A stretch of 40,211 nucleotides of DNA, taken from positions 1 to 40,211 of the IMG/VR virus record IMGVR_UViG_3300017527_000325; one strand, given 5' to 3'. A program made the position numbers and the translations under genes. Below the pieces are notes generated by a model. The model was not told the DNA's origin and made no database searches. It was given only the letters and a program-made list of their open reading frames with translations. Position 1 is the stretch's first letter. Every line of letters starts with the position of its first letter. The DNA is from a virus. Positions 1 through 40,211 of the stretch are shown one piece after another.

Positions 1-59
1 CGTTCAAAGCGCATTCTGGAGATGCAGCAAAGAGATTTGCTGAGTTCAAAAAAGTCTAA
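1..59 (+). CDS. 3' end of an upstream gene (partial)
   Basis: The window opens inside a gene. The third frame reads about 18 residues ending AAKRFAEFKKV and stops with TAA at 57-59, just before a GC-rich hairpin. The first frame is also open, to TAA at 64-66. I prefer the third frame because its composition (AHSGDAAKRFAEF) looks more protein-like. Nothing about function can be said. Confidence 0.45.
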   Translation, partial: FKAHSGDAAKRFAEFKKV

Positions 60-67
60 AATCTAAC

Positions 68-87
68 GGGAGGGCTTTGGCCCTCCC
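68..87 (+). terminator. GC-rich stem-loop, possible terminator
   Basis: GGGAGGGC (68-75) pairs perfectly with GCCCTCCC (80-87) across a four-base loop, just after the stop of the upstream partial gene. What follows is AAATTAATTT rather than a clean U-tract, so termination may be weak, or the hairpin may only stabilise the upstream mRNA 3' end. Confidence 0.6.
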
Positions 88-110
88 AAATTAATTTGAG
101 GAGGCTCAAT

Positions 111-395
111 ATGCAAGAAATCTACGAGTTCAGGAACTTCTGTGAGGAACTTCTGTACTGTAAGCACTACGAAATCACCGAAACTTTATCCGTTCAAGAT
201 GTCTGGGAGACCTACTGCAGTGAGTTTAATAATCTTTATGGACGTGAAATGATGGATGACGAGTTTCTAGTTGTTGATCAATGGGTCGACAATCACGGCT
301 TTACAACTCTATTAAAGGATCTGCGTCTGGACATCACTGTCGAGAACTTATTTCCCAGGCTCAAAGAAACAATGTGCAGCTTCCTCGATAAGTGA
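111..395 (+). CDS. Hypothetical small acidic protein (94 aa)
   Basis: I do not recognise this protein. The start is the ATG at 111, chosen over an in-frame TTG at 96 because the near-perfect Shine-Dalgarno GAGGAGG lies at 98-104 with normal spacing and would sit inside the coding region if the TTG were used. The protein is acidic and rich in aromatic residues, predicted mostly helical, with four cysteines but no CxxC pairing. It lies between a hairpin and the promoter at 418, so it is probably transcribed from upstream as the last gene of the preceding unit. Confidence 0.75.
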   Translation: MQEIYEFRNFCEELLYCKHYEITETLSVQDVWETYCSEFNNLYGREMMDDEFLVVDQWVDNHGFTTLLKDLRLDITVENLFPRLKETMCSFLDK

Positions 396-417
396 GGCTA
401 TTTGTCTCTAATCGGAT

Positions 418-446
418 TTGACTTTTTGAATCTAATATGATATAAT
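418..446 (+). promoter_or_regulatory. Strong sigma70-type promoter
   Basis: A -35 box TTGACT (418-423) and a consensus -10 box TATAAT (441-446) are separated by exactly 17 bases. A TGA immediately before the -10 gives an extended -10 (TGnTATAAT). It lies in the gap after the 111-395 gene and about 20 bases upstream of the small membrane-protein start at 469. The 16-base block AATATGATATAATTAT (434-449) recurs identically in the promoter at 6790-6818, which supports both calls. The match implies recognition by host RNA polymerase. Confidence 0.85.
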
Positions 447-468
447 TATTATATAAAGGATAAAATAT

Positions 469-579
469 ATGAATTGGTTATGGATAGGAATGCCTCTCTT
501 ATTAGTTCTTTTATTAGGAGTTGTGCATCTGGCAATAAAGATATACGACAAGGGAAAAGAAGAAATAGAGGGGAAGTAA
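469..579 (+). CDS. Small single-pass membrane protein (36 aa)
   Basis: ATG at 469 follows an AAAGGA ribosome site and opens a 36-residue frame. After a short N-terminus (MNWLWIG) comes a leucine-rich stretch of about 18 hydrophobic residues, a likely transmembrane helix, and then a charged tail (KIYDKGKEEIEGK). The stop TAA overlaps the next ATG as TAATG, typical of translational coupling. It is the first gene after the promoter at 418-446, so it is probably expressed early and strongly. Small single-TM proteins at the head of phage early operons often act on host membranes or inhibit host enzymes, but no homology is claimed here. Confidence 0.7.
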   Translation: MNWLWIGMPLLLVLLLGVVHLAIKIYDKGKEEIEGK

Positions 580-842
580 TGGATAAAAATTGGATAGAAT
601 GTCTTATGTCAAGGGGTGATGATATTAGAACTGCAGAAATCCTTAAAGACGGAACCCTATTAAGAGCTCCGTTACATGTCGTGGGGGATTTGTTAAGAGG
701 ATTTCCGTATACAAATATTAATACCCCAACTTGGTATTTTAATTCAACATTCGATAGGGAGATAGCGTACACTTTTGACGAGTATATGGTGTACTTCAAT
801 CCGCAATTGATTTGGCAGGCCGATTTCCAAATCACAACTTAA
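579..842 (+). CDS. Hypothetical protein (87 aa)
   Basis: I do not recognise this protein. The frame is open further upstream, but the ATG at 579 is the natural start. It overlaps the stop of the upstream membrane-protein gene (TAATG) and is preceded by GAGGGGAAG. A start at 474 would read through the membrane-protein gene in the wrong frame. The C-terminal half is rich in aromatic residues and asparagine (NTPTWYF, DEYMVYF), suggesting a small beta-rich fold. It is the second gene after the promoter at 418. Confidence 0.7.
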   Translation: MDKNWIECLMSRGDDIRTAEILKDGTLLRAPLHVVGDLLRGFPYTNINTPTWYFNSTFDREIAYTFDEYMVYFNPQLIWQADFQITT

Positions 843-854
843 TGAGGAGGTATT

Positions 855-1556
855 ATGGATAGAAAAGATGTAGAACGTAAAATTAAAGCCCTTTTAAAAC
901 TTTCTTCGTCACCTTATGAGGAGGAAGCAGCATCCGCAGCATCCAAGGCTCGAGAATTAATGGACAGGTACAATTTGTCACGTTTTGATACCAAGGAGAA
1001 AGAGGATGTAATCAAGAACCTCTTTGACAAGAAGACGCGTCATGAGATGTGGACTCTTATACTCTTTAGAGGAGTGGCTGAAGCCAATGATTGTTTTGCT
1101 TATATCAACACAACCTCTGAGATGTATAAAGGTAACCTGACTCGTATGCAGAACTTGACAGCCGTAGGTCATGATGAAGATCTTCAATTAGTTGAATATG
1201 CATTTACGTTCTTAAAAAGTACAATTGATACTATGTTCCGAATCAATTGTGCTAAGGAGGGAAAGACGAGAGCCTATTGGGGCAGAAAGGATTCCTTCTT
1301 ATTTAAAAGGTCTTTCTGCGAGGGAGCGGTTGCTAATATAATCGCCAGAATGAACAAAGCTCGTGAGGATCGTTTGTATGGCGAGAGCCAAACCAAAGAT
1401 CTTGTTGTAAGTCGGCAGGTGATAGTCAAGAATTGGGTCGACAAGAACTTGAATATGGGTAAAGGAAAGAAAAGAGGGAACTCCATCAATGGTGCCTGGT
1501 ATCAACAAGGATATAGACAAGGCGAGAAAGTTAAACTCAGATCAGCCATAAATTAA
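855..1556 (+). CDS. DUF2786 domain protein (233 aa)
   Basis: Residues 1-42 match the DUF2786 pattern: a helix with IKALLKLSSSPYEEEA followed by an Ala-rich helix ending ARELMDRYNLS. In this family the domain sits at the N-terminus of uncharacterised proteins common in phages and their hosts. The remainder (about residues 55-230) is a basic, mixed alpha/beta region with an aromatic- and Arg-rich end. The GAGGAGG ribosome site before ATG 855 is strong. The biochemical role is unknown, and its place in the early operon near a ligase and clamp loader suggests a DNA-related function only by association. Confidence 0.8.
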   Translation: MDRKDVERKIKALLKLSSSPYEEEAASAASKARELMDRYNLSRFDTKEKEDVIKNLFDKKTRHEMWTLILFRGVAEANDCFAYINTTSEMYKGNLTRMQNLTAVGHDEDLQLVEYAFTFLKSTIDTMFRINCAKEGKTRAYWGRKDSFLFKRSFCEGAVANIIARMNKAREDRLYGESQTKDLVVSRQVIVKNWVDKNLNMGKGKKRGNSINGAWYQQGYRQGEKVKLRSAIN

Positions 1557-1590
1557 ATTCATATTCTTAATCGTATATAGGAGATACATT

Positions 1591-1803
1591 ATGATTGTTC
1601 GTTGTAAATGTGGTAATAAATATGAATTCAAGTTTTATAATGCAGGCATGTGCATACACTGTCTCAGAATAAGAAAGAAAATTAATTCCATTACAAGATG
1701 GAAAAAGTGGTTTAATTTTGGAGCATACAAAAAGTATGCAGAGGAGGGAGATGCATGGATTTTTTCACAATCAGACACACCCAAACTGGAACGACAAAAA
1801 TAG
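1591..1803 (+). CDS. Small zinc-ribbon-like protein (70 aa)
   Basis: An N-terminal CxCG pair (residues 5-8, CKCGNKYEF) and a CxxC pair (CIHC, about residues 21-24) form a plausible four-cysteine zinc site of rubredoxin/zinc-ribbon style. A basic, Trp-rich segment (RWKKWFNFGAYKKY) follows and could contact nucleic acid. TAGGAG precedes ATG 1591. The last 49 bases overlap the next gene in another frame, which has its own strong ribosome site, so the C-terminal tail (SDTPKLERQK) may be unconstrained. No specific function is recognised. Confidence 0.65.
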   Translation: MIVRCKCGNKYEFKFYNAGMCIHCLRIRKKINSITRWKKWFNFGAYKKYAEEGDAWIFSQSDTPKLERQK

Positions 1804-1973
1804 GCACTTGGGACGAGATCTGTGACTATGACAAAAGGATCTGGGAAATGGTCACACCTCCAGTTAAGTTACCATTGGCTATTGTACCTTTTACTAAGTT
1901 CGGACCCCATCCGTTTGAATTAGGCAAGCCAGTGAATTCAATACAGGATCTGGTGGGGGTGTACGTTGGATAA
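1755..1973 (+). CDS. Hypothetical protein sharing a segment with the 14143 protein (72 aa)
   Basis: The start ATG 1755 is preceded by GAGGAGGGAG at good spacing although it lies 49 bases inside the previous gene. The N-terminal half (QTG..K.G.WDE...DKR.WE.V) closely resembles the middle of the structural-region protein at 14143-15072 (QTG..K.G.FDD...DKR.WD.V), with matching spacing over about 27 residues. That suggests a small recurring module, possibly beta-hairpin plus helix, though no named family comes to mind. The second half is Pro-rich. It overlaps the start of the SLOG-like gene by a few bases, implying coupled translation. Confidence 0.65.
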   Translation: MDFFTIRHTQTGTTKIGTWDEICDYDKRIWEMVTPPVKLPLAIVPFTKFGPHPFELGKPVNSIQDLVGVYVG

Positions 1974-2526
1974 AATAGACATTGGTTTTACTGGTTCACA
2001 GAGGGGTATGACAAAACAGCAGCAACTTGGAGTCCTCACTACTCTCCAAAATGTTATATCCTTCAACTTTCATCATGGGGATTGCATAGGTTCTGACGAG
2101 GAGGCCCATGACATAGCTAGGGGCAGAGGTGGAAATATAATAATACATCCGCCTAACATTGCTAAGAAACGTGCTTTTTGTAAAGGTGATCATATATATC
2201 CACCCTATCCCTACTTAGATCGAAACAAATATATAGTGGTTCTGTCCCAAATCATGATAGCAGCCCCTAAGGAGACCAATGATCAACTCAGATCTGGAAC
2301 GTGGTTTACTATCAGATACGCTCATCGTATGCAGAAGCCATTAATTATAATCAACCCCAAATTCGTATTTATAGAAAGAGGAGATAAAAATTATGATGCG
2401 GAACTACGACGAATTATTAATGCAATGCAAAGAGTTGGGCTTGACCTGGAGGGAGACACGAAGGAAATCCAAGAGACCTCTGATCGAAGCTCTACAAAAG
2501 TATTTCATAAAAGAAAACAACGTTGA
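1966..2526 (+). CDS. SLOG/YpsA-like Rossmann nucleotide-binding protein (186 aa)
   Basis: Residues 6-14 (IGFTGSQRG) and 35-48 (FHHGDCIGSDEEAH) match the signature loops of the SLOG superfamily (YpsA/YspA-like), small Rossmann folds thought to bind nucleotide-derived ligands. A conserved RSGTWFTIRYA segment (around residue 108) and a final PLIIINP strand complete the pattern. The start is TTG 1966, since no ATG gives the full first strand and a GGTGGGGG purine tract lies just upstream. The last 134 bases overlap the ligase gene in another frame. Phage SLOG proteins are uncharacterised; nucleotide sensing or processing is the usual proposal. Confidence 0.75.
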   Translation: MDKIDIGFTGSQRGMTKQQQLGVLTTLQNVISFNFHHGDCIGSDEEAHDIARGRGGNIIIHPPNIAKKRAFCKGDHIYPPYPYLDRNKYIVVLSQIMIAAPKETNDQLRSGTWFTIRYAHRMQKPLIIINPKFVFIERGDKNYDAELRRIINAMQRVGLDLEGDTKEIQETSDRSSTKVFHKRKQR

Positions 2527-3613
2527 AATGACCCCGGGACTCAAGTTCCGTCTTGACATGGAGTCCCCAATGCTCGCGAAACTTATCAAACATCTGAAGA
2601 ACTCTGAGATAACTTCAATATATGAATCTAAGAACTGGGTCTTTGATACCAAACACAACGGCCTACGAATGACGGTCCATAACACTTTTGGAAATTATAT
2701 GGAGTGCTTTTCTCGAAATGAATCTGTAACTGACTTCCTTCCTGTTTCTTATGGGCACAAGATGTATTGGGGAGAAAAGCCAGTTTTCCCAACCAGAACA
2801 TTTGTCATTGATTGTGAGGTTGTTTCCTCCAATCCGAATATTGTCTCCAAACTTGGTAATTTGGCTACTGAAACTGAACTTCAAGCTATAGCAGCTCTTC
2901 TGGCTTTGAACACGGAAGAGTCACTTGCAATACAAAAAGAGCTCAAGTGCCTCAAGTTTATGGTTTTCGATTGTTTGGCATTCCATCATGAAAACCTTAT
3001 GGATCAACCATTTTCAAAAAGAAGAAAGGCTGCACGGAAAGTAGTTGAAGAACTTCAGGAGCTTGGATTCCCTTTTGAAATTTCTAAATGTGTTCAGAAG
3101 AATAAGGTTGAATTTCTTGAACAAATATGGTCTTCTGGTGGTGAAGGGGTTGTTGCAAAACGTCTTGATGGTAAATACATTCCTCGTCCATCCCGACCAC
3201 GTAACGGATGGATAAAGATTAAACGTGATACAACCGGAATACTTGGAGATCCGATAGATGGGTATATCACAGGATATGAACTTGGCAAAGAAGGGAAAGG
3301 ATTTGAGAATCTTGTTGGAAGCTTACACGTATCTCTTAACCTCATTAAACAAGATGGTTCAGTCACAACTCATCATATTGCCCGAGTTATCAACATACCA
3401 CTCGTTGATAGAAAAAGAATCACTGTCAAAGACGGAGATGGACACCCTTGTCTCGATGAGAACTACTATAGCAGAGTGGTTGAGGTTGAGGGACAAGCTA
3501 TCTCAGCTCGGGCGAAAAGACTCACCCACCCAAGAATCGTAAGATGGCGTGATGACAAATCACCACACGATTGTGAAATGTACGAGAAAGATCTTCTGGC
3601 AATGATAGTTTAA
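2393..3613 (+). CDS. ATP-dependent DNA ligase (406 aa)
   Basis: The nucleotidyltransferase motifs occur in order. Motif I is TKHNGLRM with the adenylated lysine at about residue 87 (K-x-N-G in place of the usual K-x-D-G). Motif III is FVIDCEVV, IIIa is KFMVFDCLAF, IV is GGEGVVAKR and V is WIKIKRD (about residues 272-278). An OB-fold-like C-terminal domain follows. It would seal nicks during phage replication or repair using ATP. An AGAGGAG site precedes the start; ATG 2396 is an alternative. The Asp-to-Asn change in motif I is unusual. The gene ends just before a terminator at 3622. Confidence 0.9.
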   Translation: MMRNYDELLMQCKELGLTWRETRRKSKRPLIEALQKYFIKENNVEMTPGLKFRLDMESPMLAKLIKHLKNSEITSIYESKNWVFDTKHNGLRMTVHNTFGNYMECFSRNESVTDFLPVSYGHKMYWGEKPVFPTRTFVIDCEVVSSNPNIVSKLGNLATETELQAIAALLALNTEESLAIQKELKCLKFMVFDCLAFHHENLMDQPFSKRRKAARKVVEELQELGFPFEISKCVQKNKVEFLEQIWSSGGEGVVAKRLDGKYIPRPSRPRNGWIKIKRDTTGILGDPIDGYITGYELGKEGKGFENLVGSLHVSLNLIKQDGSVTTHHIARVINIPLVDRKRITVKDGDGHPCLDENYYSRVVEVEGQAISARAKRLTHPRIVRWRDDKSPHDCEMYEKDLLAMIV

Positions 3614-3621
3614 TAATCATC

Positions 3622-3648
3622 GGCTCTCTCCGGAGGGCTATTCTTTTT
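3622..3648 (+). terminator. Rho-independent terminator after ligase gene
   Basis: GCTCTC (3623-3628) pairs with GAGGGC (3633-3638, one G-U) around a TCCG tetraloop, followed by TATTCTTTTT. It sits 9 bases after the ligase stop codon and would end the operon that begins at the 418 promoter. Confidence 0.75.
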
Positions 3649-3679
3649 AATAACCCCATACGGTAGTTAATTTTGAATT

Positions 3680-3955
3680 ATGAGTCAAAATATTGGAAAC
3701 ACATCAATGGAAGAAGAGTGGGGGCGTTTTGAGGACACATTTATTTCTAAAGATGCCGGGCCTGTTCAACGAGCCGATATGAAAAAGGCATTCTATGCCG
3801 GAGCTTCCCACATCATTTGGACATCAAAAGAAATGTCCAAGCTAGGCGCCTCAAAAGAAACCATAGTAAATATAATGAGAGGCTTAGAGATAGAATGTAC
3901 GAATTTCATAAACCGCCAAATTGAATCTGAGACGGAAAATAATACGCTTCAGTAA
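3680..3955 (+). CDS. Hypothetical protein (91 aa)
   Basis: I do not recognise this protein. It is a soluble, mostly helical protein with an acidic N-terminus (EEEWGRFEDTF), a central Ala-rich helix and an acidic C-terminus. The organisation resembles small phage proteins that follow ligase or primase genes, but no family can be named. ATG 3680 lacks a clear Shine-Dalgarno site (an AT-rich GAATT precedes it), so the start is less certain than for its neighbours; the in-frame ATG for residue 10 is another option. It lies between two terminators with the DUF932 gene. Confidence 0.65.
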   Translation: MSQNIGNTSMEEEWGRFEDTFISKDAGPVQRADMKKAFYAGASHIIWTSKEMSKLGASKETIVNIMRGLEIECTNFINRQIESETENNTLQ

Positions 3956-3998
3956 TTCGTATATTAAAGTAACGTTCACTTAATATATTGGAGGATCT

Positions 3999-4934
3999 AT
4001 GAAACTCGTTACTGAAGAAGTCAAAAAACTTGACAATTTCAAAAGGGTGTTGGTGCCAGATGTTGTAGATATGTGCCTTGACCCAGAACTGGAATTTACG
4101 CCCGTAGCTCTGGGATCATTTTTGAAATCACTTAAAATCCCGGCATCTTACTGGAAAGAAGCTACTGAAGACCTTCAAACTAGAATGTTAAAGGAGGCTT
4201 CTGCAGTTAGAAAAGAGGACTACCTCAGAGTTTCTAACTCAGAAACGGGTGATGACATTATAGGAGTTGGTCCGGACTTACCTCCTGAAGTCACTTTAAC
4301 TTCAGTTCTCGGAGGATTCAAAGGTGAGCTGGTAGATTGCAAAGGGTCTCTGATTGAGGGGGGTACATCTTATCTTTTCTTTAAGGTTACTGAAATGGAT
4401 AAAGATCTCGATAAAGGGCGCGGTCTGGATTGTGGGTATTCGGTTTTAATACCTTCTATGTTATCAAAGAATATGCCAATAAGACCTGGTATAATGAGGG
4501 TTATCTGCACCAACGGCTTGATAGACATTGAAAAAACTGGTAACGAGTTTAATGTAACAACTAAAGATTTAGGTAAAGAATACTTGACTATGATTTCAGA
4601 TTCAATTTACGGAGTTGCCAAAGACGCTTCTGAAGACTACATAGCTCTTTACAAGAAAACTCGTGAAATTCCAGTGGAAAATACTCGAATTCTTCTTGAT
4701 GAACATCTTGAAAGTAAGATGATATCAAAGACCATTTATCTGAAATCTTTGAAAATAGCTGATTCGTTAGATGGACGTGAGGACATAAATGATCCTGCTC
4801 ATCCACGTTCAGTAAATAATGTTTGGGAGTATTGTCAACTTTTATCATATGTGGCAGGTAGAGCTAGCAATCCATCAGCACGTGTATCGGCCGAGATATC
4901 CACCATGAACGTGCTTAAAAAGTTAGCCGCTTAG
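3999..4934 (+). CDS. DUF932 (phage/plasmid-like) protein (311 aa)
   Basis: Length and layout match DUF932 proteins found on phages and plasmids. The diagnostic segment IMRVICTNGL lies at about residues 165-174, preceded by a beta-rich domain with a Leu-Gly-Gly turn and followed by a helical C-terminal half. Family members are abundant but have no proven biochemical function; some lie next to recombination or replication genes. TTGGAGGATCT precedes ATG 3999. The gene is followed at about 50 bases by a very strong terminator (4984-5027), so it closes its transcription unit. Confidence 0.8.
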   Translation: MKLVTEEVKKLDNFKRVLVPDVVDMCLDPELEFTPVALGSFLKSLKIPASYWKEATEDLQTRMLKEASAVRKEDYLRVSNSETGDDIIGVGPDLPPEVTLTSVLGGFKGELVDCKGSLIEGGTSYLFFKVTEMDKDLDKGRGLDCGYSVLIPSMLSKNMPIRPGIMRVICTNGLIDIEKTGNEFNVTTKDLGKEYLTMISDSIYGVAKDASEDYIALYKKTREIPVENTRILLDEHLESKMISKTIYLKSLKIADSLDGREDINDPAHPRSVNNVWEYCQLLSYVAGRASNPSARVSAEISTMNVLKKLAA

Positions 4935-4983
4935 CCAGCCCAGGGGTTTGTGGTTACGTCCTCCTCCCACTTCCCCTGAAACC

Positions 4984-5027
4984 GATGGGGGTCGGGTTAA
5001 ATCTCCTCCCCGACCCCCATCCTTTTT
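4984..5027 (+). terminator. Strong rho-independent terminator
   Basis: A perfect 13-bp stem, GATGGGGGTCGGG (4984-4996) with CCCGACCCCCATC (5009-5021), encloses a 12-base loop and is followed by CCTTTTTG. This is the strongest terminator in the window. It argues against any coding frame across 4948-5040. Confidence 0.93.
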
Positions 5028-5040
5028 GAAAGGAATACAT

Positions 5041-5274
5041 ATGGTTTTAGTACATGGACAAGAACTGGAAGATCATTACCCAAAGAAGAAAATAAATGAA
5101 TATATTGAGTTTAAGATCGTAGATAAGCAAAATCAAGAGGACTGGGAAAGATTGTTGGATACTAAAATAAAGGCAAACAACGTGAAATTGACCTATGCCA
5201 GATATAGGATACTGGCTCCGGCAGTAGATGCTATTCAATTTGCCGCCGCTTGTAGAATTAAAGAGAGAGGGTAG
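5041..5274 (+). CDS. Hypothetical protein (77 aa)
   Basis: I do not recognise this protein. The open frame extends upstream through the terminator, but ATG 5041, preceded by GAAAGGAATACAT, is the only sensible start. The protein is charged, with an N-terminal acidic/basic helix, a Trp-containing middle (EDWERLLDTKI) and an Ala-rich C-terminal helix (PAVDAIQFAAACRIKERG). Its stop is followed after one base by the next ATG, so the small genes from 5041 to 5690 look translationally coupled to the clamp-loader gene. Confidence 0.7.
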   Translation: MVLVHGQELEDHYPKKKINEYIEFKIVDKQNQEDWERLLDTKIKANNVKLTYARYRILAPAVDAIQFAAACRIKERG

Positions 5275-5275
5275 A

Positions 5276-5467
5276 ATGCCTGATTATGATGATTTGAGAC
5301 ACGATAGATGTAAATGTGGATGTATGATTAACTGGGATACTGACTGGTCAGAGGCCGAATGTCATGCTTGTGGTACGAAATACAAAGTGGATTGTGACTC
5401 TGTACTGGTTCATTGGCTGGTTGAGAAACTGGAAAAACAAGAACCTTGGACAACAGAGGCTAGATAA
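5276..5467 (+). CDS. Small zinc-ribbon-like protein (63 aa)
   Basis: Cysteines in the arrangement CKCGC (residues 12-16) and CHAC (about 29-32) form a likely zinc site, giving a rubredoxin-like knuckle pair. The C-terminus is an amphipathic helix (VHWLVEKLEKQ). ATG 5276 follows AGAGAGAGGG; the frame is open further upstream, but that region is the previous gene. It sits directly upstream of another Cys-containing small gene and the clamp loader. DNA or protein binding is plausible but unproven. Confidence 0.7.
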   Translation: MPDYDDLRHDRCKCGCMINWDTDWSEAECHACGTKYKVDCDSVLVHWLVEKLEKQEPWTTEAR

Positions 5468-5468
5468 T

Positions 5469-5690
5469 ATGACATCAGATGTAAAATGTTCAAAAAACCA
5501 CAAATTGCATATTGATTATTGGGGGAAGCCATGTCCTATATGTGAACGAAATAAAATCATAAAGAATATGCTGGATTGTTACTGGGATATGAGTCCTTTA
5601 GAATATGCCAAATCAAGAGGTCTAAAATATATGACTGATGAGGTTGGTGAAAAATTAAAAGAAAGAGCTAGAGCATTATGTTTGCAATAG
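5469..5690 (+). CDS. Small Cys-rich protein upstream of clamp loader (73 aa)
   Basis: The N-terminus carries Cys7, His11 and a CPIC pair (about residues 22-25), consistent with a small zinc knuckle. The rest is a basic helical region (LKERARALCLQ). ATG 5469 comes almost immediately after the stop of the previous gene; the same frame is open upstream only as a shadow of that gene. The last 13 bases overlap the start of the DnaX-like gene, implying coupled translation. No specific family is recognised. Confidence 0.65.
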   Translation: MTSDVKCSKNHKLHIDYWGKPCPICERNKIIKNMLDCYWDMSPLEYAKSRGLKYMTDEVGEKLKERARALCLQ

Positions 5691-6703
5691 ATTATCGTCC
5701 TAAACGTTTTCAAGATGTAGTTGGACACACTGTTGTAAAGAAAGTTTTTAAAGCTATACTTAAAAACCCATCCTCTGCCCCCGAAGTATTATTATTAGTT
5801 GGTGAATGGGGTTGTGGTAAAACTACAGTTGCTAGGATATTTGGAAAGTACATTAATTGTACTGGTATAAAAAAACCATGTTATAAATGTCCCAATTGCA
5901 TGGACTCTACATTATATCATGAACTTGACTCTTCTATAATGGGTAACGTTCAAGACACTCGACGTTTACAAGAAACTCTGTATTACTCCATTGGAAAAGG
6001 GTACAGAGTAATAGTAATTGACGAAATACAGGTAGCCTCCAAGGCAGCTGAATCATCATTTTTAAAAGTTTTTGAAAATCCACCTGAAAGAACGTTCTTT
6101 CTCCTTTTAACTACCAACCCCGAGGACGTTCTTAAAACCATCATCTCAAGATCCATGGAGTTAAATTTCTATCTTTTATCTGATGTTGAAATTTCTAAAG
6201 TGTTAGCTACAATCCTTCAGAAAACAAATCAAACCATTCCTCACAATGTAATGAATGTAATAGTGAGGAGAGCAGATGGACATGCTCGAGATGCTGTTAT
6301 TTTATTAGAAATGGCTCTAATGGTAGGTGCAGAAGACTTTATCAAAACCATTCGTATTAATGACATACAATTTACCCGTTTATTTGAAGCTATAATAAAT
6401 GGATCGGATATCATACCTATAATAGACGAACTAGTTAAATCTCCCATTTCCTATCTTCGAGTAGATCTGGAGCGATCAATTCTTTCAATATTTAAACAAG
6501 TATTCGGAAATCAAGAGAAACTTTTTAATGGAATTATGGATGAAAAGATGGCTATTCGTTTGTTATCATATTACACCCGTTTCAAACCACTTTTACAGAA
6601 ATCCACTTCTGAATTTTACTCAACTTTGCTAGGCCTCAAGACTATACTTACTCCTCCAAAGAAACAATCTCAAAACCGCATTAAAGATAGATTTTCCAAG
6701 TAA
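5678..6703 (+). CDS. dnaX: DnaX-like clamp-loader ATPase (341 aa)
   Basis: This AAA+ protein resembles the gamma form of bacterial DNA polymerase III gamma/tau. It opens with YRPKRFQDVVGH, has Walker A GEWGCGKTT (42-50), a four-cysteine zinc module (C61, C68, C71, C74), Walker B VIVIDE (111-116), sensor 1 TTNPE, an SRS arginine-finger segment (about 157-159) and sensor 2 GHARDAV. It would load a sliding clamp onto primed DNA. It lacks the tau C-terminal extension. No polymerase or clamp gene is in this window. It ends just before a terminator. Confidence 0.9.
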   Translation: MFAIDYRPKRFQDVVGHTVVKKVFKAILKNPSSAPEVLLLVGEWGCGKTTVARIFGKYINCTGIKKPCYKCPNCMDSTLYHELDSSIMGNVQDTRRLQETLYYSIGKGYRVIVIDEIQVASKAAESSFLKVFENPPERTFFLLLTTNPEDVLKTIISRSMELNFYLLSDVEISKVLATILQKTNQTIPHNVMNVIVRRADGHARDAVILLEMALMVGAEDFIKTIRINDIQFTRLFEAIINGSDIIPIIDELVKSPISYLRVDLERSILSIFKQVFGNQEKLFNGIMDEKMAIRLLSYYTRFKPLLQKSTSEFYSTLLGLKTILTPPKKQSQNRIKDRFSK

Positions 6704-6725
6704 AACATCTTATTTTAACAATTCA

Positions 6726-6770
6726 AGGGTGGTAGATTCTCGCACATAGGATTTACCACCCTATTTGTTG
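6726..6770 (+). terminator. Terminator between early and late blocks
   Basis: AGGGTGGTA (6726-6734) pairs perfectly with TACCACCCT (6754-6762) around a 19-base loop, followed by the T-rich ATTTGTTG and TTT. It lies 22 bases after the clamp-loader stop and 20 bases before the next promoter, so it separates the replication block from the structural block. The U-tract is interrupted, so leakage is likely. Confidence 0.75.
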
Positions 6771-6789
6771 TTTGAGGTGTTGAATTCAC

Positions 6790-6818
6790 TTGATTTTTCC
6801 CCCAAAATATGATATAAT
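6790..6818 (+). promoter_or_regulatory. Sigma70-type promoter of the late/structural block
   Basis: A -35 box TTGATT (6790-6795) and TATAAT -10 (6813-6818) are separated by 17 bases, with TGA directly before the -10 (extended -10). The 16-base block AATATGATATAATTAT is identical to that around the 418 promoter. It lies between a terminator and the first head-module gene. I see no comparable promoter later in the window, so this one may drive a very long late transcript. Confidence 0.85.
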
Positions 6819-6870
6819 TATAGTAGTGGATAATAATTAATAATTATTTTTGAATTATAAGGAGCTTATG

Positions 6871-7068
6871 ATGCCAGTAAAATTAAAGGTAGCTGAAGTT
6901 TTTGTAGCTATGTGGCAGAGGACAAGAAAAGTCAAGCATCCTGTAGGATCGGTATATAAAAGGTATTTCCCCACCAAAGCTGCCCAAGACAAATCGTGGG
7001 ACGCTCTGCAAAAAACTATGAAAAACAAAGGTATCAAAAAGAAAAAAGTGCTCGGGCACGCACCCTGA
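6871..7068 (+). CDS. Small basic protein with Y-x-R-Y-F domain (65 aa)
   Basis: This is the first gene of the late block and consists almost entirely of one copy of the repeated domain: a strand with AMWQRTRK, the turn HPVGS, the core VYKRYF and a helix. It ends in a Lys-rich tail. ATG 6871 is preferred over ATG 6868 and TTG 6850 because AAGGAG (6859-6864) then has six-base spacing. The domain is not one I can name. Related copies occur in ten other genes of this window, mostly between head genes, so a virion-associated role is inferred. Confidence 0.75.
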   Translation: MPVKLKVAEVFVAMWQRTRKVKHPVGSVYKRYFPTKAAQDKSWDALQKTMKNKGIKKKKVLGHAP

Positions 7069-7092
7069 TATAAACTATAAGGAGTAAATTCT

Positions 7093-7419
7093 ATGTCAAT
7101 GACAAGAGTCCAAAGCATAGTGAATGGGTTAGTTGATGACATTCTAACTGTCTCAGAGTTTATTAAAACTGCTGAAAAGAAGATTTATAATCCAGATGAG
7201 GTGGAGAGACTTGACTCAGAATCACTTCTATCAATGTATAACTCCGCTTCAACCCGTCAATTGAAAGTGTTGGAGATGTGTAGGAAAATGTTAATGGCCT
7301 CTAAAGGTACAGACACATATTCTGAGGAAGTCATGGCAATGGCCGCTCTCTTGGGCAACCTTTCGAAGGAGAATTTGGATCAATTAAAAGGATTCATAAA
7401 AACCAGTATAGCGAATTAA
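7093..7419 (+). CDS. Hypothetical helical protein, possible small terminase (108 aa)
   Basis: A wholly helical, soluble protein. The N-terminal half is acidic and the C-terminal half Met/Leu-rich, ending in a LSKENLDQLKGFI helix. TAAGGAG precedes ATG 7093. Position alone, just upstream of the large terminase and separated only by a short domain protein, makes it a candidate small terminase subunit. I see no clear helix-turn-helix, so this is only a suggestion. It lacks the repeated Y-x-R-Y-F domain found in both adjacent small genes. Confidence 0.7.
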   Translation: MSMTRVQSIVNGLVDDILTVSEFIKTAEKKIYNPDEVERLDSESLLSMYNSASTRQLKVLEMCRKMLMASKGTDTYSEEVMAMAALLGNLSKENLDQLKGFIKTSIAN

Positions 7420-7434
7420 CGAAAGGATCAAATC

Positions 7435-7737
7435 ATGGCAAAAAAGCAAGTTATCAGTGCTGTTGTTAAGAAGATGAGCGGCCCTTTTAAAGGTCAATCG
7501 TATACAAGGTACTTTAAATCCAGTGCGGAGAAGACCAAGTATATGGATGATTGGAAAAAAATGCAAGCTACGGGCAAATCTTCGAGGCGAGGAAACCCAG
7601 ACGCCATTTATCTGGAAGTCACCCGTTCTTATGGTCCTAATAAAGGATCCACTTACATGCGAAAATTTCCATCGGCCTCGGCCCGAGATGATTATTTGAA
7701 ACGTATGTCAAACAAGGGTAAATACGATTTAGATTAA
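7435..7737 (+). CDS. Protein with two copies of the Y-x-R-Y-F domain (100 aa)
   Basis: The whole protein is two tandem copies of the repeated domain. Copy 1 (about residues 9-39) has SGPFKGQSYTRYFK and a helix ending KYMDDW. Copy 2 (about 57-91) has VTRSYGPNKGSTYMRKF and a helix ending DYLKRM. A basic linker joins them (about 43-54). Both copies use the GPxKG turn subtype. AAAGGATCAAATC precedes ATG 7435. It lies 15 bases upstream of the terminase gene. The function is unknown; the two-domain layout would suit bridging two binding sites on DNA or on capsid subunits. Confidence 0.75.
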   Translation: MAKKQVISAVVKKMSGPFKGQSYTRYFKSSAEKTKYMDDWKKMQATGKSSRRGNPDAIYLEVTRSYGPNKGSTYMRKFPSASARDDYLKRMSNKGKYDLD

Positions 7738-7752
7738 GATTAAAGGATTAGA

Positions 7753-10077
7753 TTGAATCAATTAGCAGAAAATTCAGCCTCTTTTGATGAAATCTATAAT
7801 GTCTTGAGTGTTTTAGGAGGTCCAAGACAGATACGAGACATAGCTCCAATTGAGGAGTGGGTTAAATCTCCATTTTTCTTAGGATCTGAAGCAGAAACGT
7901 TGTACCCTTATTGGGCCGACGTCTTAGTCGACTTTTGTTCAGGCCCATTTAATGAAATAATATTAGGCGGCTCATTAAGATCAGGCAAATCACATACTGC
8001 TCTCCTTCTTGCTATTCGAAAACTATATGAACTTTCCTGTTATTACCCAATACCTTCGATGTTTAATTTATCATCAACATCATTAGTATTATTTATGTAT
8101 TTGTCTCTTTCATTAACACAGGCAAATATGCTCGGCCTTGGCCGTATTCGTAGGATGTTAGATCGTATCCCCTATTTTAAGAAAAACTTTCCCCGAAACA
8201 CTGAAGTAGACTCTCTAATTAAATTTGATGATCCTGCGTTAATGATGATAGGCGGATCTTCTCTCGGACATTTTAAAGGATCTGACCTATTCTTTCTTAT
8301 TTTTGACGAAGCTAATTTTGCAAAAGGCTCCGTTGAAATGAAATTTGGAAATGCTGTTGAAATATATAGAGAATCCAGTATTCGTCGAAAATCAACCTTC
8401 TCTGTAGAGGGCATTGAGAACGGGATTGGTGTTATTGTTTCTTCAGCGGATACCCAGACTTCATTTGTTGAAAAACATATAAAAGAAGTCAAAAATGATC
8501 CGAGTGTAATGATCATTAACGCTGTAGCGTATGAAGTACAGCCTTCTCGTTATAGAAATATGGGTACATTTCTAGTTTTTGAAGGAGATGAACTTGTTGA
8601 TCCCTTCCTTCCCGAGGAAGACGTAGATTCTTCTCGCAATTTTTGGACAGTATACAAAATTAATCCACAAGCTAAATTTGACATTTCGGAGTATCCACCT
8701 GAACTACAAGTCAAGTTCAGAAGAGTTCCTAACACTTTTATACAAGCCTTTAGAAAAGATATATTTGGCTCTCTCAAAGATGTATGTGGCATAGCCGTTG
8801 GTCAAGAAGGGCGTTTCTTTTCAAATAGAGTTAAATACAACGAGGCCTTTCCCAAAGGTTCCGAAGATCAACATCCGTTTACAAAAGAAACAATTACGGT
8901 ATCATATCTGGATTTGGACAAGATAGAGTATTGGTTTAAAAAGGGAGTAGAATTTGATCCTAACATGATATATTTTGGGGGCATCGATCAATCAGTAGTA
9001 AATGATTGTACCGGAATAGCATTAGGTCATATAGATCCTAAAAATACAAGATTCGCTCTTCATATGGATTTCTTCTTACAAATTCTTCCCCCTAAAAAAC
9101 CAGGCAAAATTTCCCCTGAGAAAGTGGCTGATTTTTTCATATGGTTAAAAAAGGAGAAGGATGTACGTAATTTAAAAATGTCTCAAGACTGGTACGCAGC
9201 GCCTCAAACAACACAGACATTCCACCTAGAAGGCATTGATTCAGAGATATTCTCTGTTGATAGGAATTGGGATGCGTATAGATCTTTTGCCGGATCAATT
9301 TTAGACGGAAATGTATCTGGTTATAACTATACGCCATTTAAGGAGGAGCTTTTTGATTTACTCCAGAACAACGAAACCAAAAAGGTAGATCATCCTGCTG
9401 GAGGATCTAAAGATGTTACCGATGCTGGTACTCATGTCCATAGTCAAGCTTTAAATGAATATATGGAACTCAAAGGCGGGGTGAAATTTGTACAGGAATT
9501 TGGTGCTAAAAATATTAAAAAGTTCGAATATCAAGAACATGCTGATTTAGTGGGTGGTCTTTGGTTTGGTCCTGGGCCGTTTTATTTTTGTTGGATGTTC
9601 CCAATGTGGAAAGAGGATAAGTTCCAACTATATGTTCTCGACGAATATGTAGATTTCTCTTCTCAGATAGAAACTAGAGTTGATGATATTAGACGAAGAA
9701 CAGCAACTTATAACCGCCATATAAAAATTGGAGCCGATCCAACTGGAAGAATAAAGGGCGATCATTCTAAAACCTCTCCTCTCATGCAATATCGTAAAGC
9801 GGGCTTATCTGTAAGATGCAGAAAGACCTTGGATCGAATGTATTTTGAAGGTGTACGTAATACAATCAATGAAATAGATGATAATGGAGACCCTTGCTTT
9901 TTTGTTCAAGAAGATCGATGCCCAATAATGATAAATGCTCTTAGGAGAGCCAAATTTAAAATGAGACGGAAGGTGGTATCTGGCTCATTAGAACTAACTG
10001 AGGAAACCTACCCTCTCTTTGCTCTGAGATTTGGCCTCGAGGAAGCAATGACAAAATCTACGATAACTGGATATTGA
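7753..10077 (+). CDS. terL: Terminase large subunit with extra C-terminal domain (774 aa)
   Basis: This is the DNA-packaging motor ATPase/nuclease. It has Walker A GGSLRSGKS (72-80), Walker B FLIFDEA (181-187) and a VSSADTQ coupling segment. An RNase H-like nuclease follows, with D412 in GGIDQS, D479 in MSQDWY and D554/D557 in SKDVTDA. Most relatives end soon after that last motif, but here about 210 residues follow. These look like a second nuclease-type fold: GGLWFGPG (601-608), YVLDEY (627-632), GADPTGR (660-666). Its first acidic residue appears replaced. The start is TTG 7753 with AAAGGA upstream. The stop nearly abuts the portal start. Confidence 0.92.
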   Translation: MNQLAENSASFDEIYNVLSVLGGPRQIRDIAPIEEWVKSPFFLGSEAETLYPYWADVLVDFCSGPFNEIILGGSLRSGKSHTALLLAIRKLYELSCYYPIPSMFNLSSTSLVLFMYLSLSLTQANMLGLGRIRRMLDRIPYFKKNFPRNTEVDSLIKFDDPALMMIGGSSLGHFKGSDLFFLIFDEANFAKGSVEMKFGNAVEIYRESSIRRKSTFSVEGIENGIGVIVSSADTQTSFVEKHIKEVKNDPSVMIINAVAYEVQPSRYRNMGTFLVFEGDELVDPFLPEEDVDSSRNFWTVYKINPQAKFDISEYPPELQVKFRRVPNTFIQAFRKDIFGSLKDVCGIAVGQEGRFFSNRVKYNEAFPKGSEDQHPFTKETITVSYLDLDKIEYWFKKGVEFDPNMIYFGGIDQSVVNDCTGIALGHIDPKNTRFALHMDFFLQILPPKKPGKISPEKVADFFIWLKKEKDVRNLKMSQDWYAAPQTTQTFHLEGIDSEIFSVDRNWDAYRSFAGSILDGNVSGYNYTPFKEELFDLLQNNETKKVDHPAGGSKDVTDAGTHVHSQALNEYMELKGGVKFVQEFGAKNIKKFEYQEHADLVGGLWFGPGPFYFCWMFPMWKEDKFQLYVLDEYVDFSSQIETRVDDIRRRTATYNRHIKIGADPTGRIKGDHSKTSPLMQYRKAGLSVRCRKTLDRMYFEGVRNTINEIDDNGDPCFFVQEDRCPIMINALRRAKFKMRRKVVSGSLELTEETYPLFALRFGLEEAMTKSTITGY

Positions 10078-10078
10078 T

Positions 10079-11617
10079 ATGCCAAACTTTAGCAAGATAG
10101 TTACTGACATAGTAAATCAAGGTTTTAGTCAGACACTGGCTCAGGAGAGGCAGGCGGAATTGGATAAAATAGGGAAAAGTTGGGATTTCTATTACGGAGA
10201 CCAAGAGAAATATATAGCAAAGTACCGAGGAGAAAGTCAAGAAGACTATGATGATAAAGATAAAATGGTCTTCAACTATACCAGATCTGTAATAGATGAA
10301 TATCTCAATGGGGTTTTTGCTAAACCAGTCTCTATAGTATATAAGGATAAGAAATATCAGAAGACTTGGGATGAAATGACGGATCCCATAACCTTCTTTA
10401 AAATAGTTTTATTTCTTAAAAAGGTTCAGAGAATAGCGGAACTATCCAAATTATGCTTGGTAATGCTTCGATGGAATAATGAAACTAAGAGTGTTTATTT
10501 TGAAGACATTCGAGGTGAATTCGTTAACTTTATTCCTGACGAGAAGAACCCCAAAGAAATTGGAGCCGTTGTAATATCATATGTTTATGATACGGGAGAT
10601 CCAGACATAAATAGACGGTTTTTAAAACGTATAGAGATCTGGGATAAGAATAAATGGGAAATTTGGTTACATAGCCCAGCTCTTAGAGAAGAAAAGAAAG
10701 TATCTTCTGGTAAGAATCCTTACGGGTTTATCCCTGGTATTCGCTTTGTACCTGAAGAAGACGACAACACTCACTATGGACTGAGTTCTACTGAAGATAT
10801 AGTCAAAGTGAATGAAGTGTATAATAATCTATGGACTTCATTAGTTCGGATCTGTATTATGCAGTCATTTTCAGTGTTGGTAGTCAAGTCTGATGGTAAT
10901 ATTGAACTTACTATAGCCCCTACACGTTTCTTAAAACTGGAGAATGTTGATGACGCTGACGCAAGTTACATCACACCAAGCCCAAAAATCTCAGATGTTG
11001 AGAAAGTCTTACTCGATCTCAAGAATGAACTCCAGGACTTTTCGAAAGTACCATCAGAGGTCCTTCAAGCGTCAAAGGCGAAATACCCGTCTTCAGGATA
11101 TGCTCTCAGAATAAAAAGGATTCCGATTGAACAAGTGTGGGAGTCCCGTAGAATGTCTTACGGGCCCTCTTTGAAAGATTTATCACGCAAAGCGATAGTG
11201 GTGGATAAAGTTCATAGAAATGAATCTCCTCCTAACTTCAAAGATATCAAAGTTCAAGTGGGATTTACAAATACTATCCCTGCATATTCTCCACAAGAAC
11301 AAATGATAATAGACCAGTCAGATTTGAGATATAATTTAATAACTCCAGTTGATCTGATGATAAGAAAATACCCTCATTTAACTCAGGAAGAGGCCAAAGC
11401 TAAAATAAAAGAAAATAAAAAGGTTACTGAAGAGTTATTAGGGGAACCTGGGCAAAATCTACCCAATCCTCAAGATGAAAATAAGAACATTAAAGGCCTT
11501 ATGAACAATCCGGACATGAACGTGTATGCATACCAGAAGAAAAACAAGAAAATCCCTAATGAACAGAAAAAGGTAGCATATCGCAAAGGACAATCTGATA
11601 AGGAGAATCCAGAATAA
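10079..11617 (+). CDS. Portal protein, SPP1-like (512 aa)
   Basis: The portal forms the dodecameric ring at the head vertex through which DNA enters and leaves. Recognition rests on position straight after terL, length, and SPP1 gp6-type features: an N-terminal FYYGDQEKYI, then FNYTRSVIDEYLNGVFAKPV, a YGFIPGIRFVPEED wing/stem segment, a helical region with NEVYNNLWTSLVR, and a SSGYALRIKR segment followed by a long C-terminal helix. The C-terminus (about residues 445-512) is Asn/Lys/Glu-rich and probably disordered. It overlaps the next small gene by one base (TAATG), so the two are probably co-translated. Confidence 0.88.
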   Translation: MPNFSKIVTDIVNQGFSQTLAQERQAELDKIGKSWDFYYGDQEKYIAKYRGESQEDYDDKDKMVFNYTRSVIDEYLNGVFAKPVSIVYKDKKYQKTWDEMTDPITFFKIVLFLKKVQRIAELSKLCLVMLRWNNETKSVYFEDIRGEFVNFIPDEKNPKEIGAVVISYVYDTGDPDINRRFLKRIEIWDKNKWEIWLHSPALREEKKVSSGKNPYGFIPGIRFVPEEDDNTHYGLSSTEDIVKVNEVYNNLWTSLVRICIMQSFSVLVVKSDGNIELTIAPTRFLKLENVDDADASYITPSPKISDVEKVLLDLKNELQDFSKVPSEVLQASKAKYPSSGYALRIKRIPIEQVWESRRMSYGPSLKDLSRKAIVVDKVHRNESPPNFKDIKVQVGFTNTIPAYSPQEQMIIDQSDLRYNLITPVDLMIRKYPHLTQEEAKAKIKENKKVTEELLGEPGQNLPNPQDENKNIKGLMNNPDMNVYAYQKKNKKIPNEQKKVAYRKGQSDKENPE

Positions 11618-11796
11618 TGGCTACTAAAGAAAAGAAACAAGCTTTAAAAGCTGCTTTTGTTAGAACACGGGGTAAAAATGCTGGTGAGTATTATATTAGA
11701 TATTTTAAAACACAGGATCAAATGAAAAAGTCATTAGAACAAATGGCTGCTCACCTATTGATTAATGCTGAAGTAGAGATGATGGAGCAAAAGTAA
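11617..11796 (+). CDS. Small single-domain Y-x-R-Y-F protein (59 aa)
   Basis: ATG 11617 overlaps the portal stop codon (TAATG), with AAGGAG about 13 bases upstream. The 59-residue product is one copy of the repeated domain (about residues 11-41): AAFVRTRGKNAGEYY, then IRYFKTQ and a helix with two Met residues, followed by a second helix rich in Met and Glu. It is easily missed because it is so short. A domain copy directly coupled to the portal gene supports a head-associated role. Confidence 0.8.
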   Translation: MATKEKKQALKAAFVRTRGKNAGEYYIRYFKTQDQMKKSLEQMAAHLLINAEVEMMEQK

Positions 11797-11808
11797 TACT
11801 ACGCAATT

Positions 11809-12279
11809 ATGGAAACTTTACAAGAATTTACAGCCTGGTTGCCGCGTTTATACGGCCCTAATAAGGGTAAAAAATATAAACGTGTTTTTAAAGACGAGGC
11901 TCACAAAGAGCGTATTGTTAGAAAGTACCGAATACTTGAAGCAGAACAAAACATGTTGCCGAAAAAACGTAATCTAAAATATGAGGAGATGGCCAGAGTA
12001 TCGAGGAGGGAGAGGACCATAAAGCTTGTTCGAAAAATAGTAGAAAATAAAGCCAATCTAATACCTGAGGAAGAAATAATGCAGGTGATAGAAAAGTCGG
12101 TATCACCAACCAAGCTCCGAATAATGTCCTTTGAACTTAGAGCCTTTGGATATAATGCACACGCTATATTAGCTGAAGGTAAAGCTGAATTTTTAGAAAA
12201 CAAGGAAGTTAAGAAATTTAAAGACCAAGATCTCTATAAGAAAATAATGGAAGTGAAAAAGAAACATGCCCTCATCTGA
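11809..12279 (+). CDS. Y-x-R-x-F domain protein with helical tail (156 aa)
   Basis: Residues 7-37 form a GPNKG-subtype copy of the repeated domain (WLPRLYGPNKGKKYKRVFK plus helix). The remaining 120 residues are strongly basic and helical (MARVSRRERTIKLVRKIV, then alternating acidic and basic helices). The last 14 bases overlap the start of the head morphogenesis gene. The ribosome site before ATG 11809 is weak, so translation may rely on coupling to the short gene upstream. The helical part matches nothing I know. Confidence 0.75.
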   Translation: METLQEFTAWLPRLYGPNKGKKYKRVFKDEAHKERIVRKYRILEAEQNMLPKKRNLKYEEMARVSRRERTIKLVRKIVENKANLIPEEEIMQVIEKSVSPTKLRIMSFELRAFGYNAHAILAEGKAEFLENKEVKKFKDQDLYKKIMEVKKKHALI

Positions 12280-13480
12280 AGTGATAAATATAGGATACGT
12301 TTTAGTAAAGGACGTATGGAAACAAGAGACTATAATAGGTCGCTTTTTAGATGAATTAGAGGACAAATTCAAATATTTCTTAAGAGGAGTAGATAGAAAA
12401 GTATCTTCGATTTATGATGAAGTTTTTGATAGCTTATCTCTTTCAGAAGATGGCATAGTAGAAAATACCATTGAAAATATAAGTTTGGTATCTTTACTAA
12501 TGGAGAGAATTGAAGGGTTGCAATTCTACATAAAACCCAGATTATTCCAAATAATAAGTGAAGGGCGTTACGAGTTATTTTCTAATATAAGAGACCGTGA
12601 ACAAAATATCATGCATCTCCTTAGCAGCATAGGTATATCTGATGATAGAATATTCCTTACGGATGAGAATGAAGCTATTCAAGAGAATTTGAGAAATAAT
12701 GTTCCGAGATGGGTAGGATCTACATTCAAGAAATGGTTAGATTTTGCTTATGATACTTTTTATTTAGGAATATCAAGAGGTTTTAATCTAAGCCAATTCA
12801 AAGAACTGTTTTATAACAAAGATGGATCTATAAAGATAGGTTCTAGTCTAGTAGGTGAGGTAGTTGTTCAAACATTAGCACAATTAATGGTAGAGAAAGC
12901 ATCATACGCTATGCGTAGAGCTAAAGAATTGGAATATTATTACTGTTGGAATGCTAATCCAATGGACATGAGAACAAAAACTGAATGTCTAGAAGCTTGT
13001 TTCTCTGGTGTTATAACTGAATCTCAAATGGCCTCTGAACACGGATTTCCTCCTAGGTACACTTGTCGTTGCTCTATAGTTTATGTAAGACCTGAATGGA
13101 CTGGGATAAATCAGGGAATAAATATAGCATTGGAGGAACGTAGAGTAAAGCTTGTAAATGAATATACTGAAGCCCCACGTCAAAAATCACAATGGTTACA
13201 TTGGGGGAGAGTCCCAGTCTACGCAACGGATCCAATTAGGGCAGTAGGTTTGAAATATTATGCTCATATCAAAAAGAAAAAGAAGGTAGCTGAACGTAAT
13301 AAAGTTCCGGATTGGACTGTACCAGAAGAGGCCAGAAAGGAAGCTAAGGAATTTGAAGATTTTATAGATGCAGAAATAGTGAGGTCAATAGTGCTGGGCG
13401 CTCTTTCTCAATATGGAAATACAAATACCGCCTTACTTCCAGATAACCGTACCATAAAACTTTTGGATTATGAAGTGTAA
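12266..13480 (+). CDS. Phage head morphogenesis protein, Mu F/SPP1 gp7-like (404 aa)
   Basis: The N-terminal two-thirds are helical. At about residues 227-270 lies the family signature: WNANPMDMRTKTECLEAC, then SEHGFPPRYTCRCS, with paired cysteines and the HG-PP-CRC ending typical of Mu gpF-like minor head proteins. Family members are minor capsid proteins bound to the portal or taken into the procapsid, and they are needed for head assembly or infectivity. The C-terminal 120 residues are charged and helical. The start overlaps the upstream domain protein, and the order TerL, portal, morphogenesis protein is canonical. Confidence 0.85.
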   Translation: MPSSEVINIGYVLVKDVWKQETIIGRFLDELEDKFKYFLRGVDRKVSSIYDEVFDSLSLSEDGIVENTIENISLVSLLMERIEGLQFYIKPRLFQIISEGRYELFSNIRDREQNIMHLLSSIGISDDRIFLTDENEAIQENLRNNVPRWVGSTFKKWLDFAYDTFYLGISRGFNLSQFKELFYNKDGSIKIGSSLVGEVVVQTLAQLMVEKASYAMRRAKELEYYYCWNANPMDMRTKTECLEACFSGVITESQMASEHGFPPRYTCRCSIVYVRPEWTGINQGINIALEERRVKLVNEYTEAPRQKSQWLHWGRVPVYATDPIRAVGLKYYAHIKKKKKVAERNKVPDWTVPEEARKEAKEFEDFIDAEIVRSIVLGALSQYGNTNTALLPDNRTIKLLDYEV

Positions 13481-13482
13481 TT

Positions 13483-14034
13483 ATGGGTTTAAAAAAGGTC
13501 GTAAAAGCCACTGTAAAAAGAGTTCGAACAGGAAAGAACAAAGTAGGCTCTGAATACACCCGTTATTTTAGAGACGAAGCTCAAAGAGCCAAAGTTATGG
13601 AATCACGACCTGCTATTAAAATAGAGGTCAAAAGAGTACGTGATAGAAAGAAAAATCCTGTTGGTAGTAAATATACGAGATACTTTGATGATTTGGGAGA
13701 TATGGCCAAGGTAATGTCTGGATACGTAAGGTACTATGGCCCAGAAGCTGGGAAAATGATTGGTGGGGGTTTGATGACGGCGGGAGGTACGGCAGGGTGG
13801 GCGGCGTCTTTATTTTTGGCTGGCAACAAAAGTCAAGTTGGAGCAGCTGTGTTGAAGAAACTCTTAGGTATGTCCATAAGCTCTAGAGCAATAGAAAAAG
13901 GGGTTAATTTATTTGAGGCCGGGAAGAATGGAATACAAGTTAAGAAATCTATTATGGATAACCTTAAGAAGAATTTAAAAGCTAAAGGGTATAACTCGAT
14001 ATATGACTATGCTAAAAAACACGATTTAAAATAA
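13483..14034 (+). CDS. Two-copy Y-x-R-Y-F domain protein with hydrophobic segment (183 aa)
   Basis: Two GS-subtype domain copies lie at about residues 6-38 (VKRVRTGKNKVGSEYTRYFR) and 45-78 (VKRVRDRKKNPVGSKYTRYF). A possible third vestige follows (VRYYGPEAGKM, about 83-93). Then comes a Gly/Ala-rich hydrophobic stretch of about 23 residues (IGGGLMTAGGTAGWAASLFL), long enough to cross or insert into a membrane, and a basic helical C-terminus. The start lies two bases after the upstream stop. This combination would suit a packaged protein ejected into the host envelope, but that is inference. Confidence 0.75.
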   Translation: MGLKKVVKATVKRVRTGKNKVGSEYTRYFRDEAQRAKVMESRPAIKIEVKRVRDRKKNPVGSKYTRYFDDLGDMAKVMSGYVRYYGPEAGKMIGGGLMTAGGTAGWAASLFLAGNKSQVGAAVLKKLLGMSISSRAIEKGVNLFEAGKNGIQVKKSIMDNLKKNLKAKGYNSIYDYAKKHDLK

Positions 14035-14045
14035 AGGTAGTTAAA

Positions 14046-14189
14046 ATGACTGAAGAAGACAAATCCCATTTAAAAGTTAAACATCTGAATGTAATGACCG
14101 CTTCTGATTATGACTCTGAAGATGTGAAGAAGGCGAAAGAAGATGCCAAAAGAAAAGCCGAGGCTGAGAAGCAAACTAGCGGGAGGTAA
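14046..14189 (+). CDS. Very small charged protein (47 aa)
   Basis: ATG 14046 follows AAAGGTAG and encodes 47 residues dominated by Lys, Glu, Asp and Ala. The last half is a continuous charged helix (SEDVKKAKEDAKRKAEAEKQ), probably a single coiled-coil or a disordered helix. Its 3' end overlaps the next gene by 47 bases in another frame. No family is recognised. Support comes from the ribosome site, tight spacing and clean composition; the overlap lowers certainty. Confidence 0.55.
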   Translation: MTEEDKSHLKVKHLNVMTASDYDSEDVKKAKEDAKRKAEAEKQTSGR

Positions 14190-15072
14190 AAAAGCTAGTG
14201 TTGCCAAAGCTGTTTTCAAAGTAATTGTACAGCGAGTTCGGGCTGGTGCACACGAGATAGGCTCTGATTATGTACGTTATGTAAAAGATGCTCAAGAGCA
14301 AATGGCTCTAATAAAGAGATATAAGAAACTAGAGCAATTAAGAAAGTCTCATTCAGAAGCTAAGATTTTATTTGGTAGTGAGGAGATTTTTAAAAATCGT
14401 ATGAAGAAATTTGTTGATGAGGTTGTGGAAAAGGGGTTAATGGATGCCGGATCTGCTGTATCATTCCAAACAACAGCTTCTGCCAAGGATTTAGTTCAAT
14501 TTGAAAATATTCTTAAAAACCGTTTAGAATATATTAAAAATGCACCAAAACCAATGTTACCAGCTCCTAAACCTAATCCATATGAGCAATATTTCGTGGC
14601 TCCCAAATATGGGACTAAGGAATATTATACTTCATATAAAGCTATAAATAAACAAACGGGGAAAATAAAACAAGGAAAATTTGACGACTTGATGGATTTG
14701 GATAAAAGATCTTGGGATATAGTTGAAGCTACTCCAGATATCCATAAACAATTAAAACAAAAAGAAGTGAAGCAGAGATTACAGCATTATCGAAATGAAC
14801 TAGCAAAAAAAGAAAGGTATGCTAAAGCAGGGGAAACTTACGTACCGGAATTACCTCCTCGAAAAGAAATTCCTTTAGCATATCAACCAGCCTCTGGAAA
14901 TGAACCCATGACCACTAAAATACTGGATGATTTTGATGCACCTTCTCATTTGAGAAGAGCTCAAATGCAAACTGTGTCAGGTCCTAACAAAGGAAGAATT
15001 TATTATCGTTATTTTGAAACACCCAGGCAACGTGTGGAATTTGAAAGAATGGTGCAGGAGGTTAGTAAATAA
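14143..15072 (+). CDS. Two-copy Y-x-R-Y-F domain protein, N- and C-terminal (309 aa)
   Basis: One domain copy is near the N-terminus (about residues 24-57, GS subtype: VQRVRAGAHEIGSDYVRYVK). Another is at the very C-terminus (about 275-307, GPNKG subtype: TVSGPNKGRIYYRYFETP). So a single protein carries both subtypes. Between them are a Pro-rich linker (PKPMLPAPKPNP) and a segment (about 170-200, QTGKIKQGKFDDLMDLDKRS) resembling the early protein at 1755. The start is ATG 14143, inside the preceding small gene, because no later start codon precedes the domain. A scaffold-like or bridging role is possible. Confidence 0.75.
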   Translation: MPKEKPRLRSKLAGGKKASVAKAVFKVIVQRVRAGAHEIGSDYVRYVKDAQEQMALIKRYKKLEQLRKSHSEAKILFGSEEIFKNRMKKFVDEVVEKGLMDAGSAVSFQTTASAKDLVQFENILKNRLEYIKNAPKPMLPAPKPNPYEQYFVAPKYGTKEYYTSYKAINKQTGKIKQGKFDDLMDLDKRSWDIVEATPDIHKQLKQKEVKQRLQHYRNELAKKERYAKAGETYVPELPPRKEIPLAYQPASGNEPMTTKILDDFDAPSHLRRAQMQTVSGPNKGRIYYRYFETPRQRVEFERMVQEVSK

Positions 15073-15242
15073 TGCCCTTCAAGTCTGCTAAGCAAGAAAT
15101 TGCTATGAAAATCAATTCACCTGTTGTTTGGAAAAGATGGGTTAAGAAATACGGCCACCATCCCGGTTACGCTGCGGAATCAAAAAGATCAGCTAAAAGG
15201 GCTGCTAAGAGTAGAAAAAGGAAGACTAAAAGAAGGAGTTAA
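15072..15242 (+). CDS. Highly basic small protein (56 aa)
   Basis: ATG 15072 overlaps the upstream stop (TAATG). The product is 56 residues with a short ordered N-terminus (INSPVVWKRWVKKYGHHPGY) and an almost purely Lys/Arg/Ala/Ser tail (KRSAKRAAKSRKRKTKRRS), like protamines or basic DNA-condensing peptides. It lacks the Y-x-R-Y-F core. A role in neutralising packaged DNA or binding RNA is plausible on composition alone. Its stop is two bases before the next ATG. Confidence 0.75.
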   Translation: MPFKSAKQEIAMKINSPVVWKRWVKKYGHHPGYAAESKRSAKRAAKSRKRKTKRRS

Positions 15243-15244
15243 TT

Positions 15245-15670
15245 ATGGGTGGATGGGGAAAAAGAACTAAAGCTCTCTATAGATGGGTGCCTATACTTAG
15301 TGGTCCTAATAAAGGAAAAATGGTTCGACGTTATTGGAAAACTAGGGAGGGTATGGAGAAGAGTTTGAGGAATACCTATGGCAAAACCAAAGAGCAGGCC
15401 GAGAGTATCTGGTTAGGATTTGGTGAGGAGATGAAACACTATGCTATAGATGCTTTCGCTAGGGGTTGCCAAAGAGAAATTACCCGATATATGACTAAGA
15501 AACTACCAATATCTAAAAAACGAAACAAAGGTATAGCGGAGAAAATGACTGATGCATTAAAAAGAGCAGGTAGGAAAGAAATAGGGCGCATCGTTAGAAA
15601 AGGAGTCAAGAAAGCATCAGAGCCGTTAACCAGAGCCGAACGCGAAGCTATATACAGAGAATTTGAATAG
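15245..15670 (+). CDS. Y-x-R-x-[FW] domain protein with helical tail (141 aa)
   Basis: Residues 10-42 form a GPNKG-subtype domain copy with a variant core (WVPILSGPNKGKMVRRYWK), where Trp replaces the usual Phe. The C-terminal 95 residues are basic and helical, with KLPISKKRNKGIAEKMTDAL and an Arg/Lys-rich end. AAGGAGTTAATT precedes ATG 15245. It lies tightly between other small structural-region genes. The helical tail differs from those of the other family members, consistent with one shared targeting domain attached to diverse payloads. Confidence 0.75.
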   Translation: MGGWGKRTKALYRWVPILSGPNKGKMVRRYWKTREGMEKSLRNTYGKTKEQAESIWLGFGEEMKHYAIDAFARGCQREITRYMTKKLPISKKRNKGIAEKMTDALKRAGRKEIGRIVRKGVKKASEPLTRAEREAIYREFE

Positions 15671-15681
15671 GAGTTTCTGTT

Positions 15682-16395
15682 ATGCCAAGAACTAAAGAAA
15701 ACCAAAAGTTCAGTAAACCTGAAAAACCAAGCAATACTTATAAGTGGCAATTGGTTGTAACAAGAATGTATGGTAACACTATGGGGAAGGTGTATAAAAG
15801 AACCTTTAAAACTGAACGGGAGATGAATTTATACATTGAAAGGAACTCTGATACTGATGAGGTTCCTGTTGCTGCGTATAAGGATTGGGAGTATGATTTA
15901 GGAGCACCTAAAGATAAAAATTTACTTGGTAATTTAATGCAAGGAGCTAAGAATCGTTTAGGATTCTATGAATTATCTCAGGATGAGCGTTTTTTCTTAT
16001 TGGGTTTTAAAGAAGAGCATGGACGATTTCCACACATGTGGGAAAATCCTTTTATGTTTGATCGTGCTGGAGCATTAATTGACACTGCTTTTACAGCATC
16101 CGCTATATATGGGGGCCCTGCCCTTGCTAGACAATTAACAAAAGGATTGCTTAAAGGAGTATCTCTCGCTGTAGAAAAGAAACTCGCCAAGATGACAAAA
16201 TCTCAAATTAAGAAATATGTTAAGAACTTTGGCCGCGCTCAAATATCTAAAAACTCAGGAGTTAAGGATGCCATAAAAAGAGGAGCCAAATATACCTGGA
16301 CTGGTGGAAAAACGGCCATGAATTTAGAATATAAAACTTGGATAGTAGAAGAATACACTAATCTGGCAAAAGATGCAGTTAATGCATTAAAGTGA
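15682..16395 (+). CDS. Y-x-R-x-F domain protein with Gly/Ala-rich helical region (237 aa)
   Basis: A domain copy at about residues 22-53 (VVTRMYGNTMGKVYKRTFKT) is followed by a linker, a FFLLGFKEEHGRFPHMW segment (about 105-121), and a moderately hydrophobic Ala-rich helix (TAFTASAIYGGPALA, about 136-150). Basic amphipathic helices then run to the end. A GGAG with long spacing precedes ATG 15682. The arrangement (domain first, then potentially membrane-active helices) parallels the 13483 protein. Its function is unknown; an internal head protein is one possibility. Confidence 0.72.
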   Translation: MPRTKENQKFSKPEKPSNTYKWQLVVTRMYGNTMGKVYKRTFKTEREMNLYIERNSDTDEVPVAAYKDWEYDLGAPKDKNLLGNLMQGAKNRLGFYELSQDERFFLLGFKEEHGRFPHMWENPFMFDRAGALIDTAFTASAIYGGPALARQLTKGLLKGVSLAVEKKLAKMTKSQIKKYVKNFGRAQISKNSGVKDAIKRGAKYTWTGGKTAMNLEYKTWIVEEYTNLAKDAVNALK

Positions 16396-16402
16396 GGAAA
16401 CA

Positions 16403-16693
16403 ATGCCTGAAGCAAGTATCGTAGAAGGAAGAGAGATTTTAGAAAGATTGGAAGAACAAATCAATGTTTATAGAAGAATAATTGATTTTAAGATTTCAAA
16501 TAATACTGTTGAAGTGACTGAAGAACCTTCACTTGAAAGCGAGGTGGTAGAAAGAAAAATAGCTAGATCGAGTATAGCTAATGAATTCACATTAGATCAA
16601 TTGAATGAAAAAATAGACTCGATAATTACTGAAAGAAATCGGATTTTAGTTGCTATGCGGCAATTTGAATCTACTGAATTATTCACTTATTAA
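16403..16693 (+). CDS. Hypothetical coiled-coil protein (96 aa)
   Basis: A short protein with a heptad-like N-terminal helix (REILERLEEQINVYRRIIDF) and a second helix (LDQLNEKIDSIITERNRILV) joined by an acidic linker, forming a likely helical hairpin. GAGGAAACA precedes ATG 16403. It lies between the domain-protein array and the scaffold gene. Small helical-hairpin proteins are common in phage head modules, but no specific family is recognised. It lacks the repeated domain. Confidence 0.72.
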   Translation: MPEASIVEGREILERLEEQINVYRRIIDFKISNNTVEVTEEPSLESEVVERKIARSSIANEFTLDQLNEKIDSIITERNRILVAMRQFESTELFTY

Positions 16694-16745
16694 GGGTTGA
16701 TCCCTAAATCGGATCTCCTAATTGAATGAAGGAGACTTATTAAAA

Positions 16746-17483
16746 ATGGTAGAACCAATAAAAAAAGACACTGACAATAAAGAAACTCCTCCTGTAAAAC
16801 CGGATGAGACACCGTTAGCTGACAAAGACACTTCGAAATACACAGAGATTGAGAAAGACAAGTACATAGAAACTCTGAAGTATGAGAATGCCAAACGTCG
16901 AATCACTAACAAGACTCTCCAAGAAACGCAGACTAAGACTGAGAGCCTTTTGTCTGAAACTGTCACAAAATTAGAAGAGGCCACCTCAAGACTCACAGAA
17001 CTTGAATCTAAGGAAAAAGCCGCTGAATTAAAAGACGCATCGGCTTTAGAAAAGGCGACTGCTGATTTGGATGAGGAGCGAAAAAAGGTGTCGGACCTCA
17101 CTTCTAAAGTATCTAAGTACGATGAAAGACTGGCTACTCAAAATCAGAAACTGCAGGTCCAAGAAAGAAAATTTACAATTGACAGGCTGGTAACTCAGCT
17201 TGGTTATACCTTTTCATCAGCTTATGAAAGAGATGGATTTATATCATCAGTGACACAACAGAACGAAGACGGGACGTTTGTCATGGGAGATGAGGAAATT
17301 ATTTTGGAAGCTAAGCAATTTGTTCAAAAATCCAAAACTCCACCAAAAACTCCCGATGGAGGTCCTCCAAACAGACATACAGAAACACCGCTTTCGGAAG
17401 AAATCAATGCCCTTCTTAAAAAGGATCATTTGAACGAAACCGAGAAAACGCGTTTGGACGAGCTTCTGGAGAAGGTGGGGTAA
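16746..17483 (+). CDS. Putative scaffolding protein (245 aa)
   Basis: Called from position directly before the major capsid gene and from composition. A Pro/Asp-rich N-terminus is followed by a long coiled coil (about residues 35-150, rich in Glu, Lys, Thr, Leu). Then come a short ordered segment (RLVTQLGYTFSSAYERDGFI) and a Pro-rich, charged C-terminus ending in a helix (LDELLEKVG), the usual capsid-binding end of scaffolds. It would template procapsid assembly and then leave. ATG 16746 is chosen over TTG 16722, which lies upstream of the GAAGGAG; spacing from that site is rather long. Confidence 0.8.
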   Translation: MVEPIKKDTDNKETPPVKPDETPLADKDTSKYTEIEKDKYIETLKYENAKRRITNKTLQETQTKTESLLSETVTKLEEATSRLTELESKEKAAELKDASALEKATADLDEERKKVSDLTSKVSKYDERLATQNQKLQVQERKFTIDRLVTQLGYTFSSAYERDGFISSVTQQNEDGTFVMGDEEIILEAKQFVQKSKTPPKTPDGGPPNRHTETPLSEEINALLKKDHLNETEKTRLDELLEKVG

Positions 17484-17509
17484 AACCACTACTCTGGAGG
17501 TAACATATT

Positions 17510-18532
17510 ATGACTGATGTATTACATTTAAACACTAACACAGCATCTGACCTCGACTATTGGAGGCCGTTTATTTGGGCCAAAAAGGTTTATGAAGAGG
17601 CCAAAACCCGCATGTATTGGAATCGGTTCTCCGGTCCTGAAGGCTCCGGAATGCCGGTTATCGTAAAACGTGATCTCATCACGCAACCCGGTCAGGCTAT
17701 TTACATTAGCCAATTGGCACATCTCACTGGATCTGGCCGTTCAGGTACCCAAAAATTGAGAGGGTACGAAGAGAAATTAACGATTCGCAGGGTGACTTGC
17801 ACTCCTGTATGGTATCGTCATGCCGTTTCCGATGATGTGATCGCTGAAAAGCAAATTAATCAGAACTTCCGGTCCAAAGCTCAGCCCGCATTATCATATT
17901 GGATGGCAAAGAAAATGGATACCTCCATGTGGACAGCGGCAAGAGTCAACACCGCTTCGGGATTTGAAAGCACTGTCCCTTCAGTTCTTTATGGAAATGA
18001 CGCCACCAGTCAGTTTACGATCGACTCTGCTGATGATTTTGGTGTTGCTGAAATCCGTAAAGCTGCTGCAGTTTTGGAAGGTAACGACATCCCTCGAATT
18101 CGCATCTCCGGAATGCCGGCAGGTGAAGGGTACTATCTCTGTTTCATCCATCCTTATCAAGCGTACAGCTTGAAGAATGATTCTGAATGGATTGACAATA
18201 TGCAAGAGGCGTATTCTCGTGGTAGAGATAATCCTCTCTTTACTGGTGCCCTGGGTGAAGTTGATGGCGTCATCGTTCATTCTACTACCCAAGCAGTGCG
18301 TGAACAAAACGCAGATTCCCCTGCAATGTATACTTCCAGGGCAGTAATCATGGGACAAGAGGCCCTTTGCCGTGGCATGAATGAGGAAGTTGTTTGGACA
18401 GAACAAGTTGAAGATTATGACTTCGAACTTGGCATCGGTGTTCGAGCGGCTTGGCATGACCTAATTTTGAGCTCCAAAGCTCTGGTACATGTCATCACAG
18501 CCTGCTCCAACCCTGATGGTTCTGACTCTTAA
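17510..18532 (+). CDS. Major capsid protein, N4 gp56 family (340 aa)
   Basis: Length and motifs match the N4-gp56-type HK97-fold capsid family: GMPVIVKRDL near residue 45, a tyrosine/aromatic-rich middle, YLCFIHPYQAYSLKND (about 207-222) and NPLFTGALGEVDGVIVH (about 240-256), then an IMGQEAL segment. It forms the icosahedral shell. A clear CTGGAGGTAAC site precedes ATG 17510. Codon choice looks more GC-rich than in neighbouring genes, as expected for the most highly expressed virion gene. A long hairpin follows the stop. Confidence 0.93.
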   Translation: MTDVLHLNTNTASDLDYWRPFIWAKKVYEEAKTRMYWNRFSGPEGSGMPVIVKRDLITQPGQAIYISQLAHLTGSGRSGTQKLRGYEEKLTIRRVTCTPVWYRHAVSDDVIAEKQINQNFRSKAQPALSYWMAKKMDTSMWTAARVNTASGFESTVPSVLYGNDATSQFTIDSADDFGVAEIRKAAAVLEGNDIPRIRISGMPAGEGYYLCFIHPYQAYSLKNDSEWIDNMQEAYSRGRDNPLFTGALGEVDGVIVHSTTQAVREQNADSPAMYTSRAVIMGQEALCRGMNEEVVWTEQVEDYDFELGIGVRAAWHDLILSSKALVHVITACSNPDGSDS

Positions 18533-18539
18533 AAAATAG

Positions 18540-18580
18540 CCTGGTGAATAGAGGGGTATGAAACCCCTCTGACCAGGAGG
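18540..18580 (+). promoter_or_regulatory. Two-step hairpin overlapping the next ribosome site
   Basis: Outer stem CCTGGT (18540-18545) pairs with ACCAGG (18572-18577). Inner stem AGAGGGG (18550-18556) pairs with CCCCTCT (18564-18570) around a seven-base loop. The 3' outer arm shares its AGG with the AGGAGG ribosome site (18575-18580) of the next gene. There is no U-tract, so this is more likely an mRNA-stabilising, RNase-processing or translation-tuning structure than a terminator. Confidence 0.65.
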
Positions 18581-18586
18581 TAATAA

Positions 18587-19063
18587 ATGCCCTTTCAAAA
18601 TTATGTAGAGTTTTTAAAATATGTAGGTTCTAAATCTTCAGGGACTATGAATGTCAGAAAACTTCATCCATTAAGTCCGTGGAGACGTATGCCGTATTCC
18701 GCAGGAATGAGATTGCGGATAGATGAACAGATTCCCCGACAAGTAGCAGAAACATTAGTTTCCCAATATCCGAAATTATTTAAAATAGACAAGGAAGAGA
18801 TCTCCGTAGGGGAGGCATTCCGTGATCAATTAAATTTGCTGATGTGTAATTTCATCGAAGATATGGAATTAGACAATATGTTCATGTCTGTTAAGCAATC
18901 AGCAGATGAATTGACTTCTGGAGACGTTCCGAGAGAAGTTTCATTTGAAAACCAATTTAACTTCCTCTTGGGGGACTTTCGTGATTTAAATCCGGATCAA
19001 GTGGCTAAGATTTTGAAGAAGTGTATGGCTGAATTTCGAAAATATATGTCCGAGGAATCTTAA
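18587..19063 (+). CDS. Hypothetical protein after major capsid (158 aa)
   Basis: I do not recognise this protein. ATG 18587 has an excellent AGGAGG site, part of which lies in the hairpin above. The N-terminal half is basic with a beta-like stretch (RRMPYSAGMRLRIDEQ); the C-terminal half is acidic and helical (QVAKILKKCMAEFRKYM). The position right after the capsid gene is typical of head-completion, adaptor or decoration proteins, and this remains a positional guess. It is followed by a 91-base structured spacer. Confidence 0.75.
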   Translation: MPFQNYVEFLKYVGSKSSGTMNVRKLHPLSPWRRMPYSAGMRLRIDEQIPRQVAETLVSQYPKLFKIDKEEISVGEAFRDQLNLLMCNFIEDMELDNMFMSVKQSADELTSGDVPREVSFENQFNFLLGDFRDLNPDQVAKILKKCMAEFRKYMSEES

Positions 19064-19154
19064 TTGCGCAGTTAGCTACCGGCTGCGCTTAGGGTGGCCC
19101 TTAGAACCAGTTGCCCATTCTGGGGACCACCTACCCAACTTAGGGGGGGGAATT
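19064..19154 (+). ncRNA. Structured spacer with two hairpins
   Basis: This non-coding gap holds two hairpins. GCGCAG (19066-19071) pairs with CTGCGC (19083-19088). GGTGGCCC (19093-19100) pairs with GGG (19123-19125) and CCACC (19127-19131) across one bulged A. A run of eight G (19143-19150) then acts as, or hides, the ribosome site for ATG 19155. GC content is far above the surroundings. It could be a terminator, a processing site or a cis-regulatory RNA. It does not fold as a tRNA. Confidence 0.45.
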
Positions 19155-19496
19155 ATGCCAGCAAAGCAGATATTTAAAACAACCGTCAAAAGAGTCCGTA
19201 AAAGAGTTTATGCATTAGGTTCCGAATATACACGCTACTTTAAAAGCAATTCTGAAAAAAAGATGATAGTAGATAGAATCACTTCTAATCAGGCAAATTC
19301 CCTAGTTAGAAAATATGCTGGAAAAGAGAAAATGCCCATTCATTATGATTTCAGTGATAAGTTCGGGGAAGAAGTAGCGTCTAAAGTTAGGCAAATTGCC
19401 AAAAGACGATATGGAGTACCGTTACATTACGATGCACAAGATGCATTGGTAAAAATAAGACATCAAGTTTGGGATGCGAAAGGCTGGGCCAAATAA
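19155..19496 (+). CDS. Y-x-R-Y-F domain protein, paralogue of 25596 protein (113 aa)
   Basis: A near-consensus GS-subtype copy of the repeated domain lies at about residues 6-39 (TVKRVRKRVYALGSEYTRYF). A C-terminal region of about 70 residues follows that aligns with that of the protein at 25596 (NQANSLVRKY versus RANALIKAY; KRRYG versus FSKYG). The two are therefore full-length paralogues on either side of the first sugar-modification block. A poly-G ribosome site precedes ATG 19155, and the stop abuts the TTG start of the glycosyltransferase fusion. Confidence 0.78.
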   Translation: MPAKQIFKTTVKRVRKRVYALGSEYTRYFKSNSEKKMIVDRITSNQANSLVRKYAGKEKMPIHYDFSDKFGEEVASKVRQIAKRRYGVPLHYDAQDALVKIRHQVWDAKGWAK

Positions 19497-22241
19497 TTGT
19501 TAGCAAGACATCTTTTCAGAACTAAGAAAATCCACCATCAAAGGAATGAATATACGTTTACCACTGAGTGGAAACCTGTTCCCACTATTTCTTTATTTAA
19601 AAAACTAAAAACTTATAAGAATAGCTTTGAGGTTATCTGCAATTTTGATCTGAGACCCTTTGAACAAATACACAAACACATAGTCTTTGACAAAGATCTA
19701 GTTAAAACAGCTAGAAGATCTGTAGCTAAAAAGCTTTCAAGAATACCTTTTGTAGTAAAACAAGCTTATAGAGTAGATGAAGGTATTTACATATTTAAAA
19801 TTATAAATTATGATAAGCTCAGATTTAATGAAGTAGGGAATTTGGATAGGGATGTTAAGGTTTTGATATACAGATCGCTAGGTGGACTTGGTGATATAAT
19901 CATGACTTTCCCAATTCTACAAGCGTCGCACGAAAACTATGTCAACTACGACATAACATATGCTTGTCCAGGAAAATTCCTGCCATTAGTAGAAAATAAC
20001 CCGTATTGCAAAGCTCGTGAATTCAATATTCAATTAACAAAAGAGCCGTGGGATCTCATAGTTGATATGACTAAAGATTGTATAAAATACGAAATTAGTC
20101 ACCAACCCGATGTGGACAAAAATAGAGTTGAGATTTTTAGAGATGCCTGTGGTTTAGGGTACAATAAAAATATAAGACCCAAATTATACCTATCTGAGTC
20201 AGAAATAGCTTTAGCTAAACATGAACTTGAAGGAACTGGTTTAAAAATAGGATTGGTAATTGACGCCAACGCTAAAGTTCGCAAGTGGCATAAATTCCCT
20301 CAACTAAGAAATGAATTATTAAAGAAATATCCAGATTCTACGATTTTAGAGATCAGAATCAGTAAACCAAAGGATTGGAAAGAACATCCAAGAGTAAGGG
20401 GGATTTTTGATAGACCAATTAGAGAAGTTGCTGCTCTTGTTAATGAATGTGATTTAGTTATTTCTCCAGATACGGGTATAGCACATATCTCCTCAGCTTT
20501 AAGAATCCCAACTTTGTGGATATTTACTCATATAGATGGTGCAATTAGAACCAAGAATTATGACAATGCTTGGTATATAATGAGTGACTTTAAAGAATGT
20601 CCGGTTGGAAAACCCTGTTGGTATGAGATTTCCTGTTCAGATCAATTATATGAAAAAACCCCAAATCCTTATTGTTCTAGCTCTATATCAGTTGTGGATG
20701 TTATGGAAAAAGCCAAGGAGATTCTGAGCATACCCAACATATCGTATTGTGTTGTTTCATATAACCAGAATGAAATAACTGAGCGTTGTATAGGTCTTAT
20801 TAACAAGTTCAAGAAGTATAACGATGAAGTGATTCTGGTGGATAATGGTAGCGAAATTCTACCCAATGTCGATGTTCGTACTTTCATAACTAATGATGAG
20901 AATAAAGGCTGCATCCTTGCCAGAAACCAAGCTCTGCAAGCAGCCCGAGGCCGTCATGTGTTGACATTAGATAATGATCAATATGTATCACTTTCTTCTA
21001 TCCATAGGCTTATGAACATGGACGAAGATATTGTAGGGGTCGAGGCGTGGTCGATGGATGATGCCGGATATGCTTTCGATATAAATGAGAACAAAGGACC
21101 ACTCGCTTATGTAGGTGCCGGGGGAATGCTTACGAAGAGAGATATTTGGGAAGATCTCGGGTATTTTGATGAACAATACGCACCTGCTTGGTTTGAAGAC
21201 CCTGATATTTGTTTCTATGCTAAGGAGAAAGGGTATAGTATTAATTATGTCGAAGATCACAGAATAGAGCATCTGGCACACCGAACAATATCGGCCCAAA
21301 CAACTTTTGATTCAAAAAGAGCCTGGGATCGAAGTCATCTATTATTTATGGATAAGTGGTCTAAACGCGGTGTTAGAAAAAAGCCGAAAATTACGATCAT
21401 CGTCGATGTCGTTGGTTGGGCATGGGACTATAAAACCCGCCAAATTGTTCGCTATTTATCTGATGAGTTTGATTTTGAAGTTATATACGGTCCACCCACC
21501 AATTTAGGTCAGATAGAGAATCTCTTTACTTTCGAATGCAATAAACGTTATATGGGTACTGTTACATATAATGCTCTCATTACTGGAGTAACCGCTCATG
21601 TATATCAGAATTTTAATGGCCATGGTGAGATTTTAAAGAATGCTGCGGGTGTACATGCCAATTCAAAGATGTTGTATGATGAAGTTAAAAGTTATAATCC
21701 CAACACTTTTTATACTCCAAATGGGGTCGATATAGAACTTTTTAAGTATGAACCTCTTGAAAAAAGAGACCATCTGGTTGCTGGGTTTGTTGGAAAGGAT
21801 ATAAAGAGAAAAGGGCTGAGGGATTTTATTATACCAGCATGTGAAAAAGCTGGAGTTGTCCTTAAGATGAATATAAACAAGGCCAGAAGGTCATCCACTA
21901 TTAAATTAGAGGATATGCACGAATTCTATGAAGGGGTCGATGTTATTATCATCGCTTCTGATATGGATGGGACACCTAATCAACTTCTTGAAGGGGCTGC
22001 TGTTGGTCGCACGTTTATTTCGAATGCCATAGGGAACGTGCCTGAATTTCAATGTACTGATAATGGATTTATTGTTGAACGAGAGATAGATTCTTATATT
22101 GAAGCTCTAAATTATCTTAAAGAAAACAGAGATGTGTGTGAACGAATGGGCAAAATGGCACGTCTTACAGTGGAGAAAGAATGGACTTGGGAACATCAAG
22201 TAGAGAATTACCGAAACTTATTTAGAAAGGTAGCCGTATGA
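19497..22241 (+). CDS. Triple-domain glycosyltransferase fusion (914 aa)
   Basis: Three transferase modules are joined. About residues 120-400 resemble GT9 heptosyltransferases (RSLGGLGDIIMTFPILQA at 125; SPDTGIAH near 323). About 415-625 are a GT2-type GT-A fold (SYCVVSYNQNE, then VDNGSE, NKGCILARNQAL and LDNDQ). About 629-914 resemble GT4 (TPNGVD near 740; SDMDGTPNQLLEGAAVG near 820). The first 115 residues match nothing known. Such a chain could add several sugars in sequence. The start is TTG 19497, directly after the previous stop; it overlaps the next gene by four bases. Donor and acceptor are unknown. Confidence 0.85.
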   Translation: MLARHLFRTKKIHHQRNEYTFTTEWKPVPTISLFKKLKTYKNSFEVICNFDLRPFEQIHKHIVFDKDLVKTARRSVAKKLSRIPFVVKQAYRVDEGIYIFKIINYDKLRFNEVGNLDRDVKVLIYRSLGGLGDIIMTFPILQASHENYVNYDITYACPGKFLPLVENNPYCKAREFNIQLTKEPWDLIVDMTKDCIKYEISHQPDVDKNRVEIFRDACGLGYNKNIRPKLYLSESEIALAKHELEGTGLKIGLVIDANAKVRKWHKFPQLRNELLKKYPDSTILEIRISKPKDWKEHPRVRGIFDRPIREVAALVNECDLVISPDTGIAHISSALRIPTLWIFTHIDGAIRTKNYDNAWYIMSDFKECPVGKPCWYEISCSDQLYEKTPNPYCSSSISVVDVMEKAKEILSIPNISYCVVSYNQNEITERCIGLINKFKKYNDEVILVDNGSEILPNVDVRTFITNDENKGCILARNQALQAARGRHVLTLDNDQYVSLSSIHRLMNMDEDIVGVEAWSMDDAGYAFDINENKGPLAYVGAGGMLTKRDIWEDLGYFDEQYAPAWFEDPDICFYAKEKGYSINYVEDHRIEHLAHRTISAQTTFDSKRAWDRSHLLFMDKWSKRGVRKKPKITIIVDVVGWAWDYKTRQIVRYLSDEFDFEVIYGPPTNLGQIENLFTFECNKRYMGTVTYNALITGVTAHVYQNFNGHGEILKNAAGVHANSKMLYDEVKSYNPNTFYTPNGVDIELFKYEPLEKRDHLVAGFVGKDIKRKGLRDFIIPACEKAGVVLKMNINKARRSSTIKLEDMHEFYEGVDVIIIASDMDGTPNQLLEGAAVGRTFISNAIGNVPEFQCTDNGFIVEREIDSYIEALNYLKENRDVCERMGKMARLTVEKEWTWEHQVENYRNLFRKVAV

Positions 22242-22927
22242 TACTAGATGTATGTAGAACATCTTCCTCTCGTCTTGATCAGTTAGTTGCAAGTACTGAA
22301 GATATAATAAGAGGTGGATTTCTTAAATTCAATGGGCACTTGAGACAAATTTTACACGAAGATTTTGTAAACAAAGATGAATCAAAGAAGATTATGAACT
22401 GGGCCACCAATTCAAATTATTTCGATGTAATAATTTACGACGATCCTCCTGTGAGTATTGGATGCTCATTAAATAAGTGTTTGGCTAATGTTTCATCTAA
22501 ATATATGCTTCATTGGCAAGACGATTGGGTGGCGTCAAGATCAATAGACCTAGACCTCTGTATTAAAATTATGGAGGAGAATGAAGACGTAAACCAGATC
22601 TGTTTCAATAAACGTAAAACATTTTTTAAGAAATATAAGTGGGAGAAAGAGGAAGTTATAAAAAGTGGAGTTACGTTAACTACAGACCCTCACTTTACTT
22701 TTATACCAGCAATTTGGAGAATGAGTTTTATTGAACGATATTTGCACGAGCCGATTAACAGTTTGAATTATGTCTGGGAAATAAATGATGCTATGAAAGG
22801 CAATAGGAAAATGCCACCAAATGCTCAATGGGTTATAGAGAATACAGGAACGTATTTCTTTGGTCCTAGAGGAAACAGAGCCTATGTAAAACATATCGGC
22901 CATAACAATTCTATGAGATTAAGGTAG
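22238..22927 (+). CDS. GT2-like glycosyltransferase, tandem paralogue 1 (229 aa)
   Basis: A compact GT-A-type protein. It has an N-terminal strand with CRTSSSRLDQL, a GCSLNKCLANV helix as in GT2 enzymes (the usual G-x-A-x-N region), and the metal-binding-like LHWQDDW (about residues 91-97). It aligns along its whole length with the next gene, sharing HW(Q/E)DD(W/F), DVNQI.FN.R, PAIW and WVIEN.GTY.FG, so the pair arose by duplication. ATGA overlap with the fusion gene indicates coupled translation. The sugar and acceptor cannot be told from sequence. Confidence 0.72.
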   Translation: MILDVCRTSSSRLDQLVASTEDIIRGGFLKFNGHLRQILHEDFVNKDESKKIMNWATNSNYFDVIIYDDPPVSIGCSLNKCLANVSSKYMLHWQDDWVASRSIDLDLCIKIMEENEDVNQICFNKRKTFFKKYKWEKEEVIKSGVTLTTDPHFTFIPAIWRMSFIERYLHEPINSLNYVWEINDAMKGNRKMPPNAQWVIENTGTYFFGPRGNRAYVKHIGHNNSMRLR

Positions 22928-22930
22928 TAA

Positions 22931-23620
22931 ATGAAAGAAATAACTATAATGATAGATTCGGGATCGCGTCCATTTTTATTAGAGCAAACTTTACCAACTA
23001 TAGTTAGTTCTATGAAATATCAAGGACCTCTTAGGTGGATATTTCACGAAGTGTGGATAGACTCAGATTTATCAAGAGAGAATTTGAAGTTTATTTCTTC
23101 TAATTACCCTGAATTTGAAATAATGGAGCAGAGAAATCCAAAAGGGGAGGGCATATCTATAAATAATGTATTAACAGAAACTAAAACAAAGTACTTTGTT
23201 CATTGGGAAGATGATTTTATAGCTTTAAGAGACATTCCTTTAGACGACTCTGTATCTATTATGGAGAGTTCGCCTGATGTTAACCAAATAGCTTTTAACA
23301 GAAGAGATACTATGGTCAATTGTAGTGATTTCTTTAAAAAAGAGATAATTACCAAGGACGGATTTAAATTAGTTACTTCTCCTCATTGGCGGTATACTCC
23401 AGCTATATGGAATCTTGATTGGATCATACCGAGATGGGAGGTATATGAAGGGAATAATTCCCATTGGCACATAAATAAGAAACTACAAAAAGATTGTGGA
23501 GACAAAACTGCTGATTGGGTTATTGAGAATATGGGGACTTACTATTTTGGTAAGTTTGATGAAAAGGCCTTTTGCAAACACGTTGGTGATGGATATTCAA
23601 ATAGGAACCCCAAAATATGA
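22931..23620 (+). CDS. GT2-like glycosyltransferase, tandem paralogue 2 (229 aa)
   Basis: Paralogue of the gene just upstream and identical in length. It shares the GEGISINNVL helix, VHWEDDF (acidic metal-binding pair), DVNQIAFNRR, PAIWNLDWI and WVIENMGTYYFGKF. The N-terminus (ITIMIDSGSRPFLLEQTL) is a typical first Rossmann-like strand and helix of GT2 proteins. It starts three bases after the upstream stop, with a poor ribosome site, and its stop overlaps the next start (ATGA). Divergence between the pair suggests different donor or acceptor specificity. Confidence 0.72.
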   Translation: MKEITIMIDSGSRPFLLEQTLPTIVSSMKYQGPLRWIFHEVWIDSDLSRENLKFISSNYPEFEIMEQRNPKGEGISINNVLTETKTKYFVHWEDDFIALRDIPLDDSVSIMESSPDVNQIAFNRRDTMVNCSDFFKKEIITKDGFKLVTSPHWRYTPAIWNLDWIIPRWEVYEGNNSHWHINKKLQKDCGDKTADWVIENMGTYYFGKFDEKAFCKHVGDGYSNRNPKI

Positions 23621-24207
23621 GAAAAGATCATATAAAGAATGGAATTGAATGTCTAATAGAAGGGTCATTTATTCCATATTTTAAAGATTTATTGACGGAA
23701 ACAAATCCTCAACTTATAATTGAGTTTGGAATGAATAAGGGGGGATTAACACAATATTTTTTAGAATGGTTACCTGAAACATATGTAATAGGTGTAGAAA
23801 AGTATTGGCTAATATCGGAGGAAAACAGATCCGAATTACTTAAGAAAAAGATTAGTATTCTTATAACAGGTAATCTTTTTAAGAATGAACCAATACTACC
23901 ATTAATTTTATCATTACCAGTTAAAAAGTTTTTATTTTGCGATAATGGGTTTAGGAAATCAGAAATATTAACATATTCTGGGTATTTAAAACCTGGTGAT
24001 TTACTTGGAGTTCATGATTGGGGTGAAGAATTAACTTTTAAAGATGTAGAAAAGGTCCTAGTTAATTTTGAAGATCATGAAATAAATAAGAAAATAGACG
24101 ATAACCCAGGATTGAGTTGCTGCAGGTTTTGGATTAAAAATAGTATGGAGGAATCTGATGCTACGAAAGTTGTATGGGATAACCGCAATTTAAAGGAATC
24201 TGCATGA
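23617..24207 (+). CDS. SAM methyltransferase-like / CmcI-like protein (196 aa)
   Basis: The segment LIIEFGMNKGGLTQYFLEWL (about residues 34-53) is a class I SAM-binding motif. It is followed by IGVEKYW as the acidic-loop strand and by SGYLKPGDLLGVHDWGEE (about 121-138), the late strand typical of the Methyltransf_24/CmcI-like group, whose members act on sugars or secondary metabolites. The C-terminal part is short. It overlaps both neighbours by four bases. It may modify a sugar made by the adjacent glycosyltransferases; the actual substrate is unknown. Confidence 0.68.
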   Translation: MRKDHIKNGIECLIEGSFIPYFKDLLTETNPQLIIEFGMNKGGLTQYFLEWLPETYVIGVEKYWLISEENRSELLKKKISILITGNLFKNEPILPLILSLPVKKFLFCDNGFRKSEILTYSGYLKPGDLLGVHDWGEELTFKDVEKVLVNFEDHEINKKIDDNPGLSCCRFWIKNSMEESDATKVVWDNRNLKESA

Positions 24208-24785
24208 AACTCCATCTTTGTTGTGGAACAGTTTATCTTAAAGATTATATAAATGTAGATATTCAAGGCTATTTTAAAAATAACTCTAGTGAAGTAGGGC
24301 TGTTAGAAATACCAACATCAATAGACAATTATTACAGAAACCCATTAAAATCAGAACCGTTGTCAAAAAGAGGACATTTTGTAATAGATGAAAGAGTTGA
24401 TATATTGGTACCTTGGCCATGGAAAGAAAATACTATAAGTGAGATAGTAATGATTCAATCTCTGGAGCATTTTCTTCCTCATGAATGTAAATTTATTATA
24501 TCAGAATGTTACAGAGTTTTACAATTAGGTGGTCGTTTATTACTTGATGTTCCTGACATTCCGGCGTCTGTTAAGAAATGGCAAGCTCTGGATATAAATA
24601 TTGAATTCTTAAATAGACTCATTTACTGTAATCATAAGGATAAGTATTCAATACATAAAATATGCTTTACTGAAGGATCGCTTACAGATTTACTTTTGTA
24701 CAATGGTAATAAATGGGGAATAACTTTTAAAGAAATAGTTGAACATGAATACCCAACTATTGGACTAGAGGCAATAAAACAGTGA
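24204..24785 (+). CDS. SAM-dependent methyltransferase (193 aa)
   Basis: The opening LHLCCGTVYLKDYINVDIQG is the motif I variant of the YP_177-type or COG4627-like methyltransferases, where a G-x-G loop becomes CCG and is followed by YINVD. IVMIQSLEHF (about residues 76-85) is the post-motif with the conserved EH pair, and VLQLGGRLLLDVPD is motif III. It is found typically in surface-polysaccharide clusters. Four-base overlaps on both sides place it in one coupled operon with the glycosyltransferases. Methyl capping of a glycan is the likely role by context. Confidence 0.78.
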   Translation: MKLHLCCGTVYLKDYINVDIQGYFKNNSSEVGLLEIPTSIDNYYRNPLKSEPLSKRGHFVIDERVDILVPWPWKENTISEIVMIQSLEHFLPHECKFIISECYRVLQLGGRLLLDVPDIPASVKKWQALDINIEFLNRLIYCNHKDKYSIHKICFTEGSLTDLLLYNGNKWGITFKEIVEHEYPTIGLEAIKQ

Positions 24786-25312
24786 ATTACGAACATTTCG
24801 GCCCTGTAGACTTACAAATACCTTGGCACTTGTATCTTGGCCAATATTTAGAAAATAAAGACATCCTAGATATTGGATCTGGTAGAGGCAATGCTAAAGA
24901 ACGTTTAGGAATTAACGGTAATCATGTTATAACTCATGATGTAAATAGAGCTTTTATGAATCAGGTAGATATAATATGTGCCCCAGGAAATTTAGTAGGT
25001 ATGTGGGATATAGTCACTGCATTTGATGTAATAGAACATGTCTGCTATGACCCAGGCAAATTCATCGAAGAATTATTCAGATTAGCTAGAGAAGCTATTT
25101 TTATAAGTACTCCAAATAAACTTGAAATTGATAAAGATTGGCACTACTTTCCAGTAGAGTTTTTGGAGATAGTTGATAAGACCGTTTCGTTTACAGATAG
25201 GGTGTATTTTCAAAGATTTAAATATGGAGATATTGACGAAGTAAAAGAAGTAACTCGCAAAGAATTCATTACTAATTCTAGTTATGCTTTAGGTTTTTTA
25301 GGATATCTTTAG
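24782..25312 (+). CDS. SAM-dependent methyltransferase (176 aa)
   Basis: Class I methyltransferase with ILDIGSGRG (residues 28-36), ITHDVN as the second strand, and IVTAFDVIEHV (about 79-89), the conserved D-x-x-E-H signature. IFISTPNK then follows, with a short C-terminal domain. The start is GTG 24782, overlapping the upstream stop; no nearby ATG preserves motif I. It completes the first sugar block and is followed by a frameshifted domain gene. The substrate is probably a glycan or lipid-linked sugar, by context only. Confidence 0.78.
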   Translation: MNYEHFGPVDLQIPWHLYLGQYLENKDILDIGSGRGNAKERLGINGNHVITHDVNRAFMNQVDIICAPGNLVGMWDIVTAFDVIEHVCYDPGKFIEELFRLAREAIFISTPNKLEIDKDWHYFPVEFLEIVDKTVSFTDRVYFQRFKYGDIDEVKEVTRKEFITNSSYALGFLGYL

Positions 25313-25321
25313 GAGGAAATT

Positions 25322-25584
25322 ATGAGTGAAAAGAAATTGCAAAACAAATAATCAAGGCTGTTGTGAAAAGGACGCGCAAAAGATTTCATCCATTGGGATC
25401 AAAATACGAGAGATATTTCAAGAACACTAAGGCTGTTGAAAAAGTTGCCAATAACTATATCAAAATCATGAAAAAACAGAAGGCGATGGGTAAGGAATTT
25501 AAAGAAGGTATGATGAAGATGGATGCAGAAACTCCAGAAAGCGTTAAAAAACTTTTAAAAGCCAAAGGATTGAAGATCTTTTAG
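25322..25584 (+). CDS. Y-x-R-Y-F domain gene with apparent 1-nt frameshift near its start
   Basis: AGGAGGAAATT is followed by ATG 25322, but that frame stops after nine codons (TAA 25349-25351). One base back, the frame reads EIAKQIIKAVVKRTRKRFHP and on through a full GS-subtype domain (LGSKYERYFKN) and a basic helix to TAG at 25582. A single missing A in the AAAA run near 25329-25332 would restore MSEKEIAKQ. Either the gene is frameshifted, the assembly has an indel, or translation starts at GTG 25363 and loses the first strand. Confidence 0.65.
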
Positions 25585-25595
25585 GAGTACGTGTA

Positions 25596-25985
25596 ATGCC
25601 TAAAAAAGTTGTCAAAACAGTCGTTCAAAGAGTTCGAAAGCGAGTACATGCCATCGGATCTAAGTATGTACGTTACTTCAAGAATGAACTTGAAATGAAG
25701 ACTGCTATGGATATCATGGCCAGACAACGAGCCAATGCTCTGATCAAAGCTTACATAAAAGGAGAAGCAACTAACAAGATATTTACTAAACGTCCCACTT
25801 TACCAATGGCAAAAAATCGTATCTTGACAGAAGTTAAGGCAATCGCATTCAGTAAATATGGTATCAAAGGTAGCGCTTTGGATGTCTTAAAGGAAATGAA
25901 GAAACGGGCTCCCAAACCTGTTCCTGAACCTCCCAAGACTTGGAAAAGATATCATACCAAAGAAATAAAGGATTATGGTAAATGA
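25596..25985 (+). CDS. Y-x-R-Y-F domain protein, paralogue of 19155 protein (129 aa)
   Basis: This is the closest copy to the domain consensus: about residues 5-37 hold TVVQRVRKRVHAIGSKYVRYFK plus a helix with two Met residues. The rest aligns with the 19155 protein (ARQRANALIKAYIKGE; AIAFSKYG), then a Pro-rich tail (PKPVPEPPKTW). AGGAGTACGTGTA precedes ATG 25596. It overlaps the next glycosyltransferase by four bases, just as its paralogue abuts the first one. This suggests the sugar genes were inserted beside, or moved with, this gene. Confidence 0.8.
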   Translation: MPKKVVKTVVQRVRKRVHAIGSKYVRYFKNELEMKTAMDIMARQRANALIKAYIKGEATNKIFTKRPTLPMAKNRILTEVKAIAFSKYGIKGSALDVLKEMKKRAPKPVPEPPKTWKRYHTKEIKDYGK

Positions 25986-26950
25986 AACAATTACGAATAG
26001 TTGGTTTGGGCGACTACGCGGATTACTACTCCTATTTCCTTTACGGGATTATGGAGGGTTCTTTACTAACTGGGCACATCTTTCGACCTGTTAGATTGAT
26101 GGACACTACTTTATCATTGATTGAACGACAAGTGGATTTTATGAAACCCGACATAATCCTCTGCCATTGCATCTTTAATAAGCATTTTAGAGGATCAGAT
26201 TTTGGTCGTGAGGAGATCTTTAATCTTCTTAAGAAGTTTAAAGAACGTTATGGAACGTATATATTTTATCATATGGGTGATGGTAGAGTGGATCCTAGAT
26301 TTCCATATCCTATTAACGATATTGTAGATGCAGGATTAGTAAATAACAATCTTATAGATCATTTTCAGAGTAAATGGAAAATTCCTTGTTTCAACTGGCC
26401 ATATGCTTGTCTTCATCAACTTGAAATAGCAGATAAAGAAGAGAGATTCAACCATGATTTGGTATTTACTGGAGGATTAGGGGCAGAAACCGATCATTAT
26501 CATGGAGAAAGATCCAAGTTTATAAAGGATCTGAATATAGAGATTAAAGTATATCCAGATGAGGAATTAGGAAACTCTAGATTTTTTACCTCTCAAATAT
26601 CCTCCTCAGCTAAAAGTATATTGGGATTTCAAATGGCTGATAATGTTCCGGGTTATTTGGATGTACGTCCTTATCAATATATAGGTGCTGGTGCGTTATA
26701 TTTTCATAATGAATCAGAAAACATGCGCAAAGTTTTTACACCAAAAGTTCATTATGTAGAATTCACTGATATGGAAGATTTTGTAGAGAAGTATGAGTAT
26801 TATACTAAAACTGAAAAGGGCGACTTTGAAGCTAGTATAATAAGAATTGAGGGATTTAATTATTGTCAGAAACATCATGGGTATATAAATAGATTAGAAA
26901 AGGTAGTGAAAATATATGAAAAGAAACCTGTTTTTAAAGAAAATATATAA
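25982..26950 (+). CDS. CgeB-like GT-B glycosyltransferase (322 aa)
   Basis: The layout matches the CgeB/Glyco_trans_1-like GT-B group: a first Rossmann half with PDIILCHCIF and YIFYHMGDGR, and a second half starting NHDLVFTGG (about residue 158). The diagnostic VRPYQYIGAGALYFHNES (about 230-247) corresponds to the R-x-x-E-x-x-G-x-G-x loop, and then comes a YVEFTDMEDFVEKYEYY segment. Start and stop overlap the neighbouring genes. It would add a sugar to an unidentified acceptor. Confidence 0.75.
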   Translation: MKQLRIVGLGDYADYYSYFLYGIMEGSLLTGHIFRPVRLMDTTLSLIERQVDFMKPDIILCHCIFNKHFRGSDFGREEIFNLLKKFKERYGTYIFYHMGDGRVDPRFPYPINDIVDAGLVNNNLIDHFQSKWKIPCFNWPYACLHQLEIADKEERFNHDLVFTGGLGAETDHYHGERSKFIKDLNIEIKVYPDEELGNSRFFTSQISSSAKSILGFQMADNVPGYLDVRPYQYIGAGALYFHNESENMRKVFTPKVHYVEFTDMEDFVEKYEYYTKTEKGDFEASIIRIEGFNYCQKHHGYINRLEKVVKIYEKKPVFKENI

Positions 26951-28184
26951 TCTAGGCACACTCTCATCTGACGTACTAGATCTTGATGGAGATAAATTTT
27001 CTGTTATCATTGGTAAACATTGTATATGGATACCGGGTCTACAAGCTAAAATTGTATGGACTCATAATGGTAAAATTGAAGCGTATAAGGATTGGGATTT
27101 AGGTCGTAATCATATTGAAATATTATTTGGAAAATTTAATGAACAATCCAAAGGTTTCGATCACGCATCCGCTCAAAGCATCGTTAGTGAATACTTATTA
27201 TTTTCCAAAATGGCCGAACTCGATATGGCGCCCGAAGTGGATGGTTTATTTCATATTAAAGGTTTTATCTCAGACATGCCCTATGGAGTACCTTCTTATG
27301 ATTGTAAAGGTAAATACGGATATTTCATTAAAGATGCTAATAGATTGCCTGGTGGAAGTTTTAGTATGTCGAAATTTAGAACGCATATTCTCCCCATTTT
27401 ACAAACGCCCCCCACCACAGCTGCGTTTGGTGATCTTGAAAAGAAAGGTAATGTTATAAATGGTTATCTGATAGACATAAGGAGGACCATATGGGATATG
27501 ATATCAATAAAGATTTCTTATGAAGACCTTAAAGAAATGTGGAAACTTTTAAAAGTGAGGGAGAACGGAGAAGAACTCGAGAAAGACATATCTGAATTGA
27601 CTCAATTTCCTCATAAGAGGAGAAAAGAGAATTACCAGACCTATTCACTAAGTAATGAACAAATGTCTGGATCAAGAGACACGAGTTATAGAATGAAACA
27701 AATGAAAATGAAAAGTGTATATAATCTCAAGTCTGTAGTGGATATGGGATGTAACTTAGGGGCATTTTGTTTTGAACTTTATAAACGTGGCTGTAGAAAT
27801 ATAACTGGGGTTGATTTTGAACAAGATTATATAAATGTAGCTCGTCGTTTAGCTAAATATAACGGAATTCCTATTAATTTCATGCAACATGATCTTACAG
27901 ATGAAAAAGCGTTCATAGCATATATAAAATCTTATTATAAAGATGGGGTTGATATATTACTTGCTTTGTCAGTGGTGAAACATATAAAAGGTGCTTTGTG
28001 GAATATATTGAAGGAAGTGAATTGGAAAACCTGTTACTTAGAAAGTCACAACTCCCCCGGAGGTTTAGAATCAAAACATGCAAAGGAAATTGATACGGGT
28101 ATTATTTCTTTGGGAGTAGATTATGATTATTTAGGTATGACGGAAGATAGATCTCCACGATGTATCTGGAAATTATCTAAATAG
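26916..28184 (+). CDS. Protein with C-terminal SAM methyltransferase domain (422 aa)
   Basis: The C-terminal part (about residues 240-420) is a class I methyltransferase: VVDMGCNLGAFCFELYKRGC (275-294) is motif I and ITGVDFEQDYINVARRLA the acidic strand. FMQHDLTD follows, then LLALSVVKHIKG in the place of the usual post-motif. The N-terminal 240 residues include WTHNGKIEAYKDWDLG and a charged helical region that may be a kinase-like or glycan-binding fold; I cannot name it. It overlaps the upstream gene by 35 bases. It probably modifies a sugar made by this block. Confidence 0.72.
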   Translation: MKRNLFLKKIYNLGTLSSDVLDLDGDKFSVIIGKHCIWIPGLQAKIVWTHNGKIEAYKDWDLGRNHIEILFGKFNEQSKGFDHASAQSIVSEYLLFSKMAELDMAPEVDGLFHIKGFISDMPYGVPSYDCKGKYGYFIKDANRLPGGSFSMSKFRTHILPILQTPPTTAAFGDLEKKGNVINGYLIDIRRTIWDMISIKISYEDLKEMWKLLKVRENGEELEKDISELTQFPHKRRKENYQTYSLSNEQMSGSRDTSYRMKQMKMKSVYNLKSVVDMGCNLGAFCFELYKRGCRNITGVDFEQDYINVARRLAKYNGIPINFMQHDLTDEKAFIAYIKSYYKDGVDILLALSVVKHIKGALWNILKEVNWKTCYLESHNSPGGLESKHAKEIDTGIISLGVDYDYLGMTEDRSPRCIWKLSK

Positions 28185-28207
28185 TAGGGGGTAGGGAATG
28201 GTTAAAA

Positions 28208-28441
28208 ATGGTTGAGGATGTTGTAAAAGTAGGGAGCAGCTTAACGTCAGAAATGGCTATACTATTTTTTACGATTATTCTAGCTCAATTTGCAATAATA
28301 GGGTTGTTGATTAGGCAAAATAGAGAACTTGGAAAGGAAATAAATGAAAATACTCAAACTTTATCTTCAATATCCAAGAATGTCATGTTATTATGCCAAG
28401 CAGCAATGTCTGGGGTTGTTAATCGTGAAAAGAATAACTAA
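28208..28441 (+). CDS. Small single-TM protein (77 aa)
   Basis: One hydrophobic helix (MAILFFTIILAQFAIIGLLI, about residues 17-36) is followed by a charged, probably coiled region. N-out or N-in cannot be judged. A GGGGGTAGGG purine tract lies upstream of ATG 28208. It begins a group of small membrane-related genes running to 30108, between the two sugar blocks. A one-TM protein with a coiled extension resembles inner-membrane spanins or holin partners, but there is no sequence match that I recognise. Confidence 0.68.
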   Translation: MVEDVVKVGSSLTSEMAILFFTIILAQFAIIGLLIRQNRELGKEINENTQTLSSISKNVMLLCQAAMSGVVNREKNN

Positions 28442-28619
28442 ATGGATCAGATCGTTTTTAGGTAGAGATCAGATTGATGAAGCTCGTTGTCACAGAAAAG
28501 ATGCTCAGAAAAGTGTTATCCAATCGGAAATGTTATTTTTTAATGGAGAGCAGGATTGGTTTAAAAATTATTGTAGAGAGCAAAATGAGGGCGACAAGGA
28601 GTGTAATCTAGATGATTGA
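28425..28619 (+). CDS. Hypothetical small charged protein (64 aa)
   Basis: The frame is open further upstream to an ATG at 28344, but that would overlap most of the TM gene. GTG 28425, with a GGGG about nine bases upstream, overlaps only 17 bases. The product starts with an amphipathic basic segment (RITKWIRSFLGRD) and continues with charged helices containing three cysteines. No family is recognised. Its stop overlaps the next start by eight bases. Confidence 0.55.
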   Translation: MKRITKWIRSFLGRDQIDEARCHRKDAQKSVIQSEMLFFNGEQDWFKNYCREQNEGDKECNLDD

Positions 28620-29007
28620 TTTTACTATAGCGCTGTATGCATTTGAGATAGGTATATGTCTATTTATATTTATATTATTTTTATGGTGGTCTTTATATAA
28701 ATGGAAATGGAAACATAAAATAACCTCACCTATGTATTTGGCTGTAATGTTATTTTTCCTTTTTCAAGCTTGGGCTATGTTAGTGGGTTTAAATTCAAGA
28801 ATGAATAGAGTTGAGAGAGCCATTGAATTACAGCCTTATATGTATTCATTTTGGTGGGATACTAGAATACTCGGCCGTATAGTCGCTGAAATAATGATTG
28901 GGTATATTCAAGGGAAAATAATTTATATAGAATTTTTCAGAGATAAAAATATACCTAGAAGACGGAGAGGCGATGAATTAGGGGAGGATTTTGAAAAAGA
29001 TAAATGA
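28612..29007 (+). CDS. Membrane protein with two TM segments (131 aa)
   Basis: Two strongly hydrophobic helices are visible: about residues 9-29 (AFEIGICLFIFILFLWWSLY) and 42-60 (YLAVMLFFLFQAWAMLVGL). The linker KWKWKHK is basic, predicting both ends outside and the loop in the cytoplasm. A third weak helix lies near residue 90. The tail is highly charged (RRRRGDELGEDFEKDK). No family is recognised. It lies in the small membrane-gene group with a lipoprotein and a holin-like gene, so envelope targeting during lysis or superinfection exclusion is a reasonable guess. Confidence 0.7.
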   Translation: MIDFTIALYAFEIGICLFIFILFLWWSLYKWKWKHKITSPMYLAVMLFFLFQAWAMLVGLNSRMNRVERAIELQPYMYSFWWDTRILGRIVAEIMIGYIQGKIIYIEFFRDKNIPRRRRGDELGEDFEKDK

Positions 29008-29203
29008 TATAGAGGATTGGCCTCTAGATGAGAAAACAGAGCTTAGAATAATGACGGATGTTCTTCAATTTAAAGAATGGTCAGAAAAGTGCCCTTCTAT
29101 ATGTCTGGCTGGTCAGTTTATCTCTAATTATATTTCTCTGTTTGATGCGTATGAGTTTTTGAAACAACATGTAGAAAAGAAGGGAAAGGAAGGGGCGACA
29201 TGA
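28991..29203 (+). CDS. Hypothetical soluble protein (70 aa)
   Basis: I do not recognise this protein. TTG 28991 follows GGGGAGGA, which lies inside the end of the previous gene. The product is acidic and helical, with an EDWPLDEKTELRI start and a central SNYISLFDAYEFLKQH helix. No signal peptide or TM segment is seen. It overlaps both neighbours by a few bases. The TTG start and modest length make the 5' end the uncertain part. Confidence 0.6.
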   Translation: MKKINDIEDWPLDEKTELRIMTDVLQFKEWSEKCPSICLAGQFISNYISLFDAYEFLKQHVEKKGKEGAT

Positions 29204-29643
29204 AAAGATTTATTTTATTACTTATGGTAGCGTGTTATTTGATTGGATGTGCTGGTGGTTTTGAGATAAAGGATGATTCGAAAACCCAATTGTTAGCTTA
29301 TGCAAGTGGAAAAACGTTTGCAATAACAATTAATAAACGTGTACCTCATCTCGATGAGCCTTTATCAAATGCGTGGATAAATTACATGAATTCGATAGGC
29401 AATAATTCTGAGGCAGACGTACAAACAACTCTTGGTTTTTATAATGAGGTGGTTCAAATACTTGGAGAGCCTATCGATGATCCTTATGATTTAATAGGGG
29501 ATTTGGCTATGCTCCTATCTCTGTACGGTGCCCAATTTGATGAGACATCGGGTATTATGATTGTAATTCAAACGGTTCCTCGAGAAATCTTGAAATTCTT
29601 TGAAATGGGGTATTCTTCAGGAAGGAAGGTAGCGCTTCGATGA
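29200..29643 (+). CDS. Lipoprotein (147 aa)
   Basis: A Lys/Arg N-terminus, hydrophobic helix and lipobox LIGC (Cys17) followed by AGG show a type II signal peptide: MKRFILLLMVACYLIGCAGG. The mature part (about 130 residues) is mixed alpha/beta with an acidic helix and a C-terminal VIQTVPREILKFF segment. Lipoproteins in this size range next to small TM proteins can be o-spanins or superinfection-exclusion factors. It indicates a didermic host with lipoprotein processing. ATG 29200 overlaps the upstream stop. Confidence 0.82.
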   Translation: MKRFILLLMVACYLIGCAGGFEIKDDSKTQLLAYASGKTFAITINKRVPHLDEPLSNAWINYMNSIGNNSEADVQTTLGFYNEVVQILGEPIDDPYDLIGDLAMLLSLYGAQFDETSGIMIVIQTVPREILKFFEMGYSSGRKVALR

Positions 29644-29822
29644 AGACTAAATGCCCCATTTGTGATTCTGAATTGGTTGAGGAATTTGACCCGATGTTTG
29701 GACGGTCAAAACAAATGGTTTGCTTGGAATGTAATAGAGCTGGTGTAGTAATTGATTGGAGACCATTAACTGATAAAGAATATGATGAATTTTTAAGGAG
29801 TAGAAATTATGAATCTCCCTAA
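29640..29822 (+). CDS. Small zinc-ribbon protein (60 aa)
   Basis: Two CxxC pairs, CPIC (residues 5-8) and CLEC (about 28-31), spaced as in a zinc ribbon, flank a short beta hairpin. The C-terminal half is acidic. ATG 29640 overlaps the lipoprotein stop. It is the fourth small Cys-pair protein in the window (see 1591, 5276, 5469). The role is unknown; a nucleic-acid-binding or structural zinc knuckle is the usual interpretation. Confidence 0.75.
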   Translation: MKTKCPICDSELVEEFDPMFGRSKQMVCLECNRAGVVIDWRPLTDKEYDEFLRSRNYESP

Positions 29823-30108
29823 AGCAAGAACTGTACTGGCTTTTGTAATGATTATTGGTTTTATCTTCGTAACTGGTGCCTTTTTTGCGGTGCTGTTTTT
29901 CGGAAAACATGCTGGAATTCCGGAAGGGGATCTTGGCAAGCAAATCATTGGTATGTTAGGACTTGTAGTGGGTACCTGGAACGCAGGAACTTTAATGGTT
30001 CTGGGTTACCATTTTGCTACTTCGCAAAGTTCAGCGGAGAAAAATCTACTTGTTCAAAAAGCTTTAGAGCAAGCAAAATTAGGAGTTGGTAACATTGACA
30101 AGTCGTAA
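29809..30108 (+). CDS. Two-TM holin-like protein (99 aa)
   Basis: Two hydrophobic helices (about residues 9-31, VLAFVMIIGFIFVTGAFFAV; and 46-67, IIGMLGLVVGTWNAGTLMVL) are joined by a short polar turn (GKHAGIPEGDLGKQ). The tail is charged (SSAEKNLLVQKALEQAKLG). Size, two-helix hairpin and cytoplasmic-like tail fit class II holins, which open the inner membrane at lysis time. No endolysin is next to it, so the label stays putative. AAGGAGTAGAAATT is a good site before ATG 29809. Confidence 0.68.
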   Translation: MNLPKARTVLAFVMIIGFIFVTGAFFAVLFFGKHAGIPEGDLGKQIIGMLGLVVGTWNAGTLMVLGYHFATSQSSAEKNLLVQKALEQAKLGVGNIDKS

Positions 30109-32347
30109 AATAATATTTAAACATAGCAGGGCGGTTGGAGATGCTTTAATGTTCACTTCGGGCATCCGGGATTTTAAACTTTTATTTCCTGATATTGAAG
30201 TGAATGCGGATAGTAATTTTGGATTTTTATGGGATAATAATCCATACCTTACTAGATCATTAAAAAAAGGCGATGAGGGTGTAGAATTTTATAAGGTTGG
30301 GTATCCTATTATAAATAATGCTAATAATGCTAATACACACTTTACCCAAGCGTTCTTACTGGATATGGTAGCGATGGCTGATTTGCACGAACCCTTACCT
30401 CTATCATTAGGCGAGTTCTGTGCAGCATTCGGAAATGGGGCAGTTGGTGATCCGGATATCAAACATCCATTAGTACAAAAATACCGAAACTTATGTCAAG
30501 AATTTGCACGTCAACGTCCAGACATACATATGACTGATAAAGAGAAACAAGTTAACATTATTCGGGATGTTTATGGGTATGAAAAATACTGGGTAGTAGC
30601 TCCTGGAGGTAAGAGGGATTGTACTACTAAAATATGGGATTGGAGAAGATTACAAAAGGTCATTGATTATTATGAGGGGCAGATTAAATTTGTTACTATA
30701 GGGCGGAGCGATCATCTGGTAGAGAAGTTGGAGAATGTTATAGATTTAACGGATAAATTTAATGATGATTTTAGAAGTATTTTCTCACTTGTATATAATT
30801 CAGATGGGTGTATATCTGGAGTTAGTTTTTTAATGCATCTGGCAGCAGGTATCCCACCTAAATTAATTAAAGGTCAAAATAGGTCACGTAAACCTTGCGT
30901 AGCTATTTATGGAGGTCGTGAACCAACCACCTTTACTTGCTATACAAATCATCAGGTACTTCATACAAACGGAGCATTCTTCTGTTGTGATAATGGCGGG
31001 TGTTGGCAATCAAGAGTCACTCCAATACTTAAAGATCCGGATAAAAATAATCGAATGTGCCATAGTACTGTTAAAAGCGGTGGTAGAACTATTCCTTCAT
31101 GCATGGATTCAATAGTATCTGAAGATGTTATAAGAGCCATAGGAACTTATTATAGCGGTGATATTTACGAACCTCTTAAAAAGGGAATAATCGAAGCAAA
31201 ATCGCCAATAAAACAATATGAGGTTGTGGATACTGGCGAAAAAGAAATAAATATTTTAGCTTCTTTACAATCCAAAGGTGGCGGAGAACAATCTGCTTTA
31301 AAAATATACAAATTACTTGAGGACGATGGTTGGAAAGTCAATTTTTATCCTTGGGGAAATGTACACTCTAATTGGCAAGGTAATGGACTACGTAGGGACG
31401 TTTTCTGGGATTATGAAAAGAAAACACTTTCTGCAGATGGTATGGTAGATAAGATGAAACCCGGACTTCCGTTACTTTTTTATGCCAATGACCAAATATG
31501 GGATTTTGTTGAATGTGGAGAAGAGATTGTAGCTAAAAGCTCTAAAATTGTTGTGGGAATTAATTTTGCAAATGGAACACTTCCTAAATGTAAATGGGCT
31601 AATGAATCAGGAAAATTAAAAGCGGTAATTTTTCAGAATGACGAGAAGAAAAATGAGTTTTATCGAGATATGATAGGTTTTGAAAATACGGAGTTACTTT
31701 CGATGTTCGGAGCCATAGATCTGGACAGATTTCTTGAAATTTTACCAGCATCAAGGGGTAGTAATAGAGATGAATTAGTGGTACTCAAACACTGCACTCC
31801 TGATTGGAGAAAATATATAACTGAGCAATCAGAAAATACTGGAGAACGCATACATATTTGGCAAAAGCATGTCTTTAAAGAAAAGGATATAGTATTTTAT
31901 AATCGTTTGATGAAAGATACTAAAAATGTCCGTTTTGAATTCATGGAAGCCCACCCAGAATTGGTAAATGCGTATCCCAATAACCCAAGAATGGTGTTTC
32001 ATAAGTGGGATTCTATGGATGTTAGACAATTCTTATCTCGAGGACATTTGTATCTTTATAGAACATCCAACAAATGGCGAGACCAATATCCAAGAGGTGT
32101 TGCTGAAGCTCTTGCTTCAGGAATTCCAGTTATAACTGAACCTCGTGATGGAACTCGTGATAGAGTTGATAATGGAAATACTGGTATACATTGCATTGAC
32201 TACGATATGTTTGTCGATGCAGTTAAAAAATTACAACGTAAAGAAGATATGCGTAAGGCTATGGGACAACATGCCAAGGACTGGGCAAGGCTTAATCTGG
32301 ACCCCAAAAGATGGGTAACTGAATTAAATAGATTATTTTTAGGATAA
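30095..32347 (+). CDS. Two-domain glycosyltransferase (GT9-like + GT4-like) (750 aa)
   Basis: The N-terminal half resembles GT9 heptosyltransferases. HSRAVGDALMFTSGIRDF (near residue 9) parallels the G-D-x-x-x-x-x-P motif, APGGKRDCTTKIWDW (near 168) starts the second Rossmann fold, and ISGVSFLMHLAAGIP follows. From about 383 a GT4-type domain begins (INILASLQSKGGGEQSA), ending with RGVAEALASGIPVITEP (near 667). TTG 30095 is chosen over TTG 30086 because AGGAG (30081-30085) then has proper spacing. Like the fusion at 19497 it couples GT9 and GT4, but without the GT2 module. Confidence 0.82.
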   Translation: MTSRKIIFKHSRAVGDALMFTSGIRDFKLLFPDIEVNADSNFGFLWDNNPYLTRSLKKGDEGVEFYKVGYPIINNANNANTHFTQAFLLDMVAMADLHEPLPLSLGEFCAAFGNGAVGDPDIKHPLVQKYRNLCQEFARQRPDIHMTDKEKQVNIIRDVYGYEKYWVVAPGGKRDCTTKIWDWRRLQKVIDYYEGQIKFVTIGRSDHLVEKLENVIDLTDKFNDDFRSIFSLVYNSDGCISGVSFLMHLAAGIPPKLIKGQNRSRKPCVAIYGGREPTTFTCYTNHQVLHTNGAFFCCDNGGCWQSRVTPILKDPDKNNRMCHSTVKSGGRTIPSCMDSIVSEDVIRAIGTYYSGDIYEPLKKGIIEAKSPIKQYEVVDTGEKEINILASLQSKGGGEQSALKIYKLLEDDGWKVNFYPWGNVHSNWQGNGLRRDVFWDYEKKTLSADGMVDKMKPGLPLLFYANDQIWDFVECGEEIVAKSSKIVVGINFANGTLPKCKWANESGKLKAVIFQNDEKKNEFYRDMIGFENTELLSMFGAIDLDRFLEILPASRGSNRDELVVLKHCTPDWRKYITEQSENTGERIHIWQKHVFKEKDIVFYNRLMKDTKNVRFEFMEAHPELVNAYPNNPRMVFHKWDSMDVRQFLSRGHLYLYRTSNKWRDQYPRGVAEALASGIPVITEPRDGTRDRVDNGNTGIHCIDYDMFVDAVKKLQRKEDMRKAMGQHAKDWARLNLDPKRWVTELNRLFLG

Positions 32348-32348
32348 A

Positions 32349-32618
32349 ATGAGTAGCTCGTTTAAGGTAATTAATTATGAAAGGTTCGTTCGTGACAAAG
32401 AAAGAGGATCTGACGAAAACAAATTCAGAAAACTTTGGTATTTGGAAGACAAAGAATGTATCCTAGAGTTGATGGAGAGACTTAACGTTATGCTTGTTGC
32501 TATATTTTTAAACGCATTTATATACGAAAATAAAGAATTAAATGAACAGATATATGAATGTTTAGATTCAATAAATTCAATTCTATTGAAAATAGAGAAG
32601 GGGCAACTAAATGTATAG
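32349..32618 (+). CDS. Hypothetical helical protein (89 aa)
   Basis: I do not recognise this protein. It is acidic and all-helical, with a CILELMERLNVMLVAIFLNAF helix (about residues 37-57), amphipathic to hydrophobic, and a C-terminal helix (CLDSINSILLKIEKGQ). No signal peptide. TTAGGATAAA precedes ATG 32349, one base after the previous stop, and the 3' end overlaps the acyltransferase gene by eight bases. It may be a small partner subunit for the flanking sugar enzymes, by position only. Confidence 0.65.
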   Translation: MSSSFKVINYERFVRDKERGSDENKFRKLWYLEDKECILELMERLNVMLVAIFLNAFIYENKELNEQIYECLDSINSILLKIEKGQLNV

Positions 32619-33180
32619 AATACTAGACAAATTAGCTCGTTTACCAGATGCAATAGATCCTTCTGTTAAGTTTGGGGTTAATTGTGTTATTGGCAATAAT
32701 GTAAATGTAGAGGAGGATGTGATATTAGGCGATAATGTTTTTATAGGTCATGGAGCTACGATAAGACCCAGAACGACAATTGGTGACAATTCTGATATCC
32801 GTGCCAATGCTTTTGTTGCGTCAGATGTTGAAATAGGTAAACATGTTGTGATAATGCAATTTAGTAATATCGCAGGTAAGAGTAGATTACGAGATTATAT
32901 TTTTATTGGACCACATACTGTAATAACAAACTCAAATGAATTGGTTTCATCTTTTAGAAAAAAGGGTGAAATTAAACGGGTGCATGTTTATGATGGTGTT
33001 AGAATAGCTTCTAATTGCACCATATTACCAGGTGTCAAAATTGAAGAGAATTGCATTATTGGAGCTGCGTCTTTGGTTACTCAAGATATTTTAACATGTC
33101 AAGTTTGGTACGGAAATCCAGCAAAATTCATTCGTTATATTAAACCTGAAGAGGATTATAAAACACTTATTGGATTATGA
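32611..33180 (+). CDS. Hexapeptide-repeat acyltransferase (189 aa)
   Basis: Left-handed beta-helix hexapeptide repeats run from about residue 18 to 165: VNCVIGNNVNVEEDVILGDN, IGDNSDIRANAFVASDVEIG, then an external loop (ITNSNELVSSFRKKGEIKRV) and VRIASNCTILPGVKIEEN. The end is the usual WYGNPAKFIR cap. Such WbbJ/LbetaH enzymes transfer acetyl or other acyl groups from CoA to sugars, often as O- or N-acetyl decoration of surface glycans. Overlaps with both neighbours place it within the second sugar block. Confidence 0.87.
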   Translation: MYRILDKLARLPDAIDPSVKFGVNCVIGNNVNVEEDVILGDNVFIGHGATIRPRTTIGDNSDIRANAFVASDVEIGKHVVIMQFSNIAGKSRLRDYIFIGPHTVITNSNELVSSFRKKGEIKRVHVYDGVRIASNCTILPGVKIEENCIIGAASLVTQDILTCQVWYGNPAKFIRYIKPEEDYKTLIGL

Positions 33181-33884
33181 TTTCTATTTGTACACATATG
33201 TATCCTTGGCATAGGAAATTTAAGAGATCTCAAGAACTTATAAATGTTTTAATAGCATCTATGAATAAATGCAATCACAAAGAGGAATTAGAACTTTCTA
33301 TTGTGGACGCTGGTACCGAGGATATATGGTATAAAGGTAAAAACGCAAGAAGTCATGATTCTGGTGAATATTTAGAAAAGATAAAAAGTAAATGGAAAGG
33401 AAAATTGCAATATACTCTTGATCCTATGGGTTTGTTAAGTTGTAAAAATGGGAGTGATAAATTATGGCTAGCGTATCTTTCTGAGAAATCAGTTATACAA
33501 TCTTCTGGCAAATATATATTTACCAGTGGAATGGATATATATTTACCGAGAGATTTTGTTAATATTTATTTAGATAATGTGTATAAAGGTAGGTGTGCTG
33601 TCTTTCTCCCTTATCATGTAAGGAAAGGATTTCCCAGGAAAAGAACTCCAACAGAAGGATCATTTAGGAGTGCGAAGGGTCTGATAGGAATAACACGTGA
33701 TGACTATATTAAAAATGGCGGTACTAATATTAAAGATTACATAAGATTTCGTTACGATTCTGAACGGTACACTAGATTTAAGAAAAGTTTGAATATGGTG
33801 GTTATTAAAAATCAAAGTCTTCTTCATGTAGATCACCCAGGCTGTGATGAAGGCACTTCTGAGTATAAAGGCACTTGGAAATGA
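33177..33884 (+). CDS. Putative glycosyltransferase, GT-A type (235 aa)
   Basis: A first strand ISICTHMYPW, a middle FTSGMDIYLPRDFVN (about residues 117-132) that may act as the acidic metal-binding site, and an RSAKGLIGITRDDY segment (about 162-175) resemble the GT2/GT7-like acceptor half, where a G-x-x-x-x-x-R-x-x-Y/F loop is common. The family match is weak, so the call rests partly on gene context. ATG 33177 overlaps the upstream stop. The next gene overlaps by four bases when its ATG is used. Confidence 0.6.
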   Translation: MISICTHMYPWHRKFKRSQELINVLIASMNKCNHKEELELSIVDAGTEDIWYKGKNARSHDSGEYLEKIKSKWKGKLQYTLDPMGLLSCKNGSDKLWLAYLSEKSVIQSSGKYIFTSGMDIYLPRDFVNIYLDNVYKGRCAVFLPYHVRKGFPRKRTPTEGSFRSAKGLIGITRDDYIKNGGTNIKDYIRFRYDSERYTRFKKSLNMVVIKNQSLLHVDHPGCDEGTSEYKGTWK

Positions 33885-34549
33885 AACATCATATGTTTCT
33901 ACAACATATTTTGGACAAAAAGTACAGAGACGTTGCAGAAGTGGGGGTATTCACAGGTACTTTAACTAAAAGAATAGTCTCAAATAAAAATAGCTTAATA
34001 GAAAATTATTATTGTATAGATCCATGGAAACCTTATATTGAAGAATATGATAGAGTTCCTAGAGAAGAGGAGTATAGTCAATCTTGGTGGGATGGCATAG
34101 CTGAAAAAGTGTACGCTATTCAAAATGATTATCCTATAATAAAAATAGTACGTTTAAATTCCCTTTCTGCTGGTTTGTATTTTAGAAATAATGCTATGAG
34201 TTTAGATGCAGTTTATATTGATGCAGTTCATGACCGGACTAATATGATAATTGACTTGTGGAGTTGGTTACCTGTAATAAGAGATGGTGGCATGATAAGT
34301 GGTCATGATTATACGAAAAACTATGAAGAAATGGTGAAAATAATAGACATAGTATTCGGCAAAGATCTGAATGTACTTCTAATTAACCCAGAGAAATCCG
34401 CCATGTCTTATAAAAATGCTGATCAGGGTGGTAATTGGTGGGTTTGGATTAACAATCTGAATAAATACAAATACATAAAGCGATTAGAGGACACTTTTGG
34501 AGACTCTCTAGATTGTTCGCTTAATAAATTAAAAGGGCAGCAACAATGA
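33881..34549 (+). CDS. SAM methyltransferase, Methyltransf_24-like (222 aa)
   Basis: Motif I is AEVGVFTGTLTKRIV (about residues 18-32), then YYCIDPWKPY as the second acidic strand, DAVYIDAVHDRTNMIID (about 108-124) and IRDGGMISGHDY (about 132-143). This is the arrangement of Methyltransf_24 enzymes, which often act on sugars. ATG 33881 overlaps the upstream stop as ATGA; an in-frame TTG at 33875 is a weaker choice. It sits between two glycosyltransferase-like genes, so O-methylation of a sugar residue is the likely reaction by context. Confidence 0.78.
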   Translation: MKHHMFLQHILDKKYRDVAEVGVFTGTLTKRIVSNKNSLIENYYCIDPWKPYIEEYDRVPREEEYSQSWWDGIAEKVYAIQNDYPIIKIVRLNSLSAGLYFRNNAMSLDAVYIDAVHDRTNMIIDLWSWLPVIRDGGMISGHDYTKNYEEMVKIIDIVFGKDLNVLLINPEKSAMSYKNADQGGNWWVWINNLNKYKYIKRLEDTFGDSLDCSLNKLKGQQQ

Positions 34550-35292
34550 AAATATGTGTAACTGGCTGGTACTATGATAGGGATTTTTTAACTATTCTTA
34601 AGAAAATAAGTACAATGTTTGATACTACTATAGTTTCACATGAATTATTTAAACCTGTTCAATTTAGGAATGGCATAAAACATGTGTCTATTGATAATAT
34701 AGGATTGGAATGGGGGGCGTATGATTTTTATCTTAGGAACATGTGGGACGAACAGAGTGATGTTTTATTTATGCATGACGACATGAAACTAGCTTCTGCA
34801 GATGTTATGAATGACATTGCTCTTTTGAAACACGATTGCACATACATATTTAGGGATATTGCCGAAGAAAAAGCTAACGGTGGTAAGCATGGAAGAATGG
34901 TAAAATGTTCAGGAAGATTTCTAGAATTTATTAAAAACTTTAAATGTGATTGTAATTGGATTAAATCGAAGAAAGATCAACACAATCCAAAGGTGTCTCT
35001 CCCAGCAATGAAGCCACACTACGGTTTCTGGTATGATCAGTTTAATCATGGGCATGTCTCAGGAAAACCTCCGGAGGGAACAAGACATTATAATTCGGCT
35101 ATTGAACATTTTCATTGGACTTTAGGTCGTATTAGAGACCAGAGATGTGGTCCTAAGGAATCATGGCCTAATCCTGCAATCAAAATGGATGTGGTAAATA
35201 GGGCATTTTTTGACGAGGTTATACCAGGACGACGTAACTGTTGGAAGCATGTTGAAAGAGAAATAAAAAGATGGGGAACGAAAAGACAATAA
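34546..35292 (+). CDS. Putative GT-A-fold transferase (248 aa)
   Basis: The N-terminal strand is KICVTGWYYDRDFL. LEWGAYDFYLRNMWDEQSDV followed by FMHDDMKL (about residues 75-80) resembles the DxD-type acidic site of phage-associated GT-A enzymes. The C-terminal 100 residues are His/Trp/Arg-rich (HYGFWYDQFNHGHV). I cannot assign a CAZy family, so this is a context-aided call. The start overlaps the preceding stop by four bases, continuing the coupled string from 32611. Confidence 0.55.
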   Translation: MKICVTGWYYDRDFLTILKKISTMFDTTIVSHELFKPVQFRNGIKHVSIDNIGLEWGAYDFYLRNMWDEQSDVLFMHDDMKLASADVMNDIALLKHDCTYIFRDIAEEKANGGKHGRMVKCSGRFLEFIKNFKCDCNWIKSKKDQHNPKVSLPAMKPHYGFWYDQFNHGHVSGKPPEGTRHYNSAIEHFHWTLGRIRDQRCGPKESWPNPAIKMDVVNRAFFDEVIPGRRNCWKHVEREIKRWGTKRQ

Positions 35293-35306
35293 TCTTGGAG
35301 ACAGAA

Positions 35307-35990
35307 TTGAAAAAGAAACTTTCAGTAATTATTGCTGTATTGGATAGTAGAGACGTTTTTGCTCGTCAAGCTTTGTATTTTCACAAGATGGGTATAGAAG
35401 ATGTCGAGTATATATTTTTAGATGATGGTAGCGAACCCCCCTTAGAATTACCTCCCATGGTAGATAACGAAGTGTACCTATTTAAAACTAGAGACTCGAG
35501 ACCTTGGTCACAACCATGTGCCAGAAATTTGGGATCCCTTTTAGCAGATGCTCCAAGATTATTAATGACAGACGTAGATCATATATTATCAAAAGAGGCT
35601 ATTCAATTTTGTCGGGATTGTGATGAAGACAAAGTCATGTTTCCCAGGTCTTGGGGAGTATTAAACAATCATGGAAAAATAAATCAAGAACTCCATATAT
35701 TATATGACCATGGTCTAAAAGAAGAACTATACAATTCTCGTAAACTAAATGCTGGAATGCATCATAATACATTCATGATTAAAACTGACATATTTATGCA
35801 TTTAGGGGGGTATAATTCTAAATTTTGTGGTAAATACGGGGGTGACGATACCGATTTTTCATCGCGGTATGGAGACCTCCATAAGAAAGGAGGTGCAAGA
35901 AGACATGTAATGGGGCCGGGGATATTTGTTTATCCAGATCCTCAGAAAGATGTAAAAAACTTATTCCACTCTTTAAGAAAAGGGAAATAA
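35307..35990 (+). CDS. GT2-like glycosyltransferase (227 aa)
   Basis: LSVIIAVLDSR is the GT2 first strand, YIFLDDGSEPP the nucleotide-binding acidic turn, CARNLGSLLADAPRLLMTDV the R-N-x-G helix, DVDH (about residues 84-87) the DxD-like metal site, and GGDDTDFSSRYG (about 180-191) the acceptor-side ED motif. TTG 35307 is preceded by TTGGAG at good spacing; ATG 35271 would add 12 residues and overlap the upstream gene by 22 bases. It is the last sugar gene before the secreted and fibre-like genes. Confidence 0.75.
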   Translation: MKKKLSVIIAVLDSRDVFARQALYFHKMGIEDVEYIFLDDGSEPPLELPPMVDNEVYLFKTRDSRPWSQPCARNLGSLLADAPRLLMTDVDHILSKEAIQFCRDCDEDKVMFPRSWGVLNNHGKINQELHILYDHGLKEELYNSRKLNAGMHHNTFMIKTDIFMHLGGYNSKFCGKYGGDDTDFSSRYGDLHKKGGARRHVMGPGIFVYPDPQKDVKNLFHSLRKGK

Positions 35991-35991
35991 A

Positions 35992-36384
35992 ATGAAAACA
36001 TTAATGGTAGTATTGATAATTTTATTGGCGACTTTATCAGCTCAATCTGCAGAAGTTACTTTCGGATGGGACCCAAACACAGAATCCGATCTTGCTGGTT
36101 ATAACTTATATCAATCAGCTACTTCAGGATCTTATGAAGCGGGTGTAAATGCAATATCTGTAACTTGCGCTCCAAAAGCAGATAAGGATTGCGTTAGTTA
36201 TACATTAGAGAATCTAGAAGATGGAACTTACTTTTGGGTAATAACTGCCTTTGATACGGAGTTTAACGAATCAGATTTTTCAAATGAGGTTTCATTATCG
36301 ATAGATTCCACAGCTCCGGACGCTCCGGCATCTTTTACTGTAACTATTAATGAAGTACATTCAGTAAAAGTTTCTGTGGATTGA
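35992..36384 (+). CDS. Secreted fibronectin type III protein (130 aa)
   Basis: A clean Sec signal peptide (residues 1-20, ending AQSA before EV) precedes one FN3-like domain. The domain carries VTFGWDPNTESDLAGYNLYQ (about residues 22-41), YTLENLEDGTYFWVITAFD and the closing SDFSNEVSLSI strand, then a Pro-rich start of a second repeat (TAPDAPASFTVTI) that ends abruptly. Export by the host is implied. FN3 repeats of this type are usual in bacterial extracellular enzymes and phage adhesins. AAAGGGAAATAAA precedes ATG 35992. Confidence 0.82.
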   Translation: MKTLMVVLIILLATLSAQSAEVTFGWDPNTESDLAGYNLYQSATSGSYEAGVNAISVTCAPKADKDCVSYTLENLEDGTYFWVITAFDTEFNESDFSNEVSLSIDSTAPDAPASFTVTINEVHSVKVSVD

Positions 36385-36471
36385 ATGGCCATTGGAAACT
36401 ACATAAATAGGGTATTAATTTTAAAACAGACGAGCGCAGCACCACCGTCAGGCGTAAACATGACGCCATAG
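36385..36471 (+). CDS. Possible 28-residue ORF
   Basis: ATG 36385 overlaps the upstream TGA by frame shift (TTGAATGG) and gives 28 residues (MAIGNYINRVLILKQ, then a Pro/Ala/Ser stretch), ending in TAG at 36469-36471, 15 bases before the next gene. There is no clear ribosome site beyond coupling to the upstream gene. It may be a remnant of the FN3 protein's second repeat or a tiny gene. Low certainty. Confidence 0.25.
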   Translation: MAIGNYINRVLILKQTSAAPPSGVNMTP

Positions 36472-36486
36472 AGATAAGACAAGTCT

Positions 36487-39400
36487 ATGAATACAAAACA
36501 AGTAGATAGAAAACACACGCCTCATTTGTTCTTTGAGCCACGGATGACACCCCATCCAGATTGGGCAGCAGATACGGATTATGTTGTCGGTGATATAAGA
36601 ACCGTTGATGACTACGAATATCGATGCGTAGAGGATCATCATAGTTCAAGTTTATTTGGGGATGACTCTATCAATTGGAACCGATATGGGCATATCCCAT
36701 ATACGGACACCGAAGATCCACCTGTTGATCATCCGGTTTATGATTTGCCACATGTTGACCTTGACCCAATCCCGGTGGATTTCCCAAATGCAATCAAGGT
36801 GATTAAGAAAAAAGCTTTTGATGGACATGTGTATCTTGCCATTCATAAGTTGAGAACGGACATCTGGTGGCAAAAAGAAGTTGATTCCAACCCGGTTAGG
36901 GTAGCGCAGGCGCAGCTTGTAGCACAGATCGAAACAAGCCCTGGTGTGTGGAGCGCAGAGCAGCCGTTTGACTTTGAGGAAGCCAATCTAACAAAAATCA
37001 AACGATATTATGTCGGCTATATCAAAGACGACATTGGGCCTTATGAAGATGTGGTATTCGGGCAAATATGGAATTTCGAGCAAGGCAACGTAAAGCAGGC
37101 ATTTTATGTCGATGTGCCTGGAGAGACAGTGCGGTTGACTTGGCAAGCAAGGGTCAAAACTTCTGCTATTGCCGACCCTGAAAACGACAAAAAGGGCTTG
37201 AGTTACGATGTATCAGATTATGAGGGTAACGTAACTCATACTAGTGAGGATGATCCACAAGAAGGGTGGAGAATCCATAAATGGACGTTCGAGCCAGATG
37301 GTTTTCAATGCCCTGATGTAGATAGCAGGACACCCCGCGAGAGATTCGATGATCGGGCCGGGCTTTGGATTGATCCGTATCTGTCAATTGATGAGCAGGC
37401 TACTTATATTGATGTGACCTGTGATGGGTATTACGTCAAAATGGTACTTAATAACACGGTTATGGATAGCGCACGAATCACTGACAATTCTGATGACGTA
37501 TTGTGTGTTGTTCGGGTAATAGCAAAGGAAACCGATGATTATTTCTTTAGCTATTCACTCCCAAGTACTACGCTAAGAGTGGTATCTCCAAACTGCGTTT
37601 GGATTAGACAGGTTGGGAATTTTGCCCAATGGGGCGATGGCGGTGATCTTGCCGACTCCGATGGACTAACAGTAGATTGGGTTTTTTATCAAGATCGCTT
37701 TTTTGTCCATTGGGATTGGGAGGTTAGCGGCTCTATTACGTTACCCAACAGCTTAGTAGACAGCGCTATTTTTCAAATGAGTTGGACAGCAGCAAATTTG
37801 ACAAGCGAAGATGTTATCTACGACAACTCAGGAACTGAAGCCGATCCTGGCGCATGGGCTGATTTAACAGGTGATAATTACGTGGGGTTTGTAGCGACTG
37901 AAATGAATATAATTACTGTGCCTATTGATTGGAATGCTGCTAGCGGGACTGCTCCTTGGTTTATGGGTACAGGCACAGACGGTTACTATGGTATATGTCT
38001 AAAAAATGGGACAGTTTTATCTGACCAAAATTTGACAATAGGAGTTTTTGTAGATTCAAAAGACCGAGCAAACGATGGCGGTACTTTCAACGATTGGGAT
38101 ACTGATGCCGATGGCAACTCCATTGCAGTAGGTTATATCTGTGAGCAATCATCTAATGGTCTTCGATACTACTGCCACACAGCACACACAGCAGGAGCAG
38201 GTAACGAACCACCTGACACTGACTACTGGCATGAATACCGCAAGACCCTTGGAGACCAGTATAAAGACCTCGTAATGGCAGCGCCGACAACCGGCAGTGA
38301 GATAACCGATATGGTTATTCCAATGGATCTTAGCTCCGATGGATTCGCATCAGACGGCGCAAGGCACCTCGAAATGGCCTCAGATGAAATTGAGTATACT
38401 GTTGATATAAACAGGGTCGGCCACGTTGACGTAATCGAAGACCCGCCGATTGAAACTGGGACTGTGGGTAGTGCTACGGATCATCTTGTCGGCCACTGGA
38501 AGATGAATGATAATGCTGCTAACGATACCATTGTTGACACTACCGGGAATAATGACGGAGAATATTTGTGTGATTCGGGTGACACCGAAGATATAACAAA
38601 TGCTGACGCAATACGAGGAACATCTTTACTTTTAACCGGTAGCCATCTAATTGATTTGAGAGATGCAGTAGCGGCTGCAACGACAGCTCTAACAAGTTTG
38701 GATGATTTTACGATACAATTTTGGTCCAAGCCCAATTTTGGTTATGATACGGCTAGCGAGGAGGGATTTTTTAGTATTGGGCAAGCGTATGGAAATGGGA
38801 TTGCTTGTTATTATAGACCCAGCAGTGATTTCTACCGGTTTACTACTCATTTGGGTACAAATACATATGATGATACAGCCGCCTTTACTTCAAATGAGGA
38901 ACTTCAAAAGTGGCGTTTTTTCGAACTTTCTCTTTCCCTTACTTATAATATTATTCAGATCCGAATTGATGGCGATGTTTTCACAACCTGGGCTATATCA
39001 GATAGCTGGGGCGCTGCACCGACTTACTTTTTTTTAGGGCGGGAACATTTTGGTGCTATTGCATATGGAGCATTTTATTTCGATGACGTAAAGCTAATAG
39101 ACGGCTGTATGTTACCCTACGGCGCATATTTCACCGGCAACGGGGCGATTGATACGGATCATGCTCATGAGGATATTACGTTTCTGTGGCAAGGGGCCGA
39201 TGCCACACCGATAGGCTCTGATGTAACAAACGATGGCGGTGACTACTCTACTGATGGCCCGATAGGGACGAAAGCATTTGATAATTCAGATGCGGGGGAC
39301 AATGCGAGCGCAGCGACTTCGGGCAATATCTCGGCGGCTGAAGGTAGCTTGTCTTTCTGGTTTAAGCCTAACTCCGCATTAGGCGCTGACTGTACGTTGT

Positions 39401-39780
39401 TTTATGCTGATGCTGCTTTTAAGATCTGGTGGGATGACTCGGATAATGATGTGGTGTTTACTTATAACACAGACGTATTAAATCAAACAACGGCATTTGC
39501 GGCAGGTGATACGAACTGGCACCACGTCGAGGCTAAGTGGGATGCAAGCAATAAATTGTTTCTGATTGTCGATGGGGTAGTGGCGAGCCTGCTCACGGGT
39601 GTTGACTCAGCGCCGACATTAGATGCGACAATGTATTTTACGGCTGATGACGCTGACGGTACTAATCGTGCGGATGTGTTGATATCAGATTTTATGATCA
39701 CAGACACGATGGGAACTCCCCAAATTCCAGTAATCTTAGGCTCTGGTCCAATCCATGCGCCGATCAGAGGGGTTGAATAG
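36487..39780 (+). CDS. Fibre/receptor-binding-like protein with CBM- and LamG-like domains (1097 aa)
   Basis: Two short segments resemble CBM5/12-type chitin-binding modules: about residues 27-62 (DYVVGDIRTVDDYEYRC through INWNRYG) and about 555-590 (RYYCHTAHTAGAGNEPP through YWHEY). Two concanavalin/LamG-like sandwiches follow at about 665-880 (HLVGHWKMNDNAANDTIVD; FTIQFWSKPNFG) and 895-1085 (GSLSFWFKPNSALG; NWHHVEAKWDASNK). Together these predict a glycan-binding virion protein. Base composition is clearly more GC-rich than in the sugar genes upstream, a possible sign of separate origin. The stop overlaps the next GTG. Confidence 0.75.
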   Translation: MNTKQVDRKHTPHLFFEPRMTPHPDWAADTDYVVGDIRTVDDYEYRCVEDHHSSSLFGDDSINWNRYGHIPYTDTEDPPVDHPVYDLPHVDLDPIPVDFPNAIKVIKKKAFDGHVYLAIHKLRTDIWWQKEVDSNPVRVAQAQLVAQIETSPGVWSAEQPFDFEEANLTKIKRYYVGYIKDDIGPYEDVVFGQIWNFEQGNVKQAFYVDVPGETVRLTWQARVKTSAIADPENDKKGLSYDVSDYEGNVTHTSEDDPQEGWRIHKWTFEPDGFQCPDVDSRTPRERFDDRAGLWIDPYLSIDEQATYIDVTCDGYYVKMVLNNTVMDSARITDNSDDVLCVVRVIAKETDDYFFSYSLPSTTLRVVSPNCVWIRQVGNFAQWGDGGDLADSDGLTVDWVFYQDRFFVHWDWEVSGSITLPNSLVDSAIFQMSWTAANLTSEDVIYDNSGTEADPGAWADLTGDNYVGFVATEMNIITVPIDWNAASGTAPWFMGTGTDGYYGICLKNGTVLSDQNLTIGVFVDSKDRANDGGTFNDWDTDADGNSIAVGYICEQSSNGLRYYCHTAHTAGAGNEPPDTDYWHEYRKTLGDQYKDLVMAAPTTGSEITDMVIPMDLSSDGFASDGARHLEMASDEIEYTVDINRVGHVDVIEDPPIETGTVGSATDHLVGHWKMNDNAANDTIVDTTGNNDGEYLCDSGDTEDITNADAIRGTSLLLTGSHLIDLRDAVAAATTALTSLDDFTIQFWSKPNFGYDTASEEGFFSIGQAYGNGIACYYRPSSDFYRFTTHLGTNTYDDTAAFTSNEELQKWRFFELSLSLTYNIIQIRIDGDVFTTWAISDSWGAAPTYFFLGREHFGAIAYGAFYFDDVKLIDGCMLPYGAYFTGNGAIDTDHAHEDITFLWQGADATPIGSDVTNDGGDYSTDGPIGTKAFDNSDAGDNASAATSGNISAAEGSLSFWFKPNSALGADCTLFYADAAFKIWWDDSDNDVVFTYNTDVLNQTTAFAAGDTNWHHVEAKWDASNKLFLIVDGVVASLLTGVDSAPTLDATMYFTADDADGTNRADVLISDFMITDTMGTPQIPVILGSGPIHAPIRGVE

Positions 39781-40211
39781 TGGCATATACTTACGCAAAT
39801 CACGGAGATGGATACCAAGTACAATGGGCTAATGGCCGATGGGTTATTATCCATGACAGCCTAACCGCTGGTGATGTTGTCCAGTTTGCTTTTGAGGAGG
39901 ATGCGGCATCGTCAAGCTCTATGTCAGGCCCGGATAGTTCGGAATCTTCAGTTTCTAGTGTTTCATCGATAAGTAGTAATAGTTCAGAATCATCGCTTTC
40001 AAGTGTATCATCGTCAACATCAAAACTATCAATAAGTTCCGCATCAATATCATCCGAGTCTTCACTTTCCAGTATATCATCCGAGTCTTCACTTTCCAGT
40101 ATTTCCTCAGAGTCCAGTATATCATCCGAGTCCAGTATTTCCTCAGAGTCTAGTATTTCCTCAGAGTCCAGTATAAGTTCTACTTCAGAGTCTTCACTTT
40201 CCAGTATATCA
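39780..40211 (+). CDS. Serine-rich repeat protein (5' part, runs off window)
   Basis: GTG 39780 overlaps the previous stop codon and opens a frame with no stop to the window end. The first 42 residues form a small ordered head (YTYANHGDGYQVQWANGRWV). From about residue 43 the protein is almost pure Ser with Glu, Ile and Leu in a SSESS(I/L) rhythm. This is a flexible stalk or an O-glycosylation substrate like bacterial Ser-rich adhesins. A fibre, tail-tip or decoration role is inferred from its place after the LamG protein. Confidence 0.75.
   Translation, partial: MAYTYANHGDGYQVQWANGRWVIIHDSLTAGDVVQFAFEEDAASSSSMSGPDSSESSVSSVSSISSNSSESSLSSVSSSTSKLSISSASISSESSLSSISSESSLSSISSESSISSESSISSESSISSESSISSTSESSLSSIS
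39903..40211 (+). repeat. Degenerate Ser-codon repeats with exact 27-nt direct repeat
   Basis: The Ser-rich stretch is built from short tandem units, chiefly an 18-base SSESSI/L unit (for example the TCCTCAGAGTC copies at 40103-40160). One 27-base unit, 40047-40073, is repeated exactly at 40074-40100. Near-identical units invite slipped-strand length change; only multiples of three bases would keep the frame. The array continues past the window end. Confidence 0.8.

Follow-up and report, generated by a model that had tools for sequence, protein, structure and literature searches.

The loading of cargo proteins into virions is understood in few phages, and phage T4 is the standard case. The T4 capsid-targeting sequence is a short N-terminal peptide that is removed by the prohead protease. 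It is present on the internal proteins IPI-III and on Alt, which are loaded into the head and delivered with the DNA (PMC9391042, PMC5512222). A second described arrangement is that of the MuF-type and polyvalent effector proteins, in which effectors are carried by the minor head protein. In two members of the phage lineage studied here (L007 and L020), ADP-ribosyltransferase domains are fused to this protein.

Here we describe module A, a repeated small basic domain encoded by an uncultured phage that is represented by an IMG/VR virus record of 40,211 bases (the entire stretch is hereafter called the window). Like the T4 signal, module A is one common sequence located on several otherwise different proteins. 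It differs in being a predicted folded domain of ~40 residues with no known sequence similarity to the T4 signal, and in its placement, which is usually N-terminal but includes internal tandem and C-terminal copies. It also differs from the MuF-type arrangement by being a separate small module. The best explanation of our findings is that module A would work like the T4 capsid-targeting sequence, to which it is not homologous and among whose members we do not class it.

Fourteen copies of module A are encoded in the window

An earlier note on this DNA had proposed that 14 copies of the domain are distributed among 11 genes. A profile HMM was prepared from these 14 segments and used to search the 795 six-frame open stretches of the whole window. 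The same 14 places were recovered with i-Evalues of 1e-14 to 1e-18 and nothing further was found in the six frames, where all other scores were at or below 5 bits. Residue-shuffled controls reached a maximum of 9.0 bits (30 replicates). With leave-one-gene-out profiles, the copies were regained at 1e-6 to 1e-12, except for the weakest copy, in gene 15245 (0.0056), and the second copy in gene 14143 (0.0006). Because of these leave-one-gene-out results and the shuffled controls, detection of the module is not circular.

The 14 segments align as a clean block. An expanded alignment of 19 copies from three phages spans about 43 residues (the length is otherwise roughly 40) and retains the pattern first noticed by eye, namely V-x-R, a glycine turn, a Y-x-R-Y-F strand and a final helix. 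The Y-x-R-Y-F strand forms the core, and each of the 19 copies keeps one invariant G and one invariant R.

All of the window copies reside on the plus strand. The first (6898..7020; HMM 56 bits, leave-one-out 2e-10) is within gene 6871-7068, whose 65-aa product is nearly a stand-alone module, and the next two are carried in tandem by gene 7435-7737 (7450..7563, 60 bits; 7603..7716, 55 bits). Gene 11617-11796, which overlaps the end of the portal gene, encodes a stand-alone module of 59 aa (11641..11754, 59 bits), and gene 11809-12279 has an N-terminal module (11827..11937, 55 bits). Two copies (13498..13605, 46 bits; 13612..13734, 46.5 bits) are present in gene 13483-14034, the C-terminal part of which is glycine-rich and hydrophobic. 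Gene 14143-15072 carries one copy near the N terminus (14212..14331, 50 bits) and one at the C terminus (14953..15063, 47 bits). N-terminal modules are also present in genes 15245-15670 (15272..15385, 53 bits), 15682-16395 (15742..15855, 54 bits), 19155-19496 (19173..19283, 47 bits) and 25596-25985 (25608..25724, 53 bits; the sequence used for fold prediction).

The gene list and the tandem copies match those originally proposed, with one correction that concerns the remaining copy (25351..25470, 54 bits). The ATG at 25322 is preceded by a good ribosome-binding site, yet its frame closes after 9 codons, and the frame read through the module is the neighbouring one, which is open at 25330-25581 and has GTG 25363 as its first common start. 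The gene (around 25322/25363-25584) is either frameshifted, through a sequencing error or a mutation, or begins at an internal start.

In addition, residues 171-200 of the 14143-15072 product have a 30-residue stretch in common with the product of 1755-1973 (47% identity, E 3e-5). These proteins are otherwise unrelated, and the stretch is possibly a further small shared domain.

Most module A genes are embedded among head genes

The neighbourhood is as originally described, with the carriers set among terminase, portal, head, scaffold and capsid genes. On the plus strand, the window encodes a portal protein (10079..11617; phrog_64, 1.5e-17), a minor head protein (12266..13480; homologues at 32-40% in relatives), a scaffold-like acidic coiled protein (16722..17483; also found immediately before the capsid gene in relatives, where it is conserved, its function being assigned from position) and a major capsid protein (17510..18532; phrog_334, 2e-46). 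Gene 7753, which has no family match, appears to be large-terminase-like based on its position and motifs. Most genes for module A proteins are embedded in the portal, minor head, scaffold and capsid run, where they overlap their neighbours or lie only a few bases apart from them. Carriers 19155, 25363 and 25596 are located downstream of the capsid gene, and the latter two are among sugar-modifying genes. The family of the minor head protein encoded at 12266 gave a best E of 0.18 against Phage_Mu_F, from only one of 12 members, and no prohead-type protease was identified with Pfam and PHROGs among the head-region genes scanned.

Two other features of this region were observed. A 56-residue, extremely basic protein (15072-15242; MPFKSAKQE...WVKKYGHHPG) adjoins the module A genes and is kept in seven relatives with 55-83% identity over the first 30-47 residues, a wider spread than that of module A; this small-protein family has no detectable match in mycobacteriophage Patience. 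Downstream, gene 19497-22241, whose product has 914 residues and several glycosyltransferase domains, is the first in an extended series of glycosyltransferase- and methyltransferase-like genes; in most relatives it likewise comes after the head genes.

Predicted fold and resemblance to nucleic-acid-binding domains

An AlphaFold2 model based on the 19-row alignment places strands at residues 6-11 and 23-28 and a helix at residues 31-43 (mean pLDDT 87, pTM 0.51). The same N-terminal strand-strand-helix arrangement is seen in a model of the full 15682 protein that is otherwise poor (pLDDT 51). Carrier proteins are unusually basic, with a median net charge per residue of +0.137 versus -0.014 for other phage proteins (p=1.6e-6).

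The domain had been called unrecognised, and our comparisons agree with this description. Nothing above cut-off was found in Pfam or in PHROGs (best E 0.011, to a family of unknown function), no match was found among PDB sequences, and the predicted fold gave nothing significant against BFVD viral models. Foldseek comparison with the PDB ranked MBD domains at the top, but non-significantly (best E 1.6, TM 0.31). A profile check for membership in a known, unrelated family likewise found none. Arm-DNA-bind_4 (the AP2/integrase arm family) was absent from the window by family profile and from the Pfam scan. Assignment of module A to a known DNA-binding family is unsupported by the PDB sequence, Foldseek and Arm-DNA-bind_4 results.

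Module A might nevertheless be a small nucleic-acid-binding domain, distantly of the MBD or AP2/integrase arm type, that is used by several late or takeover proteins; binding to DNA would then account for any such protein found in virions. A packaged DNA-binding module had been among the original guesses. The module is strongly basic, has conserved R and aromatic residues, has MBD domains as its top PDB fold matches, and resembles these folds in combining small basic strands with a helix. Furthermore, nucleic-acid binders typically occur in tandem and as stand-alone domains, and such copies here argue that the module acts itself, for example by binding DNA. This explanation is the main rival of the one proposed below, and we consider it possible though rather unlikely. 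The module is predicted to have two strands only, the comparisons with these folds yield no significant sequence or structural match, and nucleic-acid binding alone leaves unexplained both the location among head genes and the swapping of modules in relatives. This explanation and that of a head-loading tag are compatible if the tag is held first by the procapsid and later by the DNA.

Module A in related phages

Searches with the capsid and portal proteins led to 12 related viral records. Those that are complete enough have in common portal, minor head, scaffold-like and capsid proteins and a large glycosyltransferase. The original view that module A is confined to one phage was too narrow, as it is also present in two of these relatives. 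The L007 phage has a single copy that constitutes a 47-residue stand-alone protein (L007:8273), and the L008 phage has four copies, each close to the N terminus of its protein (the longest has 335 residues). A weak resemblance was also noted for the L008 gene at 4350 (iE 0.26). The module is absent from the records of the remaining relatives, which are partial, so this absence is not proof. Copy number varies widely among these phages (14, 4, 1 and 0), and the majority of carriers occur in a single phage only. The portal tree lacks the resolution to unite the module A phages in a clade or to separate them.

Broader searches were largely negative. Direct IMG/VR searches with single proteins or module alignments returned only the copies already known from the L008 phage, a search of 84,980 genomes brought up no prophage relatives within its sensitivity, and tblastn searches of named phages and plasmids with module A returned nothing, although the low-complexity filter limits such basic queries. 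As a separate observation, two accessory head-region proteins of relatives (L008:7224-7775 and L012:5660-6082) have a common core with a D...EVK pattern that recalls PD-(D/E)XK nucleases. A nuclease identity for this pair had no support in PDB or Pfam.

A different module occupies the same location in other relatives and in Patience

The L012 phage carries six copies of a second N-terminal module, called module B, in the gene region where other phages have module A, and the L010 phage carries one. Module B is basic and rich in Lys, Arg and Ala. It is shorter than module A and unrelated to it in sequence (hhalign probability 0.07% for the two profiles). In the records searched, modules A and B never occur in one and the same phage, and most relatives have neither. 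The N-terminal part of L012:7575 also looked by eye like a copy of module B, but the profile did not detect one there.

A module B query matched the cultured mycobacteriophage Patience, whose portal protein belongs to the same PHROG as that of the window (phrog_64). Patience gp11, 13, 14, 15, 17 and 18 begin with a common N-terminal module B and then differ, and their genes are located between those for the portal (gp8) and the minor head protein (gp20). A module B profile built from L012 and L010 only, without Patience, scored 17-29 bits at the N termini of gp13, 14, 15, 17 and 18, compared with 8.8 bits or less in 200 shuffles; gp11 shares the module by BLAST. Module B is thus like module A in being a repeated basic N-terminal module on different proteins encoded between the portal and the minor head or scaffold genes. 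One of its carriers is abundant in virions: a cryo-EM study that cites earlier proteomics reports gp15 to be one of three prominent particle bands and to have been identified by MS (PMC7150772). The annotation of the small basic carrier gp18 (L035:6001-6606) as a 'head maturation protease' looks doubtful and probably derives from phrog_12708.

Module A is joined to different, mostly unrelated protein segments

The proposal that one tag is joined to different payloads is borne out by the C-terminal parts of the window carriers, which are mostly unrelated to one another, and by the use of another module in relatives. Similarity extends slightly past the module in the pair 19155/25596 (47% over 55 residues). 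A sharp boundary is evident in the L008 phage, where DNA identity among three paralogues sets in at the start codon and is ~0.5-0.8 for ~45 codons, compared with ~0.1-0.35 upstream of the start codon and further downstream. Orthologues of the 15682 payload are found in L008, there joined to module A, and in L012, where the module is not detectable (9e-22 and 2e-19). Most window payloads have no relative anywhere searched.

It could be proposed that the carriers are small structural parts of the head that belong to one expanded family, such as cement, decoration or portal-associated proteins, that bind the capsid through the module and whose C-terminal parts have merely diverged. This would agree with their location among head genes, with the finding that several copies are almost only module, and with the proposal from a cryo-EM study that Patience gp15 is a minor capsid or capsid-linking protein (PMC7150772). 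We judge this explanation unlikely, given that divergence alone does not account for C-terminal parts that are unrelated even where the modules are 70-80% identical, that few carriers are found in more than one phage, and that the gp15 model was unlike the capsid density in that same study.

Copies of module A in the L008 phage exhibit dN values of 0.14-0.21 and dS values from 1.5 to saturated. These copies are therefore old and their protein sequence has been held, as might be expected if they have one common partner. The module B copies of L012 show the same boundary and dN/dS behaviour. Ordinary duplication of a short late gene and its fusion to neighbouring sequence, giving copies without a common current function, would accommodate the widely varying copy number, but it is very improbable because of this dN/dS result, with strong constraint at saturated synonymous sites, and given the invariant core residues across three phages.

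A putative exchangeable head-loading tag

We propose that module A marks virion cargo for loading into the head, and that such tags are exchangeable and specific to a phage. This reading fits because of the position of the genes, the basic charge, the common constraint, the changing payloads, the module swap and the one module B carrier proven to be in virions. A virion-targeting tag had been one of the original guesses. Gene position, the effector domains of the lineage and the parallel with module B, of which gp15 is a carrier (PMC7150772), speak for it indirectly, and module A is placed in virions by analogy with module B. Confidence in the proposal is only moderate because the virion step relies on this analogy.

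In this view, the small basic strand-strand-helix would serve for docking, and cargo proteins made late would enter the phage head by means of it. Their synthesis would coincide with head assembly, as suggested by the embedding of most of their genes in the head-gene run. One common partner, probably the procapsid scaffold or portal core and afterwards the packaged DNA, would hold the tag, and the payload would be delivered together with the DNA. Known or predicted virion-delivered phage effectors carry ADP-ribosyltransferase domains (PMC5512222), and such domains are present at the C termini of minor head proteins L007:5597-7939 (PF18760, 1e-7) and L020:11533-14181 (PF03496, 8e-15). These domains fit effector delivery in virions by this lineage.

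Several findings count against this proposal. A mere address tag would not be expected to occur twice in three genes or to make up nearly all of the proteins encoded at 6871, 11617 and L007:8273. The C-terminal copy in 14143, the three carriers downstream of the capsid gene, the relatives that lack both modules, and the suggestion by others that gp15 is non-internal (PMC7150772) likewise fit less well.

More broadly, and more tentatively, unrelated and exchangeable small basic tags might constitute a head-loading code in tailed phages, in which each phage puts its own tag on many cargo proteins and payloads are re-tagged on moving from one phage to another. A recognisable tag would allow virion-delivered effectors, including anti-defence proteins, to be read from genomes, and its folded form could be used to load chosen proteins into phage heads. 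The parallel with Patience makes the question testable in a cultured phage, whose laboratory host is Mycobacterium smegmatis.
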